DNA from: Cliona cf. orientalis
Taxonomy: Eukaryota > Porifera > Demospongiae > Clionaida > Clionaidae
Direction of reading: 5' to 3'
DNA length: 64,000 bases
Assembly: GCA_963930775.1 (NCBI GenBank)
Contig: OZ005696.1
Location: 5,146,001-5,210,000, forward strand
Position 1 is the first letter of the stretch, and each line of letters opens with the position of its first letter. The position numbers were made by a program, and so were the translations under genes. Below the pieces are notes generated by a model. The model did no database searches and was not told the DNA's origin. It saw only the letters and a list, made by a program, of their open reading frames with translations. This document shows, one piece after another, positions 1 through 64,000 of this stretch.

Positions 1-1
1 G

Positions 2-2538
<2,537 letters not shown>

Positions 2539-2906
2539 AACAATGAACTCTCTAGCTCAGTTGCACCAATGAATACATTTCTCAAGTATTTAGCACTAGC
2601 AGCAGGTTTAGCTAGGTATCGTATTATGTATTATTTTATAGATGTCCCTGAATCTTACAGCAAGCGTGTAATCTAGGTTGACAATACTACATAGCATGCA
2701 GTTGAGTATAGGTATATAAGGGGATTATCCTGCCTGATTGTAGGTAGGTGGGCCATGGGCCATTCATTTCCGTTGACTCTAATAATCGGAAAGTACAATA
2801 TTTCATTTGCAACGTCAGCAAAGAGATTTGCACGTATGTGTATATGTACGTACATGTACGTGTATATACGCGTACGTGGCGTTGTGCTGGGCGGATTGCT
2901 GTCACC

Positions 2907-5900
2907 ATGTAAGTCGACTCTTGCCTGACCCAGATCTACCTACTATTATTTTAGTATAATATATTATACTTATGATTAGACCTAATATGGTGTGTTTAAT
3001 AGTCTTGAATGATGGCATCTCCGACGATGCATGCCTCGTGATATGATGCCTCATGTGCCTGTGTATAATAATCACTTGCAGGAGTGAGACAGATAGATTA
3101 GTGACAGTCCAGGAGAAGACTGATCAGGTATGTCAAGTGTAATAATGTATAAAGCACAGTCTCACATTGCAAATCCTTCAGTCTTGTCATTGAGGCCAAG
3201 AGAAGTGGGGTCTGATGACCATATATGTATGTGTAGTCTCGCGAGCCAGGCCTTTACATGCAAAGGCCAGGGGAAGGTCTGGTGACATACATATATGGGA
3301 GCTGTATCAGTGGAACGTATGGAAAGTGATTTTTGTTGCATCACAAACCGCAAATGTGTGTGCGAGCTCCATACAAACAACTGCATAGAAAATGGAGCTT
3401 CAATCTGGCCTATATAAAAGCAGCAGCTGGCACTTCAATTATTCAAGCTAAGTTCTCTCTAGCTTGTTGTTTGAGTGTCATATTTGAATGAAATCGAATG
3501 CCCAAGGGTATGTGGCCAAATGTAGCAAGAACTTACAAAGTTTGTTGGGATGAAGTGGCGTATAGCGCCCATTCCTCATAGTAATTAAGAGAATTTTCTC
3601 TTTCATAAATGAATGTACAGGAGTGCAGAACCCTCACCGCTACACGTATGCATGACTCATGCACGTGTAGATCTATAGCATGTCTCAATGTGTATGCCTA
3701 TTCAATATTGGGAGTATTGATCTAGCTACATACCACATACCCTGCACCTGAACAGGGTTCTGGTACTGTTTTCTTCAGAGTCAGTGGGAGTAGGGGGAAG
3801 GCATCTGGCTATGTCACTATATAAACTGAAAGCCTCTGTGACCTACTTAAACTGAATTATGCGTTTGAGAGCCACTGCCTGTTTACTCCGTCACTGCATT
3901 GATCAGCAAGGCACAGAATGTAGGCGCCATGTAAATACAGACTGGCAACATGGGCAGTGACCACTCTTCTCTGATTCCTGGTATACATTGAATGCGTACT
4001 TTCTCTCAGACAACCCTTACCATTTAACACAGAAGGGTTGGGATGGATGGACGACGGATGGACAAACAATCGCCAAACGATTGCAGTAACCCTCCGCCTA
4101 CGCTTTGTGGCGAGGGTTAAATATTATAATGCTTTAAGCTAGCTTAGCCTGTTAAAATTAATCATTACTGCATCTTTAATAACTACTGTAGATCGGGATA
4201 TTTTCACTGGTAAAATTTTCACTTGTAAATTTTCCACGTAGTCTAAATTTCGTCGCCAGACTTTAGCGACCAAAATAGGTATAGGTCGACATACATATCT
4301 CGCGTGTTTAATTTTCATCGGAAAAGGTCGTTGACGAAAAATGTTTAGTGGTGAAAATTTGCATCTACGGTATACTGAGTCACCATTTTTGTGGCAAAAT
4401 CAAGGTGTGCACTAACATTGGAATGCACATAATTATTCGTTCTATGTGGTCCTTACCAGATTTTGGTAATTGTCACGAACGCGGGTATATGCATGTCTTG
4501 GGACCTTCCCTTTTGCATGTGAAGGTCTGGCTTGTGAGACTACTGTATGTGGGGGTAAAATATTCAGTTCTGTTATCATCGTGTGCACAAAAATTGCCAG
4601 AGCTCAATGATAACTTGCCACCTGAGGGAGTTGTATAAAGCACAAAAGATTTTATCGAGTCTGGTGAGAAGCTGGCTTCACTATGCTTCATTACCCCGCG
4701 CGCATGCGCAAGGGGTAAAGTAATCGGTTTTGTCTGTCGTCTGTCGTCCGTCTGTCGTCTGTCTGTCGTCTGTCGTTAGCACAAAAATCGCCAGATCTGG
4801 AGATCTAGGCGTCTGAGTGACTCGTAAGTACAGCACATCCGTCGATATCGTCGAAAAACTGGCTTCATTATGCTTCAAATCATTTGGTAAGGTCCACGAG
4901 CGTCGCAAATACTGCATTTTGTTGGCCACGCCTATCAACACTACCCACCATGTGCTTTCTGCTCATGCGCACAACCTGGCACAATTTGTAGGTAAAGGTC
5001 GTCAACTGACTGCCGGTTGAGTTCCAGCTGTCTCATATCGACTATGATCGACGCTGCAGTGCGCGCGGGGTATGTGCTCTAAAGAGCTCTAGTTTGATAT
5101 GGCATGGCCCACTAATATCTCAGATACAATGTAGTTGTTTTTGTTAGCCACTGTAGCCACAGTGCCTATCGACCATGCTTACTGCAGACCATGTACTTTC
5201 TGCTTATGCACACATGTCAATTGACCTAGTACATGTACATGCACATGATGTACATTGTATATTATGTAGGTAAAGGTTGTTAATAATCCGTCACTGCCAT
5301 CTCGTCTCTGTGCAGCAGCTGTAACATATGCATGGGGTGTGTGCTCTAGAGAGCTCAAATTTAAGTTTTTATGTGTGTGTATGATATACATTGGTATTGA
5401 GTTGTTACTCCCTGTGCAAGTACATGACATAATATTATTATGATAAAATTGATTATCATAATAGCTTGTTGTACTCACATAATAATAATAATAATATGAA
5501 CGTGTACATGTACATTGAAACAAATGAAGATCATCTGTGGACATTTTAACTGTTCGGTAAACTTGCCAACGTTTCAGTGCAGATAGTAACTGAAAATGCT
5601 GTTACTTTATCATTACTACATGTATGTCATGTACACTTTTTTGCATGACATTGCATACAGGCAACTAGAGTGGCTCGTGAGAATCTTGAGAAGGTTATCA
5701 AGCGAGGAGACAACTTGAGTGATCTACAAGATAGAGCAGGTACAGCTTGTTTGTGTGATGCATACTCTCTTGAGGGAGGCAGTGATTTGGGATTGCAAGC
5801 GTTACAATACAGACAGTAACAGTGTATGTATGTTGACCAGAGACTGTTATTGTTTTCATGTGCAGAAAGCTTACGGCTGACATCAGCACAATTTGATGCC

Positions 5901-8900
5901 AGTTCCAGAAGACTAAATAGAAAGCTATGCTGGCAGAATATTAAGGTATGCCCTGATGAAGCTTACTACGTCAAACCAGCTATCTGCACTTGTGTTCAAT
6001 GGCACCAAACATTAAAGTCTTACTCTTAATGCCCCTCCCTCCTGCAGTTATGGATCATATTACTGTTTGTGTTGGTTGTTATTCTTGTGATCTTAATAGG
6101 TGAGTGACAATGTTGCCTATGATTATGTATTGTGTGTTATCAAGAGTTTACAATAGAAAGAGAGTGGAAAGTATCGCACTAGTATTGTTTTACTGTGTGT
6201 GTGTGTGACAAAGACTGGTACTGTATGTGTGTGAGTGTGCATGTGTATGGTTCATGTGTGTGTGTACATGTACATAATAATATTATTACAGTAAACTCTC
6301 TATTAACGGACATTCCCAATAACAGACACTTCTATATGTACCAACTGAAATCTCTATATTATTACATCCCGAAGTCCAAATCAACAAAAAGAATTCGGCT
6401 CTTGCTATGATGAAATTATGATGAAATTTATGATGAAACGGTCAAACCTGTGATGTAATTGCTGTGAAGACTGTTTTAAAATGTTTAGCACACATGAAAG
6501 CTTGTTGGGGCTCAGAATTCGAACCTAGCGTAGAAGAGATCGTGGACTATCGATAAGATATGGCGATTCTCTCAGTTCACTTTCTTTGGTGAGCTTGTAC
6601 TCGGGGGGGATTTCCCTATTCAGTCTAGCACATGGCAGGTGGAGGTCATGTCAACCGGCTCAAGCTGCGTGCCCCAATATTCGTGTATACGGAGCATGCG
6701 CAGTTTGTCGATGTGTCCTAGTTCGAATTATGGCTGCGTACATTAGCGTGGTATAATACTTTTCATGAGGGACGAGGGATGTAGTCTAAGTGTTTCATTA
6801 CGTCCCGAGTCCCAATTAGAAAAAAAAAAAAATTCGGCCAACCTATGATGAAATTATGATGAAACCTATGATGAAACCTATGATGTAATTGGAACACTGC
6901 TTTAAAATGTTTAGCTCGCATGAAAGTTTGTTGGGACCCAGAATTCGAACCTAGCATAGAAGATATCATGGGACTATCGATGAGATATGGCGATTCTCTC
7001 AGTTCGCTTTGTTTGGCGAGCTCACACTCGGGGGGGATTTCCCTAGATTCAGTCCAGCACATGGCAATGGAGGTCATGTCCGGGTCAACCGGCTCAAGCC
7101 GCGCGCCCCAATGTATGCGTATACGGAGCATGCGCAGTTTGTCGATGTGTCCTAGTTACATGCCCAGTAGCAATTTACTTTTCTGTGGTTATGAAAACTT
7201 GACCACTTGCCCAGTAGCTGCATGCATAATGGTTCATATGGTAAAAGGTCGTCAATATAGTGCGTACACACATTGATACTGGCGCCTCAATCGCAGAGAT
7301 GGAGTCTGAGAGTCGACCGCGGCCTACTCTCGACCTCGACACTGACAATTTTCAATTACAGGAGACGAACTCGACAGCTTCTGAATGTCAGGTTAGTCGC
7401 GGCATGGCACACAGCGTGCGTGCTATATATAGCACAAGGCTAGCTAATTTATCCACGGGATTACGTCAGCCAAGAGAACGCATGAAGTTCGGCCGGCGGT
7501 ACTTCGCAGAGAAAGTAGCGCTCAGCTTATAATGTATTCGCTGGATACATGCGTCAGATACTCAACATATATACCGATTTTCAAGTCTCAAAAAGGCTCC
7601 ACGGAGGCCCTGAGTTTTCTGGCAATTACCTCATAGATTATGTCATCATTACCTAATAACCGCAGAAAAGTAAATTTCTCACTGGGCAAGTAATGAGGTA
7701 TTATAGTGTAATGTATGATGAAACCTATGGTGTAATCTATGAGGTAATTGCCAGAAAATGCAGGGCCTCCATGGAGCCTTTCTGAGACTTGAAAATCGGT
7801 ATATACATGTATGTAAGAGTATCTGACGAATGTATCCAGCGAATACAATTAAGCTGAGTGCTACTTTCTCTGACAAGTATCGCTGGCCGAACTTCACGCG
7901 TTCTCTTGGCTGACGTAATCCCGTGGATAGATAAAGCTAGCCTTGCGCTATATATAGCACACATGCTGTGTGCCATGCTGCGACCAACCCGATGTTCAGA
8001 AGCTGTACGGCGCTGTCTAGTTCATCTCCTGTGATTGAAAATTGTCGGTGTCTAGGTCGACAGTCGGTCTCAGACTCTATCTCTGGGATTGAGGCACCGA
8101 CATCAATGTGGCTTATATGTAGACTGTGTACTCACTATATTGACGACCTTTTACCATATGAACCATTATGTCTGCTACTGGGCATGTGGTCAAGTTTTTC
8201 ATAACTATGTAATACAATATGAGCACCCAAATAGCAGATAACCTCCAATCCGGACAACGGACACGGGCCACATGCAGTGACATAACTGTATGCAGTGTTC
8301 CGACTAATGGATGGTGGGCGGGACTAGGAATTACCACGCCCCTTTCAGATTGCATACGCTAGTCTAAAAGACTGCATGTGCATTATGATGCCAGGTGTGT
8401 GAATGGTGGCAACCCTCTTTCTGTCTGTATTGACATGGATGATGACCAATAGGATGGGAACTTTCCAGATAGCTTCATCAAAGAAGTACAGTGGACTCTC
8501 TATTAACGGACACTCCCAATAACGGACCTCTACCAAATAACGGACACTGCTATATGTACCAACCGATATCTCCATATGTTTAATACAGTAGCAGCACCTG
8601 AATAGCGGACAACCTCCGAATTCCGGATAACGGACACAGCAGCTTGCACGAAGTAATACAGTACTATGCAAAAAACGTTCCGACTAACGGACGGCGGTGG
8701 GTGAGGCTAACCCCGCCCACGACCGTCTTGCATGCAGTTCATGGCATTATTAACAATCTGTACAAAAATAATAAGACGGCAATACATGTAGACACTAAAA
8801 AAACGGTAGCTGGTACTTTGTCTAGCTATAGTAATGACAACAGCCACTGCTTTACTTGCTCAAATCGAAAGTAGCTAGCTAGCCATTCGTCCACCATGAC

Positions 8901-10432
8901 GCAATTGACACTCGTCTAGTAGATCACTTCCTTGAAACAGACTGAATAGTGCAATACAATGTCATGAAAACACTTGAGTAGCTATGTCATGAATTTCTTT
9001 ATAACAATGAACTATTGGCTATAAAATTAATATTAGATGAAGTGGGGGGTGACTAAGGTAAAACACCCCAATAAAGGACATACCCCGAATAAAGGACAGA
9101 AGCCTATGTACCAAGGTGTCCGTTATTCGGAGAGTCCACTGTAGAACCTACGGTACATGTAGCTAGATCCTGGAGATGAGGAAGAAGAATTCAATGTGCC
9201 CCAGGATACTGGCTTCCCTGGGCTAATCAGAATTTTGGTGGATGCATGAACTTTCTGTTGATTCATCAACTTCAGTTGGAAGACCATGGGTGTTTTGAAC
9301 TGCTACATCTCTGCTGACCGTGACTCAAGTGACAAGCAGTCACCATTAAAAAGATGTAGTTAACACTTAACCACTACTTCAAAATAGCACAGTAGTAACA
9401 TAAGTGTCATGAGTTTTCTTTGTAAAAATTAGTTTAGACGGAGTGGGAGGTGACTAAAACATTGTATTGATGAATGGATGAGATCATATGAAACAAAGCT
9501 ACTGTGTTTATGCAAATAAAACGCAAGATCTAATTAGCTCAAGAAAATTTGCGTTCCGGGACTTCTCATAATAATACCGTAGAATCCCGCGATTACGCCC
9601 CCCCCCCCCTTTGTGCACGTTAGGATTGGGCAAAAGTGGGGAGGGGGCTTATACGCGGGATCCTAACATTTCCGTGTGACGACCATTACCGACCGAAGAA
9701 TATCACGTGGGCGCGCGATCTCTGTACTTTCTCTGGTTGTTTGGTGGGCAAAACTCGAGAAAAACGACAATGTAAGGCATATTGTGACACAAATAGCTAG
9801 TTTGCTAGCTGTAGCTACTGTTTTTATTGACTTATGGACCCCATTTTACAGTCAGGGAGGGGGGCTTATACGCGAGACAAAACTACCTATGCAAGAACTT
9901 GAGCTAAAAATGCAGGGGGGGGGCTTATGCGCGAGGGGGGGCGTAATCGCGGGATTCTACGGTACATGTTATGTGGAGTGTGACGACCTTTACCAGAAAA
10001 TCGTGCTAAAATTAAAATCGTAACTATTTTTTAGCTTGCGTTCTATTAGCATAAACACGGTATATGCCGTACTTGTTTTTATGGAATGCATGATCCAATT
10101 TAACGTGTGTGTTTGTATGATTGTTGAGCTTGGATGCTAGCTAGAGTATGTAGCATACGTTGTATATATTATCCTGCACTGGCTGTTAGTTTGTATGCAT
10201 ATTCATTGTGTATACATGTACTACCATAGTTGAGGCTAAGTGTGATGTGAGTTACATGTAATTGCTCATCCTCTACAGCTATAAACAACAATATACATTC
10301 CTTGTGATTGAGCTATGATACATGTACAGATGTATATCACGACTGAGTCCTTTGTAGTGTGATGATAATAATTATTAATCTCTATTCCTTGTAGTGGCCC
10401 TTGTGGTTGCAACTCGCAAGAATAAGCAGTGA
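2907..10432 (+). CDS. VAMP-A: R-SNARE (synaptobrevin/VAMP8-like), 98 aa
   Basis: Small tail-anchored R-SNARE expected to drive vesicle fusion by pairing with Qa/Qb/Qc SNAREs. Coding parts: AT of the start codon at 2907-2908, then 3082-3127, 5661-5739, 5866-5945, 6048-6099 and 10395-10432 (TGA). The start codon is AT|G, split by an intron with donor GTAAGT. The product starts MSETDRLVTVQEK. The SNARE motif runs through ARENLEKVIKRGDNLSDLQ; its zero-layer Arg is codon 5703-5705. A juxtamembrane segment RRLNRKLCWQNIK, a C-terminal anchor of about 20 hydrophobic residues (LWIILLFVLVV...) and the tail ATRKNKQ follow. Length and layout match VAMP8-type proteins (about 100 aa), with no N-terminal longin domain. 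The last intron (6100-10394) is swollen by transposons. Exon phases are shared with VAMP-B, C and E. Placement in the R-SNARE family is secure; the exact subfamily is inferred. Confidence 0.88.
3128..5660. other. VAMP-A intron with dispersed repeats; no gene seen
   Basis: A repeat beginning GTAGTCTCGCGAGCCAGG near 3232 recurs inverted near 4500-4545 and looks like the ends of a hairpin MITE family. A TCTGTCGTC-rich microsatellite lies at 4728-4777. The segment 4780-5100 contains ATCGCCAGATCTGGAGAT and recurs diverged at about 52580-52740. The part 4900-5100 is duplicated nearby at about 5180-5360 (shared GTAGGTAAAGG and TGTGCTCT.AGAGCTC blocks). No exon-like sequence is seen. Confidence 0.5.
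6289..8350. mobile_element. Truncated TA-flanked pogo/Tc-like MITE interrupted by a 1.85 kb insert
   Basis: The left end at 6287-6360 reads TA then CAGTAAACTCTCTATTAACG with repeated CGGACA-type subterminal motifs, matching the left end of the intact copy at 8489-9141. The match stops near 6360 and resumes near 8211 (AATACAATATGAGCACCC), continuing to about 8345, where CCGACTAATGGA corresponds to CCGACTAACGGA in the intact copy. The right terminal repeat is missing. The intervening 6361-8210 is a later insertion. Confidence 0.7.
6361..8210. repeat. Insert made of a tandem duplication and a 1 kb foldback palindrome
   Basis: Two diverged direct copies at about 6361-6723 and 6797-7157 share ATTAC.TCCCGA, TTTTAAAATGTTTAGC, CAGAATTCGAACCTAGC and ATATGGCGATTCTCTCAGTT. 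They are followed by an imperfect inverted repeat: left arm about 7170-7640, right arm about 7720-8210, sharing GGTCGTCAATATAGTG, ATTTTCAATTACAGGAGA-type and CCGTGGAT-type blocks, with a loop near 7640-7720. The insert starts ATTACAT and ends ATGTAAT, a possible short terminal inverted repeat. ORFs here (7260-7532 and others) are mirrored in both arms and look like by-products. Confidence 0.65.
8489..9141. mobile_element. Complete TA-flanked pogo/Tc-like MITE
   Basis: Ends CAGTGGACTCTC at 8489 and GAGAGTCCACTG at 9141, flanked by TA at 8487-8488 and 9142-9143. Both ends carry multiple subterminal CGGACA/AAAGGACA-type motifs. It has no transposase ORF. The same element, inverted and carrying a large insert, occurs at 57263-62482. 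Assignment to the Tc1/mariner-pogo supergroup rests on the TA target duplication and terminus style. Confidence 0.85.
9500..10062. mobile_element. MITE (TGTTTATG ends) carrying a nested MITE
   Basis: The left end ACTGTGTTTATGCAAATAAA and right end GCATAAACACGGTA are inverted. Internal blocks GATCTAATTAG, GACCTTTACCAGAAAATCG and TTTTAGCTTGCGTTCTATTA match the uninterrupted copy at 40674-40852 in order. A second MITE (9577-9962) is inserted in the middle. Lies in the last intron of VAMP-A. Confidence 0.85.
9577..9962. mobile_element. TA-flanked MITE with 26-bp perfect terminal repeats, nested
   Basis: Starts CCGTAGAATCCCGCGATTAC and ends with its reverse complement, GTAATCGCGGGATTCTACGG. TA dinucleotides flank it at 9575-9576 and 9963-9964. 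The interior contains C and G runs and GGGGGCTTATACGCG motifs. The ORF across it is not credible as a gene. Confidence 0.88.
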
Positions 10433-11236
10433 AGCTGCAGGTATATAATATACTTCACCGGATGACGAACTTGATCACATCAGATTGTTTCAAACTGAGC
10501 TGCATGTGTGTGCGTGTGTGTGTGTCTATATGTTCCCACAGTCTTACACTTTTTCATTATTATTTTTTGTCCACTTTATCCAATGCATGAGAGTTTGTGT
10601 GAATGTATCATCTTGGTAATGCTGTATTTGTGTACATGGCCTGCACTGTACCATGATTCTGTGTGATCATTAATACTATAAAATTCTTGTCGACAGTCAT
10701 TTATGTGCACTACGCTTGCTATTCCATGATTATCTTTAGCTCTGCCAAGTGGATTAAACAAAACTGTTAACCACAAAAATAATGTGAGCTACACACAGTC
10801 ATAATACTGAACCTAGCTTATGGTTTATTGTTTGTACAGGTATATAGGAGCCTGTATGCTATATATAAACGTTATAGTTGCAGCACAATGTCATGGCCTG
10901 TAGCGTTGTGTGTAGGGTTTATGGCTGGTAGTTATTGTCTTGTTGGTTATTTGTTCAGGGCGTGTATAGCAAACTGGTATGCTATATGACGTATGTTCCC
11001 TTCCATGTTCCCAAACAGCATAACTACACTCACTTCTAGTGCTTTACTCATTTCGTGTATGGCAGTGAACTTATATTATCAGTTGTTTTTGCAATCAACA
11101 ATAACAGTTTCAGTCAGTTAGAGTGAAGCCAGACTACGTAGTCACAGCTAGAATACTGGACATTTGTAGCTTGGCCTGTGTAGCCACTCTTGAAGCTAAG
11201 ACTGTGTTTTGTGAAAATATTGACTACAATACAGTG

Positions 11237-13177
11237 ATGTAAGTTTATCAGTATGGCAATGAGTATTAGATGTGTAGCTACTGTACATACACCAAGTGTA
11301 TGACCACATTATGCTTCAATGATACACTAGGGATGAGCCAAAGGAGACAGACAGACTGACACAGCTCACAAGACAAACCCAGGAGGCAAGAGGATTACAT
11401 TTGACCCAATAATAGAATAGATTTTGTTCCTTGCCATACATGTATACTGTGTGAACAATTATGAAATTATTATACTACACGTGGCAGGTGAAGGGAATAA
11501 TGTCACAAAATATGGACTTGATGATGCAGAGAGGAGAGAAGCTTGAGCATGGCTTGGATAAAGTAGGTAAGCAGACAGACAGATGTGCGACGCGTCACTA
11601 ACTTTTGTATAGGCCTCCCATGATTCTTGATAGGCAAGAACCCGAGGTCATCTGGGACTGGGAAGAAACTTTTGAGTACAGGTGTCTTTGAGGCCTTCGG
11701 AAAGTAGTCTGTAGCTTCTTTCTATTATAATTTTTATAAGGCATACTGAAATGGCATGAAAAATTTAATCTCAATTGGCATGCAGAATTTGATGAGTGGC
11801 TCAGTGCTTCCTTCCTTTATCTGCCCTCCCCAACAGCCACTTACTCTAGTCTTGCGTAATCAGATTGGTTATGTGATAGTGGCTATTACATTAATTTGTC
11901 TCTGCCTATGTAATACCGCAGGGTGGAAAATTAGTGTGTAGTAACTCAAAGACTTTCAGTATAATTAGAGTCAGACATGGTATTTACACATGTATGTCTC
12001 ATTGCCAATGTTGGATACTACCACAATAATAATATTATTATCTTTCCATTTCACAGAGGAATTGAGTCAAGCATCTTCTCAATTTAAAACAACATCAAAA
12101 AAGCTGGAGAAGAAACTTTGGTGGAAAAACTTCAAGGTCAGCAACAAAGTTTAATAGAGTCAGCGAGCAAATTTGCTATTATGGTTTATATAATAGTTAT
12201 ACCATAGCAAGTAGGAATTTTATCTTCGAAAACTACCCTGATCACGAGGGTGGAGCCTGAGTGAGAGGGTATATCCTGCTTCACATTGCATAGCTATATA
12301 TTATTATAATAAGATATCTTGTAATTGCCAATTACAAGTTTATAAGTAGTGCTAGAGGGATTTATCAGACCACAAGCAGATTTATCACCACCCCTGTTGC
12401 CTAGGTTACAAGGCTAAGTATTCCAATAATAAAAAGTATGTATGTGTGTTGGGGGGGGGTATAGAAGACAAGGCTGCAGGTTTGATACGGGAATATAGGC
12501 ATGCATACTATGTAATTTCTTGTAATAATCTTTTAGCGGTGATCAAGGTTGGAAAGTTTTATTTGTGGTGGTGGTGGTGGAGGGGGGAGGGTAGGGGTGC
12601 ATGGTAAACGGAGTTTTGTCCCCTCCCACTGAATGTGATCTTCACTGAAACTGAAAGTCCAAATGTGCCCATAATTTGCATGCATGTCACAGATTGGCAG
12701 CCCTGCTCAGACCTGGCTGGTAGTGATACTGCTATTGCTCTGTATTATCAGAATCATTTTCATCTCCAAACAGCTATGGGTGATCTTGGTGATCATACTC
12801 AGTGTCTGTCTCGGAGTCATTGTCGTTGCTATTGTCGGTAAGACAACCAAGCCCAATCTAAAGTTGCTGTGATTTCATAAAAATAATCCTGCTTTGAGTG
12901 AATATTTGAACCCACGGTGTAGTTTTCTGTCACAGAAAATGATTATACTTCAATGGAAATCATCACATGTGTAGGCTGGATCTGTTGATAGCCTCTGGTA
13001 TTGGCATTGATGTCATTTTTCCACCTACCAACCCCATTTTCATAGGCTTTAATAGCTGTTTTGACGGATTTGTGTAATGCACGTACAGTAATAGTAATGT
13101 TATTGTAGACAGGTAACTCTTCATTATACTTAAATCATTCTGTAATCATGTTAGGTGCAGTACTTGGAACCAAATAG
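11237..13177 (+). CDS. VAMP-B: R-SNARE (VAMP8-like), 100 aa
   Basis: Coding parts: AT at 11237-11238, then 11331-11385, 11488-11566, 12057-12136, 12774-12837 and 13155-13177 (TAG). The start codon is AT|G (donor GTAAGT). The second coding exon can stay in frame only with a GC donor, GAG|GCAAGA at 11386. The product begins MDEPKETDRLTQLTRQTQE and continues VKGIMSQNMDLMMQRGEKLE; the zero-layer Arg is codon 11530-11532. This is the copy most like VAMP8 (DR.., VK.IM.QN, RGE.LE). Then FKTTSKKLEKKLWWKNFK, a TM anchor LWVILVIILSVCLGV..., and the short luminal tail AVLGTK. Exon sizes 55/79/80/64 match VAMP-C and nearly match E. It is the most canonical member of the array and the most likely to be fully functional. 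Confidence 0.9.
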
Positions 13178-13648
13178 TGAGATCATTATCTTGGAGGCGA
13201 TATTATGCAACTCTATAATATTATGTACATGTATGTAAATGGAAATTAATGTCATATCATCCTTGACCACTACCTCTAAATAGTCCTGCTAGTTTATTGT
13301 ATTAGTATTCATCTCAGTTTTTAACGTCACTATAATGTACCATGATGTCGTAATGCTGTATAATCGTCTTGTATAGCCACTACCATTATTATTAACTATA
13401 CCATCCATGGCTAAAAATTGCAAGTTACAGTAAGCTAAATAGTTACTATGAAGTCTCTCTCTCCAGCCTGATCGAAAGGCAGATAAGGTTTATTACAAGG
13501 TGCTGTCAGGTATGATTGTTACCATACCAAGTAGCTAAACAGTAGCAGTTACGTATACGTGACTAGATCTGGTACCGGTCGGTAGGTGGAAAAGTAATGT
13601 AATACCTATAATGTAACTCAGCTCAGCCCTGGAACATGCTATAGACAT

Positions 13649-13720
13649 AGCCTCATCCCCAGTCTCCCCGATCTTTTTCAACGCACGCGAGAAAAGATCG
13701 GGGAGACTGGGGACGAGGCT
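13649..13720. repeat. 29-bp-stem hairpin MITE
   Basis: Left stem 13649-13677 and right stem 13692-13720 are complementary with one difference; the loop contains ACGCACGCG. The stem contains CCCCAGTCTCCCCGATC. The style (short perfect stem, CGCACGCG loop) is shared with the hairpins at 21026 and 21505. Confidence 0.75.
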
Positions 13721-13847
13721 GCTATGGACATAATTTAAAGACCAGCAGATAGAGCATTAATATACATGTTCCTGAATTTTCAATTTCACTTTCATTGTCA
13801 CAAAATTAATGTCCTTGTCAAAACACAGAAGCCACAATTATGCTATT

Positions 13848-13924
13848 GTCTGGATGGTCTAGCGGTTAAGCTCTGACTTCCAAGCAATATCAAATGCACG
13901 CACCAGTTCGAATCCTGCTTGGAC
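13848..13924 (+). tRNA. tRNA-Gly(TCC)-like sequence, degenerate; pseudogene or SINE head
   Basis: An A-box-like TGGTCTAGCGGTTAAG, an anticodon-loop-like CTTCCAAGCA and a B-box-like GTTCGAATCC occur in the right order, followed by CCCA and a T-run as in a Pol III terminator. The outer ends pair weakly (GTCTGG with TTGGAC). The anticodon and T stems pair poorly, so I doubt a functional tRNA. It may be the head of a tRNA-derived SINE. Confidence 0.35.
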
Positions 13925-14265
13925 CCATTTTTTTCCCAACTTTTTTCTTTCACTGCCAGTGATGGTTTTTTTTTTTAAATATAGGATTCAAGTATAGGCA
14001 AAGCCACATTTTGGTCAGCAGCTACAGTAACTATATATAAAAATTATATAGTATGGGAAAAAAGTTAATAATCAGTGTTAGCTAATCATGCAGAATGCCA
14101 TCAAATTGAATACGATTATTGAGGCTAACAATGGCAATAGTATTCCACTTCAATTTAGGAATAGCCAGCCTAATGCAATATTTTCTCGCTATTTCAAAGG
14201 TACTTTTTTCTACTTAGGATATGGTTAGTCTTCTTGTAAATATTAATTATAATAGTATACTTGTA

Positions 14266-14806
14266 CAGTGGTCCCTCCTTTGAGAGACCCCTCTAGTGAG
14301 AGACCACCTCTTATTAAGAACCAAAAAGTGCATGCACAAACCACTCTACATACAAACAGCCCTCTGGTCAAAGATCACCTCTAGAACCCAACCAAAGACC
14401 ACCAATTATGTGGAAATTAAAGACCATCAATGATCTCAACTAGAGCTCTGTAGATCAAATATCCCATGTGCACATTGCATGATCTGTAGATCTACTTGGA
14501 ATGGAATTTTGCCACAGTAATGCACCCCTGGAAAGAGAATAGTTGTCATATTGGAAGAGGAGTGATTCATCGGGCTAAAAATATCCCTGTGACTGACTGG
14601 AGGTTGAAAAGTAGTAAACACTCATTTCTTTCTTGTGAATACAGGTACCAAGCAACCAATTTTCATATAAATTATGTACGGCATAATACAACCCACTCTT
14701 GAAAAGCTCCACCTATTGCTCCACCCTCCTCTGGTGGAAGACCACCTCGTTTGGGAGACCATTTTTATTTGGATTCAAGTGCGGTCTCTCAAAAGAGGGA
14801 CCACTG
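14266..14806. mobile_element. TA-flanked MITE with CAGTGGTCCCTC termini
   Basis: The left end CAGTGGTCCCTCCTTTGAGA and right end TCTCAAAAGAGGGACCACTG are inverted, with TA at 14264-14265 and 14807-14808. Interior repeats of AGACCACCTC-type motifs resemble the subterminal repeats of the CAGTGGACTCTC family. No transposase. Confidence 0.88.
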
Positions 14807-14932
14807 TACTTTGATGTGTACAAATCTTGTATACCAATTACAAGTATTACAAGTGAAATAGGCACCTGAGTTTGAAATACCCTTCTGAGTTGAAATACCT
14901 ATCTGACTTTGTGTATGGATACTATTAGCCGG

Positions 14933-15086
14933 TGATAGTGAGGTTGTATGTTGAATTTGGATAAATAGCACCTGAAATAGGCATTTGGTTCATCAAATTG
15001 TACTCGCTATCGTTCGCACAATTTTTGAACCAAATACCTATTTCAGAGTGCTATTTTACCCAAATTCAACATACAACCTCACTATT
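14933..15086. repeat. Inverted repeat of about 60 bp arms
   Basis: The left arm from GATAGTGAGGTTGTATG (14933) to GCATTTGGTTCA mirrors the right arm from TGAACCAAATACCTATTTC to CATACAACCTCACTATT (15086). The loop is about 30 bp and contains CGCTATCGTTCGC. Related CACCTGAG/GAAATAC repeats precede it from 14850. Confidence 0.7.
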
Positions 15087-15229
15087 ACCTATACTAATGC
15101 ATGACTGGTGGTGGTGAAAACAAGTGAAAGTGAGTGATTGTTCATTTGCACAATCGGCTATATTATATTATAGCCATCTATGTAATTACTCGCCACAGCT
15201 GTGTGCAATGTTTTGGTTTGTACCAGATA

Positions 15230-15543
15230 CCGTATTTCCTCGAAATCTCGCCGCACCTCGAAATCCCGCCGCCCTCGAAATGTCGCCGCATCTATCTGCC
15301 ATCTCGCCCCAATAAACGCCGCCCTCGAAATCTCGCCGCATGGTAAGGGGTCGACAGAAATTTCCGTATGCGCAGGGATATTTTACGTGCATACAACTAG
15401 GCTTATTATTGAAGCTGTGTACGAGCGTGCGTATCGATCTCTGTAGACGCCGCCCTCGAAATCTAGCCGCCCTCGAATTGTCGCCGCACCAAACGGAGCC
15501 TTGAAATAAAATCTCGCCGCGGCGAGATTTCGAGGAAATACGG
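15230..15543. mobile_element. TA-flanked MITE with CCGTATTTCCTCGAAATC termini
   Basis: 25-bp inverted termini (CCGTATTTCCTCGAAATCTC and its complement) with TA at 15228-15229 and 15544-15545. The interior repeats CTCGAAATCTCGCCG-type units on both sides. The ORFs over it are artefacts of these repeats. Confidence 0.88.
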
Positions 15544-16047
15544 TAATTATTTTTGGAAGTCCATGAACACTTGATCTTGGTATGTACACAGTTCCTGTGG
15601 CCAATGATCTACTTCCCAATGCAGCATATTATAATACTATAGTCTAAGTATGCAATTGCAAATGCTGCAAAGCTGACTCTAGTTCCAATGCACTCCCTGC
15701 AGACAATCATAAAGATGGTCCATGTCTAGGACAAAAAAATTTCTATAAGCTCTCTGTACCATACTCTTTGTTTATAGATTTGATTCATATGTACACCACA
15801 ATAATTATCATAAATTATGGCAGCATGTGGCCTATATAGGCCTGTAGCATTACGTGTGCAGGATTAGCTGGTAGCATTCATTTGTTAGTTATTTTTGGGG
15901 TATGTAAAGTAAACAGGTAGATCTATAATAATATGTAGTGTGATGTTTTCTTCCTTATGTAACTATACCCAAATAAACAGTAAATTTGTACTTACTTTAG
16001 TTTCGGTCAGTGAATGAAGGCTGAAGTAGAAGCTAAGATTTTAAATA

Positions 16048-17380
16048 ATGTTGATAGTCGTATAGAGTCTTAGATCAAAAACGTTAACAGTGACTGCATG
16101 ACTATAGCTATAATAATTCCATGATGCACGTGGCAATCATGGTTACACACATGATAAACTAACTTATGCAATATCAAAATTAACTATAGGAATGAGGCAA
16201 AGGAGACAGACAGACTGATGCAGCTCAAGGGACAAGTCCAAGATGTGAAAAGTCTTTGTTCTCATGACATGCTACCAGTAAGAATGTGACATATTTTGGT
16301 AGGTGAAGGAACTAACGGCACAAAATCTGAACTTGATAAAGCTAAGAGGAGAAAAGCTTGAAGACGGTTTGGAGAAAGCAGGTAAGGTGGATGTATACAG
16401 CTCAGATATGTGTCAAATTGCCTACAGGCCTGTTGTTCACATGTAGTACACTATCAAGACTTAATTAGTATAATATTATTAGTGCTAAAAATTATTAGCT
16501 GTCAGGCATACTAACTATTAAATTTATGCACATGCATGATTAATAATTAAGTGTTGGCGAATCCTTAGGTACAAGTATGTGGGAGAATATATATTATACT
16601 CTAAAATATTGTGTGCATGCATGGGTGTGTGTGTGTGTGTGTTTGAAATGTTAATAGCAGTGCCTGATTGAGTATTATATAATATTATTTTAAATACCAG
16701 CAAGATCAGTGAGAATGAAGCAACTGACTCCCTATTAATTATGGTTATTATTATGCTCCGTATAATGTAGTTAACCATAGCAGTTTCATGACAGTAATAA
16801 TAATAATCATAATATAGAGGGAGTTCCTGTTATGTACGTAGGACAAAATTATAAGGTTCTGAAGTGTTCCGGTCATCAGGGGAGAACCCAGTCTGATCCT
16901 TACTGGCACAGGTTTCAGTCCCATTAATCTCCCGACCTGTGGTCAGCTACAGAAAGGGCGGGACCACTCCCCTACAAGGGGTCTGGTAGTATGCTCTTTG
17001 GTGCACTTTGGCTTTCTTAATTCTTCTTGTCACGTGACAAGCTCACTCTATGGTATGTGTCACATGCTTGTGACCAACTGCACATACCTCTGATTCTAGA
17101 TATCAGTATATATGTAGGTGATACTAGTGTGCAGCAAACTGTTATTACCTTACAGTAAGTTGCTATTATGCTAATATGTTTTCATTTGACCCATTATCAC
17201 TCCCTTTGTATCTAGCTGTGCTATGTAGATGTATTTGATCGAGTAACCCATTACCCTTGTTCATTATATTATAGTATGTATATGTATGGATGTGTGCATC
17301 TGAGTGTGCATGTGCATGTGTGCTGTGTATGACACTGTTTCGCATTCTGATACTTAGCTACAGTCGGTCATGACAGCTTA

Positions 17381-17416
<36 letters not shown>

Positions 17417-18343
17417 GTGGGGGCAGGTATATTATAAGAAAGACAACAATGGGAATCAAGGTATGCAGAGGAGATAAGACCTTTAGGTATAATAATATTA
17501 TGCTTGTGTATTCTGTTGTTGTGAATATTTTGTATAGTTATAGTTTCATTTTCCTAACTCAGGACTATTGATATTCTTTTCTTAGTTAGCTATTTACATG
17601 TACAGCTAGCTACTGTCTTGAGAAGTTAGTTAATCTGAAGACTGCTCATGACAATTATAAATTCAAGTTATTCAATAGTACTGAGTTCGCTTATAGCCAG
17701 TTTGCATATAAAGTCAGAAGTGGCCTTTTGATAATAGTTTGAAGAAGGTGGTGGCTTAGTTTCTTGAACTTTCTTCAATTTGATTCATCTTACAGAGGAG
17801 TTAAAAGAATCAGCTTCTGAATTCCGAAGAAATGCAAGAAAATTATGGATAAAGCTATGTTTGAAGAAGTTCAAGGTTAGACACTTATACCCCTGGTAGT
17901 GTACATGCTTTAGGGAGGGGGGGGGGGAGGGGGGAGTGTAGAACATTTGGCCGAGGGGCCATGATCCATGGTTCTCTTAATTGCAAGCTGCTTTTGTATT
18001 GATAGGTTGATGCATATCACAGATTGGCAGCTGTATATGCTCAGACATGGTCTCTGTATTATCATAATCACTATGTTCATAAAATTGTCGTTTACCTCCG
18101 ATAGCTATGGATCATCCTGGCGGTCATCATACTCGGTATCTGTCTCGGAGTCATTGCTATTGTCATAGTGGGTAAGACTATCCTTGTACATGCAGTACAA
18201 GTGTAGCTATAACCTAATGTTTAATTCATATGGCAATTTCTGTTGCATACACGATAAAATTAATATTATTATTTACTATAGAGCAACTTTAAGATATTGC
18301 TGTAATCATTCTTTCAGGTGTAGTGCTTGGAATAAGACTTTAA
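16048..18343 (+). CDS. VAMP-C: R-SNARE (VAMP7/8-like), 102 aa
   Basis: Coding exons 16190-16244, 16303-16381, 17796-17875, 18105-18171 and 18318-18343 (TAA). The first base of the 55-nt exon would complete ATG if joined to AT at 16048-16049, but the donor there (GTTGAT) is weak, so the start is less certain than in A, B and E. The product begins (M)NEAKETDRLMQLKGQVQD, then VKELTAQNLNLIKLRGEK; the zero-layer Arg is codon 16345-16347. The C-terminal half of the motif is EFRRNARKLWIKLCLKKFK, unusually basic before the TM anchor LWIILAVIILGICLGV... Tail VVLGIRL. The TM exon is close to that of VAMP-B, suggesting B and C are the youngest duplicates. Confidence 0.85.
17382..17413. repeat. (GT)n microsatellite
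   Basis: About 16 uninterrupted GT units in a VAMP-C intron. Shorter GT runs occur at about 16625-16642 and 10512-10524. Confidence 0.9.
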
Positions 18344-19847
18344 GGATCATTATCGTGCAATTGGATGCTACAATCCAATTCTTAAAGGTGCAATCAAACT
18401 AATAGTTTATGGCAATTCCTTATGTGTAGTTGTCCTCTCAATTTTAGCACAATGTCATAATAGTAAGAGCGTGGTACACTAATAATATTATTATGGTGTG
18501 TAACACACATTATGTCAGAATGTACATCACATCGAAATATCAATAATACACACTACTACAGTAAAATTATACAATAATTTTTATTTGCACTTCTCCTGGA
18601 TTGTCAAACTAAATTTCTGTTGCATACACGATAAAATTAATATTACTATAGAGCAACTTTAAGATATTGCTGTGAAAATCATACTCGGCTTCGCCTCGTA
18701 CGATTTTCAACTACTGCTTAGTACAATTATTTCCAAATCGGACTCGAATGCGTGTGATTACCTATACAAATAATAATAATAGTCATGTCAAGTTGCTAAA
18801 CAGCAACTGTTAATTATAAGCGACTGGATCTGGCATTGGTTGCTGGCCATGTATGCGTCCATGGGTTATAATATCTGCATAATTGGCTCAATACTATAGT
18901 CATCAGATTCTGTTGTTCACACACCTGGTCCACGGTAGTGTGCAATGTTTTGGTTTATACCAGATAATCATTAATCCTGCTTCCATTTATGGAAATCTAT
19001 GAACACTTGATCTGAGATAGTGCTTCCAGTAGTACTAGCACCCATACCACAGTACAGAGTACAGAGCTAGCTTGCTGCCTAGCCCAGAACACAACTACGT
19101 ACAGGAAATGAATGGAACGCACCCACCCCCTTGGCGGCCCAACTTCTCCCATGTTCCCCCCCCCCTAAATTTTTGGGCCAGATAAATCCTTAACAAACTT
19201 AAAATCATCAAGACTAATCCAAATTTTACAATTGCTGCACTATTTGTGACTGGAAGTTTTGATGACAAATTTTGTGGCAACTATAGGACGTTTGTAACAA
19301 TATCAGTAAGCTTAATATTTGCAAGTTTCAAGACTCTGCATGTACCAGAGTGTAGCTACATTTCAGGAATGACTGATCCATGAATGGTTTTAATAGTATT
19401 GTAGCTGATAGTATCATAGCTAGCTACCTACATTGTACCTTTTCATATTACCTATAAGAACTCAATCATATACATCACTGGATACTTTTGTGAGAATTCA
19501 CAAATAATACATGCCGAAAAAAGGTCGCAAATCCTACAGTAACTCAAAATTTATCCTACAAAACTAACCAAACTACCCATTTTACCCCAAAATAATATTA
19601 TCCCTCTATACCCTGGATGACCTACATGTAAGAAGGTACAGAGGCAAGCACTCACAAATTTACTCCCTCACTATATCATGGCAGGACACAGCTGTGACAT
19701 GCCACTTATCCGCCAGCATGTGGCCGAAGAAATCACAGAGAAAACACTACATGACCTTATATTTTCACTGATTTCTATGTGATATAAATTATTTGTGTAC
19801 TATAGCTGCTCACCTCCAAAATTTTGCTCCCTGTTATATGTTACATT

Positions 19848-20225
19848 GGGCTATTCCAGATAATAAGGATACACCGGCCCCTATGGAGGAAGGTTGATTA
19901 GTATTGTAGGGTCAAGATTTAAGGTGATTTAATGAAGTATTGAGGGCATTTTTATGGATTTTAATGAGGTATTGTAGGTGACCATTATAGATAGTAATGA
20001 AGTATTGAGGGGGCATGGCAGTGAATAATTAGTATTGATGGAGTAGCTGGTCAGGGTATGGAGGAATTACTATTAGTTTTGTAGGGTGAAATCGAGATTA
20101 TTGATTAGTTTTATAGGGTAAAATGAGCAAATTGATGGTTATTTTTGCACTTCAATTGGTATTCAGGGTAGTGAACACAAATCTCTTCCTCCATAGGGGT
20201 GTATGCCTATTATCTGGAATAGCCC
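19848..20225. mobile_element. MITE with GGGCTATTCCAGATAATA termini
   Basis: The left end GGGCTATTCCAGATAATAAG and right end CCTATTATCTGGAATAGCCC are inverted over about 40 bp, extending to CCCCTATGGAGGAAG and its complement. The interior contains repeated TTAGTATTG.AGGG motifs. The target duplication is unclear. Confidence 0.82.
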
Positions 20226-21025
20226 ATTAGCGTCAGACTACACATGTACTCTGATCTGGATCGGGAATGAATAGATACGAACCATGCGGGGTGTGGCGCA
20301 CGGGCGCGGGGTCTCATGTCAAAATTTATGCGCGCACGTACGCCTATTGACCTTTGACCCTGTGGCATTCAGCCTGCACCTAACGGGAACCTTTCAGCGA
20401 AGTCCACCTATTATATATACGTCGTCATGTTGGGCGCATAGCGAGCTGCCCCTGCAGAGATCAGCCGAACACAAACGGTTAATTGGTAGTAGTCTTGCGC
20501 GCCAGCCCCTCATACGCAAAGAGAACCCGTTACACTCTGTTCGGCATACAAGAGCCCCAACCACTACATCACCGCGCTGTTGTCGCTGCTGCCAATCATT
20601 ATTACCCCTTTTATAGACAAAACCCTAGATACTAACCCCGCTATCATTGCGTTATAACCACGCGCCTGTTAGACCACTAAGTCTAACGCGCCAATAAGCT
20701 TGCATAACGATTTCGTTTTCAGACGGGCTACTCGGCCCGAGACCTCACCTCCTTTTGGGGGTGGGGTCTGGGGACAAGACTGGCGCTGTGCCTGTCGGCG
20801 AATTTGGGGGCGCGAACACAGAATAGCAACACGCAGAAGCTGAGATATACACAAAATGAAGTCCAAATCAGTCCAAACTCAGATGAAGAGAATAGAGCCC
20901 CCGCTCTGACTCAGTACCAAGACGAGCATAATCCTGGCATCACACATTATGGATATACCGTATAGCTCGAGGGAGATAACTTTCACGAATTTCGCGATTT
21001 TTCCGCCATCCGCGAAAGTTTTCCC

Positions 21026-21084
21026 TAGTCTCGTAGCCCAGCCCCCTTAAACGCACGCGTTTAGGGGGCTGGGTCACGAGACTA
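21026..21084. repeat. Hairpin element, TAGTCTCGT...ACGAGACTA family
   Basis: Left arm TAGTCTCGTAGCCCAGCCCC, right arm GGGGCTGGGTCACGAGACTA, loop around CGCACGCG. The same hairpin recurs at 21505-21561 and as half-copies in both arms of the palindrome 21790-22520. Confidence 0.85.
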
Positions 21085-21197
21085 AGTTTCCCCACGAAAT
21101 TCTAGGCATGCCACACCCATTACGCGACCAATTTTAACATTCCGCGAAAGTTTTCTCCGCGAAACGGTACTAGTTGAGGATAGTCTAATGTTTTAAT

Positions 21198-21209
21198 TGC
21201 GCATGCGCA
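21198..21209. promoter_or_regulatory. Palindromic NRF1-type site upstream of the death/Roc gene
   Basis: TGCGCATGCGCA, a perfect match to the consensus of nuclear respiratory factor 1, lies 61 bp before the proposed ATG at 21271. The match is seen; binding is inferred. Confidence 0.5.
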
Positions 21210-21270
21210 CCAGCCGAGCTGGGTTCTGCATCGTTACGTGAATCGAGTTCGAGTGACTACCTGATTAAAA

Positions 21271-24200
21271 ATGGAGGCGCAGGCAAAAGACAGACAATTT
21301 CAAGGTATTCCTTACTTATATTTCTCACACAACGAAACTTTCTAGTATGTGGTTTGTTTGTTTTGATAATCGCGATTCTCCTATTACGAAGCAAACAGGA
21401 GTTGATCAAGGATTGGACAGGCACCCCTCTTCGCAATGTAGTATAGGAGATTTTCGCCATTAATACCCAGCCACCATCCTTGCACTAGTGTATTAAAATT
21501 GACATAGTCTCGTGGCCCAGCCCCCTTAAAGGCGCGTTTAGGGGGCTGGGTCACGAGTCTATAGTTGACAATGTATAGCTACCCCATCAGGCACTTCCCT
21601 TAGATCAGCGCCTTAGTACCGTTTAATATTAAACCTTTTCGTGATTGAAGTGTGAAAAACATTATTGACATGCAAATGAAATTCAGTGTTAGAATTTACA
21701 CCTCTTGGGCGTTAACTCCACCTACTGGGGGAGCAGCCATATTTAATTTACTGTACCCGTTCTAATTAAGGTGCCTCTACCTATGTCGGAATCCTAATTT
21801 TTGTGCTGGGATGGAACTATTTTCCACAAAGCCGAGGCAGATGGCTGTTCTATCAGAAACTTTCTTCATGTACGGGGCCTAGTCTCGTGACCCAGCCCCC
21901 TAAAACACACGCGAAAAAGGGCATTGTGTACAATGAGTTGTCGCAGTGGAATTCAATAATTACTTATGTAGATATGTTGGAATGTAATTAACGTTCACAT
22001 AAAATTTATGCAAGAGACCAATGACATCTTTATCCACTCTTCCCGTCATTGCATGGTAACAATGCAAAGCAAAGTGACTACCTAACCTACACGTCTTTAC
22101 CTCCAATGAAAGCTTGAAGCTTAAAAACGAACAAATAAGTGCTAGAGAAGGCTTTTATACAATGTAGCCCTTGTTTGTCTGCTGTATATAGCCAACAGGT
22201 GATGCAGTATCATTCTAATATCACAGAGACGTGATCGCTGGACTGACTTGATGTCTTCTGCCCGCTTGAAGTCGCCATAGAGCCCTTCTGGACACGAGCG
22301 CCATCATATTATTATTATGGCACATTCAAACGGCATTCTTTGTAAAAATTATTAGTGCACTTTGCGTGTTAATTGCAAATGGAGCGATCTGATTGGTCGT
22401 GCCACATTCCAGAGTTTGGGACAACTTGTTGTACACAATGTTACCAGACCCCTTTTTCGCGTGCGCTTTAAGGGGCTGGGTCACGAGACTAGTATGGGGC
22501 CTTACGATGCTGCTAGGCATGTTAAACTTTTGATAGGGTTTATAGACCCCAACTTCATGGAGAAATCGCTGAAAAGCAACAAAAATCTGTCATACCTTCT
22601 ACCCAGAAGGATCTTACACGTTTTCAGTGTGCCAAGCAGCAGGCTCTGTAGCTACATCACATGCAGATGTAGAAATAAATTTTCGTAGTAGAGCAATTAT
22701 TTATTTCAGATTTGTGGAATATATCGTAAATCACAAATAGTTGTGTCCAAAATATTCTGTGTGATAATTTTTCACGTTAAATAATTTTCAGGCAAATGAC
22801 CCTCTACAGTGTACCTCACTTGTGTTAATATATTTTTGTGCATTTAATTTTTACATAAGCTATAGCCTAATAATGAAATATTTGTGATTTACGGTAGCAC
22901 TATTGCAGCATCATGGCTGTACAACTTTCCCCCCAAGTATGTGGAGCCAAAAGACAATAGAGCTAACAGAGAGTTAATTCTAGTGCTGAATATCTTTCAC
23001 ACTTCAATTGTGAAAAAGTCTACGGTATAATTTATATAAAATTATGAGATTCAGAGATTCATACTCTTATCTTTCTTCTGTCCAGCTTTACCGCTGACGT
23101 TAAACAACATATTTAATATTGTAAAGAATGTACGGTGCTGGCGCACACTGGGTGAACATATATGTTCGTATTCCCTGGATGACATCCAACACTCTGACAA
23201 GGCTCGTCTCAAATCTCGGATTGAAGGCTTTCTCAGTGGTAGAGGACACTACAAGCAGCCGTCGTGGAGGGCACTAATCTGGTCCCTATACAAGGCAAAT
23301 GAAATTCAGTTGGCAGAAGATATAAGAAGCTTTGTTGAACCAGTACAAGGTAGATATGGGGAACTATACGTATGTATGCATGACAGTGATTATAGAGGAC
23401 ACCATAATGAACATAGTACTAATTTTACTAGGCCTATAGACATGCTATGCAAATTACAGTAGTCTGAGTAAAATGGTGATGTTTTTGTTCCATTCCGCCC
23501 TATCCGGACAGCATCGCACTGTTCCTACTAGCCAAACCGTTTCCATTTTGTATGCATGCATGTATAATTAGTAATTGGGTGTGGTTTTCAATGTGTAAAA
23601 AAAAGGAAAGGCCAGCTTCATGAGCTCGTTCACTCAGAATCGATAGTTTATATTGCCACAATCTTCTAAAATCTTTTACTCCGCTCTTCAATTTTGAGCG
23701 AGTTCTGCGATCAAGGCTCGACTGGGTTTGAAGTCAGCATCAGTGATCAATCAACTTCACAGGGGCGGATACAAGCATTTGTGAGGGAGGGGGCTAGAAT
23801 TACGCGCGAAGCGCGCGGGAAAATTAGGCCACGCCCACTTTCAATGACCACGCCCACAAAAACGGCCGTAAACGAACACAACGGCTGCAGTAAGGCTAGT
23901 TTTCAACGTTTTTGGTGCATTTTCATTGTCAGTTTCATGGTAAGTCTACGATTGGGGGCTAGAGGGGGGGCTACAGTTCAGTTTTGTATTAAATACGGCC
24001 TACATTTGGGGTTGAGGGGGAGGGCTACAGCCCCCTTAGCCCTCCCCCTGTATCCGCCCCTGCTTCATGTTGCCAATCAACTCTGATTGCCGATTGCTCA
24101 ATGCTTCTTTTGGCTTTCTTGGACTCTTTAGGTGTCTTTTTCGTGCTTATTAATATTAGAATAGTTGACTGCACGTTCTGTCACTAGCTGTTGGTCTCTG

Positions 24201-27200
24201 TCTGTCCTGTTTCTATTGTTGTGTATGGAAATGCCCATTTTACTTCCGTCTGGATGGGGTGGAACGGAACGAAAACGTCACTTTTTTTACCTTCCACTAT
24301 CATAGAGTCTAAGTAGGGATGGCCCGGATATGCCATATATGTAATACATTACAAATACCCAAATATCTCAAAATAGGTAATTTTGTGAAATTTCTAAGTG
24401 TCAAAATCGGAATCTCCAGCAAATTATCTATCTAATAAGACCAAGATCATCCATCAATTCAATTGTACATGCCAGATCCAGATGTTCAAAAAAATGACCA
24501 TTTCTCATTCTTTCTTTCTTTCTAGTTTCTTGGGCTAGCTCAAGACTGCCTCCACTGCTCATCTTACTTTGAGTATAAATCCACTCTGTTTTGTAGCGCG
24601 CAGTGCAGTGGCACGCTAGTTTGGCGTTATCTCGACAGTCACGTAATAGTGGGTGTGTACAGCGCATTATCGAATGGGTGTGTCTGATACGCCATCTTGT
24701 GATATAATGCGCATGCTCGGAATATGTTGCCATGGTGAAGTCATGTGACAGTGCGTAACCGCCCTTGGCGAGCTACGTAGCTCGTCATGCTCTTATATCG
24801 CTAGCGCGTGCAATGGCGTGCTGGACCGATCATGGATATGAAGGTTCAAGGCTTGAGGAGCGGTAAGACGCTAGGCATAGGCATGCTACTCGCTAGCGCT
24901 TGCAGCGCTAGTGCTACACTGGATAGATCATAGATATCATACCATCACTGATACGAAGGCGCAAGGCTCGAGCAGCAGTAGCTAGCTGCTGCCAACAGTA
25001 AAACTTAGAACTTGGTTCTCCCTAAGCGGAAAAGTACTTGGGGCGCCTAAAGCAGCCTTCTTTGTCATCCTGTTTGTCATGAACAATAATAATAATATTA
25101 TTATGAACGCAAGTTAATGAGGGGCATGACAAAGAATTTTGCGCACCTCCCATTTTCCACTTAATCAGTAGTGAGCAAACCATGTAAGATGGCATTGATA
25201 AATTACACTATTAAAGTGCAATAAAAAAGAACAGAAACAAGTATAAAAACAATTGAACAAAATTGAAGAATGAAGTAGGGATGGCAGAATAAAAAAGTAC
25301 ACAAACAAGAGATACATGATAATCGCATCTACTATACATCCCTATGCTTGCTTTTTGAGGGGTACAAAAATAATCAGTAATAATGCGATTGAATCAAAAC
25401 TGAAACTAAAAAACAACCTGAATATCTCCCATATACCGCACTCAACAAACACGTGGACATTAATAGGTGCATAATAGTCGAGAAAAGCAAGTGTAGGGAT
25501 GTATAGTAGATGCGATTATCTCTTGTTTGTGTACTTTTTGATTCTGCCATCCCTACTTCATTCTTCAATTTTATTCAATTGTTTTTATACTTGTATAATA
25601 GATTTACAGTTTATGTTCATGTTCTAGACCCCAGTGTGACTGTTGAGAATGTAGTTGGAGTGATGGAGAGGGTGGCAGTGCAGAGAAGGAAGGTGGTGTG
25701 GTCTGAATGGGAGATTGTTCCAGACCCAAAAGTAGAGGAGATTTATCAAAAGTATTCTACTGAAGAGCAGAGGATACACGCATGTGCAGACATCTATGTC
25801 AACTGCCACCCTGACTCTTCATGGGCACATCTTTGTGGAAGACTGTATGGGGATAATGAGATGGCTGCAGCGAGGAAAGCAAAACTTTTTATACCACAAA
25901 CTGGTAAGTGGTATAGAGTCAGTGGAATGGCTTGAGGACTGATGCCATTACCATTGGTGCCAAACCCTCAGTGCTATGAGATTTATTATGGAATAGTAGT
26001 GAGGTATTGTAAAGGCTGAAGCTACAGCTACTGTATATGTTGAAAATTTGCAAGCTAATTATCCAGCAACACGAGAGAGAGAGTAACCACAAGAATGCAC
26101 TAATCCTGATTGCACAGTATTATGTAATAGTATACCATGTGCATCTAGATCAGCAGATCTAGTATAAGGCAAACATTATTTTTCTTCAAATGCTTTGATA
26201 TGGTTGCAGTCTCTGCCCAAATCTTACCCTAGCTACCCAATATGCCTGACACTTGTGCTTTGGGAGGGCAATAATAATATTTTAATTAATCTTTTGTCTG
26301 TACATTCCTCTACTCCCTCAGAGCCCACTCTAATCGTGGTGAATGTAGTTGGAGTGATGGAGAATGTGGCAATGGAGAGAAGGAAGGAGATGTGGGCTAA
26401 GTGGGGTATTGTCCTACTCCCACAGGTAAAGGAGATTTATCATAAGTATTCTACTGAGGAGCAGAGGATACATGCATGTGCAGACATATATGTCAACTGC
26501 AACCCTGACTCTTCATGGATACATCTTTGTGGAAGACTGTATGTGGAGAAAGAGATTACTGCATCGAGAAAAGCAAAGACATTTATACCACAAACTGGTA
26601 AGAGAATAATACTAATGTTGCAGCAGCATAGTTGCAGTGCTGGACGATGATAGTAATTATATGATCGATAAGCCATCTGTACATGGAGTGAAACATTATA
26701 GGCACAAGATTACAAACGTTTTAATGTCTATGTGTGCAATTATCCCTGCCAGACCCCACCTTGACTGTTGAGAATTTGTTTGGAGTGATGGAGAAGGTGC
26801 CTGATCGTAGGGCAGAGGAGGTTTGGGAGAGGCTGATTAATGATTATATGTTGAAGGATGTGAGCAGCAAGTGTTCCACAGAGAGGGAGCTGATCAGTAC
26901 ATGTGCAGACATCTATGTCAACTGTAACCCTGACTCCAGCTGGGAAGAGATTGCCTGTCGACTGTACCGTGATGGGGAGACAGCTGCAGTGGAAGAAGCA
27001 CAATCCTATCTCAATCCTAGAGGTAGGTTCTATGAGTGGGTATGGTTTGTGGTATAGTTCTCACATTTATTGTTTAGAAGACACATTTAATAGAACATTG
27101 CCACAAATGTTAAGTGTAATTAATTAACTAGTTTGCAAATAATAGTTGCAGGGCTCATATTGCTCACTCACTGACAGATAACTATTTTGTTGTATCTAGC

Positions 27201-30200
27201 ACTGTTGGTAATGTAGGATTATGTAATCCTGCACACCTAATTGGATTGTGGCTAGAGTGTATGGCATGTACTCTGGGTGACTGCTCAACAACCAGTTCTA
27301 TAAAACTCTTGAACACTACTCTACTGTACTTGGTTGCTTAGTAACTTACAACAAATACACATACGGAGATGCCAGATCTCAAGTACTTTGGGAAGTATCA
27401 AGTTTTATAATTATGGAGATACCATATTATACATGTACATGTAGTTGAATAATATTATTGCTGGACAAAATTTCACCAAGCATCACTATTAAACTTGCCA
27501 TGTGGCCGAACTTCCAGATCGAGTGAGAGCTATGATGGCTAATTGATTCCTGATTAGTATCACTAATGCAATGCAATGCAAAATCATAGAACTGCGTTCT
27601 CATTGGCTATATAGCGCTAAACCACCAGCTGACATTGTATGATTGTTGCTGCATGACCAGATGCAAGGTGGCACATGAATTCGTAGAGATGTAATCTGAT
27701 TGACTTTCGCAAAAGTAAGAATGCTGGGCTTACAAGAACCAAGAAAGTGCTCAAATGTCCCAGACCCTTTTCCTCCTCAAGAGTGGGATCTGGGAACGAG
27801 ACTATAGGTCTCGAGACCCATTCCAGCTTAAAAATGAGACGGGCATTTAAATGGGACTGGCATTTATTTATGCAGTACCGTGCTGGCTCTAGGGCACATG
27901 AGCACACGCAGCATGGTGCGGGCCGTATATACGTATATTATCAGTAATACAGCAGCCTCTTTAGTGGAGTTTTTGCCACCCCTATAGCTTATTTTGTAGA
28001 AAATATCAAATGCCTTTCCATTGGGTTGACAAAACTTACAGGAACAGTTCGCACATGTGATCACGAGTGCGAAGACCATGCCCCCAGCTAATCAGCTTGT
28101 GCAATAGGTGCCTCATCCCTTGAAGGCACCCAGCCTCTATCTGAGACAACCACACCTGATAAATGAGACTGGCATTTATTTGGGGGAGGCTTCTATTCGA
28201 GCAGGTACACGTCCGTGAGAAAACCAAGCATATACTGTACTTGTAATGCATTGAACATCAATATGAGATACAGGCCAAATAGCTGTCCAAGGTGATGATT
28301 ATTGCTAATCAGTTCTTGACTGCACCATGTAAGGGCCCAGGTAATGAAATATTGGGAGTTAGATAGAGTGCCCATGGGTGCTTACCCGGAACACTACAGT
28401 ATCCAGTATTTAAAGTATTGTGCATAATTTTTGCATGGCACACATACTCGTGACATGATTATCTTCCACAACCATGCTGGTCCCTCGATTCATGGTCATC
28501 AATCTATTGACTATGGTATTATCCATACTTTCTTATACAGATCTCACACTAACCACTGAGCGTGTAGTAGAGCTGTTTGCAGCAATGGATGATAGGCATG
28601 TTGATGATATGGGTGTGTATCTTGACACTCCATCATCCAAGATGAGGTACACGTACCTGAGCGGCCCTGCCCAGAGGAAAGAGGCTTATTTGGATTACTA
28701 TGTCCACAACCATCCAGTAGCATCGTGGACTAAGATTGCTAAACTACTTCACTGGTATGGACTACACGAACAGGCTGCTGTGGTTGAGAACACCTACATT
28801 CAAGGTATGCCATTATTATTGTACCTTTATAAGAAAAGTTCAGTTGCTTTAAGTGTCACGGCAGTGAAGCACTTAACCACAAATACCTAGCTGTACAAAT
28901 CGTTAGTAGTGTGCTTGTGTGAACTAGGTGCCCGCTACACACGAGCTGCTCCTTGCTGTATATGGATGTATACAATAATTATAACCATATAGCTGAAAAA
29001 TTGGCGGAATGGCCTCAACCAGCGAGAATAAAATTGCCAGGTTTTAATTTGGCAGATGGCCGAGTTTGATCTAGCCACGCCCCGAATCTGTCGCATGTAT
29101 GCTTGAGATCGTTGAGGGGAGTGACTTACTAGATCAGTCGTATAGATCACTGTATATGGAGGCATCATTGTATTTGGACTCCAACCATCAGTGAGAGATT
29201 ATCCTGCACTATAGCTAAAAGAGAAATTGAAAACAAGCCTTGAAGGATGGTAGGAGTGATTCGAGTGAGTGATACCGGATACAGAGTTAGTGCATAGACC
29301 ACACCCACCAATTTGCTTTGCAATGTGCAATCGCCTTTGCGTGCGCAAAACATAGGAATGGCTTATATTATCAGCAGATTTTAATTCGGCAGCTCTATTA
29401 TAGAGCATGCACATACCGTACCCCGGCCCCTGCGCTCATTTCATCTAATCATAGACATGAGAGCTTCAGCAATACTGTATACTGTCGACGACCATTTCGT
29501 ACATATACTAGATCTGGTGTTCACATGCATGGCCTGCATTGGGAATGGCCGATAGGAGCAGCAGTAGGTAAACACGATGCTTATGGGTCGTGCTAAAGCT
29601 TTACAGTGGCTAATTTTTCACTGTTAATTCGTTGTTCAGGTGCATGAATCTCAAGGTCTAGTGATTTTGTGCCTCTCCAGTGAAAATTTATCGTCTGCCG
29701 CATTTATTCCATTTGTGTACAAATAATGACAGATTTATGTATAATGATAGCAAGATTCAGAATATAAAAAGTCATATCATATCAAAATTCAAGTTCTGAT
29801 CAAACATTAGTAATTATGACTATTTGCTTGCAGCTCCTGGATCCTTTCCTTATTGACATGTATGTGTGTTTCTATGTGCATGCATGTATGTGTGTGTGTG
29901 TGCATTTATAGTGGGGGGGGGGGGGGGGGGGGGGTTGGGTGTCTACTTGGCAAGATGCTTGTTTATAGATGGAGAGAAAGTGGGCATGAAGATTAGCCCA
30001 ATGCTCTTCATGTGTTTTAACACAGTAGAATAAGATGTTATCTTTATAGCTAGCCTGATATAGGGTGTGAGTGCTGTAGTAAATAAATGTCCTGCTTCTT
30101 TGCAGTGAGTGAAAGAATAAGGCTCAACTTTGAAGCCTCCATGAAGGATGGAGCAATATGGATACGAAATGGCAGCACTTTCTTCCTGGGTCCTGGTGGA

Positions 30201-32481
30201 TCTGAAAAGACCCACACGCTTCTTGCCCTTCTTGAAGAAGATCCTCTAGAGAGCACCGCATGTGCAGAGAAGCCCATTAGAGCAGTAGCCCACTTCAAGG
30301 TTGGAGTGAGTGGTACAGCTCATTTCATCCGAATAACTGATGACCACTATTCAGAGATGCTAGCAAATTCAGTCGAACATTATTCTACGTTCCCCATGAG
30401 TGTTGCTCCCACTGCAGCTTCCCTACTACTTGGTACAAAAATACCTACTACTGCACCCTCTAGTTCATCTCTTGAGATACCAGAAGCATCTTCAAATTCT
30501 AGTTCACCGGGAACAACAGCACAAAAAGCAGCCAAGGAGATCGGTGTTGAGGGTCCACTACCTGTAGCTAAATTTGGTCTGAAACAAGAGCTACAAGGTT
30601 GGATGCAAGCTAAGCCGCAAACATCAGAGCATCTCCATGACAAGGATCTAATGGATATCAAGAATTTAGCAGGTCTGCCGATGTTTAATGAAGTCCTCCC
30701 TGCTTTTGTCACGAATACCATATTTGGTATACTCACAGTGAAGCTCAATGAGTCCTTAGATAGCCATCCACTAGTGGAGTACAACGTTAATGGTAGCCAC
30801 ATAGGAGAGCCATTCCAGTCACCTTTCACACACCTAGAGACCTTTCACCACTGTTTGAGGGTCTTACAATCAACCTGTAAACCAGATACCTATCCAAAGA
30901 TTGTATTTATTGGCACTCATAAGGATCTCGAACATAAGTGCCTGCACGAGAATAGGGAACAGAAGATTCAAAAGCTTCAGAACATCATCCCTCCAGAGAT
31001 GAAGGACAACATCATCTACAATGGGAAGTCACTGCTGTTTGCTATTAATGCCAAGGCTCCTGGAAATGACGATTGTAGGATGATGGGAGATGTGAGATAT
31101 TTGATGATCAAGGAACTATGGAAGCTACCAAAGGTGAAGATTCCACTTCGATACTTCTCACTTGAAAATGCCTTCCAACGACTGGCAAAATATCAACGAA
31201 AAGCTATACTGAGTATTGACGAATGTCTGAAAGTAGCTACAGCCTACCATTTCACAAGGGAGTCACTCGATGATGTACTACAGTACCTTCACAATCTCAA
31301 GCTTATCATGTACTACAAAGACATCCTTCCAGATGTGGTCTTTGTTGATGCCCAAGTTCTCCTTGACAAGATAACTGAACTTGTGGAGTATAGCATAGAA
31401 TTACGAGTAAAACCAAACTGTCAAGATGTAACAGTACTTGAGAAATTCGAAATCTGTGGCATTGTGACTCCTGAGATTCTGTCACAATTCAGCTCTGGCT
31501 ATGTCCCAGGCCTGTTTGAAGGAAAGCATCTTATTCACGTTTTCAAGAAGCTCTTGATTGTAGCTGAAATTGGAAAAGAAAAATACCTAATGCCATGTCT
31601 TCTAAAACCAGAGGAAGTAAAAATTGTTTCCAGTTCAAGCTTTTCTTTTCTACTTTGGTGAGAATGGTCCCAAGCTTGGTATCTACTGCTTTCTCCTTGC
31701 CTCTCTCATCACTGATGCTAAATGGAAGCTTCTAACAGAGGATGGCAGTCCAGCCCAGCTCTCACGTAACAGAGTTCGATTTGCTGTTCCTGAGAACAAT
31801 CCTGGATACATCACAATAACTGATTCCTTCTCAACATTTTTTCACGTCAGCATTGAATTTCCAGATGAAGAAGAGATCACTGAAGCAAAGGCTCTTAAAA
31901 TATGTGAGGATGTTTGCCCAACAATTCATAATACGATCCTCACTCACATTCACAGAGCATCTCGTAGATTGCACTACAACGATTCTAATCCAGAAGCAGC
32001 ATTTCTTTGCTCAAAGCATAACGGAACTGCCCCCCCTCACCCAGCAACCATCTCTAAACACAAGATTTTGACTTGCACCAGATCACCTGGAAGTGTATGT
32101 TGTCGTATGACTGAAAAACATGCTCTCTGGTTCGAAAAGGCACCATCATCTTTTCCTAATAGCGGTATTATCCCAGATACTGAGGGAGAGCTAAACATCA
32201 AGGACCTTGATGCAATTAAAGAGGCAGCATGGGAAGCAAGAGCAAAGTGGTATAATATTGGTTTGAAACTAAACATAGATCCAGGAACACTGGACACTAT
32301 CAAGGGAAATTACGACAGTATCGACGATCAATTTCAAGCTATGCTCACGACTTGGCTGAAGATCAACCCTAGACCAACATGGGGAGCATTAGCTATAGCC
32401 CTTCGATCACGCATAGTTGGGTATGAACAGCTCGCTGAATGTTGTATGTTGCCTGCAGTCAAGAAACGTCGATTTTCATAA
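21271..32481 (+). CDS. Death-domain repeat / Roc-COR-like NTPase / death-domain protein, about 1250 aa, frameshifted in last exon
   Basis: Likely a cytoplasmic signalling scaffold. Exons: 21271-21304 (MEAQAKDRQFQ), 23086-23349, 25628-25903, 26322-26597, 26753-27022, 28541-28804 and 30106-32481 (TAA). All internal introns are phase 1. Exons 2-6 each encode one death-fold-like module of 87-92 residues; exons 3 and 4 are near-identical (STEEQRIHACADIYVNC, PDSSW..LCGRLY). The last exon has a P-loop-like LGPGGSEKTHTLLALL, a Ser/Thr-rich linker, a Roc-like segment with GTHKDLE (G4-like), a COR-like region (LPDVVFVDAQVLLDKITEL) and, near the end, a clear death domain (NIGLKLNIDPGTLDTIK, NPRPTWGALAIAL). 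At 31641-31649 (TTTTCTTTT) the frame shifts by one base: one frame ends at TGA 31659-31661, the other continues FYFGENGPKLG to 32481. A sequencing error or a pseudogene are both possible. Family placement by memory; COR-like less certain than death. Confidence 0.8.
21505..21561. repeat. Second TAGTCTCGT hairpin
   Basis: TAGTCTCGTGGCCCAGCCCC and GGGGCTGGGTCACGAGTCTA form a near-perfect stem with a GGCGCG loop. It lies in the first intron of the death/Roc gene. Confidence 0.85.
21790..22520. repeat. Long palindrome carrying half-hairpins in both arms
   Basis: The left arm (about 21865-21940: GGGGCCTAGTCTCGTGACCC then ATTGTGTACAATGAGTTG) mirrors the right arm (about 22425-22505: CAACTTGTTGTACACAATG then GGGTCACGAGACTAG). 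It lies in intron 1 of the death/Roc gene. Sequence between the arms shows no gene. Confidence 0.65.
23760..24062. mobile_element. MITE with CAGGGGCGGATACA termini (hAT-like)
   Basis: Starts CAGGGGCGGATACA and ends TGTATCCGCCCCTG. CTTCA occurs directly on both sides (23755-23759 and 24063-24067), a likely target duplication. It contains CGCGCGAAGCGCGCG and CACGCCCAC motifs. The ORF 23694-24086 overlaps it and is not credible. Confidence 0.85.
24063..25627. other. Intron of the death/Roc gene; no gene seen
   Basis: A local inverted repeat lies at about 25200-25600: TTGTTTTTATACTTGT and its complement, and TGTTTGTGTACTTTTT with AAAAAGTACACAAACAAG. The rest shows no coding signal. Confidence 0.45.
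27023..28540. other. Intron of the death/Roc gene; no gene seen
   Basis: Contains decayed copies of hairpin-type repeats (27755-27810, CCCAGACCC...GGGATCTGGGAACGAGACTA) and GAGAC.GGCATTTA-type motifs at 27835-27870 and 28160-28180. I see nothing else. Confidence 0.4.
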
Positions 32482-34999
32482 TTTGCATAGGTGTTAACCA
32501 TCTGCTTTATCAAATCAAACGGTGATATGTAGTACTATTTTTCTTGTGCAAGTTTGTGACAGTTTGATAATTCCATTATGCTGCAGCTCCAAAATTTGAT
32601 TTTCGTGGTTCAAAATTTTCATGAAATGGCAATTTTTTTGATAAAAAGTTCGTGATTGCCGCAAGCAAGAGTATTACCGCAAGAGAGAGAGATAAAAAGG
32701 AGACAAGGGGGGAGGGAGGGAGATAGGGAGAGAGAGAAAGGGAGAAAGGGGGGAGGGAGGGAGATAGGGAGAGAGAGAGAGAGAAAGGGAGGGAGAGAGG
32801 GAGAGTCTAGAGAGAGTTAGGCAGGGGCGTAAGAACCATGGGGGCTCCGGGGGCTGGTGCCCCCCCCCCCTATGTTTTCGGATAGTTACATAGCTAGACT
32901 CAATTTTATACACACTGATCATACTGCCCTTGCCTATAGATCTGTAGAGCCTCCCCCTTTACCAAACTATCTTCCTACACCCCTGTTAGGTGAAGTACAG
33001 AGGTCATAACAAATCATTCCTGATTACGATGGCGCCACATCTGAGTTGGCCTCAGCATAGTTGCTCAGGAAGAGATAGACCAGCTTCTTCTGCACCAGGT
33101 CATGCAGTTGTGGCACCACAGAGTATGAGTGAAGGATATCATATTATGCATACATAGTACACGGCCGGTTGTTAGTTGTGATAAATGAACAGAGGGGGTA
33201 CTAGCAATGTAAGGAGTTCCCTATACACTAGCGAGAGGCACCTTAATTAGAACGGATACGGTATATATAGTATTTTGCCAGTCTGTGACATGCATCAACC
33301 TATCGATACTTGCAATTGAGAGTAACATCATGCATACAGGTGTCTGATCGTCGCCCCTCAGCCAAACTTTCTTCTATTCCCCCCGCCCCCAGCCCCCAAA
33401 TATTGATGCATAACCCTTGTGTATGTATTCTTCCAATTATCATCATCAGAAAAATTAATACGACCTCTACAATATTGTGATCATAAAATTCAGTAATCAA
33501 AGCCACACCCACAACTTGTATTGGTGGCCTCTGCAACAAGCAATTGCTTCCTACTATACTCCACTGTGAATGATTTAACAGGAGTAGTTTTGTTATCTGA
33601 GCTGAACTGAGAAAGCTCAAGAAACTAAGCCATGCACCTCATAATCACAGGACTTCCTCCTTCCTCAAATCATTATTGTAATGCCACATACAAATATAGC
33701 TAGCTATCTTTCGACAGTATTGATAATACTATCCAAACATTTGACAGTGTACTTACTATAATATACAGTACTGGTGATTTGAGAATTATATTGCTATTAT
33801 GCACCTAGCTATAACATTGGCATGCACATCAGGGTTTCATCCAGCTTCTCTTCCAAAACACCCAGTTTCCCCCAAAGAGAGAGATAGAGAGAGGTGGTGG
33901 AGGAAGGGGAGTGTGTTATTTTTTGTGCTGCAATGCAAGTGATTAGTAGCTATAGTATAGCTACATTCTGGTCATGGTTAGTTATGTTGAGGTTCCTGGT
34001 ACTTAAACAAGTTACATATGACATTCAATTATGTGCATGAGTATAAACTAAACCAATTTATTTATAGTGCAGGTGGCTGAAATTCACAATATCATAATTA
34101 TATAGACTATATAGTTATACTATGGTACATATTGCCCTCTATCATGATTATTAGTGTCCCCGTTATCAGTGATACTGAGTGTTGACCTTATATGGAGCAG
34201 CCGACAAGAGAGCTCAATTTTTTGCTTAATCCAGAAGAAGTGATGCCACTATAAAATTAATTGGGCTAAATCTATAGTAACACAACTATAGCATCTAGAA
34301 TTTCAATCAACTCTATTCCAGTAAATTAAGGGGTAAATTATATTGAGAGATATATGTGGTGTTCTTGATTAGCTATGTATTGGCATGGGGAAAGGCTATT
34401 CATACACAATTTTTAATACTCAGTCTGGGGATTTTGATGAAATTATTCCTCAACAGGCTATATATAGGGGTGTATAATCCCTTAGTTAAAAGCACTAGAT
34501 AAACCACGTAATATCTCAGTGACATCCCAAAATACTTTTTAATCAATATCAATGGTTAATGGGTGGGGGGGGGGGGGGGGGGGGGGGGACACGGTGCGTA
34601 AAATTGCCACACCCACTTCTCCCCCCCCCCCCCCCCATCAATCTGAGATGATGCACACTTGGAAAGAAGCATACTGATACAGTTAATCTTTTTTTATGTC
34701 TCCCATCACTTCAGAAAGCTTAATAACTTAACTTCCACTTCAGAAACTGTGCATAATTCTATATCAGATTCTACAGTTCTCATATTATTATGCTAGTGGA
34801 GCAGATTAGCGATGATGTTTATGATATTGGATCCACATGATGCAGAGAAAATAATCAAAATTATCCTGTGATTTGATATAAAGTGTGACATATCACACTC
34901 TGAGTCAGTGTGCTGCTGTTGCTTGATCTGCAGCTGAACATAGCAGCTAGCTATACTAGCGCTAAGTTATGAAACATGGCAACTGATTGTAAACACCTG
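32482..34999. repeat. Gene-free stretch with GA-rich and homopolymer tracts
   Basis: A GAGAGGGA-rich microsatellite spans about 32682-32815. A C-run lies near 32862. A run of more than 20 G at 34565-34588 is followed 32 bp later by a run of about 16 C (34621-34636), which could pair. No exon signal between the end of the death/Roc gene and VAMP-D. Confidence 0.7.
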
Positions 35000-36686
35000 A
35001 TGTAAGTAGCATGATAGATATTTCTCTTATAACTACTCAGCATTAATAAATTAATAGAGGTTGAGATGAATCATTGTAATAGTTGTGATCATAATATGAC
35101 TTGTTCTCGTATGTGTGTAGAGGCAGTGAACTCAGTGAACTGCAGATGGACGTTTCAGAGCAAGCTAGTGAGGAGGTATAGAACTAAGATGATAAGTGTT
35201 ACTAGTTACATTATCCATTCTGTAGGAGGAGGAGAGGCTAATGACTCAACGAGATAGCAGTAATAATTTATTAGGTATATTGATTATTATGATAGTCTTG
35301 TATCCAGACCCTCTTATTCCACAGCACTGGAGGTATTGCATCACCAGACATGTGGTCTGAATACGAGATTATGATAGTAGCGCACCACCGTGATAATATT
35401 ATTATTAGTTATATCAATCACTATGGTGGCCCAGAAGTGCACTCGTTTCAGTCCTCAACTCAATCCTGATTCTGATTCTCTGATTCGATTCTTAGATTCT
35501 TATTTGTAAGTGGATTCTGATTTTCTAAATTGATTCTTAATATTCTGATTAATTCTCTAATCAGAGTTCTTTTACTGGCATAATATCATAGAGAATGTGA
35601 ACAGGTAGCCACACCCATTGGTTTTCTATTGATCTCCAGTCCACGAAGATAGAGCAGAAAAGATCTCAGGCATTGCTAAGGATTTGGTTACCTCCATTCT
35701 AAACAAGATGATGGGACCAACTCTTTTGGGACACTGAGGTTATCCCACATGCACTAGCATGGTAGCTACATGTAAATGTAATCATTGTGTATGGTGTAAT
35801 ACACCCAGGCCATCCCATGTTTTCACCGTTAATTGCAACGTTGATCAATATGAGATGGTTTGCTTTGCTAAAAACCAGTAAAATTAATGGGCTTTTCCAT
35901 TTAAAAGGCATACACCCCCCATTGAGGATTGACAATTAAATCCAGAGGGGGCTGTTTCTTGATGATCTAGTTGGCAATGATTGGTCTATGGGCCTCTTCT
36001 GGCAATTTTAATTATTAATCTTGGTGGCATTAAAAATGTTCCCTATAGCTACAGGTCCTTTAATAGCCCAATGAGAATCACATTAGAGAATCAGAATCCA
36101 CTTACAAAATCGAAATAAGAATCTAAATAAGAATTGAATCAGAGATTCAAAAATCAAAGTCAAGTCGGAGAATCAGAATTAGGATTGAGTTGACGACCAA
36201 AATGAGTGCACTTCTGGTCCACTGTAAATCACACATAATATTATAATTGTGATTTATACGATGTCATGTTAGCTATTATCATGTCAGTAGCCTTTTGCAT
36301 GGTCAGTATTCCTCCATGTAGAGAATTTGAGAAAAGTGCATAGGATCCACAAAAGTCAGGAACAAGAACAACAGTATTCATGGAAGGAGTTTAAGGTATA
36401 ATAATGTATGATATTATTATGCCTTAATTGCAATTGCTTGTATGCCAAAATAACTCCTCCTACATGTATAACTCCATGTATAGCTACTCCTTAAAAAACT
36501 ATGTGATTATCTTCACAGAAATGGGCAATTTTGTTGATCATACTAGCTCTGTGCTTTGGAATTGTCATACTAATTATTATTGGTAAGCTAACATGATATT
36601 ACTAATTATTTAGATGACATACAAATATACCAATCATTGTGTAATTATTATTATATCCTGCAGTCTTAGCAACCAAGGGTGGCTGA
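35000..36686 (+). CDS. VAMP-D: divergent R-SNARE-like gene, start codon altered
   Basis: Exons by homology: AT at 35000-35001 (donor GTAAGT), 35121-35175 (55 nt, same size as in B and C), 35226-35274, 36322-36395, 36519-36582 and 36664-36686 (TGA). In A, B and E the first base of the second exon is G and completes ATG; here it is A, giving ATA. The first in-frame ATG is at 35146-35148 (MDVSEQASEE), giving about 79 aa. The SNARE motif is shortened: one exon is 49 instead of 79 nt, the next 74 instead of 80. A zero-layer Arg is still present (MTQRDS, codon 35250-35252). The juxtamembrane region is Gln-rich (SQEQEQQYSWKEFK). The TM anchor is KWAILLIILALCFG..., tail LATKGG. The reading frame is open, so it may be expressed, but fusion competence is doubtful. 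Confidence 0.65.
35423..36224. mobile_element. MITE with CAGTGGACCAGAAG-type termini in VAMP-D intron
   Basis: The right end ATGAGTGCACTTCTGGTCCA is the complement of the left end CCAGAAGTGCACTC. Both flanks carry AGAATC/GATTCT repeats in opposite orientation (35465-35570 and 36085-36190). The left tip has diverged. It fills most of the intron 35275-36321. Confidence 0.78.
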
Positions 36687-37199
36687 CTCATCACAAATAT
36701 TCAGAACTATACAGTACTTGTCAAAATGCTGAGTGATACTGCATTATATATAATATATTCTTATTACATGCATGCAGCTGTATACATGTAGTTCTATTAT
36801 GTGTGCACATGTATATGTGCGTCTATCTCATCCCACAGGTATAATAATGTATTATAGCTCCTTCCAGGTTTACATGTACCCACATTTTCTTGTGTGCTAT
36901 AATTATGCATACCAGTACTGTACGTGTGTGATCATTCAAGTTTGTCAATCAACATGTCATTGTCATTGTCATGGTGATCCATTTATGGAGCGTGAGCAAC
37001 CACATTCTGGGTATCTGATAGCCACTATACAGGAAGTGGTATAGTAGCTATACAAACTTCATGTGGGCAGCCTCAGATTGACAAGGTCCATATGGGACAG
37101 TTGAGTGTATATTGAAAATAGCTGATTTTGCACAAATTGTCAACATCCCAGATTCTGGACTGAGTCTGGCATAATAGACTGTGATCTTAGCTATTCAAC

Positions 37200-39221
37200 A
37201 TGTAAGTTCTGTACAGCTAGTGATCACTCTTTTCAAGATCTGGTGCTTTGTCACCCAGTAGCTACCTAACTACTTAATGATCAGCTTCACAATGAATTCT
37301 GTAGGGACACAGAACCAACTGAAAAAGACAGACTGACGGAAGTCAACCAAAAAGTTGACCAGGTTTGTTTTCATTCATGATAATAATAGCAGCACAGTGG
37401 TCTATTCATAAATATTTAAGGTTGCTAAATGTATACTGAGTGGCCTGCTTGTGAGTGGCCACATAGCTAGATTATAAGCCTTGTACACATCCTTTTAATA
37501 CTAGGCCACAATCCCGCAGTTTGCCTTCCACCGTTAATTGAAGTTGGTAATAAGGCTAGCAGTGGTACTCCGTATCAGCAAGAAAACTGTATGGGTGTAT
37601 TAAATAATAATCATTATCCATACGGTAAGCCCTTCTTCATGACCATGCAGCCTGTAGGTATAGTCCCTAGACACTCCTTGCAGTACTTATTACACACGGA
37701 AAGCAGGTCCTGGAGGGCCCGGGCCCGGCATGAAGATAACCTCACTTTATGCTGACATGCACAGTGTACCTGTGCATGTGTACCCCTTTGTGCCATGGCT
37801 AACCATACCCATCTGTAGGACTATGAAGATTCTAGACATTAGCTACTCTCTTGGATGAAGTCTATAGGACTCCATTACAGTCAAGTGTCCTTAGGATGCT
37901 CTCAACTCATCGGATATGGAATAGCCATTTGGTTTGGCTTATAGCTAAGAGGCCATGGACACATCCTATTATTGTATATATTGGTCACATGCTATGTTAT
38001 TCTTCCAAAAGTATTTAGCTGTGGTCCTTGTATCGATCAGGTATAGATTAGATAACTATAATATTCCTAAACCGCTTAGTCCTTGATTACAGTGGGCTTT
38101 TAGCAATCGAGTCAGGGAGGTGGGTTAGCCCACAGCAGGCTCTTCTGTGCGAAAAGAAAAGATCACGATGAGGGGGATAGCCTGGCATGAGGCTTATATG
38201 GTGACAATACATATTAAATTTTTCGTTCTCCTGGTAGGCCAAGAAGATAATGCAGCATAACATCGGACTTGTTATTGACAGAGGTGTGGAGTTAAATTCT
38301 TTAGGAACTAAAGCGGGTAGGGTGTATAATATAATTATGTAGATTAACTTCATAATATTTCTATACAAGCAGGCAATTTGGAGAACGAAGCTAAAAAATT
38401 CAAGAAAAACGCTGATGATTTGAATGCAAAAACTTGCCGAGATTATGTCAAGGTTACTATTGTAGCTATAGGGAGGTTGGGACATGTTTGGCGAGAATTT
38501 ATGCCCATGCATGCATAGTGGTACATCAACCACTAAATAGCTGCACTGTGACTAAAGTGAATCAATCAGCATTTATATTATAACTTTATGCAGTGGTGGG
38601 TTTTTCTCCTCATCATCATTGCCCTCATCGTGATTGTGATTGTTCTGGTGGTGATAGGTAAGAGGGCTTATCCAAAGTCCTTGTGGAAAACTTAACGTCA
38701 TTATGACGTTAACGTTTTACCCCCCTCCCCCCCTCTCTTAACGTCACAGCATTTCAACAGTTCAACTCTGAAACTCTGATTCTGCTCCATTTAGCCTACA
38801 CATTTGGTATTCACTTGTATTCTACAGTGCTAGCTATATGTCTTCATGGATTCATTGCATACTTGTGCTTCTTTGACAGTTTCTTGCTTGCCTGTAGCTA
38901 CGTGTACACTTTTAGCTACGTAGTGCTTGACACAGCCGTCACTAAAATGCAAATTTTGACACTGCTGGAGGCATGTCTAGACTTGATCAACCACAAGTCT
39001 TAGAATGCATAATCACAACTAAAGCGCAGGTCTGCTGACAATACAGTTATAAAACGTCATGGACCAAGACCCCCTCCCCCCTCCCAACGTCATAATGACG
39101 TTAATTTTTCCACAAGGACTTTGGACAAGCCCCCTAAGTCTGTACTGATAAGTGTCTATGGTGACCTTTAATATCTTTGCTCACTGCAGTTTCAGTGCTT
39201 GCCACAAGAAAGAGTACCTAA
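37200..39221 (+). CDS. VAMP-E: R-SNARE (VAMP8-like), 104 aa
   Basis: Coding parts: AT at 37200-37201 (donor GTAAGT), 37305-37362, 38238-38316, 38373-38452, 38594-38657 and 39190-39221 (TAA). Split AT|G start. The product begins MDTEPTEKDRLTEVNQKVDQ, then AKKIMQHNIGLVIDRGVE with the zero-layer Arg at codon 38280-38282. Then FKKNADDLNAKTCRDYVK, TM anchor WWVFLLIIIALIVIVIV..., and tail VSVLATRKST, resembling VAMP-A's ATRKNKQ. Exon sizes and phases are those of A-C. The last intron holds a MITE (38664-39134). The stop is only 264 bp before the start of IFT74. Confidence 0.88.
38664..39134. mobile_element. MITE with CTTATCCAAAGTCCTTGTGG termini
   Basis: The left end TCCAAAGTCCTTGTGGAAAA is the complement of the right end TTTTTCCACAAGGACTTTGGA-type sequence; both continue into AACGTCATTATGACGTT, itself palindromic. 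It lies in the last intron of VAMP-E. Confidence 0.82.
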
Positions 39222-39309
39222 TAACTATTGCTTATTGTTTGCCTGTAATGCTATTGTTGTGAGTGTTTGTATTTTGCAAATTTGGTGTATTATCATAATT
39301 GTGAGCGAA

Positions 39310-39321
39310 TGCGCATGCGCA
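39310..39321. promoter_or_regulatory. NRF1-type palindrome in the IFT74 promoter
   Basis: TGCGCATGCGCA, a perfect NRF1 consensus palindrome, lies in the short interval between VAMP-E and IFT74, about 165 bp before the proposed start codon. Confidence 0.5.
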
Positions 39322-39484
39322 GTTCGCAATACTTTCGATGATGTCATAGGTGACCTAGTTTTGCAGCGTAGTGCAGATCGGCCGTCCAGACGACATATAA
39401 AACTTATAGATATAGTTCCAAGATTTCATACGGCGGTGGATCTATCATCTACGTAAGATTATATCTCAGCTGAAGCCGCTAAAA

Positions 39485-42400
39485 ATGTAAGTGTACAAAT
39501 GTTTTCTTATTAGTGCACATCATACTGTGTGTCCGTTTCCATAACAACCTGAAAATAGTCCGCCATTCTATTTGAACTCACGTCTATTTCCCAATTCGTA
39601 ATCGTGATATATACACTATGCCCCTCCATTCCCTCTTAGGTCTGGCTACAACCCCCTAGGTGCTGGCAGCGTTCGGCGACCACCCTCAGGTGCAATGGGG
39701 ATTCCCCCAGCTGGCGCCCGAGCCCCTTATCGTGCTCCCACAGGTGAAGTGCTTTCCAAATTTTATAATAGTAATGATTATGATCTCACTTTCCTCCTCT
39801 GTTCCATTTCACTCTATTTTGGACAGGAATGGTAAGTTTAGAATGATCCAGCTTGTTTGAAGTGATGTGCATGTATTATTTCCTCCTCAGATGCCGGGCA
39901 CAGGCAGACCAGGTTCACGGGCTGGTGGTGCACAACAAGCTGGAGGTAAATGTTCATACGAAGATGATATTATTTAGAGGCTGGGTGTGGGGAGCACAGG
40001 GATTTTCCCACCCAGAAGTCTACTTTCACTCCTAGATCCTTAGAGTTTCTTAGTACACATAGTATTAGCTAAAGTACTGACAATGTCTGGTTCCCTCTCC
40101 TGAAGAATCAGCAATTGATAGTCCTGTATTAATCCTTGGATACCGTATGCTATGTATTCGATGGAATAAGTTGTTATCAGTGTGACAAAGGTTGCCTTGC
40201 CTTTTCAGAGCAGATTATATAATTATTGAAAGTTGCCCTGACACTGTCAGACCAACACCAATGTTGGCCGGACATGATCTGACATCAAATTATAATATTA
40301 TTATGGTTCCATTTACATGTAGCTATATACATACACCCAGATTGTGTGTGGAAGTACTGTGTACATAGTGACAGTATCAGCTAGCCTATTAGTGGTGTAC
40401 CACAAAGTGAGTGTTAAATACTATTGATGGGGAACACCTGCTCACTTAGTAGTACAACCCATTGACCTCAGTCTAGCTTTAGTATAAACTCTGCACTGCA
40501 GTGCACACTGGACTGTACTGTGTATTGTGAAGGGACATTCAGAAGATCAATTGACCGGACATGTGACCTTTTGACCCGGAAAACGGGTAATGATGTGCTC
40601 TGCTTTTATTTTTGCTGATGAGAATAGAAAATTAGCAAGAATTTTTCTGCTGGAAACATTCCTGTCTGTACGTTACCGTGTTTATGCTAATAAAACGCAT
40701 GATCTAATTAGTGCAAGAAAAATCGCGTTCTAGGATTTTTCATAGTGTATCTTAATGGAGCGCGTGACAACCTTTACCAGAAAATCGTGTGAAATTTAAA
40801 ATAATAATTATTATTTTTTTTTAGCTTGCGTTCTATTAACATAAACACGATATATTATGTTGTTTCTAATGCGTAGCCCTGAGCTCTCAAATCAAGGTGG
40901 CTGACAGGCCAGTAACACAGCAGGGACTGGGTGGAATGAGGACTGGAGCCAAGGGACCAATGAGACAAGTGCAGGATAAATCCTACTACCTAGGATTATT
41001 CAGGTACAATACATGCCACAGTAGAGTCTGAGGTATACAGGTATAATGCACGTACATTGTACATGTACATGTATGTACAAACACACACTGTATGTATGCA
41101 CATGTTTTAGGAGTAAGATCCAGGACCTGAACAGTGAGATTGCTCAGATGACTCAGGAGATTGAGGCCTACAACCAGGAGAGTGCTACCTACCTCACATT
41201 TGAAAAGAGGTTGGTTAATATCCTTTGTATCCCACCTATGACGTAGATCAAAGCTACCGCCAGGGCAATATACTGGATATTGCCCTGTGGCTAAGGCAAT
41301 ATCATGATATTGCCCTGTGGTACAGCTGACTACTACTGGTACCTGGCCCAGTGGTCAGACTCAGACACCACACTTGTAGTGCTATTACAACAGTGGGGAT
41401 ACAAACCAGTTAACACACCCCTACTAGTGCTGTATGGAATAATGCACTCGTGCGTAACCACATACAGCCCTCGGGCTTCGCCCTCGTGCTGTATGTGGTT
41501 ACTGCACTCGTGCATTATACAGTCGAGCCTCCGAACAAAGGACACTTTGGGAACGGGCCTCTTGTCCTTTGCTCGGAGGTTGTCCCTATCTCGGAGGTTC
41601 ATGATTTTTCAACCCATTTTGATTGTATTATCCTTAATAAGTTAGTAAATGCACTGAAATGGCAGTAGAGATGATAATCAAGTGGTTGGTATGTTTTGTT
41701 TTCAGTATCAACATAGCACAGGCTGAATTTTTTTGCTTCTGAAGTACTGGCTACTCCAAAATCGTTATCTGGATTCAAGGCTAATATTATTATCGCGCAT
41801 GCAGCATAATATCGCGACCGCCTAGATTGCGGCAAAGGTGGGCGTGACATCGTTAATTTAAGGTCGTGGTTTCCAGATGTCCGTTATTTAGAGGCAGTTT
41901 TGCATTGAAAAATCACGTTGGGAGCTTGGATCTTGTCCGCTGTCCGGAATCGAGAAGCGTCCGCTTCTCGGAGGTTGCTAATGTACTATAACTATGCTAA
42001 CTTCAATCGGTAACACGGCACTTGTCCGCTGTAGAGAGGTTGTCCGCTTCTCGGAGGGTCCGTTATCAGAGGCTCGACTGTATTCCATACAGCACTAGTA
42101 GGGGTGTATTAACTATAACGTGATGTGCATATGGAAATTAACAAGTACATGGATATAATTATACCACATGTTAAGAACACTTGTATTTTGTTATGGCCTC
42201 CGTCAGAAAAGTAGGGAGAGCACAGTGTGTGTGATTTCATCCAACAGAGGGGCACATTGCAGTAATAAAGGGTACAGTAAATGACTTAGTTGAGAATGTT
42301 CCATTGGCATGTACATGATTATCAAGATTCATGTAGCTTATATAGATCTTGTAAGTCCCAAGTCAAGCAGTGTGGTCAGTACTAATATCATGTTAAACTT

Positions 42401-45400
42401 CTCCAGGGCAGAGGTGCTGGCTGGTGAGATCCGAGAGCTTCAGGGAGAGATGGCAGACTATAACACACTCATGGATAAGCTAAACACGGACACAGAGGTC
42501 ACCACTGTGCTGGCTGAGTGCTCCACTGTGAGTCAACTTCTTACCATTGCCATGCTATGCATATGTATATTATGTACATGCATGTACAGAGCTAATTATA
42601 ACTCTTTGCTGATGACCTGACAAATGTCAGATCAGACCAAAGGTTGGTCGGACATCTCCAAATGTTGTCAGGACATAGTATGGGAGGTGAATAGTGCCAA
42701 AATTAGGCACCATGCACTTTCCGATCATAGAGTGTAGAGGAGGTATGTATTATGAAGTGGAGGGGGCATGTTTTGTGTAGTGGAGGCATGTTTAGTGAAG
42801 TGGAGGGGGTATAATATTTGGTGGAGTGGAGGGGGCATGTTTAGTGAAGTGGAGGGGGTGTATTTGGTGGAGTGGAGGGGGCGTGTTTAATGAAGTGGAG
42901 GGGGTATATTTGGTGTGGTGGAGGGGGTATGCAGAGGAGGATGAAGCTTCTGTGCATGCGGTTAGAAGGTGGGACGCAAGGGGTGTGTCCATAATATTAC
43001 ACTATGAACTTTGAACCTTAGGGATTCTCTGATAAAATAACAGAGCTGGTTGTTGATACTCTAAGCTGATGGAAGGGACATTCCATATGTGCAGATCCGC
43101 AGCCCCACCCCTCTACTTCATAAGTCTTCTGAACGTAGACCCTTCTGCACTCTGCATACCCCCTCCACCACACCAAATATACCCCCTCCACTTCACTAAA
43201 CATGCCTCCACTACACAGAACATGCCCCCTCCACTTCATTAAACATGCCCCCTCCACTCCATCAAATACACCCCCTCCACTTCACTAAACATGCCCCCTC
43301 CACTCCACCAAATACACCCCCTCCACTTCACTAAACATGCCCCCTCCACTCCACCAAATACACCCCCTCCATTTCACTAAACATGCCCCCTCCACTCCAC
43401 CAAATATGCACTATCCACTTCACTAAACATGCCCCCTCCACTCCACCAAATATACCCCCCCCCCCCCCCCCCCACTTCACTAAACATGCCTCCACTACAC
43501 AAAACATGCCCCCTCCACTTCATAATACATACCTCCTCTACACTCTATGACCGGAAAGTGCATGGTGCCTAATTTTGGCACTATTCACCTCCCATAGGAC
43601 ATAACACTATAGATCTATGCTAAGATTTTTTAACTGTTAGTATTATAGAGCTATAGTATACAGATATCATAATAGTGTTATGTACAATACAATGCACACT
43701 TAAAAGTATCCTACAGCAACTTGACCACCACAGTACAGTAGCTACTACTAAGTACATGCACCACAAACCATGCTACAGACAAGGAAATCAGCCTCAAGTA
43801 GGTGTTGAACAAACTATAGTAGAATCACATAATTTAGTGACCACTGACCACTGTCCACTACCAGTACTGAAGTGCATATGCCTAAGGCAACCAGTATGGG
43901 CGGTCACTATGTCCAGACACTATACTATTTGACCGGCCACAAGGCTCTTTGTGGCGGTCAAATGACCGATGACCGAACGTTATAATTAGCCCTGATGTAC
44001 ACGTACATGTAGTTCCGCTTGTTATAGTGTTTGTATTGGCCTCATTGTAACTAATCAATATTATGTGTACATGAAGCTGTCATTGTCAGAATTATTTAGT
44101 GGAGGAGGAGCTAGAATGGGCATATACATGTACATGTATATATATGCATTAATGTCTTAATTCCCGACACACGTACATGTATGCTGAGCTCCACCCCTCA
44201 ATTGCTTTTTGGCCATGTAGCTCCAGAGGCAGAATGACCGTGAAGCCAAGAGCATTGACAACATCTTTGCTGAGAAGCAAGAGAGGGAGGAGCAGATTAG
44301 GCAGCTGGAGAGGGAGATTGATGAGGAAAAGAGGGCGGCAGAGCATGTGGTGAGCAGCATGGAGCCAGCACTCATGCAGAGATACCAGCAACTCAAGGAA
44401 GAAAACAACAGGATTGAAAAGGTACACAACACATGTATGTACATGTACATATACATGTGTACATATAGCCTGCATGTACATGTAGCTCTTATAGTGATTT
44501 GGACTTGTGTACATGTATGTGTATCCTGCATGGCCCATACACCACATGCATTGCCTGCTGGGGTTCATCCAGTCTTGGGGTGGGGGAAGTACCCCTAGCT
44601 TCCTCCCCTATAAAATTCATAACAAGTCACCAAATTAAACCACTAGCGTTTCTGAAATAATCTGGAGTGATTAAAGAAATAATGCATGTATGCCCCAAGG
44701 AACTTGGCGTGCTATATATACCCAATCATTTGTTGCATTTCCACCCCAGCTTTTTGTTGCTAGATGAAACCCTTGGCATGTGCAGCAGCATGTACATGTA
44801 TATCAGTTTCTGTTTGAATATGTATACATGTAGGAGCTATCAGAGAAGCAAAGTACTCTGGACAACCTGACGAGCAAAGTGCAGAGGATGGAGGAGGAGC
44901 TCGCCAACTCTGAACTAAAACAGCAGGTATATACAATGTGTGTGTATGCTTCATGGTTATAGGACCTTAGTTAGGGTGCACTCGACTATACATTTCTTGC
45001 CCCCTCCCCCAAAGTAAGGACTTGTAACTAAAAACGTTTTGACCGTATTTAATTCTTGATAAATAATATTCTTTTTACTTGTGCAGGCGTTTCGTCTCCA
45101 GCAGCAGTTGTCTGAGGCAGTTGATCGTCGAGATGAGTGGAGGGAGAAGGACAAGGAGACCCCACAAGAGGAGAGGGAGAGACTACTCCAGCAAGTCAAG
45201 GCCGACAACCAGGAGATAGGATCTATCGAAAAAATGTTAGAGTATGGGGATCGAGACATGGACATAGATGAGCCAATAATATGTTGTACATGTATGTAAC
45301 TACATGGGCAGCATAAAGATTTGGCAAGTAGTACAGTGTACATGTAGATTGATTTGATAGGCCACTGAATAGCAGCCCCTGAACTCTCTGATACATTTAC

Positions 45401-48400
45401 TCTGTCGTAATTATAGTATTGCTGTTCTTGTCTCTAGGACTGGTGAGATTCAAGAGCGCCTGTCAGTTGTCCAGGAGCAGCTGAGGCAGGCAGAGACTGA
45501 CCTAGAGGAGCTCCAGGGAGAAAAGAGTGCAAAGTACAGGGAGCTCAAGAAACGTGAAGAGACCATGAAGGGTTAGGGTTCAGTGATTTTGTCTGAAAGT
45601 GTCATGATTTTCATTGTGTAACAGAATTCTTGGATTCGTTTGAGGAGAACAAAGCGGCTGAACAGGTCAGTGCAACTTACATGTACTTGAAGACTTACTG
45701 TCTGTATAAATGTACATGTACAATGTACATGCATGTACAATAATTGACAGGAGAGGATTCGTGACCATGAAGCCAATGTGGTGGCCATCCTGGAGCATAT
45801 CAGCCAGGCACGTACATAAATGTACACATGCACAAGTCACTCAGCTGTACTGCATATCTACATGTAAAATTTTAGAACATGGTCCAGTCTGAGCAAATGC
45901 CTACAACTGGAGAGTTTGAGGAAATGCAGGTACATGTACATACATGTATATATTTTGTGTACAATAATCAGGTGCATGTTAGATACATATTGAACTTCAT
46001 TGGTGTACCTTATTAACAACTTGTATTTTCCAGGCTGATTTGCTCTTCAAGAAGGAGGAGAAGGAGAAGTCAGAGGCAACGGCAAAAACACTGGAACTGG
46101 GTACGTCATGTTTCCTTGCATTGAGAAGGAGCTACCCAGTGAAGTGACATGTCATGCTAGAGTCCTCCTGCCCTCCTCCTCCCTCCCACAGCACTTGCAT
46201 ATTAAAGAGGAGGCTTCATACATAGTTAGGATAGGACTCTTTTGTATTGACAGCAGTTGACTGCTGTGTATACATGTACAGTGTATGTACATGTACATGT
46301 ACATGTGTGATTGTATGCCCTTGTCCACCCTATTGTTCACTGTTGTACACTGTGATACTCGTTTCCTTGTTTACTTGCTATAGAGAACTTGAAAATGAAA
46401 AATGACCTCAAAAAAGTTGAGGATGTGAGTTTTTGCCGTGGCACTGTGAGGTGTTTTGTGTACATCCACTGTAATGACAGATATATTATATTATTTTATA
46501 CTTAGCTCGAGGAAAAGATCACTAATGAATTGAGGACACTCAAGGAAGAGATGGAGACCATGACCAGGGTACTAGCATGCATGTGTACATGTGTAGATGT
46601 ACATGTACATGTATAATATAATAAACTTATACATGTACATGTATGCTGTAACTGCACATTTTTCAAGTATTGAATATTGACTCAGGAGATTGAGGTGTTT
46701 AGTGACTTGCAAGGACTTCACAACAGCGAAGAAGAGAAGAGAAATGTATGTACTCACAATAATTATACATGTACGGATACATGTCAGGGTTTTATCTGGC
46801 CCGAAAATTGGGGGGGGGGGGGGGGGGGGGGGGGTGGGGGGAGAGGGGGAAACAGGGAAGGTATACCTGGACTAATGGACCTCCTTGGCGGCCCAAGAGG
46901 AAGGGTGTGGGAGGGGGAGCCAAAGCATAATTGTTTGAAACTAGTGCTCCCAAAAAGCCATCTACGGTGTATAAGCAACACTTCATGAATTTCAATTGAC
47001 TTTCTATAAATTTGTGGTGGTGGTGGGGGGGGGGGGGGGGTAGGGGTGGGAGAACACACCCTACTGGGCTCTATGCAGAAAAAAAGCCCTGCATGTACAT
47101 GTACATGTATGTGTGTGCATACTCCATATACATTGTACAACCTGTATATGTACATGCTATACCAAACTGTTATCTGCCAATACATTTGCAGCACCCATAC
47201 ATACATGTACATATGGGATCAGACCAGTATGTACTGTTATTAAAAAAATTTTGTGACTGTTGCCTTATTTTTTTCTAAAGTTATTGTGGTACATATTTAT
47301 CACACTCTCACTACCCCTCGTTCGTATTGTTGTCGTCGTCATTTTTAGCATGAAAGTCATTAGATCTCAAGAAGTAGACATCTCAGTGAGTGGCCAGTAC
47401 CATCAAGAGGTTGGAGATGGCAAAAAAGTGACGAGCCACACCCGATAAAGCTATGCTACATGTACATGTATATATTGCCACTACACATGCTTGAGCTCAA
47501 TGTACATGTACATGTAGGTTAAGATCATCGAATCATAACGTATTGCATTTTAGCTGGCTATGCTATGCGCTGTAGTGCACATGGGGTATGGGCTCTACAG
47601 AGCTCCAGTTTGATGCTCCCCTTATAGAGCACTTGGAGTACATGTAACTAAAATTTAATGATAAAATGTACGCACATGATGCATGTACACAAGACAAAAT
47701 CATTGTGGCAGTTGAAGCAACATGACATTGAGGACCAGGAGACCTACATAGCAAACCATATCTACAATGAATACAATGTGACTGTGTGGCTGGTATTTGT
47801 CCACCCATGCCAGTAGTCTGTTCAGGCACGATTTGTGCTCTTGACTCTCCTTCTTGAGCACTGTCCATCGCAACAGGGCAGCGGTGAAGCCCAGGCTAAA
47901 GAGAGAGGACACTCCACGAAGAACTGTGAACACTATGTATGTAAGTCGAAGTCTATAGTTTAATTGAATTCCCAGCAGCAGGTAAGTTGAGAAAGCTGAA
48001 GACGTTGTCAGTAGCTTGAGAAAGATGGACAGCAACTGGAAGCCCATGCCTGCAAAGAGATGCTTGTAGGTGCGCACCTCAATGGCTTCAGTGTTGCAGG
48101 CACAGGCACAGCAGTAGAAACAGGAAACAGCACAGACAAATCTCATGCCTGCTATGACTGCTGATGCAAAGGTGATGGCATAAAAGATTAATCGAACTAT
48201 GAGCACGGAATACCACTTATTGCCTAGGAAAAAGAAGTTGATATTGGCAAATGGTGCCAGGAGAACAGCCAGCTCTAGATCGTTGAAGCGAAGGTACTCC
48301 AGGTACTTTCGACAGCAGCTCAATCTGAATCTGTCATGCCTTCTCCAGCAGCATGTCCAGAGGATGATGGCATAGATTGGTCCAATCACCAGGAAGAAAC

Positions 48401-51400
48401 TTTCATAGAGGATACAAAAATTAGTGATACCTTCAGCAAAAGCTTGAGCTACTAGCTGCAAGAATTCTTGGTCACTGTTTTCATTACCTAGTATGTCAAA
48501 GAAGAATATTGGCACCTGGTTACTCTCACTTATACTCTCCACGAGATAGACTATATTGACTGCTAGTACAATGGGCTTGGCAATAATCTGCAGCACTGTG
48601 AAGAATATGATTAGCTTGTGACCACCAATGAGAGGGCTATCTTCTGAATCATCTGATTCAGCTTGATCGTCTAGCTCCCCAGACTGACTCCCCTCTCCTT
48701 GACCCTCCATGTTACACAGTTCTCCATCCAATAGTTGACTCTCATTCATTAAATCTTCCCCCGAGGCACTACTCTCATCCATCATGTGATTTTGCTCACT
48801 ACTACTCCCATTCTGGTATTCCTCATCCATGGTGCTGGTAGCTTCAATGTAGCTTGTTTCAAAGACTCTAGCTTCCTGTCTCGGCATTATCTGTAGCTCT
48901 TCTGTACTGTCTCTCTGTTTTGAGCACTTCTCTATGAAGTAGCTTAGTAGCCTATCCTTGAGTGCTACACTCCTGCAGCATAACCACTTGGTGAAGAGTC
49001 CGTACGATATGACTGACCACACCACTCCAGCTAGGGATAGTGTAATCGTGATGATTACTGACTCAACTCCACCAGCCATCTTTTTTTGCAATAATTTTAT
49101 TGGCCACTGACTCAAAAGTAATAGGGAATTGTATTGTTCTACCAACTAGGGAGTTGTATTGTTCCATTAGTAGTAAGTAAAATGTACATGTACATGTACA
49201 TCCACACACATTTATACACATACACACTCACACACACACACACGTACGTGTGCATACACCCCGCTCACAGCAACTATCAGAAGAGAAGGAGATGCTGTTG
49301 TTGAAGAGAGAAGCTGCTAAAAAGAGTAAATTGAATCATCAAAGCATGCCTGCTGCATGTGCTGGTTACATGTGTATGTACTTGTATATGTACCTCAATT
49401 TGCTATAGGAACCAAGGAGTTGGAGTCAGAATATGAGGCTGCAAAGGCTCAACTGGAGGAGAATGATACATACACACAGGTACATATTCAGAGCATTATA
49501 GTAGCTGTTATAGTATAAACTAAATATGTATATAGAGTGATTACTGATATTGATCAAATCCATTATTATGCATGTGATGTGGTGCAGTTAGAGCGGGTGG
49601 AAATCATCTAAGGTACTTGGTATTGTTACTATGGTATACCACTGTACACTGATTAAATTATTGTGGGCTAGGATAGCTCTATTTTGTTAGTTTTTGAACA
49701 TGACTTGACTATGGATGCTCTACTGGAGAATGGTCTTAGTGACATTAGATGTTGTTACCATAGTAACATATACCAAATACTATAATACAGGCAATGCCAT
49801 GTATGTTTAGAAACAAAGATTCTCTGCAGACAGTTTAACTGTTGACAATGTTTTGATTAGATGCTGTATAGTCATGCATCTCATGTACACGCAAGTGCAG
49901 GAGCCATGCCTATTACTCACAATCATTTTCGCACCTCTTCTCACTTTTGCCCTGAGAGCATCTAGTTAATACTTCGGCAAGTTTATTGAAAAGTTTAGTT
50001 GTCCACAGAATGTGGACAGTAATTGAGTGATGTCACTTTCTTGTGTACATTCATTAATTTACAGCTTGGTAATTTGGAACGCAAGTGGCAACATCACGAG
50101 CAGAACAATTTCGTCATGAAAGAATGTATCCTTTTGCAAAGAAGTTTAGTATGAGGCTACTACAGAATAATAGGGATTTCCCATGCCTGTATCATCCACC
50201 CTTAGCTTGGGTACTATAATAGGCTTTGTCACAAACAAGACTATACATGTCACTGTCATATAATTATTACGGTGGCCGAGAGGGGCCATTCAATTGTCAT
50301 TTTCGATACTTTCCAAACTTGATAATTTCCAATTTTCAAAGTTGCATATTTCCAAACTTGATTATTTCCAAAATTGCATTTTTCCAACTTCGATCATTTC
50401 CAAAGTTTTAGATTTCTAAAGTTACATCTCTAATCCTTGATGCCGCCGCGCTTTACGTATGGGGTTGGGTAGTTCGTTGCCGGACCAGACCACTCCCTCC
50501 GCAGCGCTAGATGTATTGCCACTGATAACCGGAACGGATATTCCGTGGTAACGCTGCGTTGGGACGAGACTAGGGGCAGGAGCAGCTGTTGGACGCTTTG
50601 CTCTCGCTTATTACGTATGACAGTAACAAAAAGGACATTGCATACACTTCATAAATTAAAATATCAATACCATTGGTAAATTTATGGTGGGTGTGGTTTG
50701 CATTCGCGGACGTTTCATACATGAATTCTTCGGTGGGTGTGGTTTGCGGATATAGCTCCTGCGTTTAGCTAGTTACTCAACTTGCATTATGCATCTTTCC
50801 ATTTTTGAGTATTTCCATCCTTATCCATTTCTGTTATTTAGTATTTCCATACTTCCTGATTTCCATTCTTAGCTGATCAAAGAATGCTAGCTTCCTATCA
50901 TTGGCTATGGAAAATTGTTGCATTTCCAAAGATATAGATTTCTAAAATTTATATTTTCCACACTTTAGGTAGCTATTTCCAACTTGTTCATTATTGTCCT
51001 AAGTCATATCCCGACGTCATATCCATACCACTGTGCGTATTCGGTTGCACACTACCAAAGTGCGCATGCGCACCAAATATTACCAGCGAACTATGATCAA
51101 TACACCATTTAACCATTTACTTGGTAATTACTACAATATCATGCATGAACTAACCACAGCTACGCCGGCCCACCAAATAATTCACATCGGAATGATAGTG
51201 ATGTTGGCCTTGTGCCCAGGCGGAGGCTTGGGTACTAGTACGATGTAATGTCCACAATAACATGCCACACCTACCATGAATTTTACTGTTAGTACTACCG
51301 TCAAGTGTGACAAGCGGAAGCGAAGCTCTCGGTGACTACCCCGGTCCGATCCCATAGTAGCCACGTCCCCAGACTAAGGGTGGGAGTCTGGGGGGCGAGA

Positions 51401-52099
51401 CTACGTCCCCAGCCCCCTCAGGTTCTGAGCGAGATCCGGGAGAAGGCTTCTTCCACTTAGGGAGGAGCCTGGAGACGAGACTAACCCCACTCTACGTAGC
51501 TAGGTGCAGAACGGCTGCATCGATAACTTTAGAAAATTACAACTTTGGAAATGATCGAGTTTGGAAAAATACAACTTTGGAAATGATAGAGTTTGGAAAA
51601 ATGTAACTTAGGAAATTGAAAGTTACCAAGTTTGGAAGAGATCAAGATTGGCAATACTGCTAAGCTAGGCAATGATCAAAATTTCATAAAGGAGCATCCA
51701 TGCACCCTCCCTCAGAAGGTATATATTATGATCTTAGATTAGTCAGGGTTCTCCCCAGGAAAGATGCAAGGCAGAGTGGGTGGGCGGGGTTTATGACCAC
51801 ATCAATCACTTTGGTAGCCACATCAAAGAAATACGGTTACTGAAGCCATGGGAGGGGGGGAACATGCTAAGCTGAAAGAGAACACTGTTGGTGTATTGTT
51901 GTCAATCTAACCATGCACGTGCTGTATGCATCCACCATGTAATGTGTTTACCTTAATTGGACATGTAATAGTCATAGCAACTCGTCAGACGGAGGGTAAC
52001 TATCAGCCGGTGGCTAAGGATGTGTCTGCATTGGTGAAGGACTACAATACTCTGCTCTGCCAGTCTCTGTCCGGGGTAACTGTCTCTGCCGCAACTTGA
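39485..52099 (+). CDS. IFT74: Intraflagellar transport protein 74 homolog, 595 aa, 22 exons
   Basis: Coiled-coil IFT-B core subunit that partners IFT81, needed to build cilia; in sponges expected in choanocytes and larval ciliated cells. Exons: AT 39485-39486; 39640-39743; 39827-39831; 39891-39945; 40877-41003; 41111-41209; 42407-42527; 44221-44421; 44834-44926; 45087-45235; 45438-45571; 45625-45665; 45751-45807; 45876-45929; 46034-46100; 46384-46424; 46506-46568; 46686-46745; 49271-49325; 49409-49479; 50065-50125; 51972-52099 (TGA). They sum to 1788 nt with no frame break; human IFT74 is about 600 aa. The basic Gly/Pro/Arg-rich N-terminus ([13 protein letters not shown]) precedes family-typical [62 protein letters not shown] and NYQPVAKDV. 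Oddities: split AT|G start, a 5-nt microexon, a GC donor at 45808 and a gene nested in the intron 46746-49270. Confidence 0.93.
39535..39548 (+). promoter_or_regulatory. X-box-like (RFX) motif at the start of IFT74 intron 1
   Basis: GTTTCCATAACAAC matches 12 of 14 positions of the ciliary X-box consensus GTTRCCATRGYAAC. It lies 49 bp after the split start codon. RFX control of IFT genes is established in animals; the site itself is inferred. Confidence 0.4.
40674..40852. mobile_element. Intact MITE with TGTTTATG ends
   Basis: CCGTGTTTATGCTAATAAAA at the left and TTCTATTAACATAAACACGA at the right are inverted and TA-flanked. It is the uninterrupted relative of 9500-10062, in an IFT74 intron. 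Confidence 0.85.
41409..42113. repeat. Palindromic element split by a MITE
   Basis: The left arm (41409-41441, GTTAACACACCCCTACTAGT...) mirrors the right arm (42080-42113, ...ACTAGTAGGGGTGTATTAAC). Inner arms CACATACAGCCCTCG and CTCGTGCTGTATGTGG flank GGGCTTCGCC. A TA-flanked MITE (41520-42080) is inserted in the right arm. Confidence 0.8.
41520..42080. mobile_element. TA-flanked MITE with CAGTCGAGCCTCCGA termini
   Basis: Left CAGTCGAGCCTCCGAACAAA, right CAGAGGCTCGACTG; TA at 41518-41519 and 42081-42082. Many subterminal CGGAGGTTGTCC/TCTCGGAGG motifs at both ends. No transposase. Related in style to the CAGTGGACTCTC family. Confidence 0.88.
42679..43596. mobile_element. Inverted-repeat element with minisatellite arms
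   Basis: Terminal inverted repeats of about 44 bp (TATGGGAGGTGAATAGTGCC and its complement). The left arm (42740-42925) carries GTGGAGGGGG/TTTAGTGAA units of roughly 46 bp. The right arm (43155-43535) carries the complementary CCCCCTCCACTTCACTAAAC units in more copies, including a 19-C run near 43457. ORFs over it are repeat artefacts. Confidence 0.82.
43597..44220. other. IFT74 intron tail; nothing further seen
   Basis: AT-rich intron with ACATGT-type repeats near 44125-44145. No exon or element recognised. Confidence 0.4.
46746..47455. repeat. Poly-G and GGT tracts in IFT74 intron
   Basis: G-runs at about 46809-46855 and 47012-47045 (more than 20 G each with short breaks) and a block of ACATGTACATGT repeats near 47095-47110 and 47455-47515. 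The adjacent TCTGGCCCGAAAATT motif resembles the one near 19150-19190 on the other strand, suggesting a shared repeat. Confidence 0.6.
47700..49079 (-). CDS. Intronless multipass membrane protein, 459 aa, nested in IFT74 intron
   Basis: Family not recognised. The first ATG of the open frame is at 49079 (A at -3, G at +4, good context), giving [18 protein letters not shown]...; further upstream the frame has only non-ATG codons. The stop is TGA at 47702-47700. There is one N-terminal hydrophobic helix, then a roughly 90-residue acidic Ser/Glu/Asp-rich segment ([14 protein letters not shown]), then about seven or eight hydrophobic helices, starting [19 protein letters not shown]. Cys-rich clusters ([16 protein letters not shown]) lie at presumed membrane edges. 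No clear signal peptide or catalytic motif. It lies wholly within the intron 46746-49270 of IFT74, on the opposite strand. Lack of introns in an intron-rich window suggests retroposition or an intronless family. The open frame and membrane pattern make a real gene likely. Confidence 0.8.
   Translation of the reverse strand: MAGGVESVIITITLSLAGVVWSVISYGLFTKWLCCRSVALKDRLLSYFIEKCSKQRDSTEELQIMPRQEARVFETSYIEATSTMDEEYQNGSSSEQNHMMDESSASGEDLMNESQLLDGELCNMEGQGEGSQSGELDDQAESDDSEDSPLIGGHKLIIFFTVLQIIAKPIVLAVNIVYLVESISESNQVPIFFFDILGNENSDQEFLQLVAQAFAEGITNFCILYESFFLVIGPIYAIILWTCCWRRHDRFRLSCCRKYLEYLRFNDLELAVLLAPFANINFFFLGNKWYSVLIVRLIFYAITFASAVIAGMRFVCAVSCFYCCACACNTEAIEVRTYKHLFAGMGFQLLSIFLKLLTTSSAFSTYLLLGIQLNYRLRLTYIVFTVLRGVSSLFSLGFTAALLRWTVLKKESQEHKSCLNRLLAWVDKYQPHSHIVFIVDMVCYVGLLVLNVMLLQLPQ
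49586..49780. repeat. Dispersed repeat, inverted copy at 58566-58771
   Basis: GTTAGAGCGGGTGGAAATCA at the left and TGTTGTTACCATAGTAACAT at the right; both ends and the interior (ATGCTCTACTG, CATGACTTGACTATGG) recur in reverse order at 58566-58771. In an IFT74 intron. Confidence 0.8.
50126..51971. repeat. Last IFT74 intron: long inverted repeat of TTTCCAAA-type units
   Basis: The left block (about 50305-50425) repeats GATCATTTCCAAA-type phrases. The right block (about 51528-51660) repeats their complements (TTTGGAAATGATCGAGTTTGG). Between them are further TTTCCA units (50800-50990), a TGCGCATGCGCA palindrome at 51061-51072 and hairpin-family fragments near 51368-51485 (CCCAG, GAGACTA). No exon is seen. 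Confidence 0.65.
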
Positions 52100-52369
52100 T
52101 TAACTCTCCATACGTGCAGCAATAGTAACTAAAATCGTATACTCTACACTATAGGCAACCTACATCACTTCTGTAAGCCTATCAGTGACATCTGTGTCAA
52201 AACATGTTCATATAGATCACTGACTAATGTGTCCATTTGTAGGCTTGACTTTTCTTCATGGTCCATGGTAACCTTTTACTTATGTAAGTCTAACATGTTA
52301 TAATTTTATGGCCACCATGCTATGCTCAATTGACAATTCAGTCTTTATTGCTCACTGATGATATCAAAT

Positions 52370-52750
52370 TCACACAGATAGACAGACAGATGGACATAAC
52401 CGATTGCTTTATCCCTTGCACATGCGCATGGTGTAATGAATAGCCAATTCAGCACAGAAAGCTGTTTGGAAATATTCAACTATGCAGAAACAGTATCTAG
52501 CTATACATGTACATGTGACATAGCCACATACCCACTAGATTAACATACAAATAATTTTCATAAATACCACTACCTATCAGCAAAATTGCCAGATCTGGAG
52601 ATTTAGTCATTTGAGCAACTTGTATGCCCAAGAGATCTGTTGAAATCATGACAAAAACTGGCTTCATTATGCTTTAATTGTTTTGCAAGGCCCATGAGCA
52701 TACACACACAGGATATGTTATGTGCTCTAGAAAGCTCTCATGATTTGAGT
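52370..52750. repeat. Dispersed repeat shared with VAMP-A intron
   Basis: GACAGACAGATGGACATAAC, ATTGCCAGATCTGGAGAT, AAAACTGGCTTCATTATGCT and TGTGCTCTAGAAAGCTCTC occur in the same order as at 4730-5090. The ends are not defined. Confidence 0.65.
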
Positions 52751-52751
52751 A

Positions 52752-53210
52752 CCGTATAGCGGGAAATTTTCGTATGGTGCTAATTTTCGTATATTTCGTA
52801 TGCTCCATCCCTAATACGAAAATAAAAACTGCGAAAATTTGAACGCACGAAATTTTTTTTCCTTTCGCGTGTGACCTTTGACCTATACGCCTACCACCGG
52901 TCGCTAGCGGCATGTGCTAAATGCAAGACTAGCTCACTGAATGATGTCTCTTTATCGATTCTTTGCCAAGGCGTTGAAACGAAGTGACCTTTCTGATCCC
53001 AGTGGACCGCTATCGGCGTCGATTACGATCATGGAAGCCAGTGATGCTAGCGTTACCGTATACCGCACGTAAGTGCGAGTGCTACCAGCTGCGCATGCGC
53101 GCAATGTCCCGCAGCAAGCATACGAAATTAAAAAATACGAAAATTTATTCTAAGGGTGTTTTGGCCAATCATACGAAAATTAGCACCAACGAAAATTTCC
53201 CGCTATACGG
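52752..53210. mobile_element. TA-flanked MITE with CCGTATAGCGGGAAATTTTC termini
   Basis: Left CCGTATAGCGGGAAATTTTC, right GAAAATTTCCCGCTATACGG; TA at 52750-52751 and 53211-53212. The interior carries CTGCGCATGCGCGC near 53090. Confidence 0.9.
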
Positions 53211-53213
53211 TAT

Positions 53214-53450
53214 ACACCCCTATGGATGACCTTTAAAAAATCTGATACCGGTATACCTGCTCTGATAAAAAAGACCACTTGAGAATTTTTTTTGAGAATT
53301 GACTTTATAGCATAGCTATGTGGTTCCTCTATGGATGACCTTTAAAATATCTGACAGCAGTATATACATGTACCTGCTCTGATAAAAGGGACCAGGTACA
53401 TGTATACCGCTATCAGATTTTAGATGTGTGGTACATGCCCCCCTTTCTAT
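53214..53450. repeat. Short local repeat (TATGGATGACCTTTAAA)
   Basis: TATGGATGACCTTTAAA occurs at about 53222 and 53331, each followed by ATCTGA and CCTGCTCTGATAAAA; an inverted piece (CAGGTACATGTATACCG.TATCAGAT) follows near 53392. Confidence 0.6.
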
Positions 53451-53587
53451 GCTATTAAAGAACAAATAGTTAAGTACTTAATTTTCAATGCTGAAATTCA
53501 CGTCCATTTTGTTTGCAAAATTCTGTGCTAGAAATTTTTATGTAACAATATTTTTGTTGCTATAATTGTCATTGAATGTGTGCTGTA

Positions 53588-54026
53588 CTGTATGGCGGGT
53601 AATTTTCGTGGGTGCTAATTTTTGTGGAAAGTCTGAAAAGGCCCACAAATTAATTATTGTGGTTTTAAAGTTCGTGATAACAACCAGTCCAGGGGCGTGG
53701 CACTGCACAAGCGATGATGTAATCGATACACATGCTCGATCTCGCTCGCAATCTTCTTTGTTACTATGCCTATAGAGACTTGGACAAATAGGATGAAATA
53801 AAAGAGTATTAGTGTCAAAGATGCTATCAGCTGGATGATAGTGGCTACTGTTGCTTGCTAACACTGGGAAGTGTTGGCCGCGCTGCCACAATGTTTGTGG
53901 CCACGCCCATCATCAGGGACTTGCATAACCATATCACCGCAGGCATTAATTTTCGTGGGTGGAAAAATTTCGTGACTGCCAAGTCAACCACGAAAATTAG
54001 TACCCCACGAAAATTACCTACCATAC
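53588..54026. mobile_element. MITE related to 52752-53210 (CTGTATGGCGGGTAATTTTC)
   Basis: The left end CTGTATGGCGGGTAATTTTC is mirrored by GAAAATTACCTACCATAC at the right. Both termini share the GTGCTAATTTTCGT-like second block of the preceding MITE. The right tip is slightly diverged. Confidence 0.78.
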
Positions 54027-54301
54027 TCGCTGTATAATATTATAGGTTTGTACAGATAAACTATTTTTACATAAATTTTTTTTGTCATTTTGCACAAAAT
54101 TTGTGAATGAAAATTTCGCGAATTATGGTATAAAGCGGGAGGACCTTGTATCTAACATCAAGAACCTCTTTCTTTTGATCAACATAATATTATTATGACA
54201 ACCACAAGTTCCTATTAATAATTGGTATGCATACAATATAGCTAGCTAATAATATTGTTTATGTTATAGTACTAGTTATGGACAGGACTGGTATGCCTTG
54301 A

Positions 54302-56032
54302 TCATAAGTGTACGGTGCATATCCTGAAACATCTCTTTGCAATAAAATAGCCAACATAGGCTGTTGCTACTGCTGTAGGTGTGATGGTAAACATTAGGAT
54401 AATTGCTTCTGGTAGAGCAAGTGTATGGCGGGCATCGACTGCTGCCAGATTCAACATAGTGACTGAGCAGCAAGCAACTGCTACAGAGAGAACAATTATT
54501 GTGTGATAAATATTTACTTTGCTGGATTTGAATGGTCGTAGTAAAATCATGAGCATTCCAAGGAAAATCAAAGTAATTCCAGTCATAGCATAGCATATCG
54601 AGTCTTCTGAGTACCCAAAGATGACATAAAATATTATGATTCGGCCAAGGAAGTAGATTCCAGCAAACCAGCGGCAATCACGAGTTCCAGGTTCAGTGCC
54701 ATCCTTGTAGTGACCTTGGAATGCATCAATGAATGTTTTAAGTGCATGGCTTCTAAGATTGCAAATATTCAACCATCGCTGGCAGCAGCTTGTAGGATAG
54801 AGGAGAAGGAGAAGCAAAGGTGATAGAATAAATAATAGGAAGATAATTATGGCAGTTATTGAATAAGGTAGGTGCTCTTTACTGAAATATTTGTAAGAAG
54901 CATCATAGTAGACATACCATCCAACTACTTTATGGTACATATTATAAGTTTTAACTGGTAAAAGAATATCAATTGTTGAATTGAGCAGTTTCACATATGA
55001 TAGAAGTAAGAACGTAGCAAACGCCTTGATAATGGATGAATGGATATCCATAGCTCTAGAGAACCGAACACAACATCTGTGAAATGGCATCCACAACCAA
55101 ACTAACACTCGACAGCCTCTGGCATGAAGCTCTATCACTATGTAGGTGATTATTACAAGGAAGAGTGGGTAAATGGCTACGGCATAGTCCAATGCTAACG
55201 TCTGAAGTGTTGTTAGATCAAGACAAATATTGAGTGGGAGGGAGCGAAAGTAGTCGAGATTCCACAAAGTATGTGGTATTACGATTATCCTGGTAACAAG
55301 CTTAAACTTTCCAGTTAATTCTATGAATGTAGATCTCAAATTAATGGGTGATCCCACTGCTTGATTCAGAGTAATGAATCCATATAAGTATGGGTTGGTT
55401 GCATTTATCTTGAAAAGAACGACTATGACGTAAAAAAAAGTGAGCGGAACAAAAGCAATGGCAAAGAATTTTAACCAATTGCACTTGCTGTTATGACATC
55501 TTATACAGTCATAATCGTAGGTATAGACCAGAGGGCTAAATCCTTTTTTACATTCACTACACATTCGACCATCTCTATTAAGCCTCCCACACATAGCATC
55601 ATTGAGACGGGAGATATCTTCTGGTAGAGGACTGTACACTTTCCCCCTTTGACTTCTTTGAAATCCACACCCATATGGACATGCTCCTACTACTGCAATT
55701 CCCAGCTCTTCTTCAAAAGTTATACAGTGACATTCCAAGATAGATACCTGATTTGATCCACAATCAACTGTGCTATGAATGCTACCGCCACATTGACAGG
55801 TGCCATTATGACTGAACCTCCATGTTTGTGGACAAATTTCAGATTCTACGACTGATAGATTCATGTGAACTGTGTCCGCCTCTGTACTATAATGATTGTT
55901 GTAAGGAAGATTTATCTCTCCATTGTAACTCCCAGTGGTGTTCATAATTCCAACATAGTTTTCTGGTAGAGAGATAGCTGGTGCTAGTGCAATAAGAGTA
56001 ACAAAAAACAGTAACAATTTAGTACATGGCAT
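54302..56032 (-). CDS. Intronless cysteine-rich multipass membrane protein, 576 aa
   Basis: Family not named with confidence. Start at ATG 56032 (MPCTKLLLFFVTLIALAPA...), which begins a clear signal peptide; codons further upstream in frame are GTG and TTG, not ATG. Ectodomain to about residue 185 with N-glycosylation sites (NTTGSYN, MNLSV, HNGTC) and many Cys (CQCGGS, ECHCITF, CPYGCGF, MCGRLNRDGRMCSECKKGF, CIRCHNSKC). Then about seven to eight hydrophobic helices (FFAIAFVPLTFFYVIVVLF..., LFLVIITYIVIEL, IIFLLFILSPLLLLLLY, IILMFTITPTAVATAYVGYF). A family-like cytosolic phrase DGTEPGTRDCRWFAGIYFLG lies between helices. From memory, similar Cys-rich-plus-multipass proteins are numerous in sponges and some protists; function unknown, receptor-like role inferred. 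Confidence 0.82.
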   Translation of the reverse strand: MPCTKLLLFFVTLIALAPAISLPENYVGIMNTTGSYNGEINLPYNNHYSTEADTVHMNLSVVESEICPQTWRFSHNGTCQCGGSIHSTVDCGSNQVSILECHCITFEEELGIAVVGACPYGCGFQRSQRGKVYSPLPEDISRLNDAMCGRLNRDGRMCSECKKGFSPLVYTYDYDCIRCHNSKCNWLKFFAIAFVPLTFFYVIVVLFKINATNPYLYGFITLNQAVGSPINLRSTFIELTGKFKLVTRIIVIPHTLWNLDYFRSLPLNICLDLTTLQTLALDYAVAIYPLFLVIITYIVIELHARGCRVLVWLWMPFHRCCVRFSRAMDIHSSIIKAFATFLLLSYVKLLNSTIDILLPVKTYNMYHKVVGWYVYYDASYKYFSKEHLPYSITAIIIFLLFILSPLLLLLLYPTSCCQRWLNICNLRSHALKTFIDAFQGHYKDGTEPGTRDCRWFAGIYFLGRIIIFYVIFGYSEDSICYAMTGITLIFLGMLMILLRPFKSSKVNIYHTIIVLSVAVACCSVTMLNLAAVDARHTLALPEAIILMFTITPTAVATAYVGYFIAKRCFRICTVHL

Positions 56033-56039
56033 CACCAAT

Positions 56040-56424
56040 TTTCAGGTATATACACAAGTACAACTCTGTATATTAATCATGGAATAGTGTCCTAGCCGCT
56101 ATACAGGTTCTTTCCTATGTTGAAAAGCTGTGTCACTGTGGGCTGGAATCAAAGAGAGAGGTAAAGTACTAAAAGATAAAAATTATATTGTGTTTGGAAT
56201 TGTTACGTGTATTAATGTTTAAAGTTTCACAAACATGATTTTCTGTTTCAATTCACAATAGCGAACCTGACAATGAATAAACAAAGTCATTATCCTGAGA
56301 ATAATGATAACTGTTGTAGTCCATCCCGTGTACATACTCCCAGTCTGCACACATGCAAAACATTGAACACTTTTTATGGTAACCCTACATTCTCAGTGAA
56401 AACAATAACACTGACATAACTATA
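56040..56424. other. Upstream region of the minus-strand membrane gene; nothing seen
   Basis: Should hold the promoter of the 54302-56032 gene. No recognisable site, exon or repeat. Confidence 0.4.
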
Positions 56425-56432
56425 GCTTGGTG

Positions 56433-56895
56433 TAGGCCTGGGCCAAATATTCATGAAGAAATTTTTGAATAATAGGCAGCTTCTTGAAGAAGTTGAATAA
56501 TGGGCTTTTCAACTGCTCAAGGAAGTAGTGCACATACACAAAGTGTGCTTAAAATAGAAAATTTTGTGTCATTTGACATGAGTCTGTGGTCAAATGGAGG
56601 AAGCACTTGAGCAAACAGCTCTGATAACTAGTCATCGATCACTTTTGGGAGTGCTAAAAGTTCCTTTAGCCTTAGAACTTACAAGAAAGATAATTTGCAT
56701 GTAGCTAATCCAGCACTTGTTGGCCACAATGTACATGTACATTCTGGTCATATTCATTTGCATTTTATCAGCTTATTTTTAAGAATAGTAGGTAACTTTC
56801 TCTTGAATAATGGGGCAGATAAGTAAAGAATAATTATTTGACCTGAATAATGAGCAAATTTAAAGGAATATATAATATTATTTGGCCCAGACCTA
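56433..56895. mobile_element. hAT-like MITE with 8-bp target duplication
   Basis: Starts TAGGCCTGGGCCAAATATT and ends AATATTATTTGGCCCAGACCTA, inverted with one difference near the tip. GCTTGGTG flanks it directly at 56425-56432 and 56896-56903; 8-bp duplications are the hAT signature. The interior has repeated TTGAATAATGGG-type motifs. Confidence 0.8.
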
Positions 56896-56903
56896 GCTTG
56901 GTG

Positions 56904-57190
56904 CCTTATACTTATAGGTCTTCTGTTGAGGTGGGTGGCCCACCTTGAAGTGCTGCACTGCACTGAAAGTCCTCAACCGTGCACCAGTTGGCATAGTTTG
57001 GCTATTTAGGCATGGTTGCTTCGCTATACTTGTTAGTGGGTTATAACGAGTTCTGCTGAGCCTTAAATTAACGAACCCTGGGCTACCATAATTGAAGAAA
57101 ATTGTGTTGAGGTGGCTAGCCCACCTAGTGCTACATACACTGCACTGACTGACAAGGACCAATCTAGTAGGTCGAAACAGCTGCCAGCAG
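56904..57190. repeat. Two diverged direct copies of a GTTGAGGTGG unit
   Basis: TGTTGAGGTGGGTGGCCCACC at about 56924 and TGTTGAGGTGGCTAGCCCACC at about 57103, each followed by a TGCACTGCACTGA-like block. No gene seen. Confidence 0.55.
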
Positions 57191-58410
57191 TTGCACTTTT
57201 GCATTTTAGAGTGCATGCATAAAAGTGAAGTACATCATGCTAATCACTGCACAATAATATTACAGTGGACTCTCCGAATAACGGACACCTTGGTACATAG
57301 GCTTCTGTCCTTTATTCGGGATATGTCCTTTATTGGGGTGTTTTACTTTAGTCACCCCCCACTTCATCTAATATTAATTTTATAGCCAATAGTTCATTGT
57401 TATAAAGAAATTCATGACATACTCAAGTATTTTCATGACATTGTATTGCACTATTCAGTCTGTTTCAAGGAAGTGATCTACTAGACGAGTGTCAATTGCG
57501 TCATCATCGGTGGACGAATGGCTAGCTACTTGCCATTTGAGCAAGTAAAGCAATGGCTGTTATCATTACTATAGCTAGACAAAGTAGCCACTACCGTTTT
57601 TTAGTGTCTACATGTATTGCCGTCTTATTATTTTTGTACAGATTGTTAAGGTACCATTAAATTGCGTGGGCGTGAGGTGGGGGATATGACACCTAAACCA
57701 CATCAAAGTCATTAGTGAGGTGCATGTTGTGTAACCACGCCCTTTTAATTGCACAGGTCTCAGGGGTGTGGCTGCTAGAGCCGGAAGTGTTCATTTAACA
57801 TCCTCCATGGACCGGAAGCCGAGCCGGAAGGGAGGGGCCAGGCCACGCCCAAAACAGCCCCACCCTGTTCCCCAAGGACCACCATTCTCAATCAAGTGCC
57901 TACTAACCACCGGATGTCCACCGGAAGCCCACAATCAATCCCAATTAAAACACACAGCTTCCTCAAGGCCAAAACACACACAAACACTTGGAGGCCGTTC
58001 TGCCACACCGCCCACGCAAGAGCTCACCTCATTTCCTGTGTGGATGGAGTAACAACACGTCATCGCAACCACATCCGCTTCAAACCATCGTCAGCTTCCG
58101 TCCAGCCGTACAGGCCCCTCGATCGCACCGCCGTACAGTGCCTCATTAATAGACATGGCCTCACCTTTGACCTCCTGCCACGCCCCCAAAGCCTCCTGGA
58201 CGGGTTCAAAGGTCACCACCGCATCCGGGACACACCCACCTATCGCCGCAGCCAAGTCCCCGGCCCCGATGTCCAAGCACTGGCCTGTGAAGCCACGCCC
58301 AATCGGAAGCAATAAAACCTGCATTAACGCACACGCACACACTCCACACAGTGCCAGGAACACGCCCACATGCTTAATTAGGCCTAATTAGCTTTTTTTT
58401 TTTTTTTTTT

Positions 58411-59526
58411 TCAAGCTACCGTGCACACTAAGCAGAAAAAAAAACTGCGGCACATAAGTCTACGTACCTGCATTGTATAGGTTCGCACAAATTAATACGC
58501 ACTTAGGCTTATTTTATATTGATCGTTTACCATGTAGATACATACACTGCAATACTTTATGTACATTTGGTATATATTACTATGGTAACAACATCTAATG
58601 TCACTAAAACTATTCTTCAGTAGAGCATCCATAGTCAAGTCATGTTCAAAACAGCTACCCTAGCCCACAACAATTTAATCAATGTACAGTGGCTGTACGA
58701 TTTAGCATTGGTATACCATAGTAACAATACCAAGTACCTTAGATGATTTCCACCCGCTCTAACTGCGCCTGCGGCGCAGTTAGAGCTTGTTGGAAATCAT
58801 CTAAGGAGCTACCATGCACACTAAGCAGATAAAAGTGCCACATAATCAGAAACATGCATGTATATAATATTCACACTCTACAGTATAATATTATAGTCAT
58901 CCCGAGTATTACTGTAAAAATAATATTGTCCAGAAACCACCACATAGTTGAGCTGGATGCCCATACAATCGGAAACAAGGCCGTCTATGCTCCTAATAGA
59001 GCCTAGAAACTCAGAGTATATGATCAGTGTTGAGGTTCAGTACCAGTGGCCACTGCAATATGTTACTTCCTACTAGTACTCAAGATCACCACAGCACACA
59101 CACAAGGCTAGGGGAAGAGGTTCAGTACCTGTGGCCCCTGCAACACGTTCAAGCACTTCGTACTAGTACTCAAGATCACCACAGCACACACACAAGGCTA
59201 GGGGAAAAGCACAAAACAATTTTAGTTATGTTTCTCAACTAGATGTACTTTCCCACACATCCACACATACATAGCTAAATTAAAACTATAGCTGTATTAG
59301 GCCAGGCAAAAAAAATATTAGTTTCTCAGGCCCGCCCGCATCACTTTTTGGCTGCTGGGCCGTTTTTTTTTTTAATTAAGTGGGTGTGGTAATTAAATTA
59401 ACGGCTAGCTTACCGCTCGATCTCGTTGGCTGGCTGTGTTTGAGCATCAGCCTTGGCACTCTCTGGCAGACATCTGACTTCTCAAAACTGCTTCTTTGAT
59501 GGCTAAGCTATATAAAACACTATAGA
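58411..59526. repeat. Inserted repeat mosaic, including hairpin and 88-bp tandem pair
   Basis: Contains CACACTAAGCAG motifs (58428, 58811), the inverted copy of the 49586-49780 repeat (58566-58771), a hairpin of 33-bp arms at 58737-58805 (CTAACTGCGCC TGC GGCGCAGTTAG), and two tandem units at about 59033-59113 and 59119-59205 sharing CTACTAGTACTCAAGATCAC and CACACACAAGGCTAGGGG. No gene. Confidence 0.7.
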
Positions 59527-59530
59527 TTAA

Positions 59531-59773
59531 GGTACCATTTAATTGCGTGGGCGTGAGCGTCAGGAATGGCTAATTCAATTAGCGAATCGTGAAGGGGCGT
59601 GGCCGAAGAGGCCATACGAGTGCTTTTGGTCGAAGGTGGGCGTGTCCAGAATCGGCCAGGGATGATTATGCGCGTGTAATTAGCGACCGGAAGTGGCCCC
59701 TGAAGAAAAGGCCGGTAATTGCCCACATCAAAGCAAGATCAAAGCATTCTTGCTTAACTATTAACCGCAACGA

Positions 59774-59810
<37 letters not shown>

Positions 59811-60549
59811 AATAGGCCTAATTAAGCATGTGGGCGTGTTCCTGGCACTGTGTGGAGTGTGTGCGCGTGCGTTAATGCAGGTTTTATTGCCTCCGATTGG
59901 GCGTGGCTTCACGGGCCAGTGCTTGGACATCGGCGCCCGGGACTTGGCCTCGGCGATAGGTGGGCGTGTCCCGGAAGCGGTGGTGACCTTTGAACCCCGC
60001 GAGGAGGCTTTGGGGGCGTGGCAGGAGGTCAAAGGTGAGGCCATGTCTGTTAATGAGGCACTGTACGGCGGTGCGATCGAGGGGCCTGTACGGCTGGACG
60101 GAAGCTGACGATGGTTTGAAGCGGATGTGGTTGCGATGACGTGTTGTTGCCCCGCCCACACAGGAAATGAGGTGAGCTCTTGCGTGGGCGGTGTGGCAGA
60201 ACGGCCTCCAAGTGTTTGTGTGTGTTTTGGCCTTGAGGAAGCTGTGTGTTTTAATTGGGATTGATTGTGGGCTTCCGGTGGACATCCGGTGGTTAGTAGG
60301 CACTTGATTGAGAATGGTGGTCCTTGGGGAACAGGGTGGGGCTGTTTTGGGCGTGGCCTGGCCCCTCCCTTCCGGCTCGGCTTCCGGTCCATGGAGGATA
60401 TTAAATGAACACTTCCGGCTCTAGCAGCCACACCCCTGAGACCTGTGCAATTAAAAGGGCGTGGTTACACAACATGCACCTCACTAATGACTTTGATGTG
60501 GTTTAGGTGTCATATCCCCCACCTCACGCCCACGCAATTTAATGGTACC
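59531..60549. mobile_element. Complete TTAA-flanked element, 1019 bp
   Basis: Begins GGTACCATTTAATTGCGTGG and ends CACGCAATTTAATGGTACC, with TTAA at 59527-59530 and 60550-60553. It contains a run of about 29 A at 59777-59805. The part 59808-60549 is nearly identical to the complement of 57650-58393; 59531-59775 matches the complement of 61970-62215. High similarity to the older copy suggests recent mobility. Confidence 0.88.
59808..60431 (-). other. Open frames conserved between the two TTAA-element copies; coding status unproven
   Basis: The minus-strand frame (207 codons, starting MAARAGSVHLISSMDRK) is matched in the older copy at 57768-58052 (+), where it ends early at a TAA. An antisense frame, 59830-60108 (+, MGVFLALCGVCARALMQ...), is matched at 58369-58091 (-). 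Neither resembles a transposase or any family I recognise. The sequence is GC-rich with many CACGCCC motifs, which alone can keep frames open. Confidence 0.3.
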
Positions 60550-60799
60550 TTAAAACTTATCTACTGTACACAGTATATGGCATAGTAGAAAGCTTAACTA
60601 AGACCAGTCACTTTTCAAACTTTTTTTGCACGAGGTCGGCTGTAAGTGGGCGTGGTTAGTGATGGACCACGCCCCCAAAAAAATAAAAATAAAATAAAAA
60701 GCCGCCCGCCCGCATCATTTCTTAGCTGGAAAAGCCTGAGAAACTAAAAATTTTCTTTTCCTGGCCTTACCCCACCTACCTCTCAGCAAAAACGGGGGA

Positions 60800-61965
60800 G
60801 TTTAATACTGTTGTGGCTGAAAAAATGGTCCGAAAAGCACCACACAGTCGAGCTGGATGCGTAGTAGAGCCATACAATGCAAGCAGGCACCCAAACAGCA
60901 ATATGCACAATCTTCGGTAAAGGGTCGTCAACGTACGCCGCGCACCCGTAAAAATGTTTTTCGCGTGCCCGTAAAATTTTTTTGGCAAACATCGCAAGTG
61001 AATGGCTTCCTATACAAACTTCAAAGAGCCATAACTTTAATTCTAGGGTGTGAATCAAAAAAGTCTCTCGATCAAAGTTCGTAATTTGAGCCATTCTGCG
61101 TGCCCATATAAAACTTACAGTCCCAACCGCTCCCCAGAGTCCCAATAATTAAAATCTTTTTTTTTCTTAGTGTTAGTGTGTAATTTCAAGGAGACCAGAC
61201 ACTAAGCAGAAAAAAATTATCCGAAAACCACCATATAGCTAATTGAGCTGGATGCATAGTAGAGCCATACAATGCAAGCAGGCAGCCTATACATCAATTT
61301 GAGTAAAGTGGGTAATGGTCGTCACGTCGATGTGCGCGCGTGGCCCCGCCCCTCACGTAGAAAACATTGCAAATGCATGGCTTCCTATACAAACATATGG
61401 GAAAACTTCAAAGGGCCATAACTTTAATTCTAAGGCGTGAATCAAAATTCCCTTCCATCAAATCTCTAGTTTCGACCCATTCTGCGTGCCCATGTAAAAA
61501 TTACCCCCCCAAGTGCTCCCAAACCCCCCATGAATTAGATTATTTAATTATTTAAATTTGCTTTTTTTTCAAGAAGCGGACACACTAAGCAGAAAAAAAC
61601 AGTCCTGACCACCACATAGTTGAGCTGGATGCATACTAGACCCATACAATGCAAGCAGACAGCCTAAACTTAAATTTTGACAAAAGTGGGTAAAGGTCGT
61701 CACGTTACTGTGCGCGCGTGGCCACGCCCCTCACGTACCGCGTGGGCGGAAACATTGCAAATGCATGGCTTCCTATACAAACATATGGGGATACTTCAAA
61801 GGGCCGTAACTTTAATTCTAAGGTGTGAATCAAAATTCCATCCAGTCAAACCTGTTACTTTGACCCATTCTGCGTGCCCGTATAAAAATTATGTCCGCAA
61901 GTGCTCCCAAATCCTCCATGAATTAGATTATTAAAGTTTTTTTGTTTTTTCCTACTTAGTGTATA
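60800..61965. repeat. Three tandem units of about 380 bp
   Basis: Units at about 60800-61170, 61195-61560 and 61580-61965 share GAGCTGGATGC.TA.TAGA, CCATACAATGCAAGCAG, GGCTTCCTATACAAAC, CATAACTTTAATTCTA and CATTCTGCGTGCCC. Units begin near ACACTAAGCAGAAAAAA and end in T-runs near CTTAGTGT, so each may be a small element bounded by ACACTAAG/CTTAGTGT. ORFs over them are not credible. Confidence 0.75.
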
Positions 61966-62583
61966 ACTAGTGTATGTCGTTGCGGTTAATAGTTAAGCAA
62001 GAATGCTTTGATCTTGCTTTGATGTGGGCAATTACCGGCCTTTTCTTCAGGGGCCACTTCCGGTCGCTATTTACGCGCATAATCATCCCTGGCCGATTCT
62101 GGACGCCCACCTTCGACCAAAAGCACTCGTATGGCCTCTTCGGCCACGCCCCTTCACGATTCGCTAATTGAATTAGCCATTCCTGACGCTCACGCCCACG
62201 CAATTAAATGGTACCTTAATAATCATCCATGAACTGCATGTAAGAAGGTCGTGGGCGGGGTTAGCCACACCCACCGCCGTCCGTTAGTCGGAACGTTTTT
62301 TGTATAGTACTGTATTACTTCGTGCAAGCTGCTGTGTCCGTTATCCGGAATTCGGAGGTTGTCCGCTATTCAGGTGCTGCTACTGTATTAAACATATGGA
62401 GATATCGGTTGGTACATATAGCAGTGTCCGTTGTTTGGTAGAGGTCCGTTATTGGGAGTGTCCGTTAATAGAGAGTCCACTGTATTATTATGGTTGATTC
62501 AAAATTGATTCCGATTAATCTTACACTGAAATAACAGCTAGCAACTATGAACAATGTCATGCATGTAGTTACACAGCAATGGC

Positions 62584-63935
62584 TCAAGCAGTGGTACCAT
62601 ATGCCACACACGAGTTCATTTCAATTCCATTATTATTGTTGATCTTGGAAGGTTTCTGTTGTCTTGAGTGTGTAATGGTAGTGTAACTGTATTCAGCAGT
62701 AGGCTGTGGAGGGTCTATATCTGTCTTGGGTCTGATATTATAATTGATGTCATTGTCATACAACAACTCTTGCTCACGGCTTTGGCCTTGTTGTTGACTG
62801 ATAGGTTGTGATGCTACGTTTCCTTGGTGACCTTTATTATCTGTGTGCATGATAGTCAGTAATCAATAATATTATTATGAAAGATCTCTGTAGAAGCCTG
62901 GTAAATAAACTATAATATTATATAGCGATATATTAATTTTATTAACCTACCTTTCAAAATTACTTCACGGTTGTTCTTCTGTTTCCTTGCAACAATAATC
63001 AGTATCACAAGTAATAACACTCCAATAACACTGAGGATACCAATGGCCACAGAGAAACCGATAGCCTGGATGTCTGCCTCAGTTTCTCGAGCTGCCTCTT
63101 TGGGTGCAGTACTGGTCACAGTGTTAGTTGAAACTGCATGGACAGGATCGTAGTAGCTGAATGTGCATAGCTATTATTATATCACAATAGTATTTCAAGT
63201 TTACCATCAGGTTGCCTATCCAAGCCTTGCAATCTAATGTGCTGACGAATGAACTCTCTCAGGCCAATTCCACCGGAACACTCAACTTCTCTAACTTGGA
63301 TTGTGAAGTTCCCACTTGGCAAATTAGAGATGCAGTCAAATGCTTCAATTGGCATTGAACCCTGACCTCCATCGCTAATCACAGTCATATTAAATATTAT
63401 GTCTCTGATTGTAGAAGTTTGATGGGTCATTGCTTCCTCCATAATTGTGGCTTCACATCCTTGGGCTTCACTAGTAACATTGAATTCACACAGTATACAC
63501 AAAACACCTGGACTCAGAGGCGCTGTGTAGGTCTTGATGTTATGAAGTGATTCTATGATGATCAAACATACACTTAGTTAATCCGGAACAAACAGATCCC
63601 AATCTTACCTTGAGTGTATAGCACAACACTGCTGGCTCCTTCTCCAACACTGTTCCATGCTCTCACTGTGAATCGTAAGCTTTCACATCCGGGATCATAG
63701 AGATACCCTATAGAGCCAACTTGGGAAAGGTCAAGCGAAGTCGTGTTCGGATCAATGGATGGTTGATTTACTGAGGCAAACACAGTTACCGTTGATACTG
63801 TAACCAAGTTATCAATATCCACACTGTAGTTTGATATTGGTATTCCACGGAGAGTATCAGGAGCATTCCATGAAAGATACAAGGTAGTTGAATTCAACTT
63901 TTGGACACGTAGACCAGGAGGTTGATCGAGGAGAC
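62584..63935 (-). CDS. FN3-ectodomain single-pass receptor, 3' part (gene cut by right edge)
   Basis: Exons in transcript order: 63935-63609, 63552-63205, 63133-62951 and 62840-62584 (TGA), all phase 1. Exon 1 is a fibronectin type III domain (QPPGLRVQ, TLYLSWNAPDTLRGIPISNY, CESLRFTVRAWNSVGEGASS). Exon 2 is an ectodomain of about 115 residues with Cys (GVLCILCEF, AQGCEAT, ISNLPSGNFTIQVREVEC), not recognised as a named fold. Exon 3 has a Thr/Ser stalk (STNTVTSTAP), a TM helix (VAIGILSVIGVLLLVILIIV) and the stop-transfer ARKQKNNR. Exon 4 is an 85-residue tail, Gln/Asn-rich, with tyrosines in ELLYDND, EYSYTTI and CVAYGTT that could be phosphorylated. Surface receptor or adhesion role inferred; upstream FN3 or other domains probably lie beyond the window. 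Confidence 0.85.
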
Positions 63936-64000
63936 CTACATTGTGCTTATAATGATATACTGAGGGAGGAAGTTGAGCATATATCTTTCATGACTACATG

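Follow-up and report, generated by a model that had tools for sequence, protein, structure and literature searches.

Putative introns inside the start codon of synaptobrevin-like genes and IFT74 in the sponge Cliona cf. orientalis

Introns placed directly after the start codon (ATG/, phase 0; the slash marks the exon-intron boundary) are a published class (Nielsen and Wernersson 2006, PMC1626468), and the accessible text of that paper calls phase 1 and 2 introns at position 1, which disrupt the start codon, "relatively rare." For Yarrowia lipolytica, 42 "start codon" introns, start-codon-disrupting ones included, are described in the accessible part of a second report (PMC13309789). Related elements are the start-stop uORFs, in which an AUG is directly followed by an in-frame stop; according to excerpts on the Hoxa11 TIE (PMC8172242) and on Arabidopsis NIP5;1, with its AUGUAA (PMC11915504), these repress translation.

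In a 64,000-nucleotide stretch of C. cf. orientalis contig OZ005696.1 (the window), three VAMP genes and IFT74 appear to have a rare but known layout of this kind, with the first intron between the second and third bases of the start codon (AT/G). As with the ATG/ introns outlined in PMC1626468, the first coding intron adjoins the start codon and exon 1 is nearly all untranslated; unlike those introns, it lies one base earlier, inside the codon, and the unspliced RNA would read Met-stop rather than running on into the intron. The likeness is closer to the start-codon-disrupting introns of PMC1626468 and PMC13309789, whose 5′ splice site follows the A, T, or G. The accessible text of these two papers yielded neither a gene list limited to the AT/ position nor a mention of VAMP or IFT74, and unlike the cases it describes, the AT/G intron here is common to a tandem gene family. 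Among the papers listed by a literature search that did not name IFT74 and covered few subscription journals, none dealt with a split start codon in VAMP or IFT74.

Four split start codons in the window

All VAMP and IFT74 features of the window given below are on the plus strand. VAMP-A exon 1 ends in AT at 2907..2908 (context tgtcaccAT/gtaagt) and is followed by a first intron of 173 bases (2909..3081, GTAAGT...TTGCAG) and by exon 2 at 3082..3127, which reads G + SETDRLVTVQEKTDQ and ends at the donor CAG/gtatgt. In VAMP-B the terminal AT is at 11237..11238 (acagtgAT/gtaagt), the first intron spans 92 bases up to its acceptor (11239..11330), and exon 2 (11331..11385) reads G + DEPKETDRLTQLTRQTQE, with a GC-type donor (GAG/gcaaga). 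The corresponding features of VAMP-E are AT at 37200..37201 (attcaacAT/gtaagt), an intron of 103 bases at 37202..37304, and exon 2 at 37305..37362, reading G + DTEPTEKDRLTEVNQKVDQ. IFT74 has AT at 39485..39486 (gctaaaaAT/gtaagt), a 153-base intron at 39487..39639, and a G-first exon 2 at 39640..39743 with the donor ACAG/gtgaag.

The joined exons of VAMP-A, -B, and -E matched the R-SNARE motif of Synaptobrevin (PF00957) at 83.4, 67.6, and 77.6 bits, respectively (Pfam cut-off, 26.4), and the fragment of a fourth gene, VAMP-C, scored 23.5 bits, under the cut-off. The match extended into the C-terminal membrane anchor in VAMP-A and VAMP-E, reaching position 84 and position 87, respectively, of the 89-position profile; the anchor exons of VAMP-B and VAMP-C were recognised by eye. 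IFT74 was identified through its later, coiled-coil exons (PDB 8bd7 chain G; E = 1.7e-10), and its N-terminal exon lies outside the match.

The original prediction, that the start codon is split as AT/G by a GTAAGT donor and completed in frame by the G of the next exon, was confirmed at all four sites, each with a purine at -3 of the start codon. The phase-0 class (ATG/) is ruled out for these genes, since in 4/4 the exon ends in AT and the next begins with G. We consider it probable that all four are ordinary GT-AG introns, removed by cis-splicing and falling at phase 2 of codon 1, with the position copied within the VAMP family. Splicing would join AT to G, and translation would start at the resulting AUG; both the removal of the introns and initiation at this AUG are predicted from sequence. 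Gene finders that need a contiguous ATG may mis-start such genes or miss them.

In VAMP-A, an in-frame ATG lies at 2844, 21 codons before the split one, with the frame open up to the donor, and the first intron holds a further in-frame ATG whose open frame runs on into exon 2; VAMP-A may thus have other starts. Extended to all four genes, this reading would make AT/GTAAGT a 5′ untranslated or chance donor and place initiation at another ATG (in VAMP-A at 2844, or in the intron from an alternative promoter), and it could draw on the fact that the whole layout is not kept in VAMP-C and in a remnant, VAMP-D. We regard it as improbable, because VAMP-B, VAMP-E, and IFT74 have no in-frame ATG upstream before an in-frame stop and because AT/GTRAGT and the G-first frame recur in diverged paralogues (17 to 89% identity). 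Several animal lineages use spliced-leader trans-splicing, with leaders that in some cases end in AUG, so G-first exons could in principle receive their start from a leader and leave the local AT/GTAAGT irrelevant. Against this stand the local AT/GTAAGT itself and the purine at -3, in four window genes with introns of only 92 to 173 bases, as well as the ordinary cis first exons of other genes here, e.g., ATG/GTRAGT, and we judge trans-splicing highly improbable.

A shared intron position in the VAMP family

Three further VAMP genes (F, G, and H) with G-first exons lie on the same contig, ~180 kb outside the window. This second cluster, the VAMP-C G-first exon, and the site at 35000 were absent from the original prediction. 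VAMP-H has AT/GTAAGT at contig position 5403738, 468 bases before exon 2 at 5404206, and joins VAMP-A, -B, -E, and IFT74 in showing the phase-2 position by sequence. VAMP-F and VAMP-G do so only through distant candidate donors, AT/GTAAGT 2.26 kb and AT/GTGAGT 1.43 kb upstream of exon 2, respectively, and these could be chance matches. Two weaker donor candidates lie nearer exon 2 of VAMP-G.

An in-frame G-first exon 2 was found in 7/7 VAMP genes (A, B, C, E, F, G, and H) with acceptors of our choosing, alternative AGs lying a few codons further in for A, B, C, E, and F. Over 35 residues the seven share 17 to 89% identity, and blastn similarity between VAMP-G and VAMP-H was confined to exons and exon edges. 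Another R-SNARE-like locus, typed by eye as VAMP7-like, has no intron across its frame. In vertebrates, too, VAMP genes have an intron at codon 1 or close to it.

In VAMP-C, exon 2 is G-first (NEAKETDRLMQLKGQVQD, 16190..16244), and full-consensus AT/GTRAGT is absent from the 3.2 kb upstream of it, where five weaker AT/GT candidates occur (13229, 13233, 13611, 15180, and 15957); so the donor is weakened, or lost, or the first exon lies elsewhere. The later exons seem intact by eye, and together with the missing full-consensus donor this implies either that VAMP-C is dead or that the start layout is changeable. The tentatively assigned VAMP-D remnant has AT at 35000..35001 (AT/GTAAGT) and, by eye, an exon-2-like stretch at 35121..35175 (SELSELQMDVSEQASEE/gtatag) whose acceptor fails to complete ATG in frame. 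Its anchor exon gave a weak match (E = 0.058), searches for the middle exons returned weak matches only, and the remaining parts were recognised by eye.

These patterns, compared among paralogues of one genome, fit common ancestry of the VAMP AT/G introns. The position would be ancestral to the family and spread through gene duplications. A, B, E, and H show the layout clearly and F and G probably, C has no full-consensus donor, and in remnant D the layout seems to be decaying; the AT/G intron of IFT74 would be a separate occurrence. The argument that conservation across paralogues marks the split start as real holds in that a real-looking AT/G is shared in frame, but the VAMP genes then count as one inherited event, to which IFT74 adds. 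The cluster would be a clean case of a rare intron position surviving gene duplication.

Chance, donor strength, and the unspliced RNA

ATGTAAGT occurs eight times in the window with both strands counted, at 2907, 11237, 35000, 37200, 39485, 47939, and 52282 on the plus strand and at 45682 on the minus strand. A first-order Markov model predicts 2.3 occurrences on each strand and 0.006 in a stretch of 174 bases. Based on the three sites away from VAMP and IFT74 starts (35000, in VAMP-D, being excluded), the chance per gene of an occurrence within 174 bases comes to 0.004, and that for four genes jointly to ~8e-11, a rough and post hoc figure for a pattern picked before the calculation. A chance origin of the four AT/G sites is very unlikely. 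GTAAGT was found at 6/7 start donors (A, B, E, F, H, and IFT74; G has GTGAGT and D is uncounted) versus 0/21 other donors (Fisher test, P = 1.9e-5), a comparison limited to the listed other donors of these genes and biased in that F and G were chosen partly for donor strength. Such an excess would be expected where a strong intron side makes up for the T at exon position -1.

Read without splicing, all four starts (VAMP-A, -B, -E, and IFT74) give Met and then a stop (ATG TAA). In a retained-intron RNA the AUG would persist, formed by AT and the G of the donor with unchanged upstream context, and the next codon would be UAA (UGA with a GTGAGT donor), so that Met would be followed by termination; any AT/G intron with a GTRAG donor should yield this AUG-stop. 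Splicing would thereby convert a start-stop into a reading frame, and intron retention is expected to be silent, giving neither a truncated nor a read-through protein. The expectation that translation depends strictly on splicing of the first intron is upheld for the open frame past the AUG, which needs splicing, but not for the AUG itself, which is already present in unspliced RNA.

It is possible to see in this arrangement a conserved fail-safe, a built-in start-stop by which unspliced VAMP and IFT74 RNAs would start and stop, selected as an off-switch across the SNARE cluster; if true, intron retention would be a tight translational off-switch. The Met-stop reading of 4/4 unspliced starts and the layout kept in diverged paralogues are in keeping with this, and the accessible accounts of Hoxa11 and NIP5;1 (PMC8172242, PMC11915504) indicate that start-stop elements can repress translation. 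A retained-intron VAMP or IFT74 RNA would likewise carry AUG and an immediate stop, but those elements, as described there, sit in mature 5′ leaders, and the Hoxa11 start-stop works together with a stable hairpin that also has a major role (PMC8172242). The start-stop here is of the AUG-plus-stop form only in unspliced RNA, and its AU is common to the main start codon. Of the 21 ordinary donors listed for these genes, 11 would produce the same stop in that frame, which makes the stop mostly automatic: silencing of the unspliced RNA would follow from the donor consensus and require no special device. Intron positions, moreover, last long without selection on position. We therefore think a selected switch unlikely, and any translational effect of the retained AUG-stop is a prediction.

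Start structure elsewhere in the genome

The suggestion that the split start is a wider habit of this genome found no backing: AT/G occurred in 0/40 other genes whose start could be read; 32/40 have an uninterrupted ATG and 8/40 an ATG/ phase-0 intron. Since ATG/ introns were detected at TUBA, CALM, and five ribosomal genes (RPL3, RPL37, RPL37A, RPL27A, and RPS4), the method sees first exons. The sample, biased toward conserved short proteins, comprised 70 places, with 40 starts readable by eye and 30 set aside (inner exons or places that were ambiguous or unresolved). Its parts were 30 loci given for 64 matches (12 set aside); LSM, with 11/11 matches (8 set aside); UBE2, with seven stretches, six chosen from 50 matches and one from the first part (3 set aside); proteasome, with eight places, seven stretches and locus L012, chosen from 22 matches (4 set aside); and ribosomal, with 14 stretches of 20 matches (3 set aside). 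Loci L075 and L083 were left out of the start reading. L070 is on an 18-kb contig and may be foreign to the animal. Among the places set aside, an intron of a type other than AT/G lies at or beside codon 1 in a PSMB3-like locus (L079), in RPS8, and in RPL5.

Genome-wide, ACCATGTAAGT gave 132 matches versus 252 for its reversed control, and ACCATGGTAAGT gave 16 versus 45, counts that mix starts with inner donors. With ACCATGTAAGT below its control, nothing points to a large AT/G class. Eight of the 132 ACCATGTAAGT loci were inspected, and none of the eight was shown to be a start; two of the eight (L055 and L056) resemble, by eye, donors within repeated coding units.

Start sites of the four reported genes

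The genome searched comprised 216.8 Mb in 149 contigs, with the window at positions 5146001 to 5210000 of contig C8. The original prediction placed a phase 2 intron inside the start codon (AT/G) of three VAMP genes (A, B, and E) and of the unrelated cilium gene IFT74. Read from the sequence, both elements were confirmed at all four places: AT is followed by GTAAGT, and the next exon opens with G in the correct frame. A purine lies three bases before the A in each case (caccAT, gtgAT, aacAT, and aaaAT), and the first introns measure 173 (A), 92 (B), 103 (E), and 153 (IFT74) bases. Hand-joined exons of A, B, and E are synaptobrevin-type R-SNAREs above the Pfam cut-off; VAMP-A also matches VAMP2 structures and has a second in-frame ATG available at 2844. 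The coiled-coil exons of IFT74 matched PDB 8bd7 chain G (E = 1.7e-10), with the N-terminal exon outside the match. The AT/G gene models are probably correct for these four genes, and we infer splicing and initiation at the AT/G starts from the sequence.

The sequence ATGTAAGT occurs eight times over the two strands of the window (seven plus, one minus), with 2.3 expected per strand under a first-order Markov model. Four occurrences are the reported sites, one (35000) falls at remnant D, a weakly supported VAMP copy, and the remaining three lie at other places. The chance that any one exon has the sequence no more than 174 bases away is ~0.004 at the rate of the three other sites, or 0.006 under the Markov model; four such coincidences together have a probability of ~8e-11, as estimated after the fact. 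The excess of ATGTAAGT at start exons is not in doubt.

Inheritance within the VAMP family

Exon profiles built from A, B, C, and E recovered the second SNARE exon of C and, with a weak match (E = 0.058), picked up a membrane-anchor exon that belongs to D, the fifth copy. Three further VAMP genes (F, G, and H) lie on the same contig, ~180 to 195 kb past the window end. Exon 2 opens with a G that leads into the reading frame in all seven VAMP genes (A, B, C, E, F, G, and H), a count that uses acceptors of our choosing where alternative AGs exist a few codons further in. Upstream of exon 2, AT/GTAAGT is present in A (2907), B (11237), E (37200), and H (contig position 5403738). The assignments for F (AT/GTAAGT, 5393719, 2.26 kb upstream) and G (AT/GTGAGT, 5395577, 1.43 kb upstream, with two weaker donor candidates closer to exon 2) are provisional, having been chosen for the strength of the donor across kilobases of sequence. 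VAMP-C keeps the acceptor side (16190); AT/GTRAGT is absent from the 3.2 kb before its exon 2, which hold only five AT/GT sites, each matching 5 of 6 consensus bases. VAMP-D keeps AT/GTAAGT at 35000, and its exon-2 remnant fails to complete ATG in frame; its later exons look broken by eye.

Pairwise identity among the VAMP genes ranges from 17 to 89% over 35 residues, so the intron position has outlasted much protein change. The simplest account is a single ancestral AT/G intron copied with the VAMP duplications. In our view, the VAMP genes inherited the AT/G start as a family, and IFT74 is a single independent occurrence. Another R-SNARE-like locus, L016, is intronless.

Start donors are GTAAGT in 6/7 cases (A, B, E, F, H, and IFT74; G has GTGAGT, and D was left out) versus 0/21 other donors listed from the same genes (Fisher P = 1.9e-5), a comparison that uses a subset of these genes' donors and is biased, F and G having been picked by donor strength and the original sites as GTAAGT type. 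The T at exon position -1 of AT/G is a poor match to the donor consensus, so the perfect intron side looks like compensation.

Exon 2 of VAMP-B has an apparent GC donor at 11386 (GAG/gcaaga), unlike the GT donors of A, C, E, F, G, and H. The D region (34900 to 36700) looks like a decaying copy, with a broken frame in the second SNARE exon and an open, weakly matched anchor exon. At L018:4779-4844 (minus strand), an R-SNARE-like stretch, SNIDSMLARGDRLDDLLEKAEDLNCSSTAFYKKAKK, sits within a far longer frame that is VWA-type by eye, an odd domain combination.

Start codons across the genome

The suggestion of a wider habit in this genome was not supported. We sampled 70 start regions of conserved genes, named after their queries and excluding the VAMP family and IFT74; 40 starts were readable by eye, and the other 30 regions were not counted, being inner exons or places of ambiguous or unresolved structure. 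Neither AT/G nor A/TG was seen among the 40 readable starts (0/40 each), which allows an AT/G rate of up to ~7% (95%). Eight had an intron directly after ATG (two alpha-tubulins, calmodulin, RPL3, RPL37A, RPL37, RPL27A, and RPS4), and 32 had an uninterrupted ATG (four alpha-tubulins, EF1A, five ARF, four Rho/CDC42, one cyclophilin, three LSM, four UBE2 [one on a small contig], four proteasome, and six ribosomal genes). Start-codon introns do occur repeatedly in this genome, but in the classical phase 0 form, a tally to which ribosomal genes contribute heavily. The genome count of ACCATGTAAGT was 132, below the 252 of the reversed control. Apparent introns also end directly before ATG in RPL8 (cag/ATG) and RPL27 (ctag/ATG) and a few bases before it in RPS15A (gcag/CCATG) and a cyclophilin (gcag/AATG) (loci L090, L096, L088, and L040); introns thus crowd both sides of start codons in this small sample.

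The sponge AT/G case belongs to a known, rare class. Nielsen and Wernersson (PMC1626468) describe start-codon introns and call the ones that disrupt the start codon "relatively rare." In Yarrowia, according to PMC13309789, 42 introns have their 5′ splice site directly behind the first, second, or third base of the start codon, splicing is most efficient for introns near the start codon, and genes with such introns are the most highly expressed. AT/G starts in VAMP were not treated in the literature searched, which included few subscription journals and was not queried for IFT74 by name.

Unspliced RNA and other features of the window

Because the intron GT directly follows AT, unspliced RNA already has an AUG at the same place; the predicted strict dependence of translation on splicing therefore stands for the open frame and falls for the AUG. 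The unspliced AUG keeps the same upstream context and is followed by UAA (UGA if the donor is GTGAGT), and Met-stop is read without splicing in all four reported genes. Splicing would therefore convert a start-stop into an open frame: a kept intron would give AUG and then a stop, and its removal an open reading frame. A stop in that frame would also come from 11 of the 21 ordinary donors that were tabulated for these genes, so the start-stop follows for the most part from the donor consensus itself. Start-stops in 5′ leaders can stall ribosomes: the one in mouse Hoxa11 does so along with a stable hairpin (PMC8172242), and the one in Arabidopsis NIP5;1 with mRNA decay (PMC11915504). The start-stop may influence translation of these sponge genes. 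This start-stop in unspliced RNA is the practical corollary of AT/G introns, and the finding is of interest mainly as a tidy example with that corollary.

IFT74-like exons span ~39.6 to 52 kb of the window; antisense among them, at 47700 to 49145 (minus strand), is an uninterrupted 481-residue frame that is membrane-span-like by eye. Further along, 57735 to 58391 and 59808 to 60464 look near-identical in translation and face each other in opposite orientation with ~1.4 kb between them; a 218-residue frame in one copy is interrupted in the other, and the pair is likely a repeat element.
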